A stretch of 64,000 nucleotides of DNA from Antedon mediterranea (taxonomy: Eukaryota; Echinodermata; Crinoidea; Comatulida; Antedonidae): assembly GCF_964355755.1 (NCBI RefSeq), contig NC_092672.1:11528501-11592500 (forward strand), in the 5' to 3' direction. Shown piece after piece: positions 1 to 64,000 of the stretch. Made by a program: the position numbers and the translations under genes. Below the pieces are notes generated by a model. That model searched no databases. It saw only the letters and a list, made by a program, of their open reading frames with translations, and was not told the origin of the DNA. Numbering within the stretch: position 1 is the first letter of the stretch; each line of letters begins with the position of its first letter.

Positions 1-504
1 CCAAAGTCCCTCATCAACAATATTGCCATATTTTAAATTGGTCTATCAATCTCAAAATAGTGAATCTCAACGATAGCTTGTACCATATATCATTTATTTG
101 AGTAAACGATTGTGCTGTTTTCTTAACTGGATGCTCAATTCATTAATTCATTTTGATAATAATTGTGTATCTAGCTTTGACCTCCTGAATGTGTGCCCCA
201 TAATTTGAGAGCGTTGACCTTGACTCACCACGTACATAGTACATTACAGATATCCGAATTAATTTAAATATTTGTTGAACATGATATTAAATTGGATCAA
301 TTAATATTAACAAATTATAGACACGCCTTTTCATATTTTTTTCCCAGTAAAATACTCAAATTCAAAGGAATTTGAACAATTACTCGGGTTATCGTAGCAA
401 CTACGGTATGTGCCAACAAACATATTTATTTTCGTAGATCATGCTTTAGGCCTACATATTTTATAATTTTAGAAATTAATTTAATTTAAATAATTCTTTC
501 TTAC
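1..504. other. non-coding, AT-rich
   Basis: No gene is visible. On the minus strand this is the intron that follows the exon at 505-630. One TAGGCCTA motif lies near 448. Confidence 0.5.
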
Positions 505-630
505 CAATGTTCTGTCTTTTTTCTTTTTCTCTGCCTTCTTGTTGTTATCTGCATTATTGGACGAATGTCGTACAAACGACAACCAGCTTCCATGAGGATC
601 AACTTTCCGACTGGGAGCCTTTTCTGTTCC
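505..630 (-). CDS. internal coding exon, unidentified lysine-rich protein
   Basis: Read on the minus strand, a pyrimidine-rich acceptor ending CTGTAG (633-631 side) opens a 126-nt stretch that closes at a strong donor GTAAGA (504 downward). Frame 0 is open throughout: 42 codons beginning GTEKAPSRKVDPHGSWLSF and ending in a charged run, KKAEKKKKDRTL. Both boundaries are phase 0. Frame 1 is also open, so the frame is not certain; frame 0 is preferred because it uses whole codons at both splice sites. No family is recognised. The basic tail suggests a linker or nuclear/cytoplasmic segment (inference). The gene would continue left of the window; upstream exons lie to the right. The next minus-strand exon I can support is at 20659-20790, also phase 0. 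Confidence 0.5.
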
Positions 631-658
631 CTACAGAAATAAAATACAAAACATCAAT

Positions 659-1020
659 TCAAAAATGAATAAAGATCATGAACGAATAAAGAAACAAATG
701 AAGGAATAAAACGAATAAAGAAACTAATGAAAATAAAGAAACGAAGCTAAGAAAGAAACGTATGGATGACTAAAGAAATGATCGAACGATTAAAGAATTA
801 CGGATGAATAAAGAGACGAAAGAACGAATAAAGAAAGGAACGAACAAAGAAACAACCTAATTAATGAAGAAAGAAACGAATAAACGAATATACTACAGTA
901 TAAGTATAAGAAAAAAAAATAGAGAAACTAGTGAATGCGTAAAGAAACGAATGAATAAAGAAAGAAATATAATGAATGAATGAATGAATGAAGGAAGAAA
1001 GAAAACGAATGAACGTATTA
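659..1020. repeat. degenerate AAGAAACGAATR low-complexity tract
   Basis: About 360 bp of purine-rich sequence built from loosely repeated words such as AATAAAGAAACGAA and AATGAATGAATG. It gives long meaningless open frames on the minus strand (Phe/Ser-rich). A slipped-strand simple repeat is the simplest reading. Confidence 0.75.
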
Positions 1021-2355
1021 AGTGAACAAATGAACGAATAAAAACATATATTCATTAACCCGATAAATTCTTAATCTATTTACTAAAGAAGGTGCTGATA
1101 CGTTCACCTTTAAACTCTTCAAAATCTTAAGATTGATTAGGTGTAATTTTGGACTGTATAGCAATTTGGTGGATTTGCTATACCTGTACTGCTTATAATT
1201 GGGGATTAGTGACACCTCCTAAATTGCTTGTTATAATGGCCAATTATAGTGTCGCGAAGGGCTGGGGATAACGATTTTAGGCCTACATTCTGAATTTGGA
1301 GGAAAAACTAAACAACGTATGAATAACAATTTGCAAATTGTTCGAATAAATCTCGGTTGCGATCGTGAAAGCGAACATAATGTCAATCGGCACTAGATTA
1401 TAAGTGATTCACAAAAGTATAATCTGCGACAGTGACAGTCGCATACATAATATAGGTCTAGGTATAGTTTATATAAATTTTAAAGTAAAACAAAGGAAAA
1501 ACAATGATATTATAATTTATATGGTGTCGTGGATATATTTAATTCATAATAACAATACTATTCATTTCACTTGGCATATTACCATATTATCCTAAATGTT
1601 ATAAAACAGTATAGGTCCAACTGAGAGAGAGCATATTGAAGAAACCGACACATTTAAAAATAAAGATAGAATGAAACAACGTATGGAAAGGCTATTTATT
1701 TTTAAAAATAAAAGTTGAAATTAGAAAGAATTGAATACTAAAGTCGATATCTTATTATTCACACATTTTCCATAGGCTTAACCACTGTGTTTTCAATTCC
1801 ATGTTCCTGAAGTCGATTTTTGGAAATTTCACCTCCCTGCTCTAACTTGCATTAGTTTTCCTAACACGTTTTCAAATAGTTTCATATTTTACACAGGTTC
1901 TTTTAAAGTGTTTATAATTACCTAACGTAATAATAATATTAATCAACACTAATTTAGTTTTACACGCAGCTGCCTCCGATTTCTCACACGTACCGCCGGT
2001 GAATATCTTTGAAGTTGCTAGATTTCATCATAAAATCTATCCTAAATAAATCAGTTACCTAATCAATTTAAAATATCTGTCCGTATGGCACCTTTGTAGG
2101 TTTTGTATACTAATTCGAATTCCACAGAGGCCAACGAAACGGCTTGGAAAAAACACCTACTAAATAACTCGTTTTATTCAATGCAGATTGTATCGATAAT
2201 GTTAAGTTTGTGGTCTCTTACAGCTAATTGTTGGTACCAAATACTATTATTCTCAATTGAAAGGAAAATAAAGTTTAGTGATGTTAAGATTCAGATACCA
2301 TTATGTGGACATAATACTGAAACCACAATTGTAATACGTACTAAGCGGTACTGAA
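1021..2355. other. non-coding, nothing recognised
   Basis: AT-rich sequence. An 83-codon plus-strand open frame at 2103-2354 has no recognisable motif and runs into the minisatellite, so it is not called. Confidence 0.5.
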
Positions 2356-3240
2356 ACTTACCGAGCCCGGAATCCGATGCAGTACCGAACTGTAAAAAGC
2401 TAGGTTCACACCGAGCCGGATTCCGGTGCGCTACTGTAACGTATTAAGCTACGTTCACATCGAGCAGGATTCCGATGCGCTACTGTAACTAAATAAGCTA
2501 CGTTCACACCGAGCCGGATTCCGATTCGGTACTGTAACTAAGCTACGTTCACACCGAGCCGGATTCCGATTCGGTACTGTAACGTATTAATTAAGCTACG
2601 TTCAAACCGAGCCGGATTCCGGTGCGCTACTGTAACTTATTAAGCTACGTTCACATCGAGCAGGATTCCGATGCGCTACTGTAACTAAATACGCTACGTT
2701 CAAACCGAGCCGGATTCCGGTGCGCTACTGTAACTTATTAAGTTACGTTCACATCGAGCAGGATTCCGATGCGCTACTGTAACTAAATACGCTACGCTAC
2801 GTTCACACCGAGCCGGATTCCGATTCGGTACTTTAACTAAGCTACGTTCACACCGAGCCGGATTCCGATTCGGTACTGTAACTTATTAAGATACGTTCAA
2901 ACCGACCCGGATTCCGATGCGCTTATAAGCTACGTTCAAACCGATCCGGATTCCGATTCGGTACTGTAACGTATTAATTAAGCTAAGTTCAAACCGAGCC
3001 GAATTCCGATTCGGTACTGTAACTTATTAAGATACGTTCAAACCGACCCGGATTCCGATGCGCTTATAAGCTACGTTCAAACCGATCCGGATTCCGATTC
3101 GGTACTGTAACTAAATACGTTCAAACCGAGCCGGATTCCGATGCGCTATTGTAACTATATAAGCTACGTTCAAACCGAGCCGGATTCCGATTCGGTACTG
3201 TAGGCCTAACTAAATAAGCTACGTTCAAACTAAACCGCCA
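2356..3240. repeat. minisatellite, ~18 copies of a 37-57 bp unit
   Basis: The core is ACCGAGCCGGATTCCGATTC followed by GGTACTGTAAC, joined by short linkers such as TAAATAAGCTACGTTCA. Two subtypes are interleaved: one with CCGATTCGGTACTG and one with GAGCAGGATTCCGATGCGCTACTG. The core is an imperfect palindrome (ACCGA...TCGGT outside CGGAT/TCCG), so single strands could form hairpins. Spacing varies because linkers differ in length and two copies near 2931 and 3070 are shortened. Confidence 0.85.
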
Positions 3241-4071
3241 AATTCAGTCGAGCTTTATTGTGTCTCATTGTAGGCTACTGTACTGTCAGGTGAGGATGCT
3301 GATGTATTGGATTTATACACTAAATTATGTGTGGGTGAAAATAATACATTATAAGGGTAACAATAGGCCTACATAAATAAACATTGTTTAAGAAAATTAC
3401 GCTCGAGTTATTATTATAACTTAGGCCTAACAATATCAAAATAGGCCTACTGTAACAATTTCATAAAATAAACTGTTTAAATTTCATTTTTTGAAAAGCT
3501 TTGATAATCAAAGGTATGTTATCGATGTTATTAGACGATTTCTTTGAAAAGAATAACAGAAATCTAACCACAATCGGAAAGTACTCTGTGTGAATGTCAA
3601 GGTCTCAATTGAGTTGAAGTAAGTGATGATTCAAATATTTATGTATGATGCCAGATTAAAATTAACACCATTAATTACAACTGTAATGATTAAAAGAAAG
3701 GTGACGTCATCTGGCACCCAAGTCACTAACGTTAGTCATGGGATATTCAGAGTTCAATAACACATCAGACTAATCATCGATTAACATGATTGTTACAAAA
3801 ATGTTATTCTTGGCAGTTATAAAATTTGTTGAATAAAATTTGAATTTCGCGACAGTAAGTAAAGATATTTTACTTAGGCCTATTCAATCGAGATCCTAAA
3901 AGTATTGAAAATGTATAAAACAACATTTCACAAATTAACAAAAAAACAACCTTACTACATTATGTTTACATTTATCCCGATGAAAGACCTTAATGGGCTT
4001 TAATAAAAGTAATTTGAGCTGTTATGTTTTTATGTTCTGTTATATAATTGTGAATAAATATCAATAAGTGA
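3241..4071. other. non-coding, several TAGGCCTA motifs
   Basis: AT-rich and without a credible open frame. TAGGCCTA or close variants recur near 3365, 3421, 3442 and 3877. Confidence 0.5.
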
Positions 4072-4104
4072 CCAATGAAAGAATTTGAGAACCATCTATA
4101 TAAG
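4072..4104 (+). promoter_or_regulatory. candidate TATA/CCAAT promoter
   Basis: CCAAT at 4072-4076 and TATATAAG at 4097-4104 are followed by about 30 bp of mixed sequence, which would place a start near 4130. In AT-rich DNA TATA words arise by chance, and no convincing coding exon follows, so this is weak. Confidence 0.25.
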
Positions 4105-6322
4105 CAGGACCATTTTGTGACCTTATTTTTGTTCTTCCTTGTATTAACAATACTTCAGTTTAAAAAAAACCCGTATTAATAGCGAGCGTCAATCTAATAT
4201 CATACATAGCACTGAAAATTATGCAAGACATCTGTATATTGTCAAGGTAGCATTTACCAGGCAGCCTGTCAGTTTTAATTCGTCATATTTTAAATTGTAT
4301 TGACATATGAGTTCAGTTAGAATCATGTACGGTATTTAACCTGCGGCGATACAAAGAATGTAGAAAAAGACACAACTGTAATAATATCAATAATAGTAAC
4401 CTAATTTAAAAACTATTTTTGGGGGAATAGTCACCGAGAATGTTTTTTTTTTTTTTTTTTTTACTTTAAGGTTACGTAAATTATCTGTGATCTCTTTCTT
4501 TCTTTATTTCTATTCATCATACACATTCATAAACAAACAAAGCATAGTACAAAATGAGAATGAACAACACATTTAAATGTGCCAAGAAATATAGGAAATA
4601 CAAATATATGAAGACAAAAAGTACGTACTGTAGGCCTACTAGTACTTAGCCATGGAAGAGTTGTTGGTGTGCAGTTTTTAAGAAAATATTGAACCAGACA
4701 ATGTAAATAAACCCAAGAGTGTACCGCATCACTCATATCATGTAACCTACTTCATAATTTATTAGGGGCTCTAGTCAAATCTAAAAATGCATCAGTCACA
4801 TTCATAAGCATCACCACAATAGTCAATACTGCATCGCTGTGGTGCTACTCAGCATGTATCAGTAAAACCCAATTTAATAGTAACTTTAACAACTTAAAGG
4901 GCCAGTAGAAATTAATTTAATATCGATAATTATCAACATTCATTAACGGCAACATATTTTTTAACGGACACTATTATAAGTTCGTTCATTATTTGATTTG
5001 GCGCGCAGGAACCGGTCGAGTATACAAGGCTCGAGGTGGTTTATAATCGATTTCGGACTGGCCGAGTTGACAGGGACCGAGGTGGGTTAGGACCGAGTTG
5101 GGTCGAATTCATTGAACATTATTATAGACCCATACGTGTAGCTGTACAAGCACAATTCGCGTCATACGACGTTTTACATCGTTTTTTCCAATACCGTAGA
5201 GGACATCCCTTACTTTCAAAGGCATTCATTTATTTTCAAATTTTCTTAGCGGAAATGCTAAACTGTTTGAACACCTGCAAAATATTCTCATAGCATATGA
5301 TATCATACATCCGAAGCTTGTTGTTTCAGAAGATCCAAAAGTTTGCCTAAAAGAAATACGATTCTGGGATAAGAAATTACCTGTGAATCGGTTTACTATC
5401 ATGAATAAACAAGTTGCTTAAAACACTTAGCATCATGAAGTGTATAAGTCTACGTTGTTTAATCAAATTGTTTTACATCGAAAAAAGATCAATTTTAGTA
5501 GCTGCCAACATTAATGCTGTTGGATTTTGAAGAGTGGGCCTACTGGTTTACTAAAATAATTTATTCGACAGCATTGTGATCGTTCGGCGTCTACGGCTAT
5601 TCGTGAGTCCACTATTGTTCGTTGTTATTCCGTTAGTCCGTTCATTTCGGTTGTAAGTTCGAACGTTTGTGCAATGATGACCAACGAACACAAATATATT
5701 AATTTGATTTATTTTAGAAGATGCTTTTATAGACGTTGGTACAATGGTTATCCTGAATTACTTTTTCTATAAATAATTACACGTTTTGTGTTAGGCTTAG
5801 ATGTTGTTACATGAATAGGCTAATACATATTTATAAAACACCAAATTATCTAGTGTTATTATGCCCCTTTAAAGTGTATTGAACAAAAAAATGGGAACTT
5901 AATGGGAACATTGCCGTTTTTAAGATCATGTTCATATCACATCACATCACAACTGTGTGTTTAGCAGGCGGCGCCAAATTGGCCCAGACTACCTTAACAA
6001 ATTACTAAGCAACTCAATCATTCTAATTTCTGAAGAGTTTTAAAAACTGTTATCGCGTCATAAAAAGTTACCAAGCAACGAGGTTGTATTCCAACACGAA
6101 CGCAATAATTTTGGCGCCAATGTGCTCTGCTCCGCCTGTCCCCTGACGACCGATCCATTATTGTAAAATAAGTAAATATACGACAGAAACACACGCAAAA
6201 GAACACAAAAATGTTTATACGTATTATCGTAGGGACTTCAAGTGGATATAGATATTTCTATTATTTACGAGGACTAAATAAGTTACACGTGGTTGTTTTC
6301 TTAGTCACGATCGCCTTTGTTA
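4105..6322. other. non-coding, nothing recognised
   Basis: Contains a 20-nt T run near 4442-4462. An 85-codon open frame at 5036-5293 shows no family motif or splice context. The locally GC-richer stretch 5001-5110 (repeated GGTCGAG/GACCGAG words) is unexplained. Confidence 0.4.
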
Positions 6323-7138
6323 GGGCCTGTTTCTGCTGCAACTGCTCAAAATACGGTATAAAAATACGGTATAAAATACGGTATTTTTTATACCGTATTT
6401 TTTAGTACCCCGTTTCTGCTAACAATACTTCTTGGGTGGTCGTGTTAAATTTCATCTTTCTTACCCAAATTGCCATTCATTTATTTGGTCGATAATTAAA
6501 AGTCGCAATAAAGGAAGTTTTACGTCTCACTTTCAACAGCCTAGCCCTAGTGATAGAGATGTTGTGAGAGCACAGAAAACATCGTAATGGGGACAATTAA
6601 TTCGTTCCCTCCCCGAGTTATTGTATTTTGCAATGTTGTATTGCTTTCGCAGGCTCTTCAGCTTTGAGTTTACTTGCTTTGGAGACAAGTCTATTCCATA
6701 CTCCTGCTTTATTTTTTTAGAAATGTCTTTATAAATGTGGTTGTCCCTTTTATTAGTTGGCCAGACATTTTAGCTTCCCCACACACATTTATTTAGTAAA
6801 ACTGTGACGTCTTCGCTCCACATTTTCGCCGAATATATCTATACACGTGTGTAAAGCATCTGACAGCGACAGAAAATAAAAATACGAATGTTGACCTTTT
6901 GTCATGTAAAAAAAAAATACGGTATTTTTTATTGGCAGCAGAAACGGGTACAAAAAATACGGTATAAATTTGTAAATACCGTATTTTATCCACAAATTTT
7001 GTGGGGAAAATACGGTATACAAAATACGGTATATTTTTTATGAGCGCAGTTTCTGCTGCCAAAAATATACCGTATATATACGGTATTCAAAAAATACCGT
7101 AAAATATACGGTATTTAGTTGGCAGCAGAAACAGGGCC
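6323..7138. mobile_element. PIF/Harbinger-like MITE (non-autonomous)
   Basis: An 816-bp element bounded by inverted repeats: GGGCCTGTTTCTGCTGC on the left and GCAGCAGAAACAGGGCC on the right. It is flanked on both sides by TTA (6320-6322 and 7139-7141). A GGGCC-type terminus with a 3-bp TWA duplication is the hallmark of PIF/Harbinger elements. Inside each end lie clusters of ATACGGTAT words in both orientations (6350-6410, 6910-7125). A second inner inverted pair uses GTTTCTGCT beside TACCCC/GGGTAC (about 6398-6415 and 6935-6955). No transposase or DNA-binding open frame is present. Confidence 0.75.
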
Positions 7139-7326
7139 TTAGACGCTGGAACGTTTCAAATAGTGAGTAGGATTAAAATTACGCAAACTGTTTGAGTAGG
7201 GTAACTTATGAAATAAAAACTGCTACCTAAAATAAACTCTGATTGGTATTGAATAAAGCGAATATCGTTGGATGTGCGAACTTTTAAAAACAAAATATAT
7301 CTAGGCCTATTTTATATAATTATAGC

Positions 7327-7672
7327 GAGGAGTCAAATGGCGGAGCGGTTAAGGCAGGGGCGCCGTTTACCGTACCTAGAACCAACAACATCGCCAAGGG
7401 TTCGAGGCCGACTCGCTCCTAGTTCTGGTGGAGGAACAAGTCTTCTTGGATAAGGACTATAGACCATAGGTACAGTATATATAGTTATAACCTGTGTGCA
7501 CTTTAAAAAATCCAGTTCATTATTCGAGAAGAGTAGTGGAATACCCCGGTGAACTGGTTCACAAAATAGTCCCTGTATCAGGGGGATTACCACCTATCTG
7601 ATAGGACAGTGATTAATTTACTATTGGCCACGTTGCCTAAAGACATAAAAAAAATAATAATATAATATTAAT
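7327..7672 (+). mobile_element. tRNA-derived SINE
   Basis: The head resembles a class-II tRNA: A box TGGCGGAGCGG at 7338-7348, B box GGTTCGAGGCC at 7399-7409, and GAGTC near 7330 able to pair with GACTC near 7411. An unrelated body follows, including CACTTTAAAAAATCCAGTTC, and then an A-rich AATAATAATA tail (7646-7672). That order (tRNA head, body, simple tail) defines a tRNA-class SINE. The spacing between the boxes (50 bp) matches a long-variable-arm tRNA such as Leu or Ser. The head is unrelated in detail to the array tRNA. No clear target duplication was found. Confidence 0.6.
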
Positions 7673-7712
7673 TCTAATAAGACTAATTACTGAAAAAAAA
7701 TGACAATACTGT

Positions 7713-7835
7713 GGGTAGTGGCTGGATCTCAATAGTGTGGCAAAAAAAGCGAAAAGCTAATCAAAACGATAAAGTAAAACAGCCAGAAGAGTTAGCAGAA
7801 CTTTCGGGCAACACTAGCCCTTCATCAGTGCATGT
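7713..7835 (-). mobile_element. Penelope-like element fragment (terminal repeat)
   Basis: Minus-strand sequence running from the hammerhead core into TTTTGATTAGCTTTTCGC and GCCACACTATTGAGATCC. Hammerhead motifs embedded in terminal repeats are known from Penelope-like retroelements in many animals. The assignment rests on that motif plus an impression of similarity in the downstream sequence; no reverse transcriptase is present here. Confidence 0.4.
7790..7835 (-). ncRNA. hammerhead ribozyme-like core
   Basis: The minus strand reads CTGATGA (7828-7822), A, a perfect 4-bp stem-loop GGGC...GCCC (7820-7806), then GAAA (7805-7802). This is the invariant hammerhead order: CUGANGA, stem II, GAAA. 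Stem I could pair GCA before the core with TGC after it, and stem III would be very short. That fits the minimal hammerheads of Penelope-like elements, which act best as dimers. No second copy was found nearby, so activity of this single copy is doubtful. Confidence 0.6.
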
Positions 7836-8760
7836 GAAAGTACTTAATTAAAGTTTTAATAGAAATATCTAGTTAGGCCTATAATGAGACTCTTTTTGTG
7901 AAACAGAAAGGGGTTAGTGCCGTGAACAGATTTAATTGAGAAACTTGGCCTAACGTAATAGGCCTAGTTTTCAAGTATCTAGTCCGGGATAGGCAAATGA
8001 CGTCCATTATGTTGGACACAGTGATGCCCAAACTGTGTCTAACAGAAATTAATCCCAGTCCCTCTATATAAATGCCTTTTGTTTTATATGTTAGTTGAAA
8101 GTTGAACAATCAATGAACATGAACAACAAGCAAAACATGTTAAGCTTATATATACGCAATATTTGGATAAAAAATATTTTTACCATCTGTAACATGCAAT
8201 ATCAGTCTAGTATTCTGTCGGGGCAATATTGTAATATATTTGTATAGGCTACGATAAAATAAATTATAGGCCTATCAGGTAGAACAATAGTAAATATTCG
8301 ATACACATCTACACAACTTAAAATTAATTAAATGTTGCCTAATTATGTATACAGAAAATAAAATATTTGTGATCAAACCAAAAATTCGCAATAAGCTACA
8401 AAACTCATATTTATATGTATTATACTGTATATAAGCCTACTACTGCAGATATTAAACTAGGCTTAAATCATTGGAATTGGAAAACAAATATTGATTTTAT
8501 TTAGTTATTAGATGATCCGACTTTTTTTAGTATGTTGATTCCCAAATTTGTCTCGAACCAGCATAAACGGTTTAAATGATTTTTCGTAATTATCATTTAA
8601 CTTTTTTATTGAAGGAACCTTTTAGTTTCATGTTTGATATCAAAGGTACGGTACTGTGAGAAACCGGTATTATCAACCAAAAATATCGAGAAAATGTTTC
8701 GTCGTAACTGGTAGTCAGTATTGCTATTCTATTGGCCCATTATGAATGTCTACAGTGTAG
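7836..8760. other. non-coding, nothing recognised
   Basis: AT-rich, with TAGGCCTA-type motifs near 7875, 7960 and 8266. A TATATAAA word at about 8063 has no supporting context. Confidence 0.5.
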
Positions 8761-8882
8761 CCAATGAGTTTACCCCATAACAAGCATGTTTACAACACCT
8801 ACCCGTACCAACAGCGTCTGGGGCACAACGAAATGTATAAAATCCCCACTGTTCCTCATACCATCACAATTAACTATCATCA
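8761..8882 (+). promoter_or_regulatory. candidate CCAAT + TATA promoter with short first exon
   Basis: CCAAT at 8761-8765 lies about 70 bp upstream of TATAAAAT at 8836-8843. A donor-like GTAAGT begins at 8883. A start 30 bp after the TATA box would give a non-coding first exon of only about 15 nt, which is unusual. No coding continuation is identified. Confidence 0.3.
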
Positions 8883-11578
8883 GTAAGTTAATTATTATTA
8901 GTTACCCAAGGCTACATGGTAGACTGTAAGTCTACATTTTGATTTTAAATTCTTTAATTTGGCTTGTGTCGTCAATCGTAAGACCTAGATTTCAGTTTGG
9001 TTTTCACATTGGTTTCGTCGACGAAATGTTAAGCCCACTGGCCGTGCCAAGAAGGGGATGTTGACAAGCCGCTAAATAGAGCAATCACTCTCTGATCTGC
9101 ATATTAACACCTAAAATGAATCCAACAACTGCCAAACACTTTGACTAAATCAGAGATTGATGGGCTTAATATAGAATACTATGTTTCGTAACACTTTCTT
9201 CTTACTTAAGTATAGGCCTAAGTACATTAACCTATTCTAGGCCTATACCCAACATACACATATCTATCGATTGTGTAATGCCGACGTAATGAACATTACA
9301 TCTGGTAGGAAGAGACAATGAATCAACAAGGAATGATTTTACATTTGATTCACAAATACTATTACTCTGTACCTATTGTAGTAACTTTTTACACTATTTT
9401 ACGGATTTGACGAGACAATTTTTAGATTCAGCTAAATATTTTTAATTGAATATCTTCTTGGAATTTATGAACGTCATCTAATTTTAACATTTTTAACAAT
9501 CATTTCATTTAGGAAAATGTACATAATGGTATGATGCGGCATAGTTGGATAAGATCCAATTTGACAGGCCTACAATCCTGTTAAGCATTAGGCCTATTAT
9601 TATTATTATATTCATATTGCTATTTGAATTATGAAAACATTTGGTTTTCTATATGAACGGCTTAATCACAATTCTGAACAAACGGAAATAGAGCAGATAC
9701 ATACATAGGTATACATGATTAATAATTTCCGGTTCCAATTTTGCACTGCAAGTTCTGTAGATTTAAAATTCGTTTCCGGACTTTAACATTTTCAGGAACA
9801 TAAAATGGCATATTTCCCATGATTTCCTTCTACGAAGGACCAATGTAGTAAATAAAACAAAACTTCAGAATTAGTATTATTTCTTTGTATAGAGAACTGG
9901 TGGGAGATGCTTTCCGGGGGCCAGATATGATATTCGTATGCCATTGTTCTTATTTTAGTACAGTACTTTCCAAACACTGATGTTGTTTTATGGCATAGGC
10001 CCTAGTCTACTATGTTAGTCTATTCATCATGAATACATTGTACACATAATTAAGAAGAACGTATTTCCAGAGAGTTGTAAATCAGTAATAACGTTCAAGA
10101 TAACACTTATAAAATGTGACGTAATGATTGGCATCCGTTATATTCGAGTTCCATGTAGAAGTAATTAGGCAAATTAGTGGAACTAGACATTAATGGTTTC
10201 CATTTGAAGCATGGTGCGATATTTAGAGTAATTAATTAATTATAATGATTGTACTTGTCTGACCTTGAAGTCTGCTCAGAGAAGACTGGTATGATTAACG
10301 CCCGATGAAGATGTGCGTTATAGTTTGCGTCGCTCTGCAGTGTCACGCCGGGTCAGTTCATGTCACCGTTAGACTGACACCTGCAATAACTTATATTATA
10401 AGAGAAGAATACAATTCCCTCAACATAGGACGAATGAAAAAAAACACATGGAAAACCTGAGTACAACATTTGCACATGATGGAGATCATGGACCAATGGA
10501 TGACTAACTCGAAGTGTAATTTCAAATTTCCATAATCTAACTGTAGGGGATACACGATTCGGGCACATTATTTCCACAGTTGAGGACGATACAGTAAAAC
10601 CAACTCCCTGGTAAAACCGTGTATTGTTTACACATATTTCATTCGCTGGAGAATGAGAGTCAATGAAATCATCAGAAACCATTCGTTTACAAATTCAGAG
10701 TTTTTTTCATTCTATTTTTGTGTAAAATAATCGTAAACCAATGTATAAAATGAAATACTCATGTACAATAAGATCGTATTGGCATTTTTATCTGGATCTT
10801 TAAAAGAAGTTTCGTGTTGTTGCCAGGAACCCATTGATTAAGCGTCGGCCTAATTAGAATAACGCTTTCATTATTTAGTGGCCTACGGTATGATGAACCA
10901 CACTGTCCACATTGTTCAAAATTGTTCAGAACTTGTTTGCCTAAATGATTAACAAACAACGACAACAGACTTAACTGCAGACATGTGACAATTACGAAAA
11001 TTACCTAAGCCTTACAAGTCATTGTGCCTATGTTCTGAAATTACAGATTAAAATTGATTCTAACAAAAGTTCCAACGATATTAGAGAAAAACGACATTCC
11101 GATTTGCAAATGATCTTGTGGAAGACATGACGTAAAGGAAGGGATATTGGACTGACGTGCGGTTTGCTTCATGTTCCTTGTGTCCATAGGATAAAAACAC
11201 TTTATTCTCACTGCCACGTTCTTCGGATAGGACGTGAAGCTGTCGGCCCGTATGCGTAAAACAATGCACGATAAAGATAATAAAGGAGTAGGATTGTCTC
11301 AGTCATGGTTGCCGTGAAGAGGAAGAGAGCCTAATATACATCAATAAGTTCTGTCAAATTGCATAACCTGACTGTTAAATTATGTTATTCGTGGTTATAC
11401 AGATTCACATCCCATCAGACCAACGTCTTAATGTCCAATCCGAATAGTAGCACTGATTTGAAATTCATCTCACAAGAAAAATGCAGAAGAAAAAATAAAC
11501 TGATATAATACTGTAGTATCCATATTAATCTTTCTTAACAGAACCATAATACATTGTATGAAAGTAGAACGATGAAAT
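8883..11578. other. non-coding; possible minus-strand exons not proven
   Basis: The only notable open frame is minus strand 10353-10682 (109 codons). It has an acceptor-like CTCATTCTCCAG just inside its start but no family signature and no good donor. A second frame at 11081-11269 overlaps another open frame. Neither is called. TAGGCCTA motifs occur near 9215, 9238 and 9590. Confidence 0.35.
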
Positions 11579-11609
11579 AATGTGTATTTATTCAATAAAT
11601 ACACACATT
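11579..11609. repeat. inverted repeat, 14-bp arms
   Basis: AATGTGTATTTATT, one C, then AATAAATACACACATT. The arms pair except for a two-base GT insertion, forming an AT-rich hairpin. Function unknown. Confidence 0.6.
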
Positions 11610-12398
11610 AGAGCATATTTGCACATCATTCTCACCCTGCTTTCAAATGTTGATTTTACATGTTGTTTATTATCTTATAATCTCATCGTGTTATGCCAGC
11701 AAGAATATCGATAATTTAATAAAAATTCACCTATGTTTTGCTTATTTGACCTGCTAGCAAAATATCATGTTATATTTATATAAACAGATAGTTTTAGTGC
11801 GCAAACATGACGATATTTTGTCTTTTCAATCTCAACTAGAAAAATCCACCTGGGGGCGCTAGAATGCCGGTTCTTGTTAGCAGGACATTTCAAATTTTAA
11901 CCCAATTACTACAACAAACAATAGTTCACTAACACCGACCATGAGATATCTAGTCAATAGCATGCGGTTCAATTAGGCCACTAATTTAAAATATGTAACT
12001 TAAAACGACATGAATCGCTCGCCAGGATATCCGTCCATCCTATCGATAAGAGCGGGCTTCTTGACCCTCATCCGAAGGCTACGCCCCAGGCTGGACATAT
12101 AGCAGGTACGGCCCATGTAGTCATTATCCAAATAACACACAGATGAAGATACAAATCAATATATCGGAAAATGACATTGTTGTGAGAAATTCATGTGATG
12201 AAGATAAAAACATGAAATGTCTTATACTTCGTTTGATAACAATAGTACTGTACAACTAAATGACCGCCAGTCAAGATAATAAAGACTGCGATTAATTCAT
12301 GATAGACCCAAGTAATAAGTTTACACACACCCTATTTCAATTAGTATGGGGTCTTATCAAATTAGCATAATTACCGGTTCGACGGAACATGATTGAAA

Positions 12399-12428
12399 TT
12401 ATACAAATGTAATCACACATTTGTATAA
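12399..12428. repeat. inverted repeat, 12-bp arms
   Basis: TTATACAAATGT and ACATTTGTATAA are perfect complements separated by six bases. Similar ATTTGTATAAA words recur at about 12450. It may be the remnant of a small TIR element. Confidence 0.55.
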
Positions 12429-12571
12429 ATTAACATATACTAATTTGTATAAAGGTTATTTAAATTTTTTTTTACATAGTACTGTATACAAATATTGCAC
12501 ATTAAAATAAGATTTATAATATTACACCTTATAGTGTTTCAAATAAAATTGACATTTTTTGTTTCGTTTTT

Positions 12572-12690
12572 AGTCGCGTGGACGCGACTCAATAGTTCAC
12601 TATGTCGGTCGGTCGGTCTGTCTGTCGGTCCGGTATCACTATGCGTTTTAGCACGCGACTTATGGCTGTTGGCCTTGTTTTTAACAAGCT
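12572..12690. repeat. GC-rich dispersed-repeat candidate with GTCG microsatellite
   Basis: A perfect hairpin AGTCGCGT-GG-ACGCGACT (12572-12589) is followed by an interrupted (GTCG)n/(GTCT)n tract (12604-12630) and a return of CACGCGACTT (12651-12661). The composition stands out from the AT-rich surroundings. The block looks like the end of a repeat family, but the family is not identified. Confidence 0.45.
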
Positions 12691-15600
12691 AGCAATGTTC
12701 ATGAAAAAAACCTTAAAAATTATATATATATTTTGAATATAGGCCTAGGCCTACTTTTGTTTGTGATTATTCGCGTCGCTTTTCAACACATTTTTCATGA
12801 ACATAACATTTCTTTGATTCTTTTTGGAAGAAGAGGGTCATTAGTGTATCCAAATTCAAGGAACTGGGGTATATTTTAACACATATGTTGTTACAGACAG
12901 ATATACCCACTTTAAATATCGACCAAAGTAGCATTTTATATACCCACTCTTATATTGTAATCAAGTTGAATAACAAATATTAACAGTAGGTACGAATCCT
13001 TCAAGTATTATTATATAGGCCTAATTGCTTTCTGATAATAGACATGGCGCCAACGATGTTTTGCAAAACAGACCCACGTGGTTATTGATTTATCATAAAA
13101 GAACAAGTAATCAATCCTAGCACAAAATGTTTGATAATGGTATATAATAGAATTAGATTGTATAAATCGATTGGAAAACGGAGAGCGGAAAACGGACCTG
13201 AAAAAAACAGGAGACACGTACAACCGTTTACTTTTACCGAAAAGTATGCAAAACACAAATATTTGTGATACGAAATAGGTCTAACTGTATTGCAGTAGAC
13301 ATCTATAACTTATAATTGGTTAGATCAATTAACATTCCTAAGAGATAAGTTAGGGGGTGGGATTGGTGATAAACCGGTATATTATTGTGTTGTATCGATG
13401 CCAAGTCAAAATATAGTAAAGTTATAACATGTAACAATGCATCAAGATTAAACTACCGTATACATTACTATCTGTCAAAGTGCAATACCTGCGCTTATAA
13501 TGATTGAACAAATGTTATTGGCCTTAGCACACAGTACGGTACAGGGGATGAGGTACCGTAAACGAGAGTTTTAAAAGAAGACAATTTGCGCTTTTAATAA
13601 ATCTTTTTTGAGGTACATATACATATATTCCAAAGCAGAAAAGTGGTACTTCTATAGGAGTAAATCGACCATAAATTAATATCGTAGATATAGGCATACA
13701 ATAGAAGTAAAGTATGAAAGGCTTACGCACTTTTTTTCTGAAAAAGCTGACCGCTTGATCTTACTAATCTCATAGGATTTTGAATTTTTAAGATGACATG
13801 ACAATCAACCTATTTAATAAAATCAGATTCATCGACTTTCGTTGATTATTTGTAACAATCCTTTAAGTAAATACAGTAAATAAATTACCTTAACAAGAAA
13901 AAGGTGAACTACATACTAGGTCAAATGTATCAGCAATTTAAATTTACATTTAAAAAAGTAAGGGTAACTTCCAGAATGTAAAATTTTGATAATGTGACCG
14001 TAGAAGAAAGTTTATTTTTCACAATAAAATGGCACGCATTGCTAGCTGAGCGCACTATTCACTTCCGATTTGTACGCACACGAGCGTGACCTTGTAAAAT
14101 TGATTATCCTCATTCATAAAGTACGATACTTCAAAGAAAGATCTAATTAGGAAACACGTCACTAGCTTCACAAGTGGATGACACATATTATATTTGAAGA
14201 TTTTAATGAACAGGGCAACTTCGATTCAATACCATGATGAGATTTTGTAACAATTAAATCGCTCTAATTACGCAATAATAGAGTAAACGAAGGTGATTTC
14301 ATTAGTGTTCTTGGAAGGTTCAAATCATCGAGTGTATTACTGGAGTGTATTTTACTTAAGTCAATAAGTGGATATGGCGTACTCTTCCAATTCTTTAATG
14401 CTTTTCTAGTGTATTACATCATTCAACTTGTGTCTAGAAGATGCTTAGGGCTAATGTAAAACCTACTTTTATTCAGTTTTTAAATATAGATTGTCCTGAA
14501 AAAAAAATTGTTAAATAGTTTTGTTGTTAGATCATTGACATACATTATTGTATAGCCTAGGCTCATGGTTGGAATGTCATATTAGAAAATGGAAAAAAAA
14601 ATATCTGAAAAAGCCTTCATCTTTGTCACGAGTAGAACCATGTGGGTACGGCACAGAAACATATATTAGATTAGATTAACTATATTAATTAGACTAATTA
14701 AAAATCATAGTGGTTACCACCAATCATTCTTTTAGAAAATGTTTATTCTTATCATGATATATGAACAAGAATGGAACTGTCATTCAACATGTCAATCATC
14801 TAACAACAAGATATCTACTCAATCAACATCCAGTCTGATTAATTATAGACAGACTTAATTATTTGACCAATGTCCTCACGTTACAGATACAATGGACAAA
14901 AACATTAGAAAATCAAGAAAACACGCTGACCATTTCCAGAACAGAACAGTTTACAATTTCCGTTACATCGTATCTAGATGACTATCATAATCAATGGCAG
15001 CTTCCCACGAGACGTCTAAAAGTTAACCAATACCTTTGTGATATAGTTACAAATATGAAAACTTTGACGTGAAATTTGACACTTTCCATGTGTCTATGTC
15101 AGGTGACTTTCGGCAGGTGATGTTCACCAGATAACGTGTTGACACCTGGTATTAAAATTTGGACAATCATGCAATTGACCACCTGTATTTTTAATGTACC
15201 GATGTTGTAAAACACAACAATTACAACTAAAATATGTCGATCAGAAACACGATAAACCATTTGATGTTAATATCGAAAATAGGTTATCCTATTTGCCATG
15301 TCAATTTAGATTACGCATAGCACCCATGAACACAGAGGTCTACCCTCCCTCAGGAATGTGGTCTATTTTCTCGGGTTTGAGCATTTAGTTCGTCGGAATT
15401 CTATTTTATTTGTCAATTTTCATGATATTTTTCGTAGCCTAGATTACGGTAATGTAGTACTATTTTTCAATTTTGTTAAAAATATTAATAAATCACATAA
15501 TAAACAGCTTTAATTCCAACAACAATTATATATTGTTTTTCATCAAGTTATTCTGATAGAGAAACACACACACACACTAATAACATGTTCTGAAATATCG

Positions 15601-18600
15601 TTGGAGTTGGATCAAATTAGAATAGGCCTACAGGTAAAGATATCATGCAATTATGATTCTAAAAAAATAAACCATTTTTGCTTTCTCCTCATTCCCAAAT
15701 ATAATTATTATCATGTGTGTAATTTGTAGGTGGAACATTGTTGCGATTCTCTATAGTATTTTTTTTAATGTTGAAAATAAACAACTCATTTAATACGTCT
15801 ATTATCCCAATTAGTGCTATAAAGATAAACAAATGCTAGGCCTAATTATTGTTGGGGGGAAAACGATAAATAGTTATCAATTTCTGTTTTTCGTTTTCTC
15901 GCTAGTGAATAAAAATCTGTTTGTTTACAAGAAATTATCATTGTATCTTTTTAATGTTACATTAAAAAAAGGTTCAACATTGTGCACAGGCTTTCTAAAG
16001 GTCCTCTTTGTGAGGAAACCTGCTTAACGCAGGCCAATGTTATAGTGATTTATACATTTATATATAAAAAATTGTATCACAGGTTGTGCTTGTATGCGGT
16101 GACTTTCGTCATCCCCAATTTCAAACTTAATTTGTTCAATTGAAATCAGTCATGAGAATGTTGGTGTAAAATGATGTTATTTAATGTAGAATTCATAGTG
16201 ATACACGTATATGACCTATTTTTCATTTTATAACTTCCGGTGTTTAAGTTATGCTAATTTGTCTTGATAGCATTCAAATAGATGAATCAGAACTCTGTTA
16301 ACTAATTCCTCTATGTTTTGGCTCTTAGTTGTATTCAGTAAGTAAGGCCTGTTAATATACGCCTTACTGTATTGGGTAAAAATCGTCACGTTTTCGTTAC
16401 GAGAAATGTAATGTGTTTAATAAAAGACATTATAACAACACAGTAGGCATACCGTATCCATCTCATTTGATTTGGTAATTGTGCATGACGTGCTATTTAG
16501 TATATTGTACGATAAAAGTTCTATTCAATAGTTCTATTACACGGTAGTTTTTGTAAAAGGAGGCTGGTGATTGAACTTCCACGTTCGAAAAACCTAATGT
16601 TTTATGCCGTTCATAGCCTATATGCCTATACTACGCGGCCACCAAACCGTCGAAATCATTACATTCAAAATAGAAGAAGCGGATTAATTAAATAAAAGTT
16701 AAATTAGGACAAGTTCCGGTAGGTATAAAACAATAATGACCGTTTTTATGGTATAACTTTTAAAAGTAAAGTATTCTTCCCATTTGAAGTATAGGCCTAA
16801 ACAAACATTTTTTATTTGTAGGCTTTAATGATATGATTTCAAAATATAAAAAATGTTGATGACATCAACCTACTGACTTAATTCTATTTGCTCTGCATGC
16901 TTTTATTTTCTTAAACGTGAGATATGAGTACATTGAGGGTTAGAGACTTTAGGTTTTGCTCACGTAATGACGTTTTAACAACATACACCCCGAAGTATTC
17001 CGCACACCGCAGTACTATATCAAACATCATTTGCAATATGATTCCTAGTGTAGACAGTAACATCGAAATCATTAATAGTTAGTAGTTTCTCTCCACATCC
17101 ATCGCAGCACCAAAACCCAGGTAGCCGATTTTGTACAACAAGTATTAGCCTACAATTCATAAAATGGACATCTCCTGGTGTGTCTGTACGTGCGCGCAGT
17201 AAGCTTCCATGGTGGAACACCGTACGACGTTCACGAAAGCCACATTTAATTAAATTACCAAGTAGATACATTTAAATTACTTTTAATAAATATTTGTTTT
17301 TCTCCATAAAATAATAACATTATTTCATGCGCGGTCATGGCTAGACCAACACACAATGCGAATATAAACGTCATTCAGGGTAAGATACGGTAACTTTCAA
17401 AAGACCCCGATAAATAAATAAAAGGGAATACATCGATAGCTTGCGTCTTAGCTACATTTAGGCCTACATACAAATGTACAAGAAAGAAAGAAGATCATAA
17501 TTTTGGTTACCCGGCTAGCAAACACAATCTCTTCTTTAGAGCATGTCTGGCTATATGCCTATTGTAGAAAGTGATGTATATAGTAGGTCTCTATTTAAAT
17601 CTAAATATACGTGGTGTACCGCAAACTTTATATTATGATAGCCAAAATTTTAGGGGAAAAATGCTGAAACTTTAATCCTACAGAATTTTTGAAAATAATT
17701 GACGAGGGCAAATAGACACGCGTCGGCTGCCACAGATGATAATGATCTGCAAGCCGTGTTGCCGCCTGCCATTCGCGGCAGAGGCACGCGTTGGTCTTGC
17801 CGTAATTTTAGAATCCGGTTTAAAATACAGATCCGGCTGCCAAGAACAAACTCATAAATTACGAAATAACAAAATTCACTTAATAAATGATATTCTCTCA
17901 ACTATGCTAAACTATATCCTATTACAGTTCATGTTTACATTATAAAAATAAGGTTGATTGATACTTGGAAATGGTTTTATTACATTATAATAATACCGTA
18001 ATAATTAGGCCTATGCTCAAAATATATTTGAGACATGGTTTAGGCGCCATAGTAAGCATAACCTCTTCATGAACGGTCGATAAAATGGTAAGTAACTAAT
18101 TGTAACACCCTCCGAATTAAGAGTTAACCGGCGAGAATTCCTAGATCTATTGCAGCCAGTTGAAAGAACATCGAAAGATAGACCATAATAGAATAATTCG
18201 TACTCAACGTTGATTGTATCTGTATTCTATATTTGAATTGAATTTGAATGGAAGGTTAAAATGATACTTTGGCGGTTAATATGAATTACAAAATTGATCA
18301 TAAAATCTGACGAACCCTGCTGACTAACCAATCTAAATCTCGCAGCGCTAATAAAGCTGTCCTTTCCGAGCTTATAGTAATCTGTTGGATTTAAAACCTC
18401 GTATTGGAAAGCACACTAATTGCAATCGGAGTTCTTATTCTGTACAGAGTGAATCCTTGGTTCCTGTTCTTTATTCCAAATGTCAACATACTTTGGTGAA
18501 TCACTAAAGAAGTGTCTTTCTTCGCGGCAGTGGTGCTAATAGTATTACTGAAGATGTTTCTAGCCCGTAGTAATGAAAGAAAAAGGGGTTTGAGAGGTCA

Positions 18601-19367
18601 GAAAAGAGTCTCATTATTCACTGATCTTTTGCCTTTGTTTTCCGATGAATAGAGCAATGATGGGCTTAGGGGTAAAAAGTGTGAACAGGAGTAGCTAATG
18701 CGTCAATTGGCTATAAAGAAAGTAAAATGGCAGGTGGCCAACATGCAGTCATTCCTCTTTTCAAGGAATTTATTTCAAATTATATAGTTCTTTGACTCAA
18801 AACTATCAATTATTCTTTGCGAGTAACTGCATTAAAGTAGGCCTAACTTAAATATTAATAGTTTAAAAAGGTTGTGCAATAGGCCTATGTAAAGTATGTA
18901 CCGTGTCAAGCATTTAACTTTTCAACTAAAAGCCCTTTCGAGTCACATAACACGAATTTCGTTTTTCATTCATGGTCTAAAATTCCTAGAGGAACCTACT
19001 AAAAATAATGAATGTTGAATAGTTTTTGTCTTTAATAATAGTATATAATGAAATAATAATTGCTGACTGATCTATATTTTTAATAAACCTAAAATAGGCC
19101 TATTAGATCTATTTTCTTTTTTGAATAGCAATTAATTTGCTCAAAAACTTTTTGTTTTTCTATCGGTAAATCTAAATTATGTGATAACATTCTTTCTATT
19201 ACGCATTTTCTGGTCAACTCAGACTTGACCAAAGCCCACAGAGAACAATATAAAAGTACATTCCATCGATAAAGAAGAATTTTTTAGAAAAATCATAGTA
19301 CGACGACAAAATGTCTAAAAAGAATTAGGTAGAAGTCTATAATTCCAATTTTACGGAAGGTAAATAA
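12691..19367. other. non-coding, nothing recognised
   Basis: 6.7 kb of AT-rich sequence with only short, motif-free open frames. TAGGCCTA-type motifs are scattered (for example near 12741, 13015, 15625, 15837, 16794, 17459, 18007, 18838, 19094). On the minus strand this would lie within the putative intron between the exons at 20659 and 505. Confidence 0.45.
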
Positions 19368-19637
19368 GTTTTCTCCAACTTCCGTACCGTAGTAAACATA
19401 ACAGTAAACTAGTGTAACTAAAGTCATCAAAAAAACCTACGCTCTTTTGGTTCAATTATTAAATTAATTGAACCAAAAGTGCGTAGGTTCAAGAATAAAA
19501 TAACACACTTTAAGAGATTAACGAAATATTTAAATGGTAAACATTTTTCGGTTTAACTTCAACCACCATGTACTGTACACTGTCGTGTAGTTTCAGTAAA
19601 TTATACAGTTATGTTTACTACGGAAGTTGGAGAAAAC
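19368..19637. mobile_element. 270-bp MITE with nested palindrome
   Basis: The outer inverted repeats are GTTTTCTCCAACTTCCGTA on the left and its complement TACGGAAGTTGGAGAAAAC on the right. Complementarity continues through GTAGTAAACATAAC, with a 5-nt CCGTA duplication on the left. A nearly perfect inner palindrome (19434-19489, arms starting AACCTACGCTCTTTTGGTTC) sits off-centre. There is no coding capacity. Target duplications are not evident, so the superfamily is not assigned. Confidence 0.65.
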
Positions 19638-20658
19638 ATTTTTACGGTCACGTTCATTAAAAGCGGAATTAGATTTTAATTTGATACATAATTATGTCAC
19701 AGCTATAATGGCAATAGACCCAGGATAGATAGGAATAGAAACGTGCCCCAAAGATTATAAAATCCACAAATTCACTGTGAATCCGTTACGTAAAGTGGGG
19801 CGAAATAAGTAAGTTACCTTATGTCTCTTTAAGAAATACCTTGCACGTACGACTATTCTATATCGTGTCCGTTATCGGCACAGGTGTTACTGAAAGTTTA
19901 ATCTTATTACAGGCAACAATACAACATTTTAATACTATGGTAGGCCTACAACATACACACATAGATCAAGTGTGAAAACGGTATTGTTATCATAAAAGTT
20001 ATTTACCCGTAGATACTTTAATTGACAATAAGAACATAAAGAGAGAAATAGAAAATGTACGGTATGGACAGTACTAAAACTATAACCACGTGTAAATAGT
20101 TACGGCGTCAGGGAAATTGCACAATGTTGACTGACTTGATAACCAACGACTAATGAATTATAAATATTGAAACAATTGATTACCGTGTCCTGTGTTACTA
20201 CCAAATACTACTAAGTAAGTTTAAGAATAAAGTAAGGTCACAGAGTTCTGAATTCATGCCATGTCCGTCTATTTAACTTTGTATTATAAACCACAATTCA
20301 GAATTTACCACATTTTTGTTTTAATCGGTACCGGTAGCCTATAGGCCTATTGACTTAATAGGCCTAGAAGTACAAAAATCACGATATGAATATTACTTTA
20401 TTAACCCTATGTAGTAAGGTAGATGTAATATATTGTATTAATGTATAGTAGGCCTATAGTCTTTTTTTATATGAAAAGTATGATCTGTTTTAAATAATAT
20501 TTAGTGTATAAGTTTTAAATTATTATTTTTTTTTTCTTGGCAAATTGTGTACGATAGTTAACCATTTAAGTCTAACGTGTTGCTAAATATAACTGTATAC
20601 ATTAAAGTAGGCTTAGAACTAATATAAAAAGATAAAATGACAACAAATTGATTCTTAC
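19638..20658. other. non-coding; probable first coding intron of the 20659 gene
   Basis: AT-rich, with TAGGCCTA near 19940, 20341, 20358 and 20450. Lies just downstream (minus strand) of the donor at 20658. Confidence 0.45.
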
Positions 20659-20790
20659 TATAGATGCATAACTTTCGTAGTCCTCTCCATCGCTATCTTC
20701 GGGGTAACCATTTTCCTTCAAATACTCCATTGGGTTACCATAGCAATATGGTAAAAGGAAGATGATCCACAGAGATAAGTAAAACCTCAT
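20659..20790 (-). CDS. signal-peptide exon of a secreted protein
   Basis: The first coding exon of a minus-strand gene. From ATG at 20790 it encodes 44 residues. The first 18 form a classical signal peptide (hydrophobic core LSLWIIFLLPYCYG, likely cleavage before NPMEYL). An acidic segment follows (PEDSDGEDYESY). The exon ends after a complete codon at a strong donor GTAAGA (20658 downward). An acceptor TTGTCTGTAG precedes it (exon start 20825), so 20791-20825 is 5' UTR. An upstream in-frame ATG at 20835 falls in the intron and is not used. The YLKENGY motif just after the signal peptide loosely recalls the start of a matrix-metalloproteinase propeptide; this is a tentative inference, and a neuropeptide or other secreted precursor is equally possible. 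Confidence 0.6.
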
Positions 20791-20825
20791 GCCGCCACTA
20801 TTTAATCGTACAAATTCCGAAGATC
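20791..20825 (-). other. 5' UTR part of the exon
   Basis: Lies between the inferred acceptor (TTATATAATTGTCTGTAG, AG at 20827-20826) and the ATG. It contains no other start codon in good context. Confidence 0.45.
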
Positions 20826-21000
20826 CTACAGACAATTATATAATACCGGGCTATGACAAAACTCCAAAATCTCTGAAGTATCTCAAAAATAAAATCTCCT
20901 GGTTCAAGATTGTAATTATTATCAGATCAAACGTTCGTCTTGTCCTTCTATAATAAAATCCTTTCCTTTCGTCGTTCGAATTGATTTAATACAAACTTAC

Positions 21001-21480
21001 GGTATCCTTCTTGCATCTGGTCTAATACAGTTTAAAAAATGCCCTTGTCTAAATGTCCCTCAACATCAACAAGATTTGAACTGGTGTTATTAATTTGTAA
21101 AATCACGCTTAATTTGCTCTGTCGCAACTTATGTTTAGAAAATCACTAATGACACGATTCATCCGAGAAGTGCGACTTCCAGTGGTGGTGATTTACACGC
21201 TTCAATGAATACAAATTACGTATAATTCAAGATCATTTGTTGCAATACCGTATACTTAAATACACAATTCGCGAGGTTTCTTCAAAAACCAATGTGTAAA
21301 TTCCACGTTATATCAAATATTTTTTTCAACAAGTTAATAGTCCAAACATAGTTATTTCAAAATAATATTCCTCGAAGGACCGGAGTATAAATAAAGTTGT
21401 TGATTTGACAGGAAAAATCAGAATAATGACGGCCAAATAAAATGTGACGACAGTTAACCGAACCTCCCCAAGCTAAATGA
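21001..21480 (-). other. putative non-coding first exon
   Basis: A donor GTAAGT (21000 downward) follows GGATACC on the minus strand. A TATA box about 500 bp upstream would set the transcript start near 21480. Long single 5' UTR exons of this size are uncommon, so a further intron may lie inside it. Confidence 0.3.
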
Positions 21481-21505
21481 CAATGGACTGCGTTTTCACA
21501 GTAGG

Positions 21506-21520
21506 CATTTATAAGCCAAT
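21506..21520 (-). promoter_or_regulatory. candidate TATA box with adjacent inverted CCAAT
   Basis: The minus strand reads ATTGG, CT, TATAAATG. It sits upstream of the donor at 21000 and of the signal-peptide exon, in the right orientation for that gene. Confidence 0.35.
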
Positions 21521-23043
21521 AAGCCGTGATCGCGCAGATGGGACTACTTTACTTCTACTTGCCCTAGCCGGATTCGCACTCGTACGTAATTTGGACGTCT
21601 CGTCTCGCCAAATAATAAATCAGGCTGTTAAGCTGTTTTGGATAAAGATCAACAATGCTTTAGTTTCAGATTTGGGATTTCTTAATTGCCAGCAAAGCGG
21701 TAGTCGGTGGATATATCCGATCATTATCAACAAAGAGCCCGAATTCGGTTTATTTAAGTTAAGGTTAAGTTTTTCAGTTTGGCTGCAATTGCCGTAAATT
21801 CCAGTTAACGTTTTATAGCGTGCCAAATAATAACTATTATAGTTTATACACAAAATGTGACGCCTTATATATTCAAAATGTACACGAATAATACTGAAAG
21901 GATGGCACATGTTGAATAGTTTAATCAGTTAATATTCATTATCAAGATTATTAAATGATTACTAAATATTATGATAATTAATATAGGGCCAAAAGATCTA
22001 TAATACTGTCATAGAAACAAATACATTATGATATTGAATATCTATACCCAATCACTGTCAATGATCGTAGGTTTAGTTTTTATGATTAAGAGTGTAGGCT
22101 TAGGCTACTAAAAACAACATTTTGAGCGTGTGGAAAATAGTTTTTCAAGCTCTAAAAAAAGTATTCTATAAAGTTGAATTATTGTGGTAGATTAGATGGC
22201 GCTATAACGACAGTTAAGCTAAACTAATTTAGTATGTTGAATTCCCAAAATAAAAAATACTATTGCTGCATATTGGTAAACTAATAAAAACTGAATTCGT
22301 TACCAGTAATACAGTAAGTCATTGAAAGTAGTACTATAGCCTACGCATTAAAAGCACAACATGTCAACATTAATTTGCAATATTATAATGTCATAAATAC
22401 AGTTTACAAATAGGATTCATATACGAAATGACAAAGTACTAACATTAATATATTTATGAATCCGTGATAACAAATGTCGGGGTGCCAAGGCTGTATCAGG
22501 CCTACAGTTACACTACTGTACTATTATAGTATTGACGTCTTCCATGACGAGCGACAACCAGACTAGATCCTATTAGTAAAACGCCGCGGGTTCGGTGTTC
22601 TTTTCTCGCAATGAAAATCATTTCGTTGATTTCTATGAAGAATATAGCTATTGCAGTAGATTGTGTACAATTACAATAAGAAATCGCCCAATTGCAGATA
22701 CTTTTCTATTAGGTTATGAAAACACTTTGTAATGTGTAAATACAACATATAATGGAATTGGCAATGACGGCAGGAGCTTAGACTGTTTGAAAGAGGATAA
22801 AATCAAGTGAAGGAGATGATTGCAGACAGCTTGGCCCCAATACCTGGTTTGTCAACCAAACACTCCAATTTGACACCTAACAATTATTATTAATCCACTT
22901 GAGGACAATTGAAGCTTTTTACTTTGCCTAAAAGCTCTATTATTTGACTCAGTGATTTGTTTGCTCAAATAGTTACCAATTATTTGCACATAAAAGAGGT
23001 TACTCGCTCAATTTGGTTTTTACTATGGTGCAGTCAATCAAAG
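21521..23043. other. non-coding, nothing recognised
   Basis: A 106-codon plus-strand open frame (21477-21797) and its minus-strand shadow have no motif and overlap the promoter candidate. Confidence 0.45.
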
Positions 23044-23142
23044 TATATAAAAGACAAGTCAAAACGATTACAATTTCAGTAAAGAAAGGTCTTCGACATA
23101 CCTCTGGAAAAAAAAGGATTTTGTTTATCCGATCGACTGACG
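23044..23142 (+). promoter_or_regulatory. TATA promoter plus non-coding first exon
   Basis: TATATAAAAG at 23044-23053 is a full-consensus TATA box. An initiator-like TCAGT (A at 23078) follows 34 bp later. A 65-bp exon then ends at a strong donor GTGAGT starting at 23143. The three elements in the correct order and spacing make a real plus-strand promoter plausible. The coding exons that should follow were not recognised before the array. Confidence 0.45.
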
Positions 23143-24511
23143 GTGAGTGACCGAACCGACCGACCAATACGCTGTCTGGTACCTTCTTGTACTGTTAACG
23201 CCCTATTTATGGCGTTATAACGTCGTATTATTATAAAATAACTGTTTTCTTTGGCGGAAATCAGCCACCGTAGTACAGAGTAGTATCATTACCACCTTAT
23301 CTCCACCTATAGAGTTGTTCTGTGTTCAGTGTGGTACACTATAAAGGATATCAAACTTTATGTGATAAAAAAATGTTCCAATATGGACACCTTGACGTCA
23401 TTATAACTTACCTTAGTTGAGCACATACAACTTTGTTTAACTAGTTGGATAGTGTAGACAGAGCTTTACATAAAATATACCCATGTTGGTAACCTATCGG
23501 AGTTTTACCGGCGGTACATTAATGACTGAGCTTAGGTCTACTGTAGTACGTGTGAACACAACTATTAATTGATGACTTGAAGTATGTGGTTTCTGTGAAA
23601 GTGGGATATTTTTAGAACATTTCTTAAAAATGAACATAATCATGTCCAAATAATAACCTCTGCCACCAGACATAACGAAGGACTCGTTATCTGATAAGTA
23701 ATGCTAATTAAGTTTTCACACAAACTAATGAGACCAGGTGGTCCATAATAATTAGTTATACATCTGAAATAAGGCCTATAGCATGTTGCTGATCATCAAT
23801 GCTTTAAAGACAGTGTTAGATAACACTCAGATAGCTCTGATGTTGGGGCTATATTGACACCCAATCGTCGTATGCACATAACAAGGGTATTGTCTTCTTC
23901 CTAAAGTAGGCATAAGATTAAGATAAACTAAAAAAATATTTGAATGGATTTAATCATTTCAACAAAAACAATAAAATGCACGAGCATAATGTCCTGTCTA
24001 CACTCTCGAACTTTATATGACATAAAAAAAAGGTGATGATGTCATATCGATACCAATTAATATACGAACATTAATAAAATACTATTAATTAAATATTAAC
24101 TATGCATTTCTTATTTGTTTTTCATTATGTTCGTTTGGCACACATTGTGATACAACATGACGCAGTAGGCATGTTACTTGCTCATATTATTTCAGGTGAA
24201 TTCTGTCAAAGTCATCGTTACTAATACTATACACGTGGTAATTTTGTAATAAATGTAATTGAGAATTAGACAGTAAAAGGATAAACTCTGTCCCAAGGAC
24301 AAGACTAATGTTTTACATTTTCTTTCACACGCTTTGAATGATCTTCCCATCCTTTAACGTTAGTCAAAACATGTTAACGTAATTTCACTCGAGTCTGTAA
24401 GGTGTTTCCCGGTGTGCTTATTGAGAACGTTGAGAACGGAGCGCTGAAAGGATGCTAGTTACCAAAGTAACAACGCAATCGATATCAAACGCAACCAATA
24501 TGATTAAACCC
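23143..24511. other. non-coding, possible intron
   Basis: Contains an acceptor-like ATTATTTCAG near 24195 followed by a short open stretch, not enough to call an exon. Confidence 0.4.
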
Positions 24512-24709
24512 GTGGGCGACTTTGCGATGGGGCGACTTTGCGTTAGGGCGACTTTGCAATGGGGCGAATTTGCGATGGGGCGACTTTGTAATGGGGCGAC
24601 TTTGCGATGGGGCGACTGTGCCGGGGCGACTTTGTTTTGGGGCGACTTTGCGATGGGGCGACTTTGTATTGGGCGACTTTGTATGGGGCGACTTTGCGAT
24701 GGGGCGACT
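24512..24709. repeat. 16-bp minisatellite, ~12 copies
   Basis: The unit is GGGGCGACTTTGCGAT with variants TTTGTAAT, TTTGTTTT and TGTGCC. It is G-rich on the plus strand, with four-G runs every 16 bp, and so could form G-quadruplexes. Because 16 is not a multiple of three, all three frames read the same cycling peptide (MGRLC, GATL), so the open frames here are artefacts. Confidence 0.9.
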
Positions 24710-27700
24710 TGACTGGATCCCCGCTGAAAGATAAGGCTTCAATTTTGGCTACTTGTGATTAATATTTGTTATTCAGCTAATTTTGTATCTTTGTTTACCG
24801 TGAGTTACATTTTTCTCAAGATATTGAGATGTGGGTCCATAATTTCACTTATGCTACACTATACATACAGTATTAAATAACAAAATTCAGCACTATGTAA
24901 CGTATAGCCTATGTGCTGCATGTCATAGGATGGCATGCATAAACTTTATGCCCACAGCGTACCTGCATGTTGCGTAAAAAAATTAAATGTCGAGAAAATT
25001 ATCTTTTATCACAATGATCACCTGTAATTTGTCAAAGTGGGTCTAGTTATTGAAAGATATTTCACTGGCTTTATTACTTTGGGAAATCAATTAATTGAAT
25101 TATATTCTATTCGATGACGAAATGAAGATTGGAATCGTAATACCAAAAAAAAGCAATTTCCAATCTTTTAATCTACAAAACAAAAATCAAATTCTACAAT
25201 TATATTATTAACATCATAGTATTTATTTTACAGAAGCTCTCATGGGAAAACCCAACACGGACGCCACGCGGTTGGTGGCACAATGACAAACGTAAACACC
25301 TGCGCAGTGCGTCTAGACGCAATGATCTTTATCAATATATAATAATTGACCGAATGTACATTTGTTTCACTTTATATGGTTGATTTCAGAGCGAATTCGG
25401 TTTTAATTTCTGCCCTAAGCTAAGAATTATGTACATTTGTTGTTTCATCAATTTTGCCAGGTCTCTAGGTCTGGCTTGACTGTAGCATCTGTTCTGGACG
25501 CAGACCGATGTCTCCCTACATTGATTACTCTAACGGTTTTTAAGAGCCCCGTGACATTTTCACCGAATAACCAACTAATAATATTACGATGAAACCGAAA
25601 GAAGGACATTTTGTCATTTTCACCGCATTCGAATACCGTATATTAAAAGAAGGAAAAACAGTGAATTCAATCCAACTATGCGGAGTCGCGTTTACGAGCC
25701 AACATGAAACGATTCACTTGTTTTATCGCAAACATTCTCCCCACCGTACCCCTCCATCTCCATCCATACCATCCGAGTCTATCAGATAGATAGCTTTTTG
25801 GAAACTGGGAAAATGGCAGTCTAAAAATGTTTTCGGTTCTCTATTCCAACTTCCCAGATCTTCTCCATGCATCATCATGACGTTTGATAAGTATTCGAAC
25901 AGGTAAACTTACCTGTATATTTTCACTGTTGATTTTCAGCCGGGAAACGCCATAACAATTGTAAGTGTAGGCCTAATGGCACCTCAGCAATAATTTGAAT
26001 CATTAAAGCTCGGGGTCCTTGTCCTGCCTTCAAATTGTTATAGGCCCTCTTTCGGGATCGTGTAGGAATAATGATTGCAAAAATAGAAGTTTAAAATCTT
26101 ACCTTTTCCAAAGTGTTTGACTGTTAATCAACCTAATACGAGACGTAATTTTCTGGATTTTTTTTACGGTCAACAATGGTATCAGAATACCTCATACCGG
26201 TGTCGTAATATAAATGCATTGATATGTAAATGAACAATTGTATTTTTTTATTCAGCATAGTCGACTGTAATGCAACTTCGCAATTCTGAACATTTTAGAA
26301 TGCGATCCTTTTTTAATGACCTCTTTCCATTTTAAAGGATTAGTCGGTTTCATATTATATATTTACACTGATTCTTTATAGTATTATTATATTACGTTCA
26401 TAAAAAAGCACTGGTCTAACCACTTGTTAAAATAAAGCCCATGTGAGTCAAAAAAGAATATTTTCTGGTCAAGAGGGGCACAGAAGCATTAATGCCTTAA
26501 GTTTAGTATAATAGGTAGGTAGAATAACAACATTTCATAGCAGTTATAACTGTAATATACAGGCGTTTTGACATCGTTCTTTTCTAGGATTTACAGTCCA
26601 AAATAATAATAGACCTAATAATAATAAAAGGATACCCTATTGTAGCCTTGATGATTTTTCTCTGGCGCCGGAAAAATGTAGGATAACACGGGTTAATTTT
26701 GAAACGTGACTTTGATTGAAAATCTTAGAAATCGAACAAGGTGTTATCTCCTAGAAAATGACAATGAAAACAATAAGTAAGATGAGGTGTATTTCATTTA
26801 CTCAGCTGGATCCATTTAGACAATGCACACCAGACGATGATTTTAATTTGATTTTTTTTAATCTATGTATTTTAACGGTACGGTACCTTGTCAATCATTT
26901 GCTGTGAAATTAAATTTATCGTTATCAAATGCCTGTAATCAGCAGCAAATTTGGATATCACCGTCCTAATTTATTAGGTCTATTAAAATAAAACTGTTTG
27001 GGTTTTCGATTTATTTGCTTGTTGTTTAGTTTATAAAAGCAAGAGATATAGCTATACATTAGTTATTTCATTTTTAGGTCTATAATTAGATTTATTTATT
27101 TATTTATTTTATTTTATAGACATTATCTATGTCTTTAGATAATATGCTTTAGCCTACTGTAGCTACCCCACATAAACCTTAGATTACTCCCTTCAATATT
27201 AAAGTTTTAGCTCTAAGTTCGAGAACATTGTAATTCACAATTACATGAAGAAGGTAGAATGTGTGACATTATGGTTGAAACCATTGATAGGGTTATTCTT
27301 CAACTATTAACTTTTACTTGGTCAATCAACAACAAGAAATCTGTTGTATAAAATACATACAATATCAAGTAGCGTCATTTTTCCCGAGGGCCACTTGACT
27401 TGTTAACACCATGTAACCTATACGCAACCCACACTTGTTAGAAGCCGGAGGTGAAATACCATCAAGTCACAGCATCAGGCCTACATATTGAGGTAGTTAA
27501 TACCACAGAATAAGGTCAAGTGCAATTATCTATAACACAATTTCTGTCCCGTTAAAAACTATACGGTGTGAACTTTTAAAACAATTTATTAAAAGGACTA
27601 AACAAGCCAAGCCAAGCTAAGGATTTTTATAAAGAGGGAGAAACTGAAGAATATATAGATTTTGTCCTGCTGACTATGTACAATTTTCAAAAATAATTTT

Positions 27701-29062
27701 CTAATAGTACATGAAAACTATGAAATATGGTTGAAATAATGCAACAGAATTTATTTCACCACAACGCATTTTTATAAGGTACCTATTATTACGTACATAT
27801 TAAAAGTCTAGACAAATCCAGGTAGGGAAATAGGATTTTTGAAATATAATGGCCGCCAAAGGCAAAAATGCCAAAAAAGGGACAAAAAGACAAAAATGAA
27901 AGATCTAATTCCACTTTATAACCATTTTGACAATGATTTATATATTTTTTTACAGTTTCGAAGATCTGAACACATTATTGTAAGCGTTGTTAATTAGAAA
28001 ATGGCCGCAAAACAAATGTTTAAGTATCTAGATTTCCCTGATGTTATAATATATTATTATAATATGTAATGATGAGGGCGACAAACAAATAGACAAACAT
28101 ACAACGATCAGATGAAGGCACCCTTGTACAATTTAAGAGGTCATGATATTAATTTAGAGAAATTAAAAGATGCCGAACACTTTTTAGATATGTATGTAAA
28201 CATTACTACGGGTTCAACAATGATATCAATGACACGGAAATTAACGCTTGTCGGCTTTTTCACTACTACGGTACCTTTACAAAATGATGATTTAATATTA
28301 TATAGTGATAGTGAATTAATGTTACACTCAACATAGGGTTTGTTTAAAAAAATACCAAAATACACGAATTATTATTGAATTAACAATTCCATGTTCACAT
28401 TTCTGAGATTCATTCTGCTAAACATGTTTTTTTGTTACCACTTCCGAATGGCCTCCCGAACAAATATAATCTAAACAAACATAGGACACATATTATTACT
28501 ACAGTATAGTAGGCCTGCATTGAATTAATATTATGAGGATACTTTCGTGATCCAACAAAGTGCCAATTCACATGTGGTTGGCCAGAGTTAAAACATAAAT
28601 TGTCCCTCTCCATCCTTTCCACTCATAACATTGCTCCATCATGAAAAAGTGTTTTTTTTTTGTATAGTGATGTCTCCTGAACAAGGGTGTCACAAGGCAA
28701 ATCTATAATAATATACACCGTAGCATTGGTCTTACGTTTCCTTAAAGATGTATTGTCCCCCAAAATCATGAAAAATAAAGATTTTTAAAATCGGACTTTG
28801 AATAGGCCATTTTGCAGTTTTAATGAAGTTGTTCACTTCCATAAGATAAACGGGGGAAAACAATTATTTGACCTATAAAAAGACAAAATAAACAGTTAAA
28901 TTACCCCAAAACTCATTGTCTTCCAGACAATTTGACCATTTTTTGCTTTAAATTACATTTTTCTCAGGTAAATAAATTTTTTTCAGACCCAATTTTTTGT
29001 GAGAGTGAATAACTATTATGTGACATTAAAATGACATAAAATGACAAGTATTTTTAAATAAA
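24710..29062. other. non-coding; microexon-like site and microsatellite
   Basis: Contains a (TTTA)n run at 27091-27115. A 21-nt interval at 25940-25960 is bracketed by TTGATTTTCAG and GTAAGTG. Open frames at 25589-25789 and 28112-28336 have no recognised family. Confidence 0.4.
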
Positions 29063-29100
29063 TTAGAAATAGTTTCATTTAAAAATGAAACTATTTCTAA
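29063..29100. repeat. perfect 18-bp hairpin
   Basis: TTAGAAATAGTTTCATTT, two A, then its exact complement. An almost loop-free palindrome just before the purine-rich tract. Confidence 0.7.
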
Positions 29101-29156
29101 ATTATACAAGCCTGATTTATTTTAAAGGTTTTTGACGGAGACCTAATCATTTTCAA

Positions 29157-30052
29157 AATGTAAATAATTGAAAGCGAGCGAAGGCAGAGGAGAATGACAA
29201 AAAGGAAAGGGGATAATAGGAAAGGAAGGAAAATTTGAAAAGGGCGCAGAGTAGCATGGTAAAGGGAGAATGAGAAAAGTAGGAGAATGGAAAAATGGAG
29301 GGGAAAAGAAAGGAGAAGAGAATGGAAAATGGAATAGAATGGAACATTAAGAGTATAATGGGAAGGAGAGCAAACGAAAGTGAAGAAGAATAAGAAGGGC
29401 AAAACGGTAGAATGGGAAGAAAATGAAAAGGAAGTGTAACGTCATGGAATAAAACTGAAACGAGAGGAATGAAAGAAAGAAGAACAAGAAACAAGGAATG
29501 AGGGAAATGTAGGAGAATGGAAAGACAATTGGTAAGAAGGTAATGAGAAATAGAGAAGGGGAAGAAGAATATAATGGGAAGAGAACGGGAAAGAAAGAAA
29601 TGGAAAACTGAGTAGAATGGGAAGAAGATCTAGAGTGAATGGAAACAATGTTGGAGAATTGGAAAGGCAGTACAATGGACAGAGAATGAGAATTAAGGAG
29701 ATGAATTGGAAGTGAATAAGAATAAAAATGGCGGAGAATAGGAAGTGTAGAAAAATGTGAAGGAAAGAATATAGTGATGGGTTGAGAAGAAAAAGAATGA
29801 AATTGGAAAGGGAGTTGAACCGGAATGGAGAACTTAAGATGAATGGACACATTGGAGAAAGTTGAGAACAACGAATTATAAAGTTGAACGTGAAGAAGTA
29901 GAGATTGGGAACGGGTATGTAATAATAATGGGAGTGTAATACAAAGGAGAGGAGAAAGGGTAAAGGAGAAGATCATTTGGTAGGAGAATTGTAGGGGAAA
30001 TGGTATGAAAAGGCAAGTATAATTAGGCGACGAGAAAGAGAATAGAAAGGGA
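29157..30052. repeat. purine-rich tract (plus strand)
   Basis: About 900 bp dominated by GGAGAATGGAAAA, GGAAGAGAATG and similar words, with few pyrimidines other than T in AATG. The minus strand therefore has long Ser/Phe/Leu-rich open frames (up to 209 codons) without biological meaning. It ends only a few bases before the first array sequence. Confidence 0.85.
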
Positions 30053-30058
30053 ATACAA

Positions 30059-30066
30059 CGCTGCCA
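30059..30066 (+). pseudogene. 3' remnant of a tRNA-Leu gene at the array edge
   Basis: CGCTGCCA followed directly by the usual spacer (ATATAATTTTACCAGCTC). Everything 5' of it is replaced by the purine-rich tract, so the array was cut inside a gene. Confidence 0.75.
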
Positions 30067-30170
30067 ATATAATTTTACCAGCTCACTGCATAACGTACAA
30101 ATGATAATAAATGCAAAAATTCATGAGAAATACCAAAACTATTTTTCTAAATAAATGTGAAAACATTCAA

Positions 30171-30252
30171 GGTAGCGTGGCCGAGCGGTCTAAGGCGCTG
30201 GTTTTAGGCACCATTAATTTCGATAGCGTGGGTTAGAATGCCACCGCTACCA
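30171..30252 (+). pseudogene. tRNA-Leu (TAG)-like, degenerate
   Basis: Unit 1. Anticodon-stem 3' strand ACCAT, T loop TTAGAAT and T-stem GCCAC break the fold and the B box. Confidence 0.6.
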
Positions 30253-30344
30253 ATATTCTTTTACTGGCTCATTACATAACGTACAAATGATATATTGTTA
30301 TATTTCATGAGAAAACCCGAAACCATAATTAAAAGAATATTCAC

Positions 30345-30426
30345 GGTAGCGTGGCCGAGCGGTCTAAGGCGCTGGTTTTAGGCATCAGTCATTTCGATGG
30401 CGTGGGTTCGAATCCCACCGCTGCCA
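30345..30426 (+). tRNA. tRNA-Leu (TAG)
   Basis: Unit 2. One G-U pair in the anticodon stem (ATCAG). Confidence 0.85.
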
Positions 30427-30529
30427 GTATTTTTGTTACCGACTCCCTACATAACGTACAAATGATATAATTTAAAAACTCATGAGAAATACAGAAACCA
30501 TTTTTCTAAATCAATGTGACAACATTCAA

Positions 30530-30611
30530 GGTGGCGTAGCCGAGCGATCTAAGGCGCTTGTTTAAGGCACCAGTCATTTCGATGGCGTGGGTTCGAATCC
30601 CACCGCTGACA
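30530..30611 (+). tRNA. tRNA-Leu (AAG), diverged
   Basis: Unit 3. Acceptor GGTGGCG/CGCTGAC has a G-A mismatch; CTTGT gives a T-C mismatch in the anticodon stem; D loop GAGCGATCTAA. Confidence 0.55.
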
Positions 30612-30703
30612 GTATTTTTTTACCGACTCCCTACATAACGTACAAATGATATATTGTAAAATTTCATGAGAAAAACCGAAACCATAATTAAACGATCATT
30701 CAC

Positions 30704-30785
30704 GGTAGCGTGGCCGAGCGGTCTAAGGCGCTGGTTTAAGGCACCAGTCATTTCGATGGCGTGGGTTCGAATCCCACCGCTGCCA
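30704..30785 (+). tRNA. tRNA-Leu (AAG)
   Basis: Unit 4. First exact AAG consensus copy: loop TTAAGGC. Confidence 0.92.
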
Positions 30786-30892
30786 GTATTTTTGTTACCG
30801 ACTCCCTACATAACGTACAAATGATATAATGTAAAAATTCATGAGAAATACCAAAACCATTTTTTGTTCTAAATAAATGTGAATACATTGAA

Positions 30893-30974
30893 GGTAGCGT
30901 AGCCGAGCGGTCTAAGGCGCTTGTCTAAGGCACCAGTAATTTCGATGGCGTGGGTTCGAATCCCACCGCTGCCA
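30893..30974 (+). tRNA. tRNA-Leu (AAG), class C
   Basis: Unit 5. Type copy of a third class: GTAGCC at positions 8-12, anticodon stem CTTGT (T-C mismatch), loop CTAAGGC, variable arm TAATTTCGATGGC. Confidence 0.7.
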
Positions 30975-31077
30975 GTATAATTTTACCAGCTCGCTACATA
31001 ACGTACAAATGATATAATGTAACAATTCATGAGAAATACCGAAACCATTTTTTCTAAATAAATGTGAAAACATTCAA

Positions 31078-31159
31078 GGTAGCGTGGCCGAGCGGTCTAA
31101 GGCGCTGGTTTCAGGCACCAGTCATTTCGATGGCGTGGGTTCGAATCCCACCGCTGCCA
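31078..31159 (+). tRNA. tRNA-Leu (CAG)
   Basis: Unit 6. Loop TTCAGGC gives anticodon CAG, the only one in the array; the rest is consensus. Confidence 0.85.
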
Positions 31160-31262
31160 ATATACTTTTACTAGCTCACTACATAACGTACAAATGATGT
31201 AATGTAACAATTCATGAGAAATACCGAAACCATTTTTTGTAAATAAATGTGAAAACATTCAA

Positions 31263-31344
31263 GGTAGTGTGGCCGAACGGTCTAAGGCTCTGGTTTTAGG
31301 CACCAGTCATTTCGATGGCGTGGGTTCGAATCCCACCGCTGCCA
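31263..31344 (+). tRNA. tRNA-Leu (TAG)
   Basis: Unit 7. GGTAGTG acceptor, D loop GAACGG (A box altered), T at position 26. Confidence 0.75.
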
Positions 31345-31435
31345 GTATTTTTTACCGACTCCCTACATAACGCACAATTGATATAATGTAAAATGTCATG
31401 AGAAATACCGAAACCATAATTAAACGATCATTCAC

Positions 31436-31522
31436 GGTAGCGTGGCCGAGCGGTCTACCCTAAGGCGCTGGTTTAAGGCATCAGTCATTTCGATGGCGTG
31501 GGTTCGAATCCCACCGCTGCCA
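31436..31522 (+). tRNA. tRNA-Leu (AAG) with D-loop insertion
   Basis: Unit 8. Five extra bases in the D loop (GGTCTACCCTAA) and ATCAG in the anticodon stem; 87 nt. Confidence 0.55.
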
Positions 31523-31627
31523 GTATTTTTGTTACCGACTCCCTACATAACGTACAAATGATATAATGTAAAAATTCATGAGAAATACCAAACCATTTTT
31601 TTTCTAAATAAATGTGAATACATTGAA

Positions 31628-31709
31628 GGTAGCGTAGCCGAGCGGTCTAAGGCGCTTGTCTAAGGCACCAGTAATTTCGATGGCGTGGGTTCGAATCCCA
31701 CCGCTGCCA
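31628..31709 (+). tRNA. tRNA-Leu (AAG), class C
   Basis: Unit 9. Same as unit 5. Confidence 0.7.
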
Positions 31710-31812
31710 GTATAATTTTACCAGCTCGCTACATAACGTACAAATGATATAATGTAACAATTCATGAGAAATACCGAAACCATTTTTTCTAAATAAATGT
31801 GAAAACATTCAA

Positions 31813-31894
31813 GGTAGCGTGGCCGAGCGGTCTAAGGCGCTGGTTTTAGGCACCAGTCATTTCGATGGCGTGGGTTCGAATCCCACCGCTGCCA
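31813..31894 (+). tRNA. tRNA-Leu (TAG)
   Basis: Unit 10. Exact TAG consensus: loop TTTAGGC. Confidence 0.92.
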
Positions 31895-31997
31895 ATATAA
31901 TTTTACTAGCTCACTACATAACGTACAAATGATGTAATGTAACAATTCATGAGAAATACCGAAACCATTTTTTCTAAATAAATGTGACAACATTCAA

Positions 31998-32078
31998 GGT
32001 AGCGTGGCCGAGCGGTCTAAGGCGCTGGTTTAGGCACCAGTCATTTCGATGGCGTAGGTTCGAATCCCACCGCTGGCA
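31998..32078 (+). tRNA. tRNA-Leu, 6-nt anticodon loop
   Basis: Unit 11. One base lost from the anticodon loop (TTAGGC); T-stem GTAGG and acceptor CGCTGGC mismatches. Probably defective. Confidence 0.45.
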
Positions 32079-32170
32079 GTATCTTTTTACCGACTCCCTA
32101 CATAACGCACAATTGATAAAATGTAAAATTTCTTGAGAAAAACCGAAACCATAATTAAACGAACATTCAC

Positions 32171-32252
32171 GGTAGCGTGGCCGAGCGGTCTAAGGCGCTG
32201 GTTTAAGGCACCAGTCATTTCGATGGCGTGGGTTCCAATCCCACCGCTGCCA
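32171..32252 (+). tRNA. tRNA-Leu (AAG)
   Basis: Unit 12. T loop TTCCAAT changes the usually invariant G57 and alters the B box. Confidence 0.7.
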
Positions 32253-32355
32253 ATATAATTTTACCAGCTCACTATATAACGTACAAATGATATAATGTAA
32301 AAATTCATGAGAAATACCGAAACCATTTTTTCTAAATAAATGTGGAAAAATTCAA

Positions 32356-32437
32356 GGTAGCGTGGCCGAGCGGTCTTAGGCGCTGGTTTAAGGCTCCAGT
32401 CATTTCAATGGCGTGGGTTCGAATCCCACCGCCGCCA
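32356..32437 (+). tRNA. tRNA-Leu (AAG)
   Basis: Unit 13. D loop TCTTA, anticodon stem TCCAG mismatch, acceptor CGCCGCC (A-C). Confidence 0.6.
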
Positions 32438-32529
32438 GTATCTTTTTACCGACTCCCTACATAACGCACAATTGATATAATGTAAAATTTCTTGAGAAAA
32501 ACCGAAACCATAATTAAACGAACATTCAC

Positions 32530-32611
32530 GGTAGCGTGGCCGAGCGGTCTAAGGCGCTGGTTTAAGGCACCAGTCATTTCGATGGCGTGGGGTCGAATCC
32601 CACCGCTGCCA
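32530..32611 (+). tRNA. tRNA-Leu (AAG)
   Basis: Unit 14. T loop GTCGAAT (T54 to G). Confidence 0.7.
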
Positions 32612-32715
32612 ATATAATTTTACAAGCTCTCTACATAACGTACAAATGATATAATATAACAATTCATGAGAAATACCGAAACCATTTTTTTCTAAATAAA
32701 TATGAAAACATTCAC

Positions 32716-32797
32716 GGTAGCGTGGCCGAGCGGTCTAAGGCGCTGGTTTAAGGCACCAGTCATTTCGATGGCGTGGGTTCGAATCCCACCGCTGCCA
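32716..32797 (+). tRNA. tRNA-Leu (AAG)
   Basis: Unit 15. Consensus. Confidence 0.92.
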
Positions 32798-32883
32798 ATA
32801 TAATTTTACCAGCTCTCTACATAACGTACAAATGATGAGAAGTACCGAAACCATTTTTTCTAAATAAATGTGAAAACATTCAA

Positions 32884-32965
32884 GGTAGCATGGCCGAGCG
32901 TTCTAAGGTGCGGGTTTTAGGCACCAGTCATTGCGATGGCATGGGTTTGAATCCCACCGCTGCCA
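32884..32965 (+). tRNA. tRNA-Leu (TAG), diverged
   Basis: Unit 16. GGTAGCA acceptor, D loop GAGCGTT, CGGGT stem mismatch, TCATTGCG variable arm, T loop TTTGAAT. Follows the shortest spacing (168 bp). Confidence 0.45.
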
Positions 32966-33057
32966 ATATTCTTTTACCGGCTCATTACATAACGTACAAA
33001 TGATATATTGTAACATTTCATGAGAAAAGCCGAAACCATAATTAAAAAAACATTCAC

Positions 33058-33139
33058 GGTAGCGTGGACGAGCGGTCTAAGGCGCTGGTTTAAGGAACCA
33101 GTCATTTCGATGGCGTGTGTTCGAATCCCACCGCTGCCA
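33058..33139 (+). tRNA. tRNA-Leu (AAG)
   Basis: Unit 17. D stem GAC, loop TTAAGGA, T-stem GTGTG. Confidence 0.6.
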
Positions 33140-33231
33140 ATATTCTTTTACCGTCTCATTACATAACGTACAAATGATATATTGTAAAATTTCATGAGAA
33201 AAGCCGAAACCATAATTAAACAAACTTTCAC

Positions 33232-33313
33232 GGTAGCGTGGACGAGCGGTCTCAGGCGCTGGTTTAAGGAACCAGTCATTTCGATGGAGTGGGTTCGAAT
33301 CCCACTGCTGCCA
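33232..33313 (+). tRNA. tRNA-Leu (AAG)
   Basis: Unit 18. D stem GAC, D loop TCTCA, loop TTAAGGA, acceptor TGCTGCC. Confidence 0.6.
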
Positions 33314-33416
33314 ACCTAATTTTACCAGCTCACTACATAACGTACAAATGATATAATGTAAAAATTCATGAGAAATACCGAAACCATTTTTTCTAAATAA
33401 ATGTGAAAACATTCAA

Positions 33417-33498
33417 GGTAGCGTGGCCGAGCGGTCTAAGGCGCTGGTTTTAGGCACCAGTCATTTTGATGGCGTGGGTTCGAATCCCACCGCTGCCA
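33417..33498 (+). tRNA. tRNA-Leu (TAG)
   Basis: Unit 19. Variable-arm loop TTTG; otherwise consensus. Confidence 0.88.
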
Positions 33499-33589
33499 GT
33501 ATATTTTTACCGACTTCCTACAAAACGCACAATTGATAAAATGTAAGATTTCATGAAAAAACCGAAACCATAATTAAACGAACATTCAC

Positions 33590-33671
33590 GGTAGCGTGGC
33601 CGAGTGGTCTAAGGCGCTGGTTTAAGGCACCAGTCATTTCGATGGCGTGGGTTCGAATCCCACCGCTGCCA
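33590..33671 (+). tRNA. tRNA-Leu (AAG)
   Basis: Unit 20. D loop GAGTGG, a better match to the general A box. Confidence 0.9.
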
Positions 33672-33774
33672 ATATAATTTTACCAGCTCACTACATAACG
33701 TACAAATGATATAATGTAACAATTCATGAGAAATACCCAAACCAGTTTTTCTAAATAAATGTGGAAACATTCAA

Positions 33775-33856
33775 GGTAGCGTGGCCGAGCGGTCTAAGGC
33801 GCTGGTTTTAGGCACCAGTCATTTCGATGGCGTGGGTTCGAATCCCTCCGCTGCCA
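33775..33856 (+). tRNA. tRNA-Leu (TAG)
   Basis: Unit 21. T stem CCCTC, one mismatch. Confidence 0.8.
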
Positions 33857-33961
33857 GTATTTTTTTACCGACTCCCTACATAACGCACAATTGATATAAT
33901 GTAAAAATTCATGTGAAATACCAAAACCATTTTTTTTCTAAATAAATGTAAATACATTGAA

Positions 33962-34043
33962 GGTAGCGTGGCCGAGCGGTCTAAGGCGCTGGTTTAAGGA
34001 ACCTGTCACTTCGATGGCGTGGGTTCGAATCCCACCGCTGGCA
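33962..34043 (+). tRNA. tRNA-Leu (AAG), diverged
   Basis: Unit 22. Loop TTAAGGA, stem ACCTG mismatch, variable TCACTTCG, acceptor CGCTGGC mismatch. Units 22-23 recur as 24-25 (370-bp duplication). Confidence 0.6.
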
Positions 34044-34143
34044 GTATTTTTTGTACTGACTCCATACATAACGTACAAATGATATTTAAAAATTCATGAG
34101 AAATACCGAAACCATTTTTCTAAATCAATGTGACAACATTCAA

Positions 34144-34225
34144 AGAAGCGTGGCCGAGCGGTCTAAGGCGCTGGTTTTAGGCACCAGTCATTTCGATGGC
34201 GTGGGTTCGAATCCCACCGCTGCCA
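34144..34225 (+). tRNA. tRNA-Leu (TAG)
   Basis: Unit 23. Acceptor starts AGAAGCG, two mismatches. Confidence 0.6.
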
Positions 34226-34331
34226 GTATTTTTGTTACCGACTCCCTACATAACGCACAATTGATATAATGTAAAAATTCATGTGAAATACCAAAACCAT
34301 TTTTTTTCTAAATAAATGTAAATACATTGAA

Positions 34332-34413
34332 GGTAGCGTGGCCGAGCGGTCTAAGGCGCTGGTTTAAGGAACCTGTCACTTCGATGGCGTGGGTTCGAAT
34401 CCCACCGCTGGCA
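34332..34413 (+). tRNA. tRNA-Leu (AAG), diverged
   Basis: Unit 24. Duplicate of unit 22. Confidence 0.6.
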
Positions 34414-34513
34414 GTATTTTTTGTACTGACTCCATACATAACGTACAAATGATATTTAAAAATTCATGAGAAATACCGAAACCATTTTTCTAAATCAATG
34501 TGACAACATTCAA

Positions 34514-34595
34514 GGAAGCGTGGCCGAGCGGTCTAAGGCGCTGGTTTTAGGCACCAGTCATTTCGATGGCGTGGGTTTGAATCCCACCGCTGCCA
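34514..34595 (+). tRNA. tRNA-Leu (TAG)
   Basis: Unit 25. GGAAGCG acceptor (A-G mismatch), T loop TTTGAAT. Confidence 0.65.
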
Positions 34596-34687
34596 GTATT
34601 TTTTTACCGACTCCCTACATAACGTACAAATCATATATTGTAAAATTTCATGAGAAAAACCGAAACCATTATCAAACGATCATTCAC

Positions 34688-34769
34688 GGTAGCGTAGCCG
34701 AGCGGTCTAAGGCGCGGGTTTAAGGCACCAGTCATTTCGATGGCGTGGGTTCGAATCCCACCGCTGCCA
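34688..34769 (+). tRNA. tRNA-Leu (AAG)
   Basis: Unit 26. GTAGCC and CGGGT stem mismatch. Confidence 0.65.
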
Positions 34770-34861
34770 GTATTTTTTTACCGACTCCCTACATAACGTA
34801 CAAATGATATATTGTAAAATTTCATGAGAAAAACCGAAACCATTATTAAACGATCATTCAC

Positions 34862-34943
34862 GGTAGCGTGGCCGAGCGGTCTAAGGCGCTGGTTTAAGGC
34901 ACCAGTCATTTCGATGGCGTGGGTTCGAATCCCACCGCTGCCA
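34862..34943 (+). tRNA. tRNA-Leu (AAG)
   Basis: Unit 27. Consensus; first of the units that recur 2741 bp downstream. Confidence 0.92.
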
Positions 34944-35050
34944 GTATTTTTGTTACCGACTCCCTACATAACGTACAAATGATATAATGTAAAAATTCAT
35001 GAGAAATACCAAAACCATTTTTTTTTCTAAATAAATATGAATACATTGAA

Positions 35051-35132
35051 GGTAGCGTAGCCGAGCGGTCTAAGGCGCTTGTCCAGGGCACTAGTAATTT
35101 CGATGGCGTGGGTTCGAATCCCACCGCTGCCA
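35051..35132 (+). tRNA. tRNA-Leu body with AGG (Pro) anticodon
   Basis: Unit 28. Class C body; loop CCAGGGC gives anticodon AGG and replaces the invariant T33 by C. Stem CTTGT/ACTAG keeps one mismatch. Confidence 0.55.
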
Positions 35133-35239
35133 GTATAATTTTACCAGCTTGCTACATAACGTACAAATGATATAATGTAACAATTCATGAGAAATACCGA
35201 AACCATTTTTTCTAAATAATTAAATGTGAAAACATTCAA

Positions 35240-35321
35240 GGTAGCGTGGCCGAGCGGTCTAAGGCGCTGGTTTTAGGCACCAGTCATTTCGATGGCATGG
35301 GTTCGAATCCCACCGCTGCCA
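35240..35321 (+). tRNA. tRNA-Leu (TAG)
   Basis: Unit 29. T-stem ATGGG (A-C at the base). Confidence 0.8.
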
Positions 35322-35424
35322 ATATACTTTTACTAGCTCACTACATAACGTACAAATGATGTAATGTAACAATTCATGAGAAATACCGAAACCATTTTTT
35401 GTAAATAAATGTGAAAACATTCAA

Positions 35425-35506
35425 GGTTGCGTGGCCGAGCGGTCTAAGGCTCTGGTTTTAGGCACCAGTCATTTCGATGGCGTGGGTTCGAATCCCACCG
35501 CTGCCA
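35425..35506 (+). tRNA. tRNA-Leu (TAG)
   Basis: Unit 30. GGTTGCG acceptor (T-T mismatch), T at 26. Confidence 0.7.
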
Positions 35507-35598
35507 GTATTTTTTTACCGACTCCCTACATAACGCACCATTGATATAATGTAAAATGTCATGAGAAATACCGAAACCATAATTAAACGCTCATTCAC

Positions 35599-35680
35599 GG
35601 TAGCGTGGCCGAGCGGTCTAAGGCGCTGGTTTAAGGCACCAGTCATTTCGATGGCGTGGGTTCGAATCCCACCGCTGCCA
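35599..35680 (+). tRNA. tRNA-Leu (AAG)
   Basis: Unit 31. Consensus; first gene of 6.5-kb block copy 1. Confidence 0.92.
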
Positions 35681-35786
35681 GTATTTTTGTTACCGACTCC
35701 CTACATAACGTACAAATGATATAATGTAAAAATTCTTGAGAAATACCAAAACCATTTTTTTTCTAAATAAATGTGAATACATTGAA

Positions 35787-35868
35787 GGTAGCGTAGCCGA
35801 GCGGTCTAAGGCGCTTGTCTAAGGCACCAGTAATTTCGATGGCGTGGGTTCGAATCCCACCGCTGCCA
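35787..35868 (+). tRNA. tRNA-Leu (AAG), class C
   Basis: Unit 32. As unit 5. Confidence 0.7.
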
Positions 35869-35971
35869 GTATAATTTTACCAGCTCGCTACATAACGTAC
35901 AAATGATATAATGTAACAATTCATGAGAAATACCGAAACCATTTTTTCTAAATAAATGTGAGAACATTCAA

Positions 35972-36053
35972 GGTAGCGTGGCCGAGCGGTCTAAGGCGCT
36001 GGTTTTAGGCACCAGTCATTTCGATGGCGTGGGTTCGAATCCCACCGCTGCCA
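35972..36053 (+). tRNA. tRNA-Leu (TAG)
   Basis: Unit 33. Consensus. Confidence 0.92.
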
Positions 36054-36156
36054 ATATAATTTTACTAGCTCACTACATAACGTACAAATGATGTAATGTA
36101 ACAATTCATGAGAAATACCGAAACCATTTTTTCTAAATAAATGTGACAACATTCAA

Positions 36157-36238
36157 GGAAGCGTGGCCGAGCGGTCTAAGGCGCTGGTTTTAGGCACCAG
36201 TCATTTCGATGGCGTAGGTTCGAATCCCACCGCTGGCA
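36157..36238 (+). tRNA. tRNA-Leu (TAG)
   Basis: Unit 34. GGAAGCG/CGCTGGC acceptor and GTAGG T stem, three mismatches. Confidence 0.6.
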
Positions 36239-36330
36239 GTATCTTTTTACCGACTCCCTACATAACGCACATTTGATGAAATGTAAAATTTCTTGAGAAA
36301 AACCGAAACCATAATTAAACGAACATTCAC

Positions 36331-36412
36331 GGTAGCGTGGCCGAGCGGTCTAAGGCGCTGGTTTAAGGCACCAGTCATTTCGATGGCGTGGGTTCCAATC
36401 CCACCGCTGCCA
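36331..36412 (+). tRNA. tRNA-Leu (AAG)
   Basis: Unit 35. T loop TTCCAAT. Confidence 0.7.
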
Positions 36413-36515
36413 ATATAATTTTACCAGCTCACTACATAACGTACAAATGATATAATGTAAAAATTCATGAGAAATACCGAAACCATTTTTTCGAAATAAA
36501 TGTGGAAACATTCAA

Positions 36516-36597
36516 GGTAGCGTGGCCGAGCGGTCTTAGGCGCTGGTTTAAGGCACCAGTCATTTCGATGGCGTGGGTTCGAATCCCTCCGCTGCCA
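36516..36597 (+). tRNA. tRNA-Leu (AAG)
   Basis: Unit 36. D loop TCTTA, T stem CCCTC. Confidence 0.75.
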
Positions 36598-36702
36598 GTA
36601 TTTTTTTACCGACTCCCTACATAACGCACAATTGATATAATGTAAAAATTCATGTGAAATACCAAAACCATTTTTTTTCTAAATAAATGTAAATACATTG
36701 AA

Positions 36703-36784
36703 GGTAGCGTGGCCGAGCGGTCTAAGGCGCTGTTTTAAGGAACCTGTCAGTTCGATGGCGTGGGTTCGAATCCCACCGCTGGCA
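36703..36784 (+). tRNA. tRNA-Leu (AAG), diverged
   Basis: Unit 37. Stem CTGTT/ACCTG has two mismatches; TTAAGGA loop; CGCTGGC. Confidence 0.45.
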
Positions 36785-36884
36785 GTATTTTTTGTACTGA
36801 CTCCATACATAACGTACAAATGATATTTAAAAATTCATGAGAAATACCGAAACCATTTTTCTAAATCAATGTGACAACATTCAA

Positions 36885-36966
36885 GGAAGCGTGGCCGAGC
36901 GGTCTAAGGCGCTGGTTTTAGGCACCAGTCATTTCGATGGCGTGGGTTCGAATCCCACCGCTGCCA
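36885..36966 (+). tRNA. tRNA-Leu (TAG)
   Basis: Unit 38. GGAAGCG acceptor. Confidence 0.75.
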
Positions 36967-37058
36967 TTATTTTTTTACCGACTCCCTACATAACGTACAA
37001 ATGATATATTGTAAAATTTCATGAGAAAAACCGAAACCATTATCAAACGATCATTCAC

Positions 37059-37140
37059 GGTAGGGTAGCCGAGCGGTCTAAGGCTCGGGTTTAAGGCACC
37101 AGTCATTTCGATGGCGTGGGTTCGAATCCCACCGCTGCCA
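37059..37140 (+). tRNA. tRNA-Leu (AAG), diverged
   Basis: Unit 39. GGTAGGG acceptor, GTAGCC, T at 26, CGGGT stem. Confidence 0.5.
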
Positions 37141-37246
37141 GTATTTTTGTTACCGACTCCCTACATAACGCACAATTGATATAATGTAAAAATTCATGTG
37201 AAATACCAAAACCATTTTTTTTCTAAATAAATGTAAATACATTGAA

Positions 37247-37328
37247 GGTAGCGTGGCCGAGCGGTCTAAGGCGCTGGTTTAAGGAACCTGTCACTTCGAT
37301 GGCGTGGGTTCGAATCCCACCGCTGGCA
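37247..37328 (+). tRNA. tRNA-Leu (AAG), diverged
   Basis: Unit 40. As unit 22. Confidence 0.6.
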
Positions 37329-37428
37329 GTATTTTTTGTACTGACTCCATACATAACGTACAAATGATATTTAAAAATTCATGAGAAATACCGAAACCAT
37401 TTTTCTAAATCAATGTGACAACATTCAA

Positions 37429-37510
37429 GGAAGCGTGGCCGAGCGGTCTAAGGCGCTGGTTTTAGGCACCAGTCATTTCGATGGCGTGGGTTCGAATCCC
37501 ACCGCTGCCA
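37429..37510 (+). tRNA. tRNA-Leu (TAG)
   Basis: Unit 41. GGAAGCG acceptor. Confidence 0.75.
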
Positions 37511-37602
37511 GTATTTTTTTACCGACTCCCTACATAACGTACAAATGATATATTGTAAAATTTCATGAGAAAAACCGAAACCATTATTAAACGATCATTC
37601 AC

Positions 37603-37684
37603 GGTAGCGTGGCCGAGCGGTCTAAGGCGCTGGTTTAAGGCACCAGTCATTTCGATGGCGTGGGTTCGAATCCCACCGCTGCCA
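37603..37684 (+). tRNA. tRNA-Leu (AAG)
   Basis: Unit 42. Consensus; counterpart of units 27 and 78. Confidence 0.92.
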
Positions 37685-37791
37685 GTATTTTTGTTACCGA
37701 CTCCCTACATAACGTACAAATGATATAATGTAAAAATTCATGAGAAATACCAAAACCATTTTTTTTTCTAAATAAATATGAATACATTGAA

Positions 37792-37873
37792 GGTAGCGTA
37801 GCAGAGCGGTCTAAGGCGCTTGTCCAGGGCACTAGTAATTTCGATGGCGTGGGTTCGAATCCCACCGCTGCCA
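37792..37873 (+). tRNA. tRNA-Leu body with AGG (Pro) anticodon
   Basis: Unit 43. As unit 28 plus GCAGAG in the D stem/A box, which weakens it further. Confidence 0.45.
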
Positions 37874-37980
37874 GTATAATTTTACCAGCTCGCTACATAA
37901 CGTACAAATGATATAATGTAACAATTCATGAGAAATACCGAAACCATTTTTTCTAAATAATTAAATGTGAAAACATTCAA

Positions 37981-38062
37981 GGTAGCGTGGCCGAGCGGTC
38001 TAAGGCGCTGGTTTTAGGCACCAGTCATTTCGATGGCATGGGTTCGAATCCCACCGCTGCCA
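37981..38062 (+). tRNA. tRNA-Leu (TAG)
   Basis: Unit 44. T-stem ATGGG. Confidence 0.8.
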
Positions 38063-38165
38063 ATATACTTTTACTAGCTCACTACATAACGTACAAATGA
38101 TGTAATGTAACAATTCATGAGAAATACCGAAACCATTTTTTGTAAATAAATGTGAAAACATTCAA

Positions 38166-38247
38166 GGTAGCGTGGCCGAGCGGTCTAAGGCTCTGGTTTT
38201 AGGCACCAGTCATTTCGATGGCGTGGGTTCGAATCCCACCGCTGCCA
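38166..38247 (+). tRNA. tRNA-Leu (TAG)
   Basis: Unit 45. T at position 26 only. Confidence 0.88.
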
Positions 38248-38339
38248 GTATTTTTTTACCGACTCCCTACATAACGCACAATTGATATAATGTAAAATGT
38301 CATGAGAAATACCGAAACCATAATTAAACGCTCATTCAC

Positions 38340-38421
38340 GGTAGCGTGGCCGAGCGGTCTAAGGCGCTGGTTTAAGGCACCAGTCATTTCGATGGCGTGG
38401 GTTCGAATCCCACCGCTGCCA
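38340..38421 (+). tRNA. tRNA-Leu (AAG)
   Basis: Unit 46. Consensus. Confidence 0.92.
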
Positions 38422-38527
38422 GTATTTTTGTTACCGACTCCCTACATAACGTACAAATGATATAATGTAAAAATTCATGAGAAATACCAAAACCATTTTT
38501 TTTCTAAATAAATGTGAATACATTGAA

Positions 38528-38609
38528 GGTAGCGTAGCCGAGCGGTCTAAGGCGCTTGTCTAAGGCACCAGTAATTTCGATGGCGTGGGTTCGAATCCCA
38601 CCGCTGCCA
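38528..38609 (+). tRNA. tRNA-Leu (AAG), class C
   Basis: Unit 47. As unit 5. Confidence 0.7.
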
Positions 38610-38712
38610 GTAAAATTTTACCAGCTCGCTACATAACGTACAAATGATATAATGTAACAATTCATGAGAAATACCGAAACCATTTTTTCTAAATAAATGT
38701 GAAAACATTCAA

Positions 38713-38794
38713 GGTAGCGTGGCCGAGCGGTCTAAGGCGCTGGTTTTAGGCACCAGTCATTTCGATGGCGTGGGTTCGAATCCCACCGCTGCCA
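38713..38794 (+). tRNA. tRNA-Leu (TAG)
   Basis: Unit 48. Consensus; the copy-1/copy-2 register changes just after it. Confidence 0.92.
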
Positions 38795-38885
38795 GTATAT
38801 TTTTACCGACTTCCTACAAAACGCACAATTGATAAAATGTAAGATTTCATGAAAAAACCGAAACCATAATTAAACGAACATTCAC

Positions 38886-38967
38886 GGTAGCGTGGCCGAG
38901 TGGTCTAAGGCGCTGGTTTAAGGCACCAGTCATTTCGATGGCGTGGGTTCGAATCCCACCGCTGCCA
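38886..38967 (+). tRNA. tRNA-Leu (AAG)
   Basis: Unit 49. D loop GAGTGG; missing from block copy 2. Confidence 0.9.
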
Positions 38968-39070
38968 ATATAATTTTACCAGCTCACTACATAACGTACA
39001 AATGATATAATGTAACAATTCATGAGAAATACCCAAACCAGTTTTTCTAAATAAATGTGGAAACATTCAA

Positions 39071-39152
39071 GGTAGCGTGGCCGAGCGGTCTAAGGCGCTG
39101 GTTTTAGGCACCAGTCATTTCGATGGCGTGGGTTCGAATCCCACCGCTGCCA
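39071..39152 (+). tRNA. tRNA-Leu (TAG)
   Basis: Unit 50. Consensus. Confidence 0.92.
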
Positions 39153-39255
39153 ATATAATTTTACTAGCTCACTACATAACGTACAAATGATGTAATGTAA
39201 CAATTCATGAGAAATACCGAAACCATTTTTTCTAAATAAATGTGACAACATTCAA

Positions 39256-39337
39256 GGAAGCGTGGCCGAGCGGTCTAAGGCGCTGGTTTTAGGCACCAGT
39301 CATTTCGATGCCGTAGGTTCGAATCCCACCGCTGGCA
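39256..39337 (+). tRNA. tRNA-Leu (TAG)
   Basis: Unit 51. GGAAGCG/CGCTGGC, variable ATGCC, GTAGG. Confidence 0.55.
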
Positions 39338-39429
39338 GTATCTTTTTACCGACTCCCTACATAACGCACATTTGATGAAATGTAAAATTTCTTGAGAAAA
39401 ACCGAAACCATAATTAAACAAACATTCAC

Positions 39430-39511
39430 GGTAGCGTGGCCGAGCGGTCTAAGGCGCTGGTTTAAGGCACCAGTCATTTCGATGGCGTGGGTTCCAATCC
39501 CACCGCTGCCA
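39430..39511 (+). tRNA. tRNA-Leu (AAG)
   Basis: Unit 52. T loop TTCCAAT. Confidence 0.7.
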
Positions 39512-39614
39512 ATATAATTTTACCAGCTCACTACATAACGTACAAATGATATAATGTAAAAATTCATGAGAAATACCGAAACCATTTTTTCGAAATAAAT
39601 GTGGAAACATTCAA

Positions 39615-39696
39615 GGTAGCGTGGCCGAGCGGTCTTAGGCGCTGGTTTAAGGCACCAGTCATTTCAATGGCGTGGGTTCGAATCCCTCCGCCGCCA
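39615..39696 (+). tRNA. tRNA-Leu (AAG)
   Basis: Unit 53. TCTTA, CAATGGC variable end, CCCTC, CGCCGCC. Confidence 0.6.
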
Positions 39697-39788
39697 GTAT
39701 CTTTTTACCGACTCCCTACATAACGCACAATTGATATAATGTAAAATTTCTTGAGAAAAACCGAAACCATAATTAAACGAACATTCAC

Positions 39789-39870
39789 GGTAGCGTAGCC
39801 GAGCGGTCTAAGGCGCTTGTCTAAGGCACCAGTAATTTCGATGGCGTGGGTTCGAATACCACCGCTGCCA
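39789..39870 (+). tRNA. tRNA-Leu (AAG), class C
   Basis: Unit 54. As unit 5 with T-stem ACCAC mismatch. Confidence 0.6.
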
Positions 39871-39973
39871 GTATAATTTTACCAGCTCGCTACATAACGT
39901 ACAAATGATATAATGTAACAATTCATGAGAAATACCGAAACCATTTTTTCTAAATAAATGTGAAAACATTCAA

Positions 39974-40055
39974 GGTAGCGTGGCCGAGCGGTCTAAGGCG
40001 CTGGTTTTAGGCACCAGTCATTTCGATGGCGTGGGTTCGAATCCCACCGCTGCCA
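39974..40055 (+). tRNA. tRNA-Leu (TAG)
   Basis: Unit 55. Consensus. Confidence 0.92.
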
Positions 40056-40159
40056 ATATAATTTTACTAGCTCACTACATAACGTACAAATGATGTAATG
40101 TAACAATTCATGAGAAATACCGAAACCATTTTTTCTAAATTAAATGTGACAACATTCAA

Positions 40160-40241
40160 GGAAGCGTGGCCGAGCGGTCTAAGGCGCTGGTTTTAGGCAC
40201 CAGTCATTTCGATGGCGTAGGTTCGAATCCCACCGCTGGCA
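40160..40241 (+). tRNA. tRNA-Leu (TAG)
   Basis: Unit 56. As unit 34. Confidence 0.6.
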
Positions 40242-40333
40242 GTATCTTTTTACCGACTCCCTACATAACGCACATTTGATAAAATGTAAAATTTCTTGAG
40301 AAAAACCGAAACCATAATTAAACGAACATTCAC

Positions 40334-40415
40334 GGTAGCGTGGCCGAGCGGTCTAAGGCGCTGGTGTAAGGCACCAGTCATTTCGATGGCGTGGGTTCCA
40401 ATCCCACCGCTGCCA
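40334..40415 (+). tRNA. tRNA-Leu (AAG)
   Basis: Unit 57. Loop GTAAGGC (G32) and TTCCAAT. Confidence 0.6.
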
Positions 40416-40518
40416 ATATAATTTTACCAGCTCACTACATAACGTACAAATGATATAATGTAAAAATTCATGAGAAATACCGAAACCATTTTTTCTAAAT
40501 AAATGTGGAAACATTCAA

Positions 40519-40600
40519 GGTAGCGTGGCCGAGCGGTCTTAGGCGCTGGTTTAAGGCACCAGTCATTTCAATGGCGTGGGTTCGAATCCCACCGCCGCCA
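40519..40600 (+). tRNA. tRNA-Leu (AAG)
   Basis: Unit 58. TCTTA, CAATGGC, CGCCGCC. Confidence 0.68.
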
Positions 40601-40692
40601 GTATCTTTTTACCGACTCCCTACATAACGCACAATTGATATAATGTAAAATTTCTTGAGAAAAACCGAAACCATAATTAAACGAACATTCAC

Positions 40693-40774
40693 GGTAGCGT
40701 GGCCGAGCGGTCTAAGGCTCTGGTTTAAGGCACCAGTCATTTCGATGGCGTGGGTTCGAATCCCACCGCTGCCA
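40693..40774 (+). tRNA. tRNA-Leu (AAG)
   Basis: Unit 59. T at position 26. Confidence 0.88.
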
Positions 40775-40878
40775 ATATAATTTTACCAGCTCTCTACATA
40801 ACGTACAAATGATATAATATAACAATTCATGAGAAGTACCGAAACCATTTTTTTCTAAATAAATGTGAAAACATTCAC

Positions 40879-40960
40879 GGTAGCGTGGCCGAGCGGTCTA
40901 AGGCGCTGGTTTAAGGCACCAGTCATTTCGATGGCGTGGGTTCGAATCCCACCGCTGCCA
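40879..40960 (+). tRNA. tRNA-Leu (AAG)
   Basis: Unit 60. Consensus. Confidence 0.92.
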
Positions 40961-41063
40961 ATATAATTTAACCAGCTCTCTACATAACGTACAAATGATA
41001 TAATATAACAATTCATGAGAAGTACCGTAACCATTTTTTCTAAATAAATGTGAAAACATTCAA

Positions 41064-41145
41064 GGTAGCGTGGCCGAGCGATCTAAGGCGCTGGTTTTAG
41101 GCACCAGTCATTGCGATGGCATGGGTTTGAATCCCACCGCTGCCA
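41064..41145 (+). tRNA. tRNA-Leu (TAG)
   Basis: Unit 61. D loop GAGCGATC, variable TCATTGCG, ATGGG, T loop TTTGAAT. Confidence 0.6.
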
Positions 41146-41247
41146 ATATTCTTTTACCGGCTCATTACATAAGGTACAAATGATATAATGTAAAAATTCA
41201 TGAGAAATAGCAAAATTATTTTTCTAAATCAATGTGACAACATTCAA

Positions 41248-41329
41248 AGTGGCGTAGCCGAGCGGTCTAAGGCGCTTGTCTAAGGCACCAGTAATTTCGA
41301 TGGCGTGGGTTAGAATGCCACCGATACCA
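41248..41329 (+). pseudogene. tRNA-Leu (AAG)-like, degenerate
   Basis: Unit 62. AGTGGCG/CGATACC acceptor, class C arm, T loop TTAGAAT. Confidence 0.7.
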
Positions 41330-41422
41330 ATATTCTTTTACCGGCTAATTACATAACGTATAAATGATATATTGTAAAATTTAATGAGAAAAAACCGAAA
41401 CCATAATTAAACGAACGTTTAC

Positions 41423-41504
41423 GGTAGCGTAGCCGAGCGTTCTAAGGCGCTTGTTTAAGGCACCCGTAATTTCGATTGCGTGGGTTAGAATGCCACAGAT
41501 ACCA
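41423..41504 (+). pseudogene. tRNA-Leu (AAG)-like, degenerate
   Basis: Unit 63. D loop GAGCGTT, ACCCG stem, TTAGAAT, acceptor 3' strand AGATACC. Confidence 0.75.
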
Positions 41505-41607
41505 ATATTCTTTTACCGGCTAATTACATAACGTACAAATGATATAATGTAAAAATTCATGAGAAATACCGAAACCATTTTTTCTAAATAAATGTGAAAA
41601 CATTCAA

Positions 41608-41689
41608 GGTAGCGTGGCCGAGCGGTCTAAGACGCTGGTTTTAGGCACCAGTCATTTTGATGGCGTGGGTTCGAATCCCACCGCTGCCA
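41608..41689 (+). tRNA. tRNA-Leu (TAG)
   Basis: Unit 64. D-stem GAC mismatch, variable TTTG. Confidence 0.75.
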
Positions 41690-41780
41690 GTATATTTTTA
41701 CCGACTCCCTACAAAACGCACAATTGATAAAATGTAAGATTTCATGAAAAAACCGAAACCATAATTAAACGAACATTCAC

Positions 41781-41862
41781 GGTAGCGTGGCCGAGCGGTC
41801 TAAGGCGCTGGTTTAAGGCACCAGTCGTTTCGATGGCGTGGGTTCGAATCCCACCGCTGCCA
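41781..41862 (+). tRNA. tRNA-Leu (AAG)
   Basis: Unit 65. Variable arm TCGTTTCGATGGC (G-U pair). Confidence 0.88.
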
Positions 41863-41965
41863 ATATAATTTTACCAGCTCACTTCATAACGTACAAATGA
41901 TATAATGTAACAATTCATGAGAAATACCCAAACCAGTTTTTCTAAATAAATGTGAAAACATTCAA

Positions 41966-42047
41966 GGTAGCGTGGCCGAGCGGTCTAAGGCGCTGGTTTT
42001 AGGCACCAGTCATTTCGATGGCGTGGGTTCGAATCCCTCCGCTGCCA
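41966..42047 (+). tRNA. tRNA-Leu (TAG)
   Basis: Unit 66. T stem CCCTC; last gene of 6.5-kb block copy 1. Confidence 0.8.
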
Positions 42048-42139
42048 GTATTTTTTTACCGACTCCCTACATAACGCACCATTGATATAATGTAAAATGT
42101 CATGAGAAATACCGAAACCATAATTAAACGCTCATTCAC

Positions 42140-42221
42140 GGTAGCGTGGCCGAGCGGTCTAAGGCGCTGGTTTAAGGCACCAGTCATTTCGATGGCGTGG
42201 GTTCGAATCCCACCGCTGCCA
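42140..42221 (+). tRNA. tRNA-Leu (AAG)
   Basis: Unit 67. Consensus; counterpart of unit 31. Confidence 0.92.
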
Positions 42222-42327
42222 GTATTTTTGTTACCGACTCCCTACATAACGTACAAATGATATAATGTAAAAATTCTTGAGAAATACCAAAACCATTTTT
42301 TTTCTAAATAAATGTGAATACATTGAA

Positions 42328-42409
42328 GGTAGCGTAGCCGAGCGGTCTAAGGCGCTTGTCTAAGGCACCAGTAATTTCGATGGCGTGGGTTCGAATCCCA
42401 CCGCTGCCA
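42328..42409 (+). tRNA. tRNA-Leu (AAG), class C
   Basis: Unit 68. Counterpart of unit 32. Confidence 0.7.
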
Positions 42410-42512
42410 GTATAATTTTACCAGCTCGCTACATAACGTACAAATGATATAATGTAACAATTCATGAGAAATACCGAAACCATTTTTTCTAAATAAATGT
42501 GAGAACATTCAA

Positions 42513-42594
42513 GGTAGCGTGGCCGAGCGGTCTAAGGCGCTGGTTTTAGGCACCAGTCATTTCGATGGCGTGGGTTCGAATCCCACCGCTGCCA
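42513..42594 (+). tRNA. tRNA-Leu (TAG)
   Basis: Unit 69. Consensus. Confidence 0.92.
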
Positions 42595-42697
42595 ATATAA
42601 TTTTACTAGCTCACTACATAACGTACAAATGATGTAATGTAACAATTCATGAGAAATACCGAAACCATTTTTTCTATATAAATGTGACAACATTCAA

Positions 42698-42779
42698 GGA
42701 AGCGTGGCCGAGCGGTCTAAGGCGCTGGTTTTAGGCACCAGTCATTTCGATGGCGTAGGTTCGAATCCCACCGCTGGCA
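42698..42779 (+). tRNA. tRNA-Leu (TAG)
   Basis: Unit 70. Counterpart of unit 34, same mismatches. Confidence 0.6.
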
Positions 42780-42871
42780 GTATCTTTTTACCGACTCCCT
42801 ACATAACGCACATTTGATGAAATGTAAAATTTCTTGAGAAAAACCGAAACCATAATTAAACGAACATTCAC

Positions 42872-42953
42872 GGTAGCGTGGCCGAGCGGTCTAAGGCGCT
42901 GGTTTAAGGCACCAGTCATTTCGATGGCGTGGGTTCCAATCCCACCGCTGCCA
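42872..42953 (+). tRNA. tRNA-Leu (AAG)
   Basis: Unit 71. TTCCAAT; counterpart of unit 35. Confidence 0.7.
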
Positions 42954-43056
42954 ATATAATTTTACCAGCTCACTACATAACGTACAAATGATATAATGTA
43001 AAAATTCATGAGAAATACCGAAACCATTTTTTCGAAATAAATGTGGAAACATTCAA

Positions 43057-43138
43057 GGTAGCGTGGCCGAGCGGTCTTAGGCGCTGGTTTAAGGCACCAG
43101 TCATTTCGATGGCGTGGGTTCGAATCCCTCCGCTGCCA
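43057..43138 (+). tRNA. tRNA-Leu (AAG)
   Basis: Unit 72. TCTTA, CCCTC; counterpart of unit 36. Confidence 0.75.
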
Positions 43139-43243
43139 GTATTTTTTTACCGACTCCCTACATAACGCACAATTGATATAATGTAAAAATTCATGTGAAA
43201 TACCAAAACCATTTTTTTTCTAAATAAATGAAAATACATTGAA

Positions 43244-43325
43244 GGTAGCGTGGCCGAGCGGTCTAAGGCGCTGTTTTAAGGAACCTGTCAGTTCGATGGC
43301 GTGGGTTCGAATCCCACCGCTGGCA
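43244..43325 (+). tRNA. tRNA-Leu (AAG), diverged
   Basis: Unit 73. Counterpart of unit 37. Confidence 0.45.
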
Positions 43326-43425
43326 GTATTTTTTGTACTGACTCCATACATAACGTACAAATGATATTTAAAAATTCATGAGAAATACCGAAACCATTTT
43401 TCTAAATCAATGTGACAACATTCAA

Positions 43426-43507
43426 GGAAGCGTGGCCGAGCGGTCTAAGGCGCTGGTTTTAGGCACCAGTCATTTCGATGGCGTGGGTTCGAATCCCACC
43501 GCTGCCA
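43426..43507 (+). tRNA. tRNA-Leu (TAG)
   Basis: Unit 74. GGAAGCG acceptor. Confidence 0.75.
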
Positions 43508-43599
43508 GTATTTTTTTACCGACTCCCTACATAACGTACAAATGATATATTGTAAAATTTCATGAGAAAAACCGAAACCATTATCAAACGATCATTCAC

Positions 43600-43681
43600 G
43601 GTAGGGTAGCCGAGCGGTCTAAGGCTCGGGTTTAAGGCACCAGTCATTTCGATGGCGTGGGTTCGAATCCCACCGCTGCCA
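43600..43681 (+). tRNA. tRNA-Leu (AAG), diverged
   Basis: Unit 75. Counterpart of unit 39. Confidence 0.5.
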
Positions 43682-43787
43682 GTATTTTTGTTACCGACTC
43701 CCTACATAACGCACAATTGATATAATGTAAAAATTCATGTGAAATACCAAAACCATTTTTTTTCTAAATAAATGTAAATACATTGAA

Positions 43788-43869
43788 GGTAGCGTGGCCG
43801 AGCGGTCTAAGGCGCTGGTTTAAGGAACCTGTCACTTCGATGGCGTGGGTTCGAATCCCACCGCTGGCA
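43788..43869 (+). tRNA. tRNA-Leu (AAG), diverged
   Basis: Unit 76. As unit 22. Confidence 0.6.
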
Positions 43870-43969
43870 GTATTTTTTGTACTGACTCCATACATAACGT
43901 ACAAATGATATTTAAAAATTCATGAGAAATACCGAAACCATTTTTCTAAATCAATGTGACAACATTCAA

Positions 43970-44051
43970 GGAAGCGTGGCCGAGCGGTCTAAGGCGCTGG
44001 TTTTAGGCACCAGTCATTTCGATGGCGTGGGTTCGAATCCCACCGCTGCCA
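43970..44051 (+). tRNA. tRNA-Leu (TAG)
   Basis: Unit 77. GGAAGCG acceptor. Confidence 0.75.
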
Positions 44052-44143
44052 GTATTTTTTTACCGACTCCCTACATAACGTACAAATGATATATTGTAAA
44101 ATTTCATGAGAAAAACCGAAACCATTATTAAACGATCATTCAC

Positions 44144-44225
44144 GGTAGCGTGGCCGAGCGGTCTAAGGCGCTGGTTTAAGGCACCAGTCATTTCGATGGC
44201 GTGGGTTCGAATCCCACCGCTGCCA
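44144..44225 (+). tRNA. tRNA-Leu (AAG)
   Basis: Unit 78. Consensus. Confidence 0.92.
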
Positions 44226-44332
44226 GTATTTTTGTTACCGACTCCCTACATAACGTACAAATGATATAATGTAAAAATTCATGAGAAATACCAAAACCAT
44301 TTTTTTTTCTAAATAAATATGAATACATTGAA

Positions 44333-44414
44333 GGTAGCGTAGCAGAGCGGTCTAAGGCGCTTGTCCAGGGCACTAGTAATTTCGATGGCGTGGGTTCGAA
44401 TCCCACCGCTGCCA
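44333..44414 (+). tRNA. tRNA-Leu body with AGG (Pro) anticodon
   Basis: Unit 79. Identical in gene sequence to unit 43. Confidence 0.45.
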
Positions 44415-44521
44415 GTATAATTTTACCAGCTCGCTACATAACGTACAAATGATATAATGTAACAATTCATGAGAAATACCGAAACCATTTTTTCTAAATA
44501 ATTAAATGTGAAAACATTCAA

Positions 44522-44603
44522 GGTAGCGTGGCCGAGCGGTCTAAGGCGCTGGTTTTAGGCACCAGTCATTTCGATGGCATGGGTTCGAATCCCACCGCTG
44601 CCA
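44522..44603 (+). tRNA. tRNA-Leu (TAG)
   Basis: Unit 80. T-stem ATGGG. Confidence 0.8.
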
Positions 44604-44706
44604 ATATACTTTTACTAGCTCACTACATAACGTACAAATGATGTAATGTAACAATTCATGAGAAATACCGAAACCATTTTTTGTAAATAAATGTGAAAAC
44701 ATTCAA

Positions 44707-44788
44707 GGTAGCGTGGCCGAGCGGTCTAAGGCTCTGGTTTTAGGCACCAGTCATTTCGATGGCGTGGGTTCGAATCCCACCGCTGCCA
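44707..44788 (+). tRNA. tRNA-Leu (TAG)
   Basis: Unit 81. T at 26. Confidence 0.88.
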
Positions 44789-44880
44789 GTATTTTTTTAC
44801 CGACTCCCTACATAACGCACAATTGATATAATGTAAAATGTCATGAGAAATACCGAAACCATAATTAAACGCTCATTCAC

Positions 44881-44962
44881 GGTAGCGTGGCCGAGCGGTC
44901 TAAGGCGCTGGTTTAAGGCACCAGTCATTTCGATGGCGTGGGTTCGAATCCCACCGCTGCCA
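44881..44962 (+). tRNA. tRNA-Leu (AAG)
   Basis: Unit 82. Consensus. Confidence 0.92.
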
Positions 44963-45068
44963 GTATTTTTGTTACCGACTCCCTACATAACGTACAAATG
45001 ATATAATGTAAAAATTCATGAGAAATACCAAAACCATTTTTTTTCTAAATAAATGTGAATACATTGAA

Positions 45069-45150
45069 GGTAGCGTAGCCGAGCGGTCTAAGGCGCTTGT
45101 CTAAGGCACCAGTAATTTCGATGGCGTGGGTTCGAATCCCACCGCTGCCA
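45069..45150 (+). tRNA. tRNA-Leu (AAG), class C
   Basis: Unit 83. As unit 5. Confidence 0.7.
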
Positions 45151-45253
45151 GTAAAATTTTACCAGCTCGCTACATAACGTACAAATGATATAATGTAACA
45201 ATTCATGAGAAATACCGAAACCATTTTTTCTAAATAAATGTGAAAACATTCAA

Positions 45254-45335
45254 GGTAGCGTGGCCGAGCGGTCTAAGGCGCTGGTTTTAGGCACCAGTCA
45301 TTTCGATGGCGTGGGTTCGAATCCCACCGCTGCCA
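45254..45335 (+). tRNA. tRNA-Leu (TAG)
   Basis: Unit 84. Consensus; two units present in copy 1 are missing around here. Confidence 0.92.
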
Positions 45336-45438
45336 ATATAATTTTACTAGCTCACTACATAACGTACAAATGATGTAATGTAACAATTCATGAGAAATAC
45401 CGAAACAATTTTTTCTAAATAAATGTGACAACATTCAA

Positions 45439-45520
45439 GGAAGCGTGGCCGAGCGGTCTAAGGCGCTGGTTTTAGGCACCAGTCATTTCGATGGCGTAGG
45501 TTCGAATCCCACCGCTGGCA
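45439..45520 (+). tRNA. tRNA-Leu (TAG)
   Basis: Unit 85. GGAAGCG/CGCTGGC, GTAGG. Confidence 0.6.
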
Positions 45521-45612
45521 GTATCTTTTTACCGACTCCCTACATAACGCACATTTGATGAAATGTAAAATTTCTTGAGAAAAACCGAAACCATAATTAA
45601 ACAAACATTCAC

Positions 45613-45694
45613 GGTAGCGTGGCCGAGCGGTCTAAGGCGCTGGTTTAAGGCACCAGTCATTTCGATGGCGTGGGTTCCAATCCCACCGCTGCCA
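45613..45694 (+). tRNA. tRNA-Leu (AAG)
   Basis: Unit 86. TTCCAAT. Confidence 0.7.
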
Positions 45695-45797
45695 ATATAA
45701 TTTTACCAGCTCACTACATAACGTACAAATGATATAATGTAAAAATTCATGAGAAATACCGAAACCATTTTTTCGAAATAAATGTGGAAACATTCAA

Positions 45798-45879
45798 GGT
45801 AGCGTGGCCGAGCGGTCTTAGGCGCTGGTTTAAGGCACCAGTCATTTCAATGGCGTGGGTTCGAATCCCTCCGCCGCCA
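45798..45879 (+). tRNA. tRNA-Leu (AAG)
   Basis: Unit 87. Counterpart of unit 53. Confidence 0.6.
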
Positions 45880-45971
45880 GTATCTTTTTACCGACTCCCT
45901 ACATAACGCACAATTGATATAATGTAAAATTTCTTGAGAAAAACCGAAACCATAATTAAACGAACATTCAC

Positions 45972-46053
45972 GGTAGCGTAGCCGAGCGGTCTAAGGCGCT
46001 TGTCTAAGGCACCAGTAATTTCGATGGCGTGGGTTCGAATACCACCGCTGCCA
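45972..46053 (+). tRNA. tRNA-Leu (AAG), class C
   Basis: Unit 88. Counterpart of unit 54. Confidence 0.6.
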
Positions 46054-46156
46054 GTATAATTTTACCAGCTCGCTACATAACGTACAAATGATATAATGTA
46101 ACAATTCATGAGAAATACCGAAACCATTTTTTCTAAATAAATGTGAAAACATTCAA

Positions 46157-46238
46157 GGTAGCGTGGCCGAGCGGTCTAAGGCGCTGGTTTTAGGCACCAG
46201 TCATTTCGATGGCGTGGGTTCGAATCCCACCGCTGCCA
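46157..46238 (+). tRNA. tRNA-Leu (TAG)
   Basis: Unit 89. Consensus. Confidence 0.92.
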
Positions 46239-46341
46239 ATATAATTTTACTAGCTCACTACATAACGTACAAATGATGTAATGTAACAATTCATGAGAAA
46301 TACCGAAACCATTTTTTCTAAATAAATGTGACAACATTCAA

Positions 46342-46423
46342 GGAAGCGTGGCCGAGCGGTCTAAGGCGCTGGTTTTAGGCACCAGTCATTTCGATGGCGT
46401 AGGTTCGAATCCCACCGCTGGCA
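46342..46423 (+). tRNA. tRNA-Leu (TAG)
   Basis: Unit 90. Counterpart of unit 56. Confidence 0.6.
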
Positions 46424-46515
46424 GTATCTTTTTACCGACTCCCTACATAACGCACATTTGATAAAATGTAAAATTTCTTGAGAAAAACCGAAACCATAAT
46501 TAAACGAACATTCAC

Positions 46516-46597
46516 GGTAGCGTGGCCGAGCGGTCTAAGGCGCTGGTTTAAGGCACCAGTCATTTCGATGGCGTGGGTTCCAATCCCACCGCTGCCA
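46516..46597 (+). tRNA. tRNA-Leu (AAG)
   Basis: Unit 91. TTCCAAT; lacks the G32 change of its counterpart unit 57. Confidence 0.7.
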
Positions 46598-46700
46598 ATA
46601 TAATTTTACCAGCTCACTACATAACGTACAAATGATATAATGTAAAAATTCATGAGAAATACCGAAACCATTTTTTCTAAATAAATGTGGAAACATTCAA

Positions 46701-46782
46701 GGTAGCGTGGCCGAGCGGTCTTAGGCGCTGGTTTAAGGCACCAGTCATTTCAATGACGTGGGTTCGAATCCCACCGCCGCCA
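46701..46782 (+). tRNA. tRNA-Leu (AAG)
   Basis: Unit 92. TCTTA, variable end CAATGAC, CGCCGCC. Confidence 0.65.
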
Positions 46783-46874
46783 GTATCTTTTTACCGACTC
46801 CCTACATAACGCACAATTGATATAATGTAAAATTTCTTGAGAAAAACCGAAACCATAATTAAACGAACATTCAC

Positions 46875-46956
46875 GGTAGCGTGGCCGAGCGGTCTAAGGC
46901 TCTGGTTTAAGGCACCAGTCATTTCGATGGCGTGGGTTCGAATCCCACCGCTGCCA
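46875..46956 (+). tRNA. tRNA-Leu (AAG)
   Basis: Unit 93. T at 26. Confidence 0.88.
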
Positions 46957-47060
46957 ATATAATTTTACCAGCTCTCTACATAACGTACAAATGATATAAT
47001 ATAACAATTCATGAGAAGTACCGAAACCATTTTTTTCTAAATAAATGTGAAAACATTCAC

Positions 47061-47142
47061 GGTAGCGTGGCCGAGCGGTCTAAGGCGCTGGTTTAAGGCA
47101 CCAGTCATTTCGATGGCGTGGGTTCGAATCCCACCGCTGCCA
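47061..47142 (+). tRNA. tRNA-Leu (AAG)
   Basis: Unit 94. Consensus. Confidence 0.92.
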
Positions 47143-47245
47143 ATATAATTTAACCAGCTCTCTACATAACGTACAAATGATATAATATAACAATTCATGA
47201 GAAGTACCGTAACCATTTTTTCTAAATAAATGTGAAAACATTCAA

Positions 47246-47327
47246 GGTAGCGTGGCCGAGCGATCTAAGGCGCTGGTTTTAGGCACCAGTCATTGCGATG
47301 GCATGGGTTTGAATCCCACCGCTGCCA
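47246..47327 (+). tRNA. tRNA-Leu (TAG)
   Basis: Unit 95. Counterpart of unit 61. Confidence 0.6.
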
Positions 47328-47429
47328 ATATTCTTTTACCGGCTCATTACATAAGGTACAAATGATATAATGTAAAAATTCATGAGAAATAGCAAAATTA
47401 TTTTTCTAAATCAATGTGACAACATTCAA

Positions 47430-47511
47430 AGTGGCGTAGCCGAGCGGTCTAAGGCGCTTGTCTAAGGCACCAGTAATTTCGATGGCGTGGGTTAGAATGC
47501 CACCGATACCA
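47430..47511 (+). pseudogene. tRNA-Leu (AAG)-like, degenerate
   Basis: Unit 96. Counterpart of unit 62. Confidence 0.7.
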
Positions 47512-47604
47512 ATATTCTTTTACCGGCTAATTACATAACGTATAAATGATATATTGTAAAATTTAATGAGAAAAAACCGAAACCATAATTAAACGAACGT
47601 TTAC

Positions 47605-47686
47605 GGTAGCGTAGCCGAGCGTTCTAAGGCGCTTGTTTAAGGCACCCGTAATTTCGATTGCGTGGGTTAGAATGCCACAGATACCA
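47605..47686 (+). pseudogene. tRNA-Leu (AAG)-like, degenerate
   Basis: Unit 97. Counterpart of unit 63. Confidence 0.75.
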
Positions 47687-47789
47687 ATATTCTTTTACCG
47701 GCTAATTACATAACGTACAAATGATATAATGTAAAAATTCATGAGAAATACCGAAACCATTTTTTCTAAATAAATGTGAAAACATTCAA

Positions 47790-47871
47790 GGTAGCGTGGC
47801 CGAGCGGTCTAAGACGCTGGTTTTAGGCACCAGTCATTTTGATGGCGTGGGTTCGAATCCCACCGCTGCCA
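47790..47871 (+). tRNA. tRNA-Leu (TAG)
   Basis: Unit 98. Counterpart of unit 64 (D-stem GAC). Confidence 0.75.
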
Positions 47872-47962
47872 GTATATTTTTACCGACTCCCTACAAAACG
47901 CACAATTGATAAAATGTAAGATTTCATGAAAAAACCGAAACCATAATTAAACGAACATTCAC

Positions 47963-48044
47963 GGTAGCGTGGCCGAGCGGTCTAAGGCGCTGGTTTAAGG
48001 CACCAGTCGTTTCGATGGCGTGGGTTCGAATCCCACCGCTGCCA
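47963..48044 (+). tRNA. tRNA-Leu (AAG)
   Basis: Unit 99. Variable TCGTTTCG. Confidence 0.88.
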
Positions 48045-48147
48045 ATATAATTTTACCAGCTCACTTCATAACGTACAAATGATATAATGTAACAATTCAT
48101 GAGAAATACCCAAACCAGTTTTTCTAAATAAATGTGAAAACATTCAA

Positions 48148-48229
48148 GGTAGCGTGGCCGAGCGGTCTAAGGCGCTGGTTTTAGGCACCAGTCATTTCGA
48201 TGGCGTGGGTTCGAATCCCTCCGCTGCCA
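48148..48229 (+). tRNA. tRNA-Leu (TAG)
   Basis: Unit 100. CCCTC; last gene of block copy 2. Confidence 0.8.
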
Positions 48230-48334
48230 GTATTTTTTTACCGACTCCCTACATAACGCACAATTGATATAATGTAAAAATTCATGTGAAATACCAAAAC
48301 CATTTTTTTTCTAAATAAATGTGAATACATTGAA

Positions 48335-48416
48335 GGTAGCGTGGCCGAGCGGTCTAAGGCGCTGGTTTAAGGAACCTGTCACTTCGATGGCGTGGGTTCG
48401 AATCCCACCGCTGCCA
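48335..48416 (+). tRNA. tRNA-Leu (AAG)
   Basis: Unit 101. TTAAGGA loop, ACCTG stem mismatch, TCACTTCG. Confidence 0.65.
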
Positions 48417-48519
48417 GTATTTTTTGTACCGACTCCATACATAACGTACAAATGATATAATTTAAAAATTCATGAGAAATACCGAAACCATTTTTCTAAA
48501 TCAATGTGACAACATTCAA

Positions 48520-48601
48520 GGTGGCGTAGCCGAGCGGTCTAAGGCGCTTGTTTAAGGCACCAGTAACTTCGATGGCGTGGGTTAGAATGGCACCGCTACC
48601 A
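48520..48601 (+). pseudogene. tRNA-Leu (AAG)-like, degenerate
   Basis: Unit 102. GGTGGCG/CGCTACC, CTTGT stem, T arm TTAGAAT-GGCAC with two G-G clashes. Confidence 0.65.
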
Positions 48602-48693
48602 ATATTCTTTTCCCGGCTCATTACATAACGTACAAATGATATATTGTAAAATTTCATGAGAAAAACCGAAACCATAATTAAACGAACATTCAC

Positions 48694-48775
48694 TGTAGCG
48701 TGGCTGAGCGGTCTAAGGCGCTGGTTTAAGGCACCAGTCATTTCGATGGCGTTGGTTCGAATCCCACCGCTGCCA
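48694..48775 (+). tRNA. tRNA-Leu (AAG)
   Basis: Unit 103. TGTAGCG acceptor, D-stem GCT, T-stem GTTGG. Confidence 0.55.
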
Positions 48776-48878
48776 ATATAATTTTACCAACTCACTACAT
48801 AACTTACAAATGATATAATGTAACAATTCATGAGAAATACCCAAACCAGTTTTTCTAAATAAATGTGAAAACATTCAA

Positions 48879-48960
48879 GGTAGCGTGGCCGAGCGGTCTA
48901 AGGCGCTGGTTTTAGGCACCAGTCATTTCGATGGCGTGGGTTCGAATCCCTCCGCTGCCA
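48879..48960 (+). tRNA. tRNA-Leu (TAG)
   Basis: Unit 104. CCCTC T stem. Confidence 0.8.
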
Positions 48961-49065
48961 GTATTTTTTTACCGACTCCCTACATAACGCACAATTGATA
49001 TAATGTAAAAATTCATGTGAAATACCAAAACCATTTTTTTTCTAAATAAATGTGAATACATTGAA

Positions 49066-49147
49066 GGTAGCGTGGCCGAGCGGTCTAAGGCACTGGTTTA
49101 AGGAACCTTTCACTTCGATGGCGTGGGTTCGAATCCCACCGCTGCCA
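49066..49147 (+). tRNA. tRNA-Leu (AAG)
   Basis: Unit 105. A at 26, TTAAGGA, ACCTT with two stem mismatches. Confidence 0.5.
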
Positions 49148-49250
49148 GTATTTTTTGTACCGACTCCATACATAACGTACAAATGATATAATTTAAAAAT
49201 TCATGAGAAATACCGAAACCATTTTTCTAAATCAATGTGACAACATTCAA

Positions 49251-49332
49251 GGTGGCGTAGCCGAGCGGTCTAAGGCGCTGGTTTAAGGCACCAGTCGTTT
49301 CGATGGCGTGGGTTCGAATCCCACCGCTGCCA
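49251..49332 (+). tRNA. tRNA-Leu (AAG)
   Basis: Unit 106. GGTGGCG acceptor (G-U), GTAGCC, variable TCGTTTCG. Confidence 0.75.
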
Positions 49333-49435
49333 ATATAATTTTACCAGCTCACTACATAACGTACAAATGATGTAATGTAACAATTCATGAGAAATACCGA
49401 AACCATTTTTTCTAAATAAATGTGAAAACATTCAA

Positions 49436-49517
49436 GGTAGCGTGGCCGAGCGGTCTAAGGCGCTGGTTTTAGGCACCAGTCATTTCGATGGCGCAGGTTC
49501 GAATCCCACCGCTGCCA
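49436..49517 (+). tRNA. tRNA-Leu (TAG)
   Basis: Unit 107. T-stem GCAGG, two mismatches. Confidence 0.65.
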
Positions 49518-49609
49518 GTATCTTTTTACCGACTCCCTACATAACGCACAATTGATATAATGTAAAATTTATTGAGAAAAACCGAAACCATAATTAAACG
49601 AACATTCAC

Positions 49610-49691
49610 GGTAGCGTGGCCGAGCGGTCTAAGGCGCTGGTTTAAGGCACCAGTCATTTCGATGGTGTGGGTTCCAATCTCACCGCTGCCA
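49610..49691 (+). tRNA. tRNA-Leu (AAG)
   Basis: Unit 108. TTCCAAT and CTCAC (G-U). Confidence 0.65.
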
Positions 49692-49794
49692 ATATAATTT
49701 TACCAGCTCACTACATAACGTACAAATGATATAATGTAAAAATTCATGAGAAATACCGAAACCATTTTTTCTAAATAAATGTGAAAACATTCAA

Positions 49795-49876
49795 GGTAGC
49801 GTGGCCGAGCGGTCTAAGGCGCTGGTTTTAGGCACCAGTCATTTCGATGGCGTGGGTTCGAATCCCACCCCTGCCA
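49795..49876 (+). tRNA. tRNA-Leu (TAG)
   Basis: Unit 109. Acceptor CCCTGCC, one C-C mismatch. Confidence 0.75.
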
Positions 49877-49979
49877 ATATAATTTTACCAGCTCACTACA
49901 TAACGTACAAATGATATAATGTAACAATTCATGAGAAATACCGAACCATTTTTTTCTAAATAAATGTGAAAACATTCAA

Positions 49980-50061
49980 GGTAGCGTGGCCGAGCGGTCT
50001 AAGTCGCTGGTTTTAGGCACCAGTCATTTCGATGGCGTGGGTTCGAATCCCACCGCTGCCA
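49980..50061 (+). tRNA. tRNA-Leu (TAG)
   Basis: Unit 110. D-stem GTC mismatch. Confidence 0.75.
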
Positions 50062-50167
50062 GTATTTTTTTACCGACTCCCTACATAACGCACAATTGAT
50101 ATAATGTAAAAATTCATGAGAAATACCAAAAACCATTTTTTATCTAAATAAATGTGAATACATTGAA

Positions 50168-50249
50168 GGTAGCGTGGGCGAGCGGTCTAAGGCGCTGGTT
50201 TAAGGAACCAGTCACTTCGATGGCGTGGGTTCGAATCCCACCGCTGCCA
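50168..50249 (+). tRNA. tRNA-Leu (AAG)
   Basis: Unit 111. D-stem GGC/GGC (central G-G), TTAAGGA, TCACTTCG. Confidence 0.65.
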
Positions 50250-50353
50250 GTATTTTTTGTACCGACTCCATACATAACGTACAAATGATATAATGTAAAA
50301 ATTCATGAGAAATACCGAAACCATTTTTTATAAATAAATGTGAAAACATTCAA

Positions 50354-50435
50354 GGTAGCGTGGCCGAGCGGTCTAAGGCGCTGGTTTTAGGCACCAGTCA
50401 TTTCGATGGCGTGGGTTCGAATCCCACCGCTGCCA
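50354..50435 (+). tRNA. tRNA-Leu (TAG)
   Basis: Unit 112. Consensus. Confidence 0.92.
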
Positions 50436-50538
50436 ATATAATTTTACCAGCTCACTACATAACGTACAAATGATGTAATGTAACAATTCATGAGAAATAC
50501 CGAAACCATTTTTTCTAAATAAATGTGACAACATTCAA

Positions 50539-50620
50539 GGTGGCGTAGCCGAGCGGTCTAAGGCGCTTGTTTAAGGCACCAGCAACTTCGATGGCGTGGG
50601 TTAGAATGGCACCGCTACCA
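50539..50620 (+). pseudogene. tRNA-Leu (AAG)-like, degenerate
   Basis: Unit 113. GGTGGCG, CTTGT, variable TCAACTTCG-like, TTAGAAT-GGCAC; opens the 2.9-kb block. Confidence 0.65.
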
Positions 50621-50712
50621 ATATTCTTTTACCGGCTCATTACATAACGTACAAATGATATATTGTAAAATTTCATGAGAAAAACCGAAACCATAATTAA
50701 ACGAACATTCAT

Positions 50713-50781
50713 GGTAGCGTGGCCGAGCGGTCTAAGGCACCAGTCATTTCGATGGCGTGGGTTCGAATCCCACCGCTGCCA
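50713..50781 (+). pseudogene. truncated tRNA-Leu, anticodon lost
   Basis: Unit 114. 69 nt. A 13-nt deletion between two CTAAGGC/TTAAGGC repeats removes the anticodon and the 5' half of its arm. Confidence 0.85.
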
Positions 50782-50884
50782 ATATAATTTGACCAACTCA
50801 CTACATAACGTAAAAATGATATAATGTAACAATTCATGAGAAATACCGAAACCATTTGTTCTAAATAAATGTGAAAAAATTCAA

Positions 50885-50966
50885 GGTAGCGTGGCCGAGC
50901 GGTCTAAGGCGCTGGTTTAAGGCACCAGTCATTTCGATGGCGTGGGTTCCAATCCCACCGCTGCCA
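50885..50966 (+). tRNA. tRNA-Leu (AAG)
   Basis: Unit 115. TTCCAAT. Confidence 0.7.
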
Positions 50967-51069
50967 ATATAATTTTACCAGCTCACTACATAACGTACAA
51001 ATGATATAATGTAAAAATTCATGAGAAATACCGAAACCATTTTTTCTAAATAAATGTGAAAACATTCAA

Positions 51070-51151
51070 GGTAGCGTGGCCGAGCGGTCTAAGGCGCTGG
51101 TTTTAGGCACCAGTCATTTCGATGGGGTGGGTTCGAATCCCACCGCTGCCA
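51070..51151 (+). tRNA. tRNA-Leu (TAG)
   Basis: Unit 116. Variable arm ends GATGGG. Confidence 0.88.
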
Positions 51152-51255
51152 GTATTTTTGTTACCGACTCCCTACATAACGTACAAATGATATAATGTAA
51201 AAATTCATGAGAAATACCGAAACCATTTTTTATAAATAAATGTGAAAACATTCAA

Positions 51256-51337
51256 GGTAGCGTGGCCGAGCGGTCTAAGGAGCTGGTTTTAGGCACCAGT
51301 CATTTCGATGGCGTGGGTTCGAATCCCACCGCTGCCA
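51256..51337 (+). tRNA. tRNA-Leu (TAG)
   Basis: Unit 117. D-stem GGA, one mismatch. Confidence 0.78.
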
Positions 51338-51440
51338 ATATAATTTTACCAGCTCACTACATAACGTACAAATGATGTAATGTAACAATTCATGAGAAAT
51401 ACCGAAACCATTTTTTCTAAATAAATGTGACAACATTCAA

Positions 51441-51522
51441 GGTGGCGTAGCCGAGCGGTCTAAGGGGCTTGTTTAAGGCACCAGCAACTTCGATGGCGTG
51501 GGTTAGAATGGCATCGCTACCA
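51441..51522 (+). pseudogene. tRNA-Leu (AAG)-like, degenerate
   Basis: Unit 118. D-stem GGG, CTTGT, TTAGAAT-GGCAT. Confidence 0.7.
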
Positions 51523-51614
51523 ATATTCTTTTACCGGCTCATTACATAACGTACAAGTGATATATTGTAAAATTTCATGAGAAAAACCGAAACCATAATT
51601 AAACGAACATTCAC

Positions 51615-51696
51615 GGTAGCGTGGCCGAGCGGTCTAAGGCGCTGGTTTAAGGCACCAGTCATTTCGATGGCGTGGGTTCGAATCCCACCGCTGCCA
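51615..51696 (+). tRNA. tRNA-Leu (AAG)
   Basis: Unit 119. Consensus. Confidence 0.92.
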
Positions 51697-51799
51697 ATAT
51701 AATTTTACCAACTCACTACATAACGTAAAAATGATATAATGTAAAAATTCATGAGAAATACCGAAACCATTTGTTCTAAATAAATGTGAAAAAATTCAA

Positions 51800-51881
51800 G
51801 GTAGCGTGGCCGAGCGGTCTAAGGCGCTGGTTTAAGGCACCAGTCATTTCGATGGCGTGGGTTCCAATCCCACCGCTGCCA
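51800..51881 (+). tRNA. tRNA-Leu (AAG)
   Basis: Unit 120. TTCCAAT. Confidence 0.7.
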
Positions 51882-51984
51882 ATATAATTTTACCAGCTCA
51901 CTACATAACGTACAAATGATATAATGTAAAAATTCATGAGAAATACCGAAACAATTTTTTCTAAATAAATGTGAAAACATTCAA

Positions 51985-52066
51985 GGTAGAGTGGCCGAGC
52001 GGTCTAAGGCGCTGGTTAAAGGCACCAGTCATTTCGATGGCGTGGGTTCGAATCCCACCGCTGCCA
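51985..52066 (+). tRNA. tRNA-Leu (AAG), A33
   Basis: Unit 121. GGTAGAG acceptor; loop TAAAGGC replaces the invariant T33 by A. Confidence 0.5.
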
Positions 52067-52170
52067 ATATAATGTTACCAGCTCTCTACATAACGTACAA
52101 CTGATATAATATAACAATTCATGAGAAGTACCGAAACCATTTTTTTCTAAATAAATGTGAAAACATTCAA

Positions 52171-52252
52171 GGTAGCGTGGCCGAGCGTTCTAAGGCGCTG
52201 GTTTTAGGCACCAGTCATTGCGATGGCGTGTGTTCGAATCCCACCGCTGCCA
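52171..52252 (+). tRNA. tRNA-Leu (TAG)
   Basis: Unit 122. D loop GAGCGTT, TCATTGCG, T-stem GTGTG. Confidence 0.6.
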
Positions 52253-52344
52253 ATATTCTTTTACCGGCTCATTACATAACGTACAAATGATATATTGTAA
52301 AATTTCATGAGAAAAGCCGAAACCATAATTAAACAAACATTCAC

Positions 52345-52426
52345 GGTAGCGTGGACGAGCGGTCTAAGGCGCTGGTTTAAGGAACCAGTCATTTCGATGG
52401 AGTGGGTTCGAATCCCACCGCTGCCA
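52345..52426 (+). tRNA. tRNA-Leu (AAG)
   Basis: Unit 123. D-stem GAC, TTAAGGA, variable end ATGGA. Confidence 0.65.
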
Positions 52427-52529
52427 ACCTAATTTTACCAACTCACTACATAACGTACAAATGATATAATGTAAAAATTCATGAGAAATACCGAAACCAT
52501 TTTTTCTAAATAAATGTGGAAACATTCAA

Positions 52530-52611
52530 GGTAGCGTGGCCGAGCGGTCTAAGGCGCTGGTTTTAGGCACCAGTCATTTCGATGGCGTGGGTTCGAATCC
52601 CACCGTTGCCA
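52530..52611 (+). tRNA. tRNA-Leu (TAG)
   Basis: Unit 124. Acceptor CGTTGCC (G-U). Confidence 0.85.
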
Positions 52612-52702
52612 GTATTTTTTTACCGACTCCCTACAAAACGCACAATTGATATAATGTAAGATTTCATGAAAAAACCGAAACCATAATTACACGAACAATC
52701 AC

Positions 52703-52784
52703 GGTAGCGTGGCCGAGCGGTCTAAGGCGCTGGTTTAAGGCACCAGTCATTTTGATGGCGTGGGTTCGAATCCCACCGCTGCCA
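52703..52784 (+). tRNA. tRNA-Leu (AAG)
   Basis: Unit 125. Variable TTTG loop. Confidence 0.88.
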
Positions 52785-52887
52785 ATATAATTTTACCAGC
52801 TCACTACGTAACGTACAAATGATATAATGTAACAATTCATGAGAAATACCGAAACCAGTTTTTCTAAATAAATGTGAAAACATTCAA

Positions 52888-52969
52888 GGTAGCGTGGCCG
52901 AGCGGTCTAAGGCGCTGGTTTTAGGCACCAGTCATTTCGATGGCGTGGGTTCGAATCCCACCGCTGCCA
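52888..52969 (+). tRNA. tRNA-Leu (TAG)
   Basis: Unit 126. Consensus. Confidence 0.92.
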
Positions 52970-53061
52970 GTATTTTTTTACCGACTCCCTACATAACGCA
53001 CAATTGATATAATGTAAAATGTCATGAGAAATACCGAAACCATAATTAAACGAACATTCAC

Positions 53062-53143
53062 GGTAGCGTGGCCGAGCGGTCTAAGGCGCTGGTTTAAGGC
53101 ACCAGTCATTTCGATGGCGTGGGTTCGAATCCCACCGCTGCAA
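53062..53143 (+). tRNA. tRNA-Leu (AAG)
   Basis: Unit 127. Acceptor ends CGCTGCA, terminal mismatch. Confidence 0.75.
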
Positions 53144-53247
53144 GTATTTTTGTTACCGACTCCCTACATAACGTACAAATGATATAATGTAAAAATTCAT
53201 GAGAAATACCGAAACCATTTTTTATAAATAAATGTGAAAACATTCAA

Positions 53248-53329
53248 GGTATCGTGGCCGAGCGGTCTAAGGCGCTGGTTTTAGGCACCAGTCATTTCGA
53301 TGGCGTGGGTTCGAATCCCACCGCTGCCA
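53248..53329 (+). tRNA. tRNA-Leu (TAG)
   Basis: Unit 128. GGTATCG acceptor, one mismatch. Confidence 0.75.
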
Positions 53330-53432
53330 ATATAATTTTACCAGCTCACTACATAACGTACAAATGATGTAATGTAACAATTCATGAGAAATACCGAAAC
53401 CATTTTTTCTAAATAAATGTGACAACATTCAA

Positions 53433-53514
53433 GGTGGCGTAGCCGAGCGGTCTAAGGCGCTTGTTTAAGGCACCAGCAACTTCGATGGCGTGGGTTAGAA
53501 TGGCACCGCTACCA
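53433..53514 (+). pseudogene. tRNA-Leu (AAG)-like, degenerate
   Basis: Unit 129. Counterpart of unit 113, 2894 bp on. Confidence 0.65.
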
Positions 53515-53606
53515 ATATTCTTTTACCGGCTCATTACATAACGTACAAATGATATATTGTAAAATTTCATGAGAAAAACCGAAACCATAATTAAACGAAC
53601 ATTCAC

Positions 53607-53675
53607 GGTAGCGTGGCCGAGCGGTCTAAGGCACCAGTCATTTCGATGGCGTGGGTTCGAATCCCACCGCTGCCA
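53607..53675 (+). pseudogene. truncated tRNA-Leu, anticodon lost
   Basis: Unit 130. Same 13-nt deletion as unit 114. Confidence 0.85.
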
Positions 53676-53778
53676 ATATAATTTGACCAACTCACTACAT
53701 AACGTAAAAATGATATAATGTAACAATTCATGAGAAATACCGAAACCATTTGTTCTAAATAAATGTGAAAAAATTCAA

Positions 53779-53860
53779 GGTAGCGTGGCCGAGCGGTCTA
53801 AGGCGCTGGTTTAAGGCACCAGTCATTTCGATGGCGTGGGTTCCAATCCCACCGCTGCCA
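53779..53860 (+). tRNA. tRNA-Leu (AAG)
   Basis: Unit 131. TTCCAAT. Confidence 0.7.
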
Positions 53861-53963
53861 ATATAATTTTACCAGCTCACTACATAACGTACAAATGATA
53901 TAATGTAAAAATTCATGAGAAATACCGAAACCATTTTTTCTAAATAAATGTGAAAACATTCAA

Positions 53964-54045
53964 GGTAGCGTGGCCGAGCGGTCTAAGGCGCTGGTTTTAG
54001 GCACCAGTCATTTCGATGGCGTGGGTTCGAATCCCACCGCTGCCA
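53964..54045 (+). tRNA. tRNA-Leu (TAG)
   Basis: Unit 132. Consensus. Confidence 0.92.
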
Positions 54046-54149
54046 GTATTTTTGTTACCGACTCCCTACATAACGTACAAATGATATAATGTAAAAATTC
54101 ATGAGAAATACCGAAACCATTTTTTATAAATAAATGTGAAAACATTCAA

Positions 54150-54231
54150 GGTAGCGTGGCCGAGCGGTCTAAGGAGCTGGTTTTAGGCACCAGTCATTTC
54201 GATGGCGTGGGTTTGAATCCCACCGCTGCCA
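54150..54231 (+). tRNA. tRNA-Leu (TAG)
   Basis: Unit 133. D-stem GGA, T loop TTTGAAT. Confidence 0.68.
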
Positions 54232-54334
54232 ATATAATTTTACCAGCTCACTACATAACGTACAAATGATGTAATGTAACAATTCATGAGAAATACCGAA
54301 ACCATTTTTTCTAAATAAATGTGACAACATTCAA

Positions 54335-54420
54335 GGTGGCGTAGCCGAGCGGTCTAAGGGGCTTGTTTAAGGCACCAGCAACTTCGATGGCGTGGGTTGG
54401 TTAGAATTGCATCGCTACCA
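54335..54420 (+). pseudogene. tRNA-Leu (AAG)-like, degenerate, 4-nt insertion
   Basis: Unit 134. GGTT duplicated in the T arm (GTGGGTTGGTTAGAAT); D-stem GGG. Confidence 0.75.
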
Positions 54421-54512
54421 ATATTCTTTTACCGGCTCATTACATAACGTACAAGTGATATATTGTAAAATTTCATGAGAAAAACCGAAACCATAATTAA
54501 ACGAACATTCAC

Positions 54513-54594
54513 GGTAGCGTGGCCGAGCGGTCTAAGGCGCTGGTTTAAGGCACCAGTCATTTCGATGGCGTGGGTTCGAATCCCACCGCTGCCA
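54513..54594 (+). tRNA. tRNA-Leu (AAG)
   Basis: Unit 135. Consensus. Confidence 0.92.
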
Positions 54595-54697
54595 ATATAA
54601 TTTTACCAACTCACTACATAACGTAAAAATGATATAATGTAACAATTCATGAGAAATACCGAAACCATTTGTTCTAAATAAATGTGAAAAAATTCAA

Positions 54698-54779
54698 GGT
54701 AGCGTGGCCGAGCGGTCTAAGGCGCTGGTTTAAGGCACCAGTCATTTCGATGGCGTGGGTTCCAATCCCACCGCTGCCA
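54698..54779 (+). tRNA. tRNA-Leu (AAG)
   Basis: Unit 136. TTCCAAT. Confidence 0.7.
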
Positions 54780-54882
54780 ATATAATTTTACCAGCTCACT
54801 ACATAACGTACAAATGATATAATGTAAAAATTCATGAGAAATACCGAAACCATTTTTTCTAAATAAATGTGAAAACATTCAA

Positions 54883-54964
54883 GGTAGAGTGGCCGAGCGG
54901 TCTAAGGCGCTGGTTAAAGGCACCAGTCATTTCGATGGCGTGGGTTCGAATCCCACCGCTGCCA
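54883..54964 (+). tRNA. tRNA-Leu (AAG), A33
   Basis: Unit 137. Counterpart of unit 121. Confidence 0.5.
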
Positions 54965-55068
54965 ATATAATGTTACCAGCTCTCTACATAACGTACAACT
55001 GATATAATATAACAATTCATGAGAAGTACCGAAACCATTTTTTTCTAAATAAATGTGAAAACATTCAA

Positions 55069-55150
55069 GGTAGCGTGGCCGAGCGTTCTAAGGCGCTGGT
55101 TTTAGGCACCAGTCATTGCGATGGCGTGTGTTCGAATCCCACCGCTGCCA
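55069..55150 (+). tRNA. tRNA-Leu (TAG)
   Basis: Unit 138. Counterpart of unit 122. Confidence 0.6.
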
Positions 55151-55242
55151 ATATTCTTTTACCGGCTCATTACATAACGTACAAATGATATATTGTAAAA
55201 TTTCATGAGAAAAGCCGAAACCATAATTAAACAAACATTCAC

Positions 55243-55324
55243 GGTAGCGTGGACGAGCGGTCTAAGGCGCTGGTTTAAGGAACCAGTCATTTCGATGGAG
55301 TGGGTTCGAATCCCACCGCTGCGA
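55243..55324 (+). tRNA. tRNA-Leu (AAG)
   Basis: Unit 139. As unit 123 plus acceptor end CGCTGCG (terminal G-G). Confidence 0.55.
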
Positions 55325-55427
55325 ACCTAATTTTACCAACTCACTACATAACGTACAAATGATATAATGTAAAAATTCATGAGAAATACCGAAACCATTT
55401 TTTCTAAATAAATGTGGAAACATTCAA

Positions 55428-55509
55428 GGTAGCGTGGCCGAGTGGTCTAAGGCGCTGGTTTTAGGCACCAGTCATTTCGATGGCGTGGGTTCGAATCCCA
55501 CCGTTGCCA
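55428..55509 (+). tRNA. tRNA-Leu (TAG)
   Basis: Unit 140. GAGTGG D loop, CGTTGCC. Confidence 0.85.
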
Positions 55510-55600
55510 GTATTTTTTTACCGACTCCCTACAAAACGCACAATTGATATAATGTAAGATTTCATGAAAAAACCGAAACCATAATTACACGAACAATCAC

Positions 55601-55682
55601 GGTAGCGTGGCCGAGCGGTCTAAGGCGCTGGTTTAAGGCACCAGTCATTTCGATGGCGTGGGTTCGAATCCCACCGCTGCCA
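55601..55682 (+). tRNA. tRNA-Leu (AAG)
   Basis: Unit 141. Consensus. Confidence 0.92.
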
Positions 55683-55785
55683 ATATAATTTTACCAGCTC
55701 ACTACGTAACGTACAAATGATATAATGTAACAATTCATGAGAAATACCGAAACCAGTTTTTCTAAATAAATGTGAAAACATTCAA

Positions 55786-55867
55786 GGTAGCGTGGCCGAG
55801 CGGTCTAAGGCGCTGGTTTTAGGCACCAGTCATTTCGATGGCGTGGGTTCGAATCCCACCGCTGCCA
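55786..55867 (+). tRNA. tRNA-Leu (TAG)
   Basis: Unit 142. Consensus. Confidence 0.92.
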
Positions 55868-55959
55868 GTATTTTTTTACCGACTCCCTACATAACGCACA
55901 ATTGATATAATGTAAAATGTCATGAGAAATACCGAAACCATAATTAAACGAACATTCAC

Positions 55960-56041
55960 GGTAGCGTGGCCGAGCGGTCTAAGGCGCTGGTTTAAGGCAC
56001 CAGTCATTTCGATGGCGTGGGTTCGAATCCCACCGCTGCCA
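55960..56041 (+). tRNA. tRNA-Leu (AAG)
   Basis: Unit 143. Consensus. Confidence 0.92.
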
Positions 56042-56145
56042 GTATTTTTGTTACCGACTCCCTACATAACGTACAAATGATATAATGTAAAAATTCATGA
56101 GAAATACCGAAACCATTTTTTATAAATAAATGTGAAAACATTCAA

Positions 56146-56227
56146 GGTAGCGTGGCCGAGCGGTCTAAGGCGCTGGTTTTAGGCACTAGTCATTTCGATG
56201 GCGTGGGTTCGAATCCCACCGCTGCCA
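56146..56227 (+). tRNA. tRNA-Leu (TAG)
   Basis: Unit 144. ACTAG (G-U in anticodon stem). Confidence 0.88.
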
Positions 56228-56330
56228 ATATAATTTTACCAGCTCACTACATAACGTACAAATGATGTAATGTAACAATTCATGAGAAATACCGAAACCA
56301 TTTTTTCTAAATAAATGTGACAACATTCAA

Positions 56331-56412
56331 GGAAGCGTAGCCGAGCGGTCTAAGGCGCTTGTTTAAGGCACCAGCAACTTCGATGGCGTGGGTTAGAATG
56401 GCACCGCTACCA
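56331..56412 (+). pseudogene. tRNA-Leu (AAG)-like, degenerate
   Basis: Unit 145. Counterpart of 113/129 with GGAAGCG acceptor. Confidence 0.68.
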
Positions 56413-56504
56413 ATATTCTTTTACCGGCTCATTACATAACGTACAAATGATATATTGTAAAATTTCATGAGAAAAACCGAAACCATAATTAAACGAACAT
56501 TCAC

Positions 56505-56573
56505 GGTAGCGTGGCCGAGCGGTCTAAGGCACCAGTCATTTCGATGGCGTGGGTTCGAATCCCACCGCTGCCA
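56505..56573 (+). pseudogene. truncated tRNA-Leu, anticodon lost
   Basis: Unit 146. Third copy of the 13-nt deletion. Confidence 0.85.
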
Positions 56574-56676
56574 ATATAATTTGACCAACTCACTACGTAA
56601 CGTACAAATGATATAATGTAACAATTCATGAGAAATACCGAAACCAGTTTTTCTAAATAAATGTGAAAAAATTCAA

Positions 56677-56758
56677 GGTAGCGTGGCCGAGCGGTCTAAG
56701 GCGCTGGTTTTAGGCACCAGTCATTTCGATGGCGTGGGTTCGAATCCCACCGCTGCCA
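56677..56758 (+). tRNA. tRNA-Leu (TAG)
   Basis: Unit 147. Consensus; here the block order departs from units 115 and 131 and resembles unit 142 instead. Confidence 0.92.
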
Positions 56759-56850
56759 GTATTTTTTTACCGACTCCCTACATAACGCACAATTGATATA
56801 ATGTAAAATGTCATGAGAAATACCGAAACCATAATTAAACGAACATTCAC

Positions 56851-56932
56851 GGTAGCGTGGCCGAGCGGTCTAAGGCGCTGGTTTAAGGCACCAGTCATTT
56901 CGATGGCGTGGGTTCGAATCCCACCGCTGCCA
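56851..56932 (+). tRNA. tRNA-Leu (AAG)
   Basis: Unit 148. Consensus. Confidence 0.92.
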
Positions 56933-57036
56933 GTATTTTTGTTACCGACTCCCTACATAACGTACAAATGATATAATGTAAAAATTCATGAGAAATACCG
57001 AAACCATTTTTTATAAATAAATGTGAAAACATTAAA

Positions 57037-57119
57037 GGTAGCGTGGCCGAGCGGTCTAAGGCGCTGGTTTTAGGCACCAGTCATTTCGATGGCGTGGGTT
57101 CGAATCCCCCCCGCTGCCA
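57037..57119 (+). tRNA. tRNA-Leu (TAG), 1-nt insertion
   Basis: Unit 149. An extra base in the T-stem 3' strand (AATCCCCCCCG). Confidence 0.6.
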
Positions 57120-57222
57120 ATATAATTTTACCAGCTCACTACATAACGTACAAATGATGTAATGTAACAATTCATGAGAAATACCGAAACCATTTTTTCT
57201 AAATAAATGTGACAACATTCAA

Positions 57223-57304
57223 GGTGGCGTAGCCGAGCGGTCTAAGGCGCTTGTTTAAGGCACCAGCAACTTCGATGGCGTGGGTTAGAATGGCATCGCT
57301 ACCA
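57223..57304 (+). pseudogene. tRNA-Leu (AAG)-like, degenerate
   Basis: Unit 150. CTTGT, TTAGAAT-GGCAT. Confidence 0.68.
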
Positions 57305-57396
57305 ATATTCTTTTACCGGCTCATTACATAACGTACAAATGATATATTGTAAAATTTCATGAGAAAAACCGAAACCATAATTAAACGAACATTCAC

Positions 57397-57478
57397 GGTA
57401 GCGTGGCCGAGCGGTCTAAGGCGCTGGTTTAAGGAACCAGTCATTTCGATGGCGTGGGTTCGAATCCCACCGCTGCCA
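57397..57478 (+). tRNA. tRNA-Leu (AAG)
   Basis: Unit 151. Loop TTAAGGA only. Confidence 0.82.
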
Positions 57479-57586
57479 ATATAATTTTACCAACTCACTA
57501 CATAACGTAAAAATGATATACTCTAATGTAACAATTCATGAGAAATACCGAAACCATTTGTTCTAAATAAATGTGAAAAAATTCAA

Positions 57587-57668
57587 GGTAGCGTGGCCGA
57601 GCGGTCTAAGGCGCTGGTTTAAGGCACCAGTCATTTTGATGGCGTGGGTTCCAATCCCACCGCTGCCA
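57587..57668 (+). tRNA. tRNA-Leu (AAG)
   Basis: Unit 152. TTTG variable loop, TTCCAAT; spacer before it carries a 5-nt insertion (CTCTA). Confidence 0.68.
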
Positions 57669-57771
57669 ATATAATTTTACCAGCTCACTACATAACGTAC
57701 AAATGATATAATGTAAAAATTCATGAGAAATACCGAAACCATTTTTTCTAAATAAATGTGAAAACATTCAA

Positions 57772-57853
57772 GGTAGCGTGGCCGAGCGGTCTAAGGCGCT
57801 GGTTTTAGGCACCAGTCATTTCGATGGCGTGGGTTCGAATCCCACCGCTGCCA
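57772..57853 (+). tRNA. tRNA-Leu (TAG)
   Basis: Unit 153. Consensus. Confidence 0.92.
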
Positions 57854-57957
57854 GTATTTTTGTTACCGACTCCCTACATAACGTACAAATGATATAATGT
57901 AAAAATTCATGAGAAATACCGAAACCATTTTTTATAAATAAATGTGAAAACATTCAA

Positions 57958-58039
57958 GGTAGCGTGGCCGAGCGGTCTAAGGCGCTGGTTTTAGGCACCA
58001 GTCATTTCGATGGCGTGGGTTCGAATCCCACCGCTGCCA
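57958..58039 (+). tRNA. tRNA-Leu (TAG)
   Basis: Unit 154. Consensus. Confidence 0.92.
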
Positions 58040-58142
58040 ATATAATTTTACCAGCTCACTACATAACGTACAAATGATGTAATGTAACAATTCATGAGAA
58101 ATACCGAAACCATTTTTTCTAAATAAATGTGACAACATTAAA

Positions 58143-58224
58143 GGTGGCGTAGCCGAGCGGTCTAAGGCGCTTGTTTAAGGCACCAGCAACTTCGATGGCG
58201 TGGGTTAAAATGGCATCGCTACCA
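58143..58224 (+). pseudogene. tRNA-Leu (AAG)-like, degenerate
   Basis: Unit 155. T loop TTAAAAT, GGCAT. Confidence 0.7.
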
Positions 58225-58316
58225 ATATTCTTTTACCGGCTCATTACATAACGTACAAATGATATATTGTAAAATTTCATGAGAAAAACCGAAACCATAA
58301 TTAAACGAACATTCAC

Positions 58317-58398
58317 GGTAGCGTGGCCTAGCGGTCTAAGGCGCTGGTTTAAGGCACCAGTCATTTCGATGGCGTGGGTTCGAATCCCACCGCTGCCA
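58317..58398 (+). tRNA. tRNA-Leu (AAG)
   Basis: Unit 156. GGCCTAGCGG in the A box (G to T). Confidence 0.82.
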
Positions 58399-58501
58399 AT
58401 ATAATTTTACCAACTCACTACATAACGTAAAAATGATATAATGTAACAATTCATGAGAAATACCGAAACCATTTGTTCTAAATAAATGTGAAAAAATTCA
58501 A

Positions 58502-58583
58502 GGTAGCGTGGCCGAGCGGTCTAAGGCGCTGGTTTAAGGCACCAGTCATTTCGATGGCGTGGGTTCCAATCCCACCGCTGCCA
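58502..58583 (+). tRNA. tRNA-Leu (AAG)
   Basis: Unit 157. TTCCAAT. Confidence 0.7.
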
Positions 58584-58686
58584 ATATAATTTTACCAGCT
58601 CACTACATAACGTACAAATGATATAATGTAAAAATTCATGAGAAATACCGAAACCATTTTTTCTAAATAAATGTGAAAACATTCAA

Positions 58687-58768
58687 GGTAGCGTGGCCGA
58701 GCGGTCTAAGGCGCTGGTTTTAGGCACCAGTCATTTCGATGGCGTGGGTTCGAATCCCACCGCTGCCA
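58687..58768 (+). tRNA. tRNA-Leu (TAG)
   Basis: Unit 158. Consensus. Confidence 0.92.
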
Positions 58769-58871
58769 ATATAATTTTACCAACTCACTACATAACGTAC
58801 AAATGATATAATGTAACAATTCATGAGAAATACCGAAACCATTTTTTCTAAATAAATGTGAAAAAATTCAA

Positions 58872-58953
58872 GGTAGCGTGGCCGAGCGGTCTAAGTCGCT
58901 GGTTTTAGGCACCAGTCATTTCGATGGCGTGGGTTCGAATCCCACCGCTGCCA
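58872..58953 (+). tRNA. tRNA-Leu (TAG)
   Basis: Unit 159. D-stem GTC mismatch. Confidence 0.75.
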
Positions 58954-59056
58954 ATATAATTTTACCAGCTCACTACATAACGTACAAATGATGTAATGTA
59001 ACAATTCATGAGAAATACCGAAACCATTTTTTCTAAATAAATGTGACAACATTCAA

Positions 59057-59138
59057 GGTAGCGTGGCCGAGCGGTCTAAGGCGCTGGTTTTAGGCACCAG
59101 TCATTTCGATGGCGTAGGTTCGAATCCCACCGCTGCCA
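59057..59138 (+). tRNA. tRNA-Leu (TAG)
   Basis: Unit 160. T-stem GTAGG. Confidence 0.8.
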
Positions 59139-59230
59139 GTATCTTTTTACCGACTCCCTACATAACGCACAATTGATATAATGTAAAATTTATTGAGAAA
59201 AACCGAAACCATAATTAAACGAACATTCAC

Positions 59231-59318
59231 GGTAGCGTGGCCGAGCGGTCTAAGGCGCTGGTTTAAGGCACCAGTCATTTCGATGGTGTGGGTTAACGTT
59301 CCAATCTCACCGCTGCCA
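59231..59318 (+). tRNA. tRNA-Leu (AAG), T-loop insertion
   Basis: Unit 161. Six extra bases in the T loop (GGTTAACGTTCCAATC) destroy the B box; probably defective. Confidence 0.45.
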
Positions 59319-59421
59319 ATATAATTTTACCAGCTCACTACATAACGTACAAATGATATAATGTAAAAATTCATGAGAAATACCAAAACCATTTTTTCTA
59401 AATAAATGTGAAAACATTCAA

Positions 59422-59503
59422 GGTAGCGTGGCCGAGCGGTCTAAGGCGCTGGTTTTAGGCACCAGTCATTTCGATGGCGTGGGTTCGAATCCCACCGCTG
59501 CCA
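59422..59503 (+). tRNA. tRNA-Leu (TAG)
   Basis: Unit 162. Consensus. Confidence 0.92.
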
Positions 59504-59606
59504 ATATAATTTTACCAGCTCACTACATAACGTACAAATAATATAATGTAACAATTCATGAGAAATACCGAACCATTTTTTTCTAAATAAATGTGAAAAC
59601 ATTCAA

Positions 59607-59688
59607 GGTAGCGTGGCCGAGCGGTCTAAGTCGCTGGTTTTAGGCACCAGTCATTTCGATGGCGTGGGTTCGAATCCCACCGCTGCCA
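59607..59688 (+). tRNA. tRNA-Leu (TAG)
   Basis: Unit 163. D-stem GTC, as unit 110. Confidence 0.75.
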
Positions 59689-59794
59689 GTATTTTTTTAC
59701 CGACTCCCTACATAACGCACAATTGATATAATGTAAAAATTCATGAGAAATACCAAAAACCATTTTTTTTCTAAATAAATGTGAATACATTGAA

Positions 59795-59876
59795 GGTAGT
59801 GTGGGCGAGCGGTCTAAGGCGCTGGTTTAAGGAACCAGTCACTTCGATGGCGTGGGTTCGAATCCCACCGCTGCCA
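59795..59876 (+). tRNA. tRNA-Leu (AAG)
   Basis: Unit 164. GGTAGTG, D-stem GGC/GGC, TTAAGGA, TCACTTCG, as unit 111. Confidence 0.6.
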
Positions 59877-59980
59877 GTATTTTTTGTACCGACTCCATAC
59901 ATAACGTACAAATGATATAATGTAAAAATTCATGAGAAATACCGAAACCATTTTTTATAAATAAATGTGAAAACATTCAA

Positions 59981-60062
59981 GGTAGCGTGGCCGAGCGGTC
60001 TAAGGCGCTGGTTTTAGGCACCAGTCATTTCGATGGCGTGGGTTCGAATCCCACCGCTGCCA
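59981..60062 (+). tRNA. tRNA-Leu (TAG)
   Basis: Unit 165. Consensus. Confidence 0.92.
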
Positions 60063-60165
60063 ATATAATTTTACCAGCTCACTACATAACGTACAAATGA
60101 TGTAATGTAACAATTCATGAGAAATACCGAAACCATTTTTTCTAAATAAATGTGACAACATTCAA

Positions 60166-60247
60166 GGTGGCGTAGCCGAGCGGTCTAAGGCGCTTGTTTA
60201 AGGCACCAGCAACTTCGATGGCGTGGGTTAGAATGGCACCGCTACCA
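60166..60247 (+). pseudogene. tRNA-Leu (AAG)-like, degenerate
   Basis: Unit 166. Counterpart of unit 113, 9627 bp on. Confidence 0.65.
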
Positions 60248-60339
60248 ATATTCTTTTACCGGCTCATTACATAACGTACAAGTGATATATTGTAAAATTT
60301 CATGAGAAAAACCGAAACCATAATTAAACGAACATTCAC

Positions 60340-60421
60340 GGTAGCGTGGCCGAGCGGTCTAAGGCGCTGGTTTAAGGCACCAGTCATTTCGATGGCGTGG
60401 GTTCGAATCCCACCGCTGGCA
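60340..60421 (+). tRNA. tRNA-Leu (AAG)
   Basis: Unit 167. Acceptor CGCTGGC, one mismatch. Confidence 0.78.
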
Positions 60422-60524
60422 ATATAATTTTACCAACTCACTACATAACGTAAAAATGATATAATGTAACAATTCATGAGAAATACCGAAACCATTTGTT
60501 CTAAATAAATGTGAAAAAATTCAA

Positions 60525-60606
60525 GGTAGCGTGGCCGAGCGGTCTAAGGCGCTGGTTTTAGGCACCAGTCATTTCGATGGCATGGGTTCCAATCCCACCG
60601 CTGCCA
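60525..60606 (+). tRNA. tRNA-Leu (TAG)
   Basis: Unit 168. T-stem ATGGG and TTCCAAT, the only TAG copy with that T loop. Confidence 0.62.
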
Positions 60607-60709
60607 ATATAATTTTACCAGCTCACTACATAACGTACAAATGATATAATGTAAAAATTCATGAGAAATACCGAAACCATTTTTTCTAAAAAAATGTGAA
60701 AACATTCAA

Positions 60710-60791
60710 GGTAGCGTGGCCAAGCGGTCTAAGGCGCTGGTTTTAGGCAGCAGTCATTTCGATGGCGTGGGTTCGAATCCCACCGCTGCCA
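60710..60791 (+). tRNA. tRNA-Leu (TAG)
   Basis: Unit 169. GCCAAGCGG A box, AGCAG stem mismatch. Confidence 0.68.
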
Positions 60792-60883
60792 GTATTTTTT
60801 TACCGACTCCCTACATAACGCACAATTGATATAATGTAAAAATTCATGAGAAATAGCAAAACCATAATTAAACGAACATTCAC

Positions 60884-60967
60884 GGTAGCGTGGCCGAGCG
60901 GTCTAAGGCGCTGGTTTAAGGAACCAGTCATTTCGATGGAGTGGGTTCGAATCCCACACAGCTGCCA
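60884..60967 (+). tRNA. tRNA-Leu (AAG), 2-nt insertion
   Basis: Unit 170. Acceptor junction CCCACACAGCTGCC; loop TTAAGGA. Confidence 0.5.
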
Positions 60968-61070
60968 ACCTAATTTTACCAGCTCACTACATAACGTACA
61001 AATGATATAATGTAAAAATTCATGAGAAATACCGAAACCATTTTTTCTAAATAAATGTGAAAACATTCAA

Positions 61071-61158
61071 GGTAGTGTGGCCGAGCGGTCTTAGGTTTGT
61101 GGTGGTTTTAGGCACCAGTAATTTCGATGGCGTGGGTTCGAATCCCACACAGCTGCCA
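61071..61158 (+). tRNA. tRNA-Leu (TAG), last unit, degenerate
   Basis: Unit 171. GGTAGTG, D-arm 3' side rewritten as TTAGGTTTGTGGTGG, acceptor junction CACACAGCTGCC. Array-edge copies being most diverged is usual for tandem arrays. Confidence 0.45.
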
Positions 61159-61230
61159 ATATAATTTTACCAGCTCACTACATAACGTACGTACGTACAA
61201 TTTCATGAGAAATACCGAAACAGTTTTTTT

Positions 61231-63173
61231 TTAAAACTAAATTTAAAGATTGTGGAATAAACAATGATTTAAAGATAGTAATTTTAGTAATTAAGCCTGA
61301 TTGAAAATAATAACCAATCATACTGGTGACTGCGTTATCCTGCCAAACTGTCCATCCATCCATAACTACTTTATACCAGTTGTGTTGTTAATGATGTCAT
61401 CTCAAGAAGGAGTCATAATACCATATAAGTTCAATTAAAGGATTACCTATGAATATGGCAAATTGACAATTATGATTATGAGTTTATGACTAACCAATAG
61501 GATCCTAATTGAGACGCGCATTAACAAGTTAGCTTTGATATAAAAAGTAATACTGAGCATGCTAGCATATAGCAGCAAATATTCGCTATTGGTTGTACTG
61601 TTGTATAGCACTTTCTTTTTACACTGTGTTAAACAAAACAGCGCATAGAGACTATTTGTATTTTGCGTTATACCGATTTAAAACCATTAACCATTAATCA
61701 CTGACTACAATATTATGTACAGTACATTACTTAATAATATAGACCTGTGTATTGTAGGTGTACCGCATCTGATATTCCATTAAAATATTATATAATTTAG
61801 TGAATGGCACACATTTTTTTAGAAGTTAAATTGTATATAATCACCAGCAAAAGTGTAACATTTACTTTTATGTGATTCGTAATTGCTATTTTGACAATCA
61901 TCAGATAGCCTAATTGTTTAGAATAGTACCATAGCCAGCGGAAGCAATTTACAGTACCCGCAAATCCGACTTTGTTTAAATTAGCCTATACATCATAACA
62001 TTAATGCCTTACGTACGTTTTTAATGATGTTGCCACATTTCCGTCAAGGTCACGAGAAGGGCGACGAAATGTCAAGGTGCCCTATACGGCATTTTGTTGC
62101 TTGCCTTTGATATTTTTATTTGATTATTTCTGAAGTGTCCATGGCCTAGAGTATCGACGCCCTCTCAACCTTAAACAAACACGTAAAGATAATTTGTCTA
62201 CGATTGGTGAGAGTGATTTTGTAAATTTTAATTTAATTTGTGTAAAGCCTCCAATGTTACGCCTTGGTGATTCATCCTAAAAGGACAGACGCTAGGCTAA
62301 TAAAAATTATCATTTTATTCCGTTCAGTAAATATTATTTTAAAGTAAAAACAAACATTGGAGCACAGAGGAACGTCAGAGTGAGATAGGCCTACCAATCT
62401 CGCTGGAAATGATTTCCCATCCCAACCCAACCAGTACATCTAAAAACAAACAAAATAAATAAATGACAAATTATAACAGTTATTATCAAACACAAGTTTA
62501 TTTATCACTATGGGTATATTGGGATATAAATGTGAATAACAGTGTGTTAATTACATTTTTTCTTTAACAAGTGGAAACTCACACGGACACTTTTAGAAGG
62601 TTTCAAAGACATACGGATCAGGCGTCCACAGTGATTCCTTTCAATTGCGTTCAGTATAGGAAACGGAAGGGATGGAAGAACGTTTGCATTCTGAAATATC
62701 TACACGCATGCTAGCGCTACGAGTTGCCAATAAATCAGCTTATAATTTTCATCATTGAAGGCTAGGCCTAGATGAAAAATATATATGTTATCGTGTCAAG
62801 AATTGTATCGATATTTACACGAATTGAACATCACAAGAGTAACACGTACACATAGAGTAACCAGGTGTAAACGCAATATCATTCCACAGAATTAAACGGC
62901 ATAATTGAGTTGAAAGAGTAAACCCAAGAGGTTATCGAAAGTCGATTCCTAAGGAGAAAATGTTCAAAACTGTGTAGAACATGTCGGATCCGGAAACGAG
63001 GGGAAGAATGCCAACTTTAGAGACATCAGGTGCACATGATCTAATTATAAAAATGTACATATTGAGAAAGATGTTGCAGACAAAACATTGTCTCTTGTGA
63101 CAAACTAAACATCTTAACTAGTTCGAGAAGCTGACTCATCTGATTTCTACACTAACTTTGAAGAACAAATAAT
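61231..63173. other. non-coding, nothing recognised
   Basis: AT-rich flank with no credible open frame, and with TAGGCCTA motifs near 62388 and 62763. Confidence 0.5.
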
Positions 63174-63482
63174 ATTATTGTAGGCCTACTAAACTCTGCA
63201 GAAAATGTAGGCCTACCCAGCAAAGCCCACTTTTACCCTGGTCTAACTAAAGGTTGGTAAGGGTAAATAAATCATTTTAATATTCATTTTACGCTAGTTA
63301 TTATATAAGAAATTCTCAACAATATATGCATTACAATTTAATTTTCTTATTATTGTACTAAACTCTGCAGAAAATGTAGGCCTACCCAGACCTTACCCGG
63401 TCTACCTAATGGTTGGTAAGGATACTTAAGTCACTTCAATAATTATTTTACGCTAGTTATATAAGAAACTCTCAACGATGTC
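63174..63482. repeat. direct repeat pair, offset ~169 bp
   Basis: AAACTCTGCAGAAAATGTAG occurs at 63191 and 63360. Both are followed by GCCTACCCAG, GGTTGGTAAGG and TTTACGCTAGTTAT in the same order. The copies have diverged by substitutions and a few indels. Confidence 0.75.
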
Positions 63483-63776
63483 AACAAGAAATAGTTTTCA
63501 GCAACCGAAGCAAAACCCTGTATTGTTGCTAAAATTTCTGTACAAGATTCAGAAGATTTTGAATTTAAAAATAAAGAAATTATAACCAGCAGTATATCCA
63601 TCGTACAAAATCTCAACAATCTAATATTTCTCAAGATGCCAACAAGAAATAATAAAACCGAAGAAAACCTGGTATGGATTCTAATATCTTTCCAAGATTA
63701 TTGACTTCAGATGAGTTTGTATTTAACTTATAAATAAGTAAACAAGTAGTTCTAACCAGTATTATCCATCGTGATT
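63470..63776. repeat. second direct repeat pair, offset ~158 bp
   Basis: CAACAAGAAATA recurs at about 63481 and 63639. Each copy continues through ACCGAAG/AAACC, then TTCAGA, ATAACCAG or CTAACCAG, and TATCCATCGT. The two copies abut the first repeat pair. Confidence 0.65.
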
Positions 63777-64000
63777 ATGTTTGTTGTATTATTCCGATTT
63801 TAGATAATCGTGAAAATAAACTTTGTTCTCAATATCTCTTCGCTATATTCTGTACACACTTTAGAAAATAGATTTTTTTTTTAAATAGTCTTCGATAATT
63901 ATATCTAAATTTCCTTTTATGAATTGTCTTTTTATGTTTTCTGGAACAAAACGTCCCTCGTCATTTTCCAAAAATGAAACTATACTAGCCTGATAAAAAG

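What the first reader, a model, noticed from the sequence alone, without database searches (positions are those of the whole stretch)
30059..61230. Giant single-family tRNA-Leu array: 171 units in 31 kb
All units lie on one strand and share one class-II tRNA body with intact pol III boxes, long variable arm and A73. This far exceeds the few to few dozen tRNA-Leu genes typical of a metazoan genome. Roughly 154 units look foldable. The array could be a high-dose tRNA source, a pol III/TFIIIC-bound chromatin domain, or satellite DNA that merely began as tRNA genes.
Basis: partly seen in the sequence, partly recalled or inferred. Interest (0 to 1): 0.9.

Follow-up and report, generated by a model that had tools for sequence, protein, structure and literature searches.

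The report
Tandem array of 171 tRNA-Leu genes
An unidentified animal's chromosome carries 171 head-to-tail copies of one leucine tRNA gene; the array is real and striking, but the same genome has several such small-RNA gene arrays and similar arrays are published for the hydroid Hydractinia.

Summary
Window 30059-61190 is a same-strand head-to-tail array of 171 units, mostly 174-186 bp, each a tRNA-Leu body plus about 100 bp of spacer. Anticodons AAG (96) and TAG (68) are intermixed, with seven odd units. It is not unique in its genome (354 Mb, 18 contigs, animal-type genes). A second Leu array of 140 units lies 2.4 Mb away, and tRNA-Lys, tRNA-Cys and U5 snRNA arrays lie elsewhere. At least three solo Leu genes with array-type bodies sit in unrelated flanks.

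Within arrays the body changes as often as the spacer, so single copies look expendable. Yet the only bodies shared by the two arrays are the two perfect consensus sequences, and differences between arrays lie mainly in the spacer. I read it as a redundant, concertedly evolving gene array: a tRNA-dosage reservoir, probably for oocyte or embryo demand, with a neutral satellite as the main rival. Expression is untested.

Precedent: arrays of tRNAs for all 20 amino acids plus U1, U2, U5, U6 and U3 in Hydractinia, and tRNA and U5 arrays in Nematostella (PMC11067881). New member of a known kind.

The parts
30059..61190 (+). whole tandem array, 171 units of tRNA-Leu body (82 nt in 161 of them) plus spacer (about 85-110 bp)
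   Evidence: TRF; fuzzy unit search
30059..30066 (+). left edge: begins inside the 3' end of a tRNA body (CGCTGCCA), directly after a purine-rich low-complexity stretch
   Evidence: sequence; GC skew 0.33 in 28001-30000
30171..30252 (+). first complete tRNA-Leu unit (TAG), with box B reading GGTTAGAATGC
30704..30785 (+). example of the exact consensus Leu-AAG body; 16 of 171 units carry it, identical to solo genes on C1 and C2
31813..31894 (+). example of the exact consensus Leu-TAG body; 18 of 171 units carry it
31078..31159 (+). single Leu-CAG unit
35051..35132 (+). unit with AGG (Pro-type) anticodon and C33; sister units at 37792 and 44333
35599..38712 (+). 17-unit block, repeated at 42140-45253 with 99.9% identity
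39071..41965 (+). 16-unit block, repeated at 45254-48147 with 99.8% identity
51615..53606 (+). 11-unit block, repeated at 54513-56504 with 99.5% identity
61071..61158 (+). last, degenerate unit (11 differences and inserted bases), followed by a shortened spacer that ends near 61230
   Evidence: sequence

Best explanation
A tandemly amplified array of nuclear tRNA-Leu genes (anticodons AAG, expected to be read as IAG, and UAG), one of several small-RNA gene arrays in this animal's genome. SHOWN: unit structure, strand, anticodon mix, block duplications, a sister array 2.4 Mb away, and solo genes with the same body. INFERRED (strong): the array arose from one tRNA-Leu gene with about 100 bp of flank and grew by unequal exchange and block duplication, so units evolve in concert. 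INFERRED (moderate): a large fraction of units is competent for pol III transcription through internal A and B boxes, with a T-run terminator in the spacer. Selection acts on the pool, keeping enough perfect copies, rather than on each copy. INFERRED (weak, my commitment): its use is gene dosage, a large stock of Leu tRNA at times of high demand such as oogenesis and early embryo, while solo genes suffice elsewhere. This would work like the oocyte-specific tandem tRNA arrays of Xenopus.
For: Observation. The body consensus is the same in both arrays except for the first anticodon base, which is polymorphic in each. Of 87 and 49 distinct bodies, the two arrays share exactly two, the perfect AAG and TAG consensus. 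Two solo genes on C1 and C2 carry the exact AAG body and one on C1 a TAG body one base from consensus; similarity to array units ends within about a dozen bases of the body. Columns differentiated between arrays (Fst over 0.25): 1 of 82 in the body, 16 of 102 in the spacer, Fisher p = 0.0005. Sliding the 82-column block round the unit gives a net divergence this low at only 1 of 184 offsets, its own. Downstream TTTT in 164 of 171 and 133 of 140 units. Other arrays in the genome: Lys-TTT (188 of 193 ARAGORN calls in 120 kb), Lys-CTT (22 of 25 calls in 10 kb), Cys (39 of 42 calls in 10 kb), U5, tandem B-box pairs. Published analogues: Hydractinia; Xenopus oocyte-specific arrays active at zygotic genome activation (PMC11500080, a commentary, passages).
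Against: Tree-counted changes per column are as frequent in the body as in the spacer (3.17 vs 2.91, p = 0.29). On a spacer-only tree the body has more (4.30 vs 2.75, p = 0.001). With base composition controlled, no class differs clearly. Only 69 of 171 and 64 of 140 units have a fully sound cloverleaf with a Leu anticodon. At Fst over 0.5 the body/spacer contrast vanishes (0 of 82 vs 2 of 102, p = 0.5) and the rank test on net divergence gives p = 0.08. The 16 differentiated spacer columns are probably linked through a few spacer types, so the first Fst test overstates independence. Solo genes may suffice, and no expression data exist here. TAG units carry an internal TTTT (positions 32-35 of the body) that could weaken transcription, although Lys-TTT genes carry one too.
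Confidence: 0.55

Rival explanations
1. Neutral satellite: a tRNA gene plus flank was caught in tandem amplification. The copies are mostly silent or irrelevant and the solo genes do the work.
For: Body and spacer change at the same rate on the unit tree. 102 of 171 units have at least one broken pair or another defect. Three units have a Pro-type anticodon. Monomer lengths of 174-186 bp are satellite-like (background knowledge). Maize has a 92 kb tRNA satellite array (PMC10335936, passages).
Against: Divergence between arrays mostly spares the body. The shared bodies are exactly the two functional consensus forms. Several different small-RNA genes, including U5 (pol II-transcribed, background knowledge), are arrayed in the same genome, which suggests a gene-related cause. 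Sister array 2 ends about 1.2 kb from a GPCR-like ORF, so it is not deep in satellite territory.
Confidence: 0.33
2. TFIIIC/Pol III-bound chromatin domain or boundary element, with RNA output secondary.
For: Dense B boxes about every 185 bp. A human tRNA tandem repeat at 1q23.3 was implicated as a boundary (PMC4041453, search listing only).
Against: Selection for TFIIIC binding alone would not need the anticodon and acceptor arm to be kept, yet the consensus keeps the whole body.
Confidence: 0.07
3. Assembly artefact: copies multiplied by the assembler or by merged haplotypes.
For: Three block pairs at 99.5-99.9% identity could be merged haplotypes.
Against: 87 distinct bodies among 171 units, a mean identity of all unit pairs of 0.86, and independent arrays of other genes on other contigs. 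Collapsing the three block pairs (17, 16 and 11 units) would still leave 127 units.
Confidence: 0.04

Closest known systems
Small-RNA gene tandem arrays of Hydractinia (PMC11067881; passages and the whole of section 14 read) and Nematostella (same paper; PMC2888827, passages)
   Same: Animal genome; [quoted passage not shown] U5 arrayed too; several isotypes arrayed.
   Different: [quoted passage not shown] Species here not identified. Nematostella adjacent pairs are described as mostly heterogeneous, here a single isotype.
[quoted passage not shown]
   Same: Tandem tRNA genes as a high-dose battery, with other gene copies elsewhere (the Xenopus somatic copies are recalled).
   Different: Stage-specific expression reported there; nothing is known here.
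Entamoeba tRNA arrays (PMC2652664, abstract)
   Same: tRNA genes in tandem arrays.
   Different: Array units there hold up to five tRNA genes, in some species with short tandem repeats between them, and almost all tRNA genes of E. histolytica are arrayed. Here one gene per unit, and solo copies exist.
Arabidopsis SYY cluster (PMC12308677, abstract) and maize tRNA satellite (PMC10335936, passages)
   Same: Tandem tRNA genes; one silenced in most tissues but reactivated in root cap, one treated as a satellite.
   Different: Plants. The SYY cluster decodes Ser and Tyr; chromatin state unknown here.
Zebrafish Chr4R tRNA concentration (PMC11075544, passages)
   Same: tRNA genes concentrated; maternal 5S, U1 and U6 genes co-located there, and a maternal role for the tRNAs proposed by the authors.
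   Different: A heterochromatic chromosome arm there; here short arrays on several contigs.

Membership tests
Eukaryotic nuclear tRNA-Leu genes | Class II cloverleaf with long variable arm, Leu anticodon, A73, U33 | tested here: met
   Most units: ARAGORN 156 Leu of 160 calls, cmscan 157 matches, A73 171/171. Fully sound in 69/171, with one broken pair allowed in 107/171; the rest are more damaged.
Eukaryotic nuclear tRNA-Leu genes | Type 2 pol III promoter (A and B boxes) and downstream T-run | tested here: met
   Exact box A 124/171, exact box B 130/171, TTTT within 30 nt in 164/171. Promoter activity itself not testable.
Eukaryotic nuclear tRNA-Leu genes | Transcribed and charged | not testable with these tools
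Metazoan small-RNA tandem arrays (Hydractinia type) | Evenly spaced tandem copies, tens to hundreds, same orientation | tested here: met
   second array.
Metazoan small-RNA tandem arrays (Hydractinia type) | Several small-RNA families arrayed in one genome | tested here: met
   Leu twice; Lys-TTT, Lys-CTT, Cys; U5. Not every isotype was surveyed.
[quoted passage not shown]
   Spacer about 85-110 bp in the Leu array. The paper describes this spacing; I do not take it as defining.
Entamoeba-type tRNA arrays | Multi-gene units with short tandem repeats between genes | tested here: not met
   One gene per unit; TRF lists no short-period repeat inside the array.
Satellite DNA without gene function | Functional part evolves no slower than the spacer | tested here: inconclusive
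   Met within arrays, mostly not met between arrays.
Oocyte-type tRNA batteries (Xenopus) | Expression restricted to oocyte or early embryo | not testable with these tools
   No expression data.

The most novel reading that the evidence does not exclude
The array pair is a stage-specific (oocyte and early embryo) leucine-tRNA battery that mixes two decoders, IAG and UAG, in one array. It is one of a coordinated genome-wide set of arrayed small-RNA genes, in which selection acts on the array's consensus rather than on single copies, and exchange between units keeps switching the first anticodon base (19 changes on the unit tree, the most of any column).
Probability: 0.3. Interest if true: 0.65.

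Novelty: new member of a known kind. Interest (0 to 1): 0.45.

Why it matters
tRNA genes of animals are usually thought of as dispersed and modest in number. A chromosome-level animal genome with separate arrays of Leu, Lys, Cys and U5 genes adds a case to a pattern reported for Hydractinia and Nematostella, whose significance the Hydractinia authors call unclear. Because 85 of 87 and 47 of 49 distinct bodies are not shared between the two arrays, tRNA sequencing could tell which copies are used and when. That would make the question 'gene battery or satellite?' directly testable.

Tried and rejected
Species: not identified. Contig C3 starts with a TTAGGG-type telomere. Of 10 ORFs from fetched loci, 4 have Pfam matches over the cut-off (forkhead; secretin-type GPCR with somatomedin B; NACHT; otopetrin), hence an animal. 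PDB searches with two of them gave only forkhead-type matches for one and nothing for the other. GFP gave no hit, which shows nothing because no control rang either. Genome-note searches found no candidate: one listed only a 285 Mb bumblebee, the other listed 10 of 1,388 papers, none of use.

Unit-by-unit purifying selection: expected for working genes, not found. CpG-decay test for germline methylation: uninformative, because CpG observed/expected is 1.05 and 0.86 in the window flanks and 0.65-1.07 in the other flanks. A regular higher-order repeat: no single lag dominates; instead there are three near-identical block duplications. Internal TTTT as proof of dead TAG units: rejected, because the Lys-TTT genes carry TTTT in the anticodon loop and a solo Leu-TAG gene has it too. 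Centromeric satellite: the arrays lie at scattered places on C2, C3 and C8, one about 1.2 kb from a GPCR-like ORF.

Not done: isotype-by-isotype census, 5S and U6 arrays, and tandem pairs 141-170 bp apart.
Full report
WHAT IS THERE. The window is G000:C3:11528501-11592500 of a 354 Mb genome in 18 contigs. From 30059 to 61190 it is one tandem array: TRF gives period 185 with 171.2 copies, or 359 with 85.6 copies. Searches with a 27-nt 5' probe, up to five errors, give 171 units. ARAGORN tRNAs, all on + and all inside the array (156 Leu, 3 Pro, 1 undetermined). cmscan gives 157 matches over gathering scores in the window, and the 150 listed are all tRNA on +. Start-to-start spacings run from 168 to 192 bp, most often 185 or 174. 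The unit is a class II tRNA-Leu body (82 nt in 161 of 171) and about 100 bp of spacer. Anticodons by the aligned five bases round them: AAG 96 of 171, TAG 68, CAG 1, AAG with A33 2, AGG with C33 3, one deletion.

QUALITY OF THE GENES. With 23 pairs scored, 72 of 171 units have no broken pair. 69 of 171 also have no indel, U33 and a Leu anticodon. 107 of 171 pass with one broken pair allowed. A73 is in 171 of 171, TTTT within 30 nt downstream in 164 of 171, exact box B in 130 and exact box A in 124. So the array is neither uniformly intact nor a graveyard. The Leu-TAG consensus carries an internal TTTT (72 of 171 bodies contain TTTT). That may lower output but is not fatal as such, since the commonest Lys-TTT bodies have it in their anticodon loop.

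NOT ALONE. A second Leu array lies at C3:14008107-14036527 with 140 units (TAG 73, AAG 54, others 13, by the same five-base rule). C8 has tRNA-Lys-TTT: 188 of 193 ARAGORN calls in the 120 kb fetched, and TRF gives 228 copies of 176 bp in 40 kb. C3 at 8.1 Mb has Lys-CTT (22 of 25 calls in 10 kb) and C2 at 14.17 Mb has Cys-GCA (39 of 42 calls in 10 kb). U5 snRNA matches cluster on C2 and C3 (42 of 47), with 4 on C10 and 1 on C9; only 47 of 35,962 first-look candidates were scored, all 47 matched. Tandem B-box pairs 111-141 bp apart number 166+163 against 0+0 in the control; those 171-201 bp apart number 361+74 against 0+1. The two Leu arrays and the C8 Lys array are on +, so the 74 on the other strand suggest further clusters; they were not located, because only the first places are listed. 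B boxes GGTTCGANTCC number 3046 against 165 in the control.

SOLO GENES. Searches found Leu genes at C1:22320925 and C2:7162862 with the exact AAG consensus, and C1:22610989 with a TAG body that differs by one base. A fourth reverse-strand match is counted but not shown, and the list was cut at its first places, so more solo genes may exist. BLAST of the three 3-kb loci against the arrays (the four longest alignments per pair shown) finds alignments of about 91-103 bp that cover the body and at most about a dozen flanking bases. Two matches lie elsewhere in the loci: 446 bp of L021 to array 2's flank and 68 bp of L019 to the C8 region. The array was thus probably seeded from, or shares its body with, ordinary genes. 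It is not the sole source of this tRNA.

HOW IT EVOLVES. Unit pairs average 0.86 identity, neighbours 0.84 with a maximum of 0.973, and 81 of 171 units have an exact partner, never the neighbour. Three block duplications stand out: 35599-38712 with 42140-45253 (99.9%), 39071-41965 with 45254-48147 (99.8%), and 51615-53606 with 54513-56504 (99.5%). In array 2 an 11.7 kb shift gives 96.7%. This is what unequal exchange and block duplication give. A tree was made of 300 of the 311 units (170 of 171 and 130 of 140; the last unit of each array and units with spacers outside 60-115 bp were left out; spacer columns with under 60% occupancy were dropped, leaving 102). Changes per column are 3.17 in the body and 2.91 in the spacer (p = 0.29). 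On a spacer-only tree they are 4.30 and 2.75 (p = 0.001, against selection on the body). Within classes of base composition there is no clear difference: A/T 1.97 (without the anticodon base) vs 2.24, p = 0.57; non-CpG C/G 3.38 vs 5.05, p = 0.055; CpG 4.06 vs 3.33, p = 0.37. So single copies are close to free.

WHAT IS KEPT. The consensus bodies of the two arrays differ only at the first anticodon base, polymorphic in both; the spacer consensus differs at 5 of 102 columns. Of 87 and 49 distinct bodies, two are shared, and they are the AAG and TAG consensus (16+18 of 171 units and 11+9 of 140). Columns with Fst over 0.25: 1 of 82 body, 16 of 102 spacer, p = 0.0005. With Fst over 0.5 it is 0 and 2 (p = 0.5). 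Net divergence per column is 0.0048 vs 0.0423, rank test p = 0.08, block-slide 1 of 184. Linkage among spacer columns weakens the first figure. I read this as weak but real constraint on the family.

CONTEXT. Pfam matches in fetched loci near the other arrays (10 ORFs scanned, 4 with a match over the curated cut-off: NACHT, 7tm_2 with somatomedin B, otopetrin, forkhead) show an animal. The GPCR-like ORF lies about 1.2 kb beyond array 2 (nearer end at C3:14037709, array end 14036527). The genes beside the array in the window itself were not identified; its ORFs were listed but not scanned. The species was not identified.

MECHANISM. Most likely, pol III transcribes a subset of units and the array serves dosage. 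The stage (oocyte, embryo) is by analogy with Xenopus, where a commentary reports oocyte-specific tandem tRNA genes activated at zygotic genome activation (PMC11500080, passages), and with the proposal for zebrafish Chr4R (PMC11075544, passages). The neutral satellite stays a serious rival, as in the maize tRNA satellite (PMC10335936, passages).

AGAINST WHAT IS KNOWN. Hydractinia has arrays of tRNAs for all 20 amino acids and of rRNAs, U1, U2, U5, U6 and U3, and Nematostella has 5S, tRNA and U5 arrays; the authors did not find RNA arrays in other cnidarian genomes (PMC11067881, section 14). Nematostella was earlier reported with over 17000 tRNA genes and pseudogenes, 89% clustered (PMC2888827, passages). 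The present array fits that kind. It differs in its short spacer (about 100 bp) and its mixed AAG/TAG single-isotype make-up. My literature searches were made; none of the papers listed is evidently about this array, but the species is unknown, so no claim of first report is made.

Noticed in passing
G000:C2:25.86-26.05 Mb and C3:25.44-25.46 Mb: Clusters of U5 snRNA matches (42 of the 47 matches lie in these two regions), so U5 genes are arrayed too.
   Followed up: partly
G000:C1, e.g. 3663312/3663679, 5854743/5855110, 6664514/6664881, 9163882/9164249: Dispersed same-strand pairs of B boxes 367-368 bp apart recur along the part of C1 that was listed, possibly a mobile element with a tRNA-like part in repeated ends.
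   Followed up: no
L036-L040 (G000:C8:23.58-23.63 Mb): Repeats of about 3.2 kb that hold Lys-TTT genes and a recurring ORF of about 124-153 aa without Pfam match (one copy scanned), upstream of the dense Lys array.
   Followed up: partly
window 30171-61158, first anticodon base: The AAG/TAG base changes 19 times on the unit tree, the most of any column (next 11); probably exchange between otherwise identical bodies.
   Followed up: partly
window 35051, 37792, 44333: Units with Pro-type AGG anticodon on a Leu body with C33; probably pseudogenes, with miscoding potential if expressed.
   Followed up: no
window 28001-30058: Purine-rich low-complexity stretch (GC skew 0.33, AT skew 0.23 in 28001-30000) that abuts the array's left edge.
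   Followed up: no
window 2360-3202 and 24514-24710: Other tandem repeats: a 49-bp unit, 17.6 copies, and a 16-bp unit, 12.6 copies, the latter open in several frames.
   Followed up: no
window 6348-7115: Repeated AAAATACGGTATA motifs and their complements, perhaps ends of a small inverted-repeat element.
   Followed up: no
G000:C1:11501548-11508965: Dense cluster of GGTTCGAATCC on both strands within 7.4 kb, apparently another tRNA cluster, of mixed orientation.
   Followed up: no
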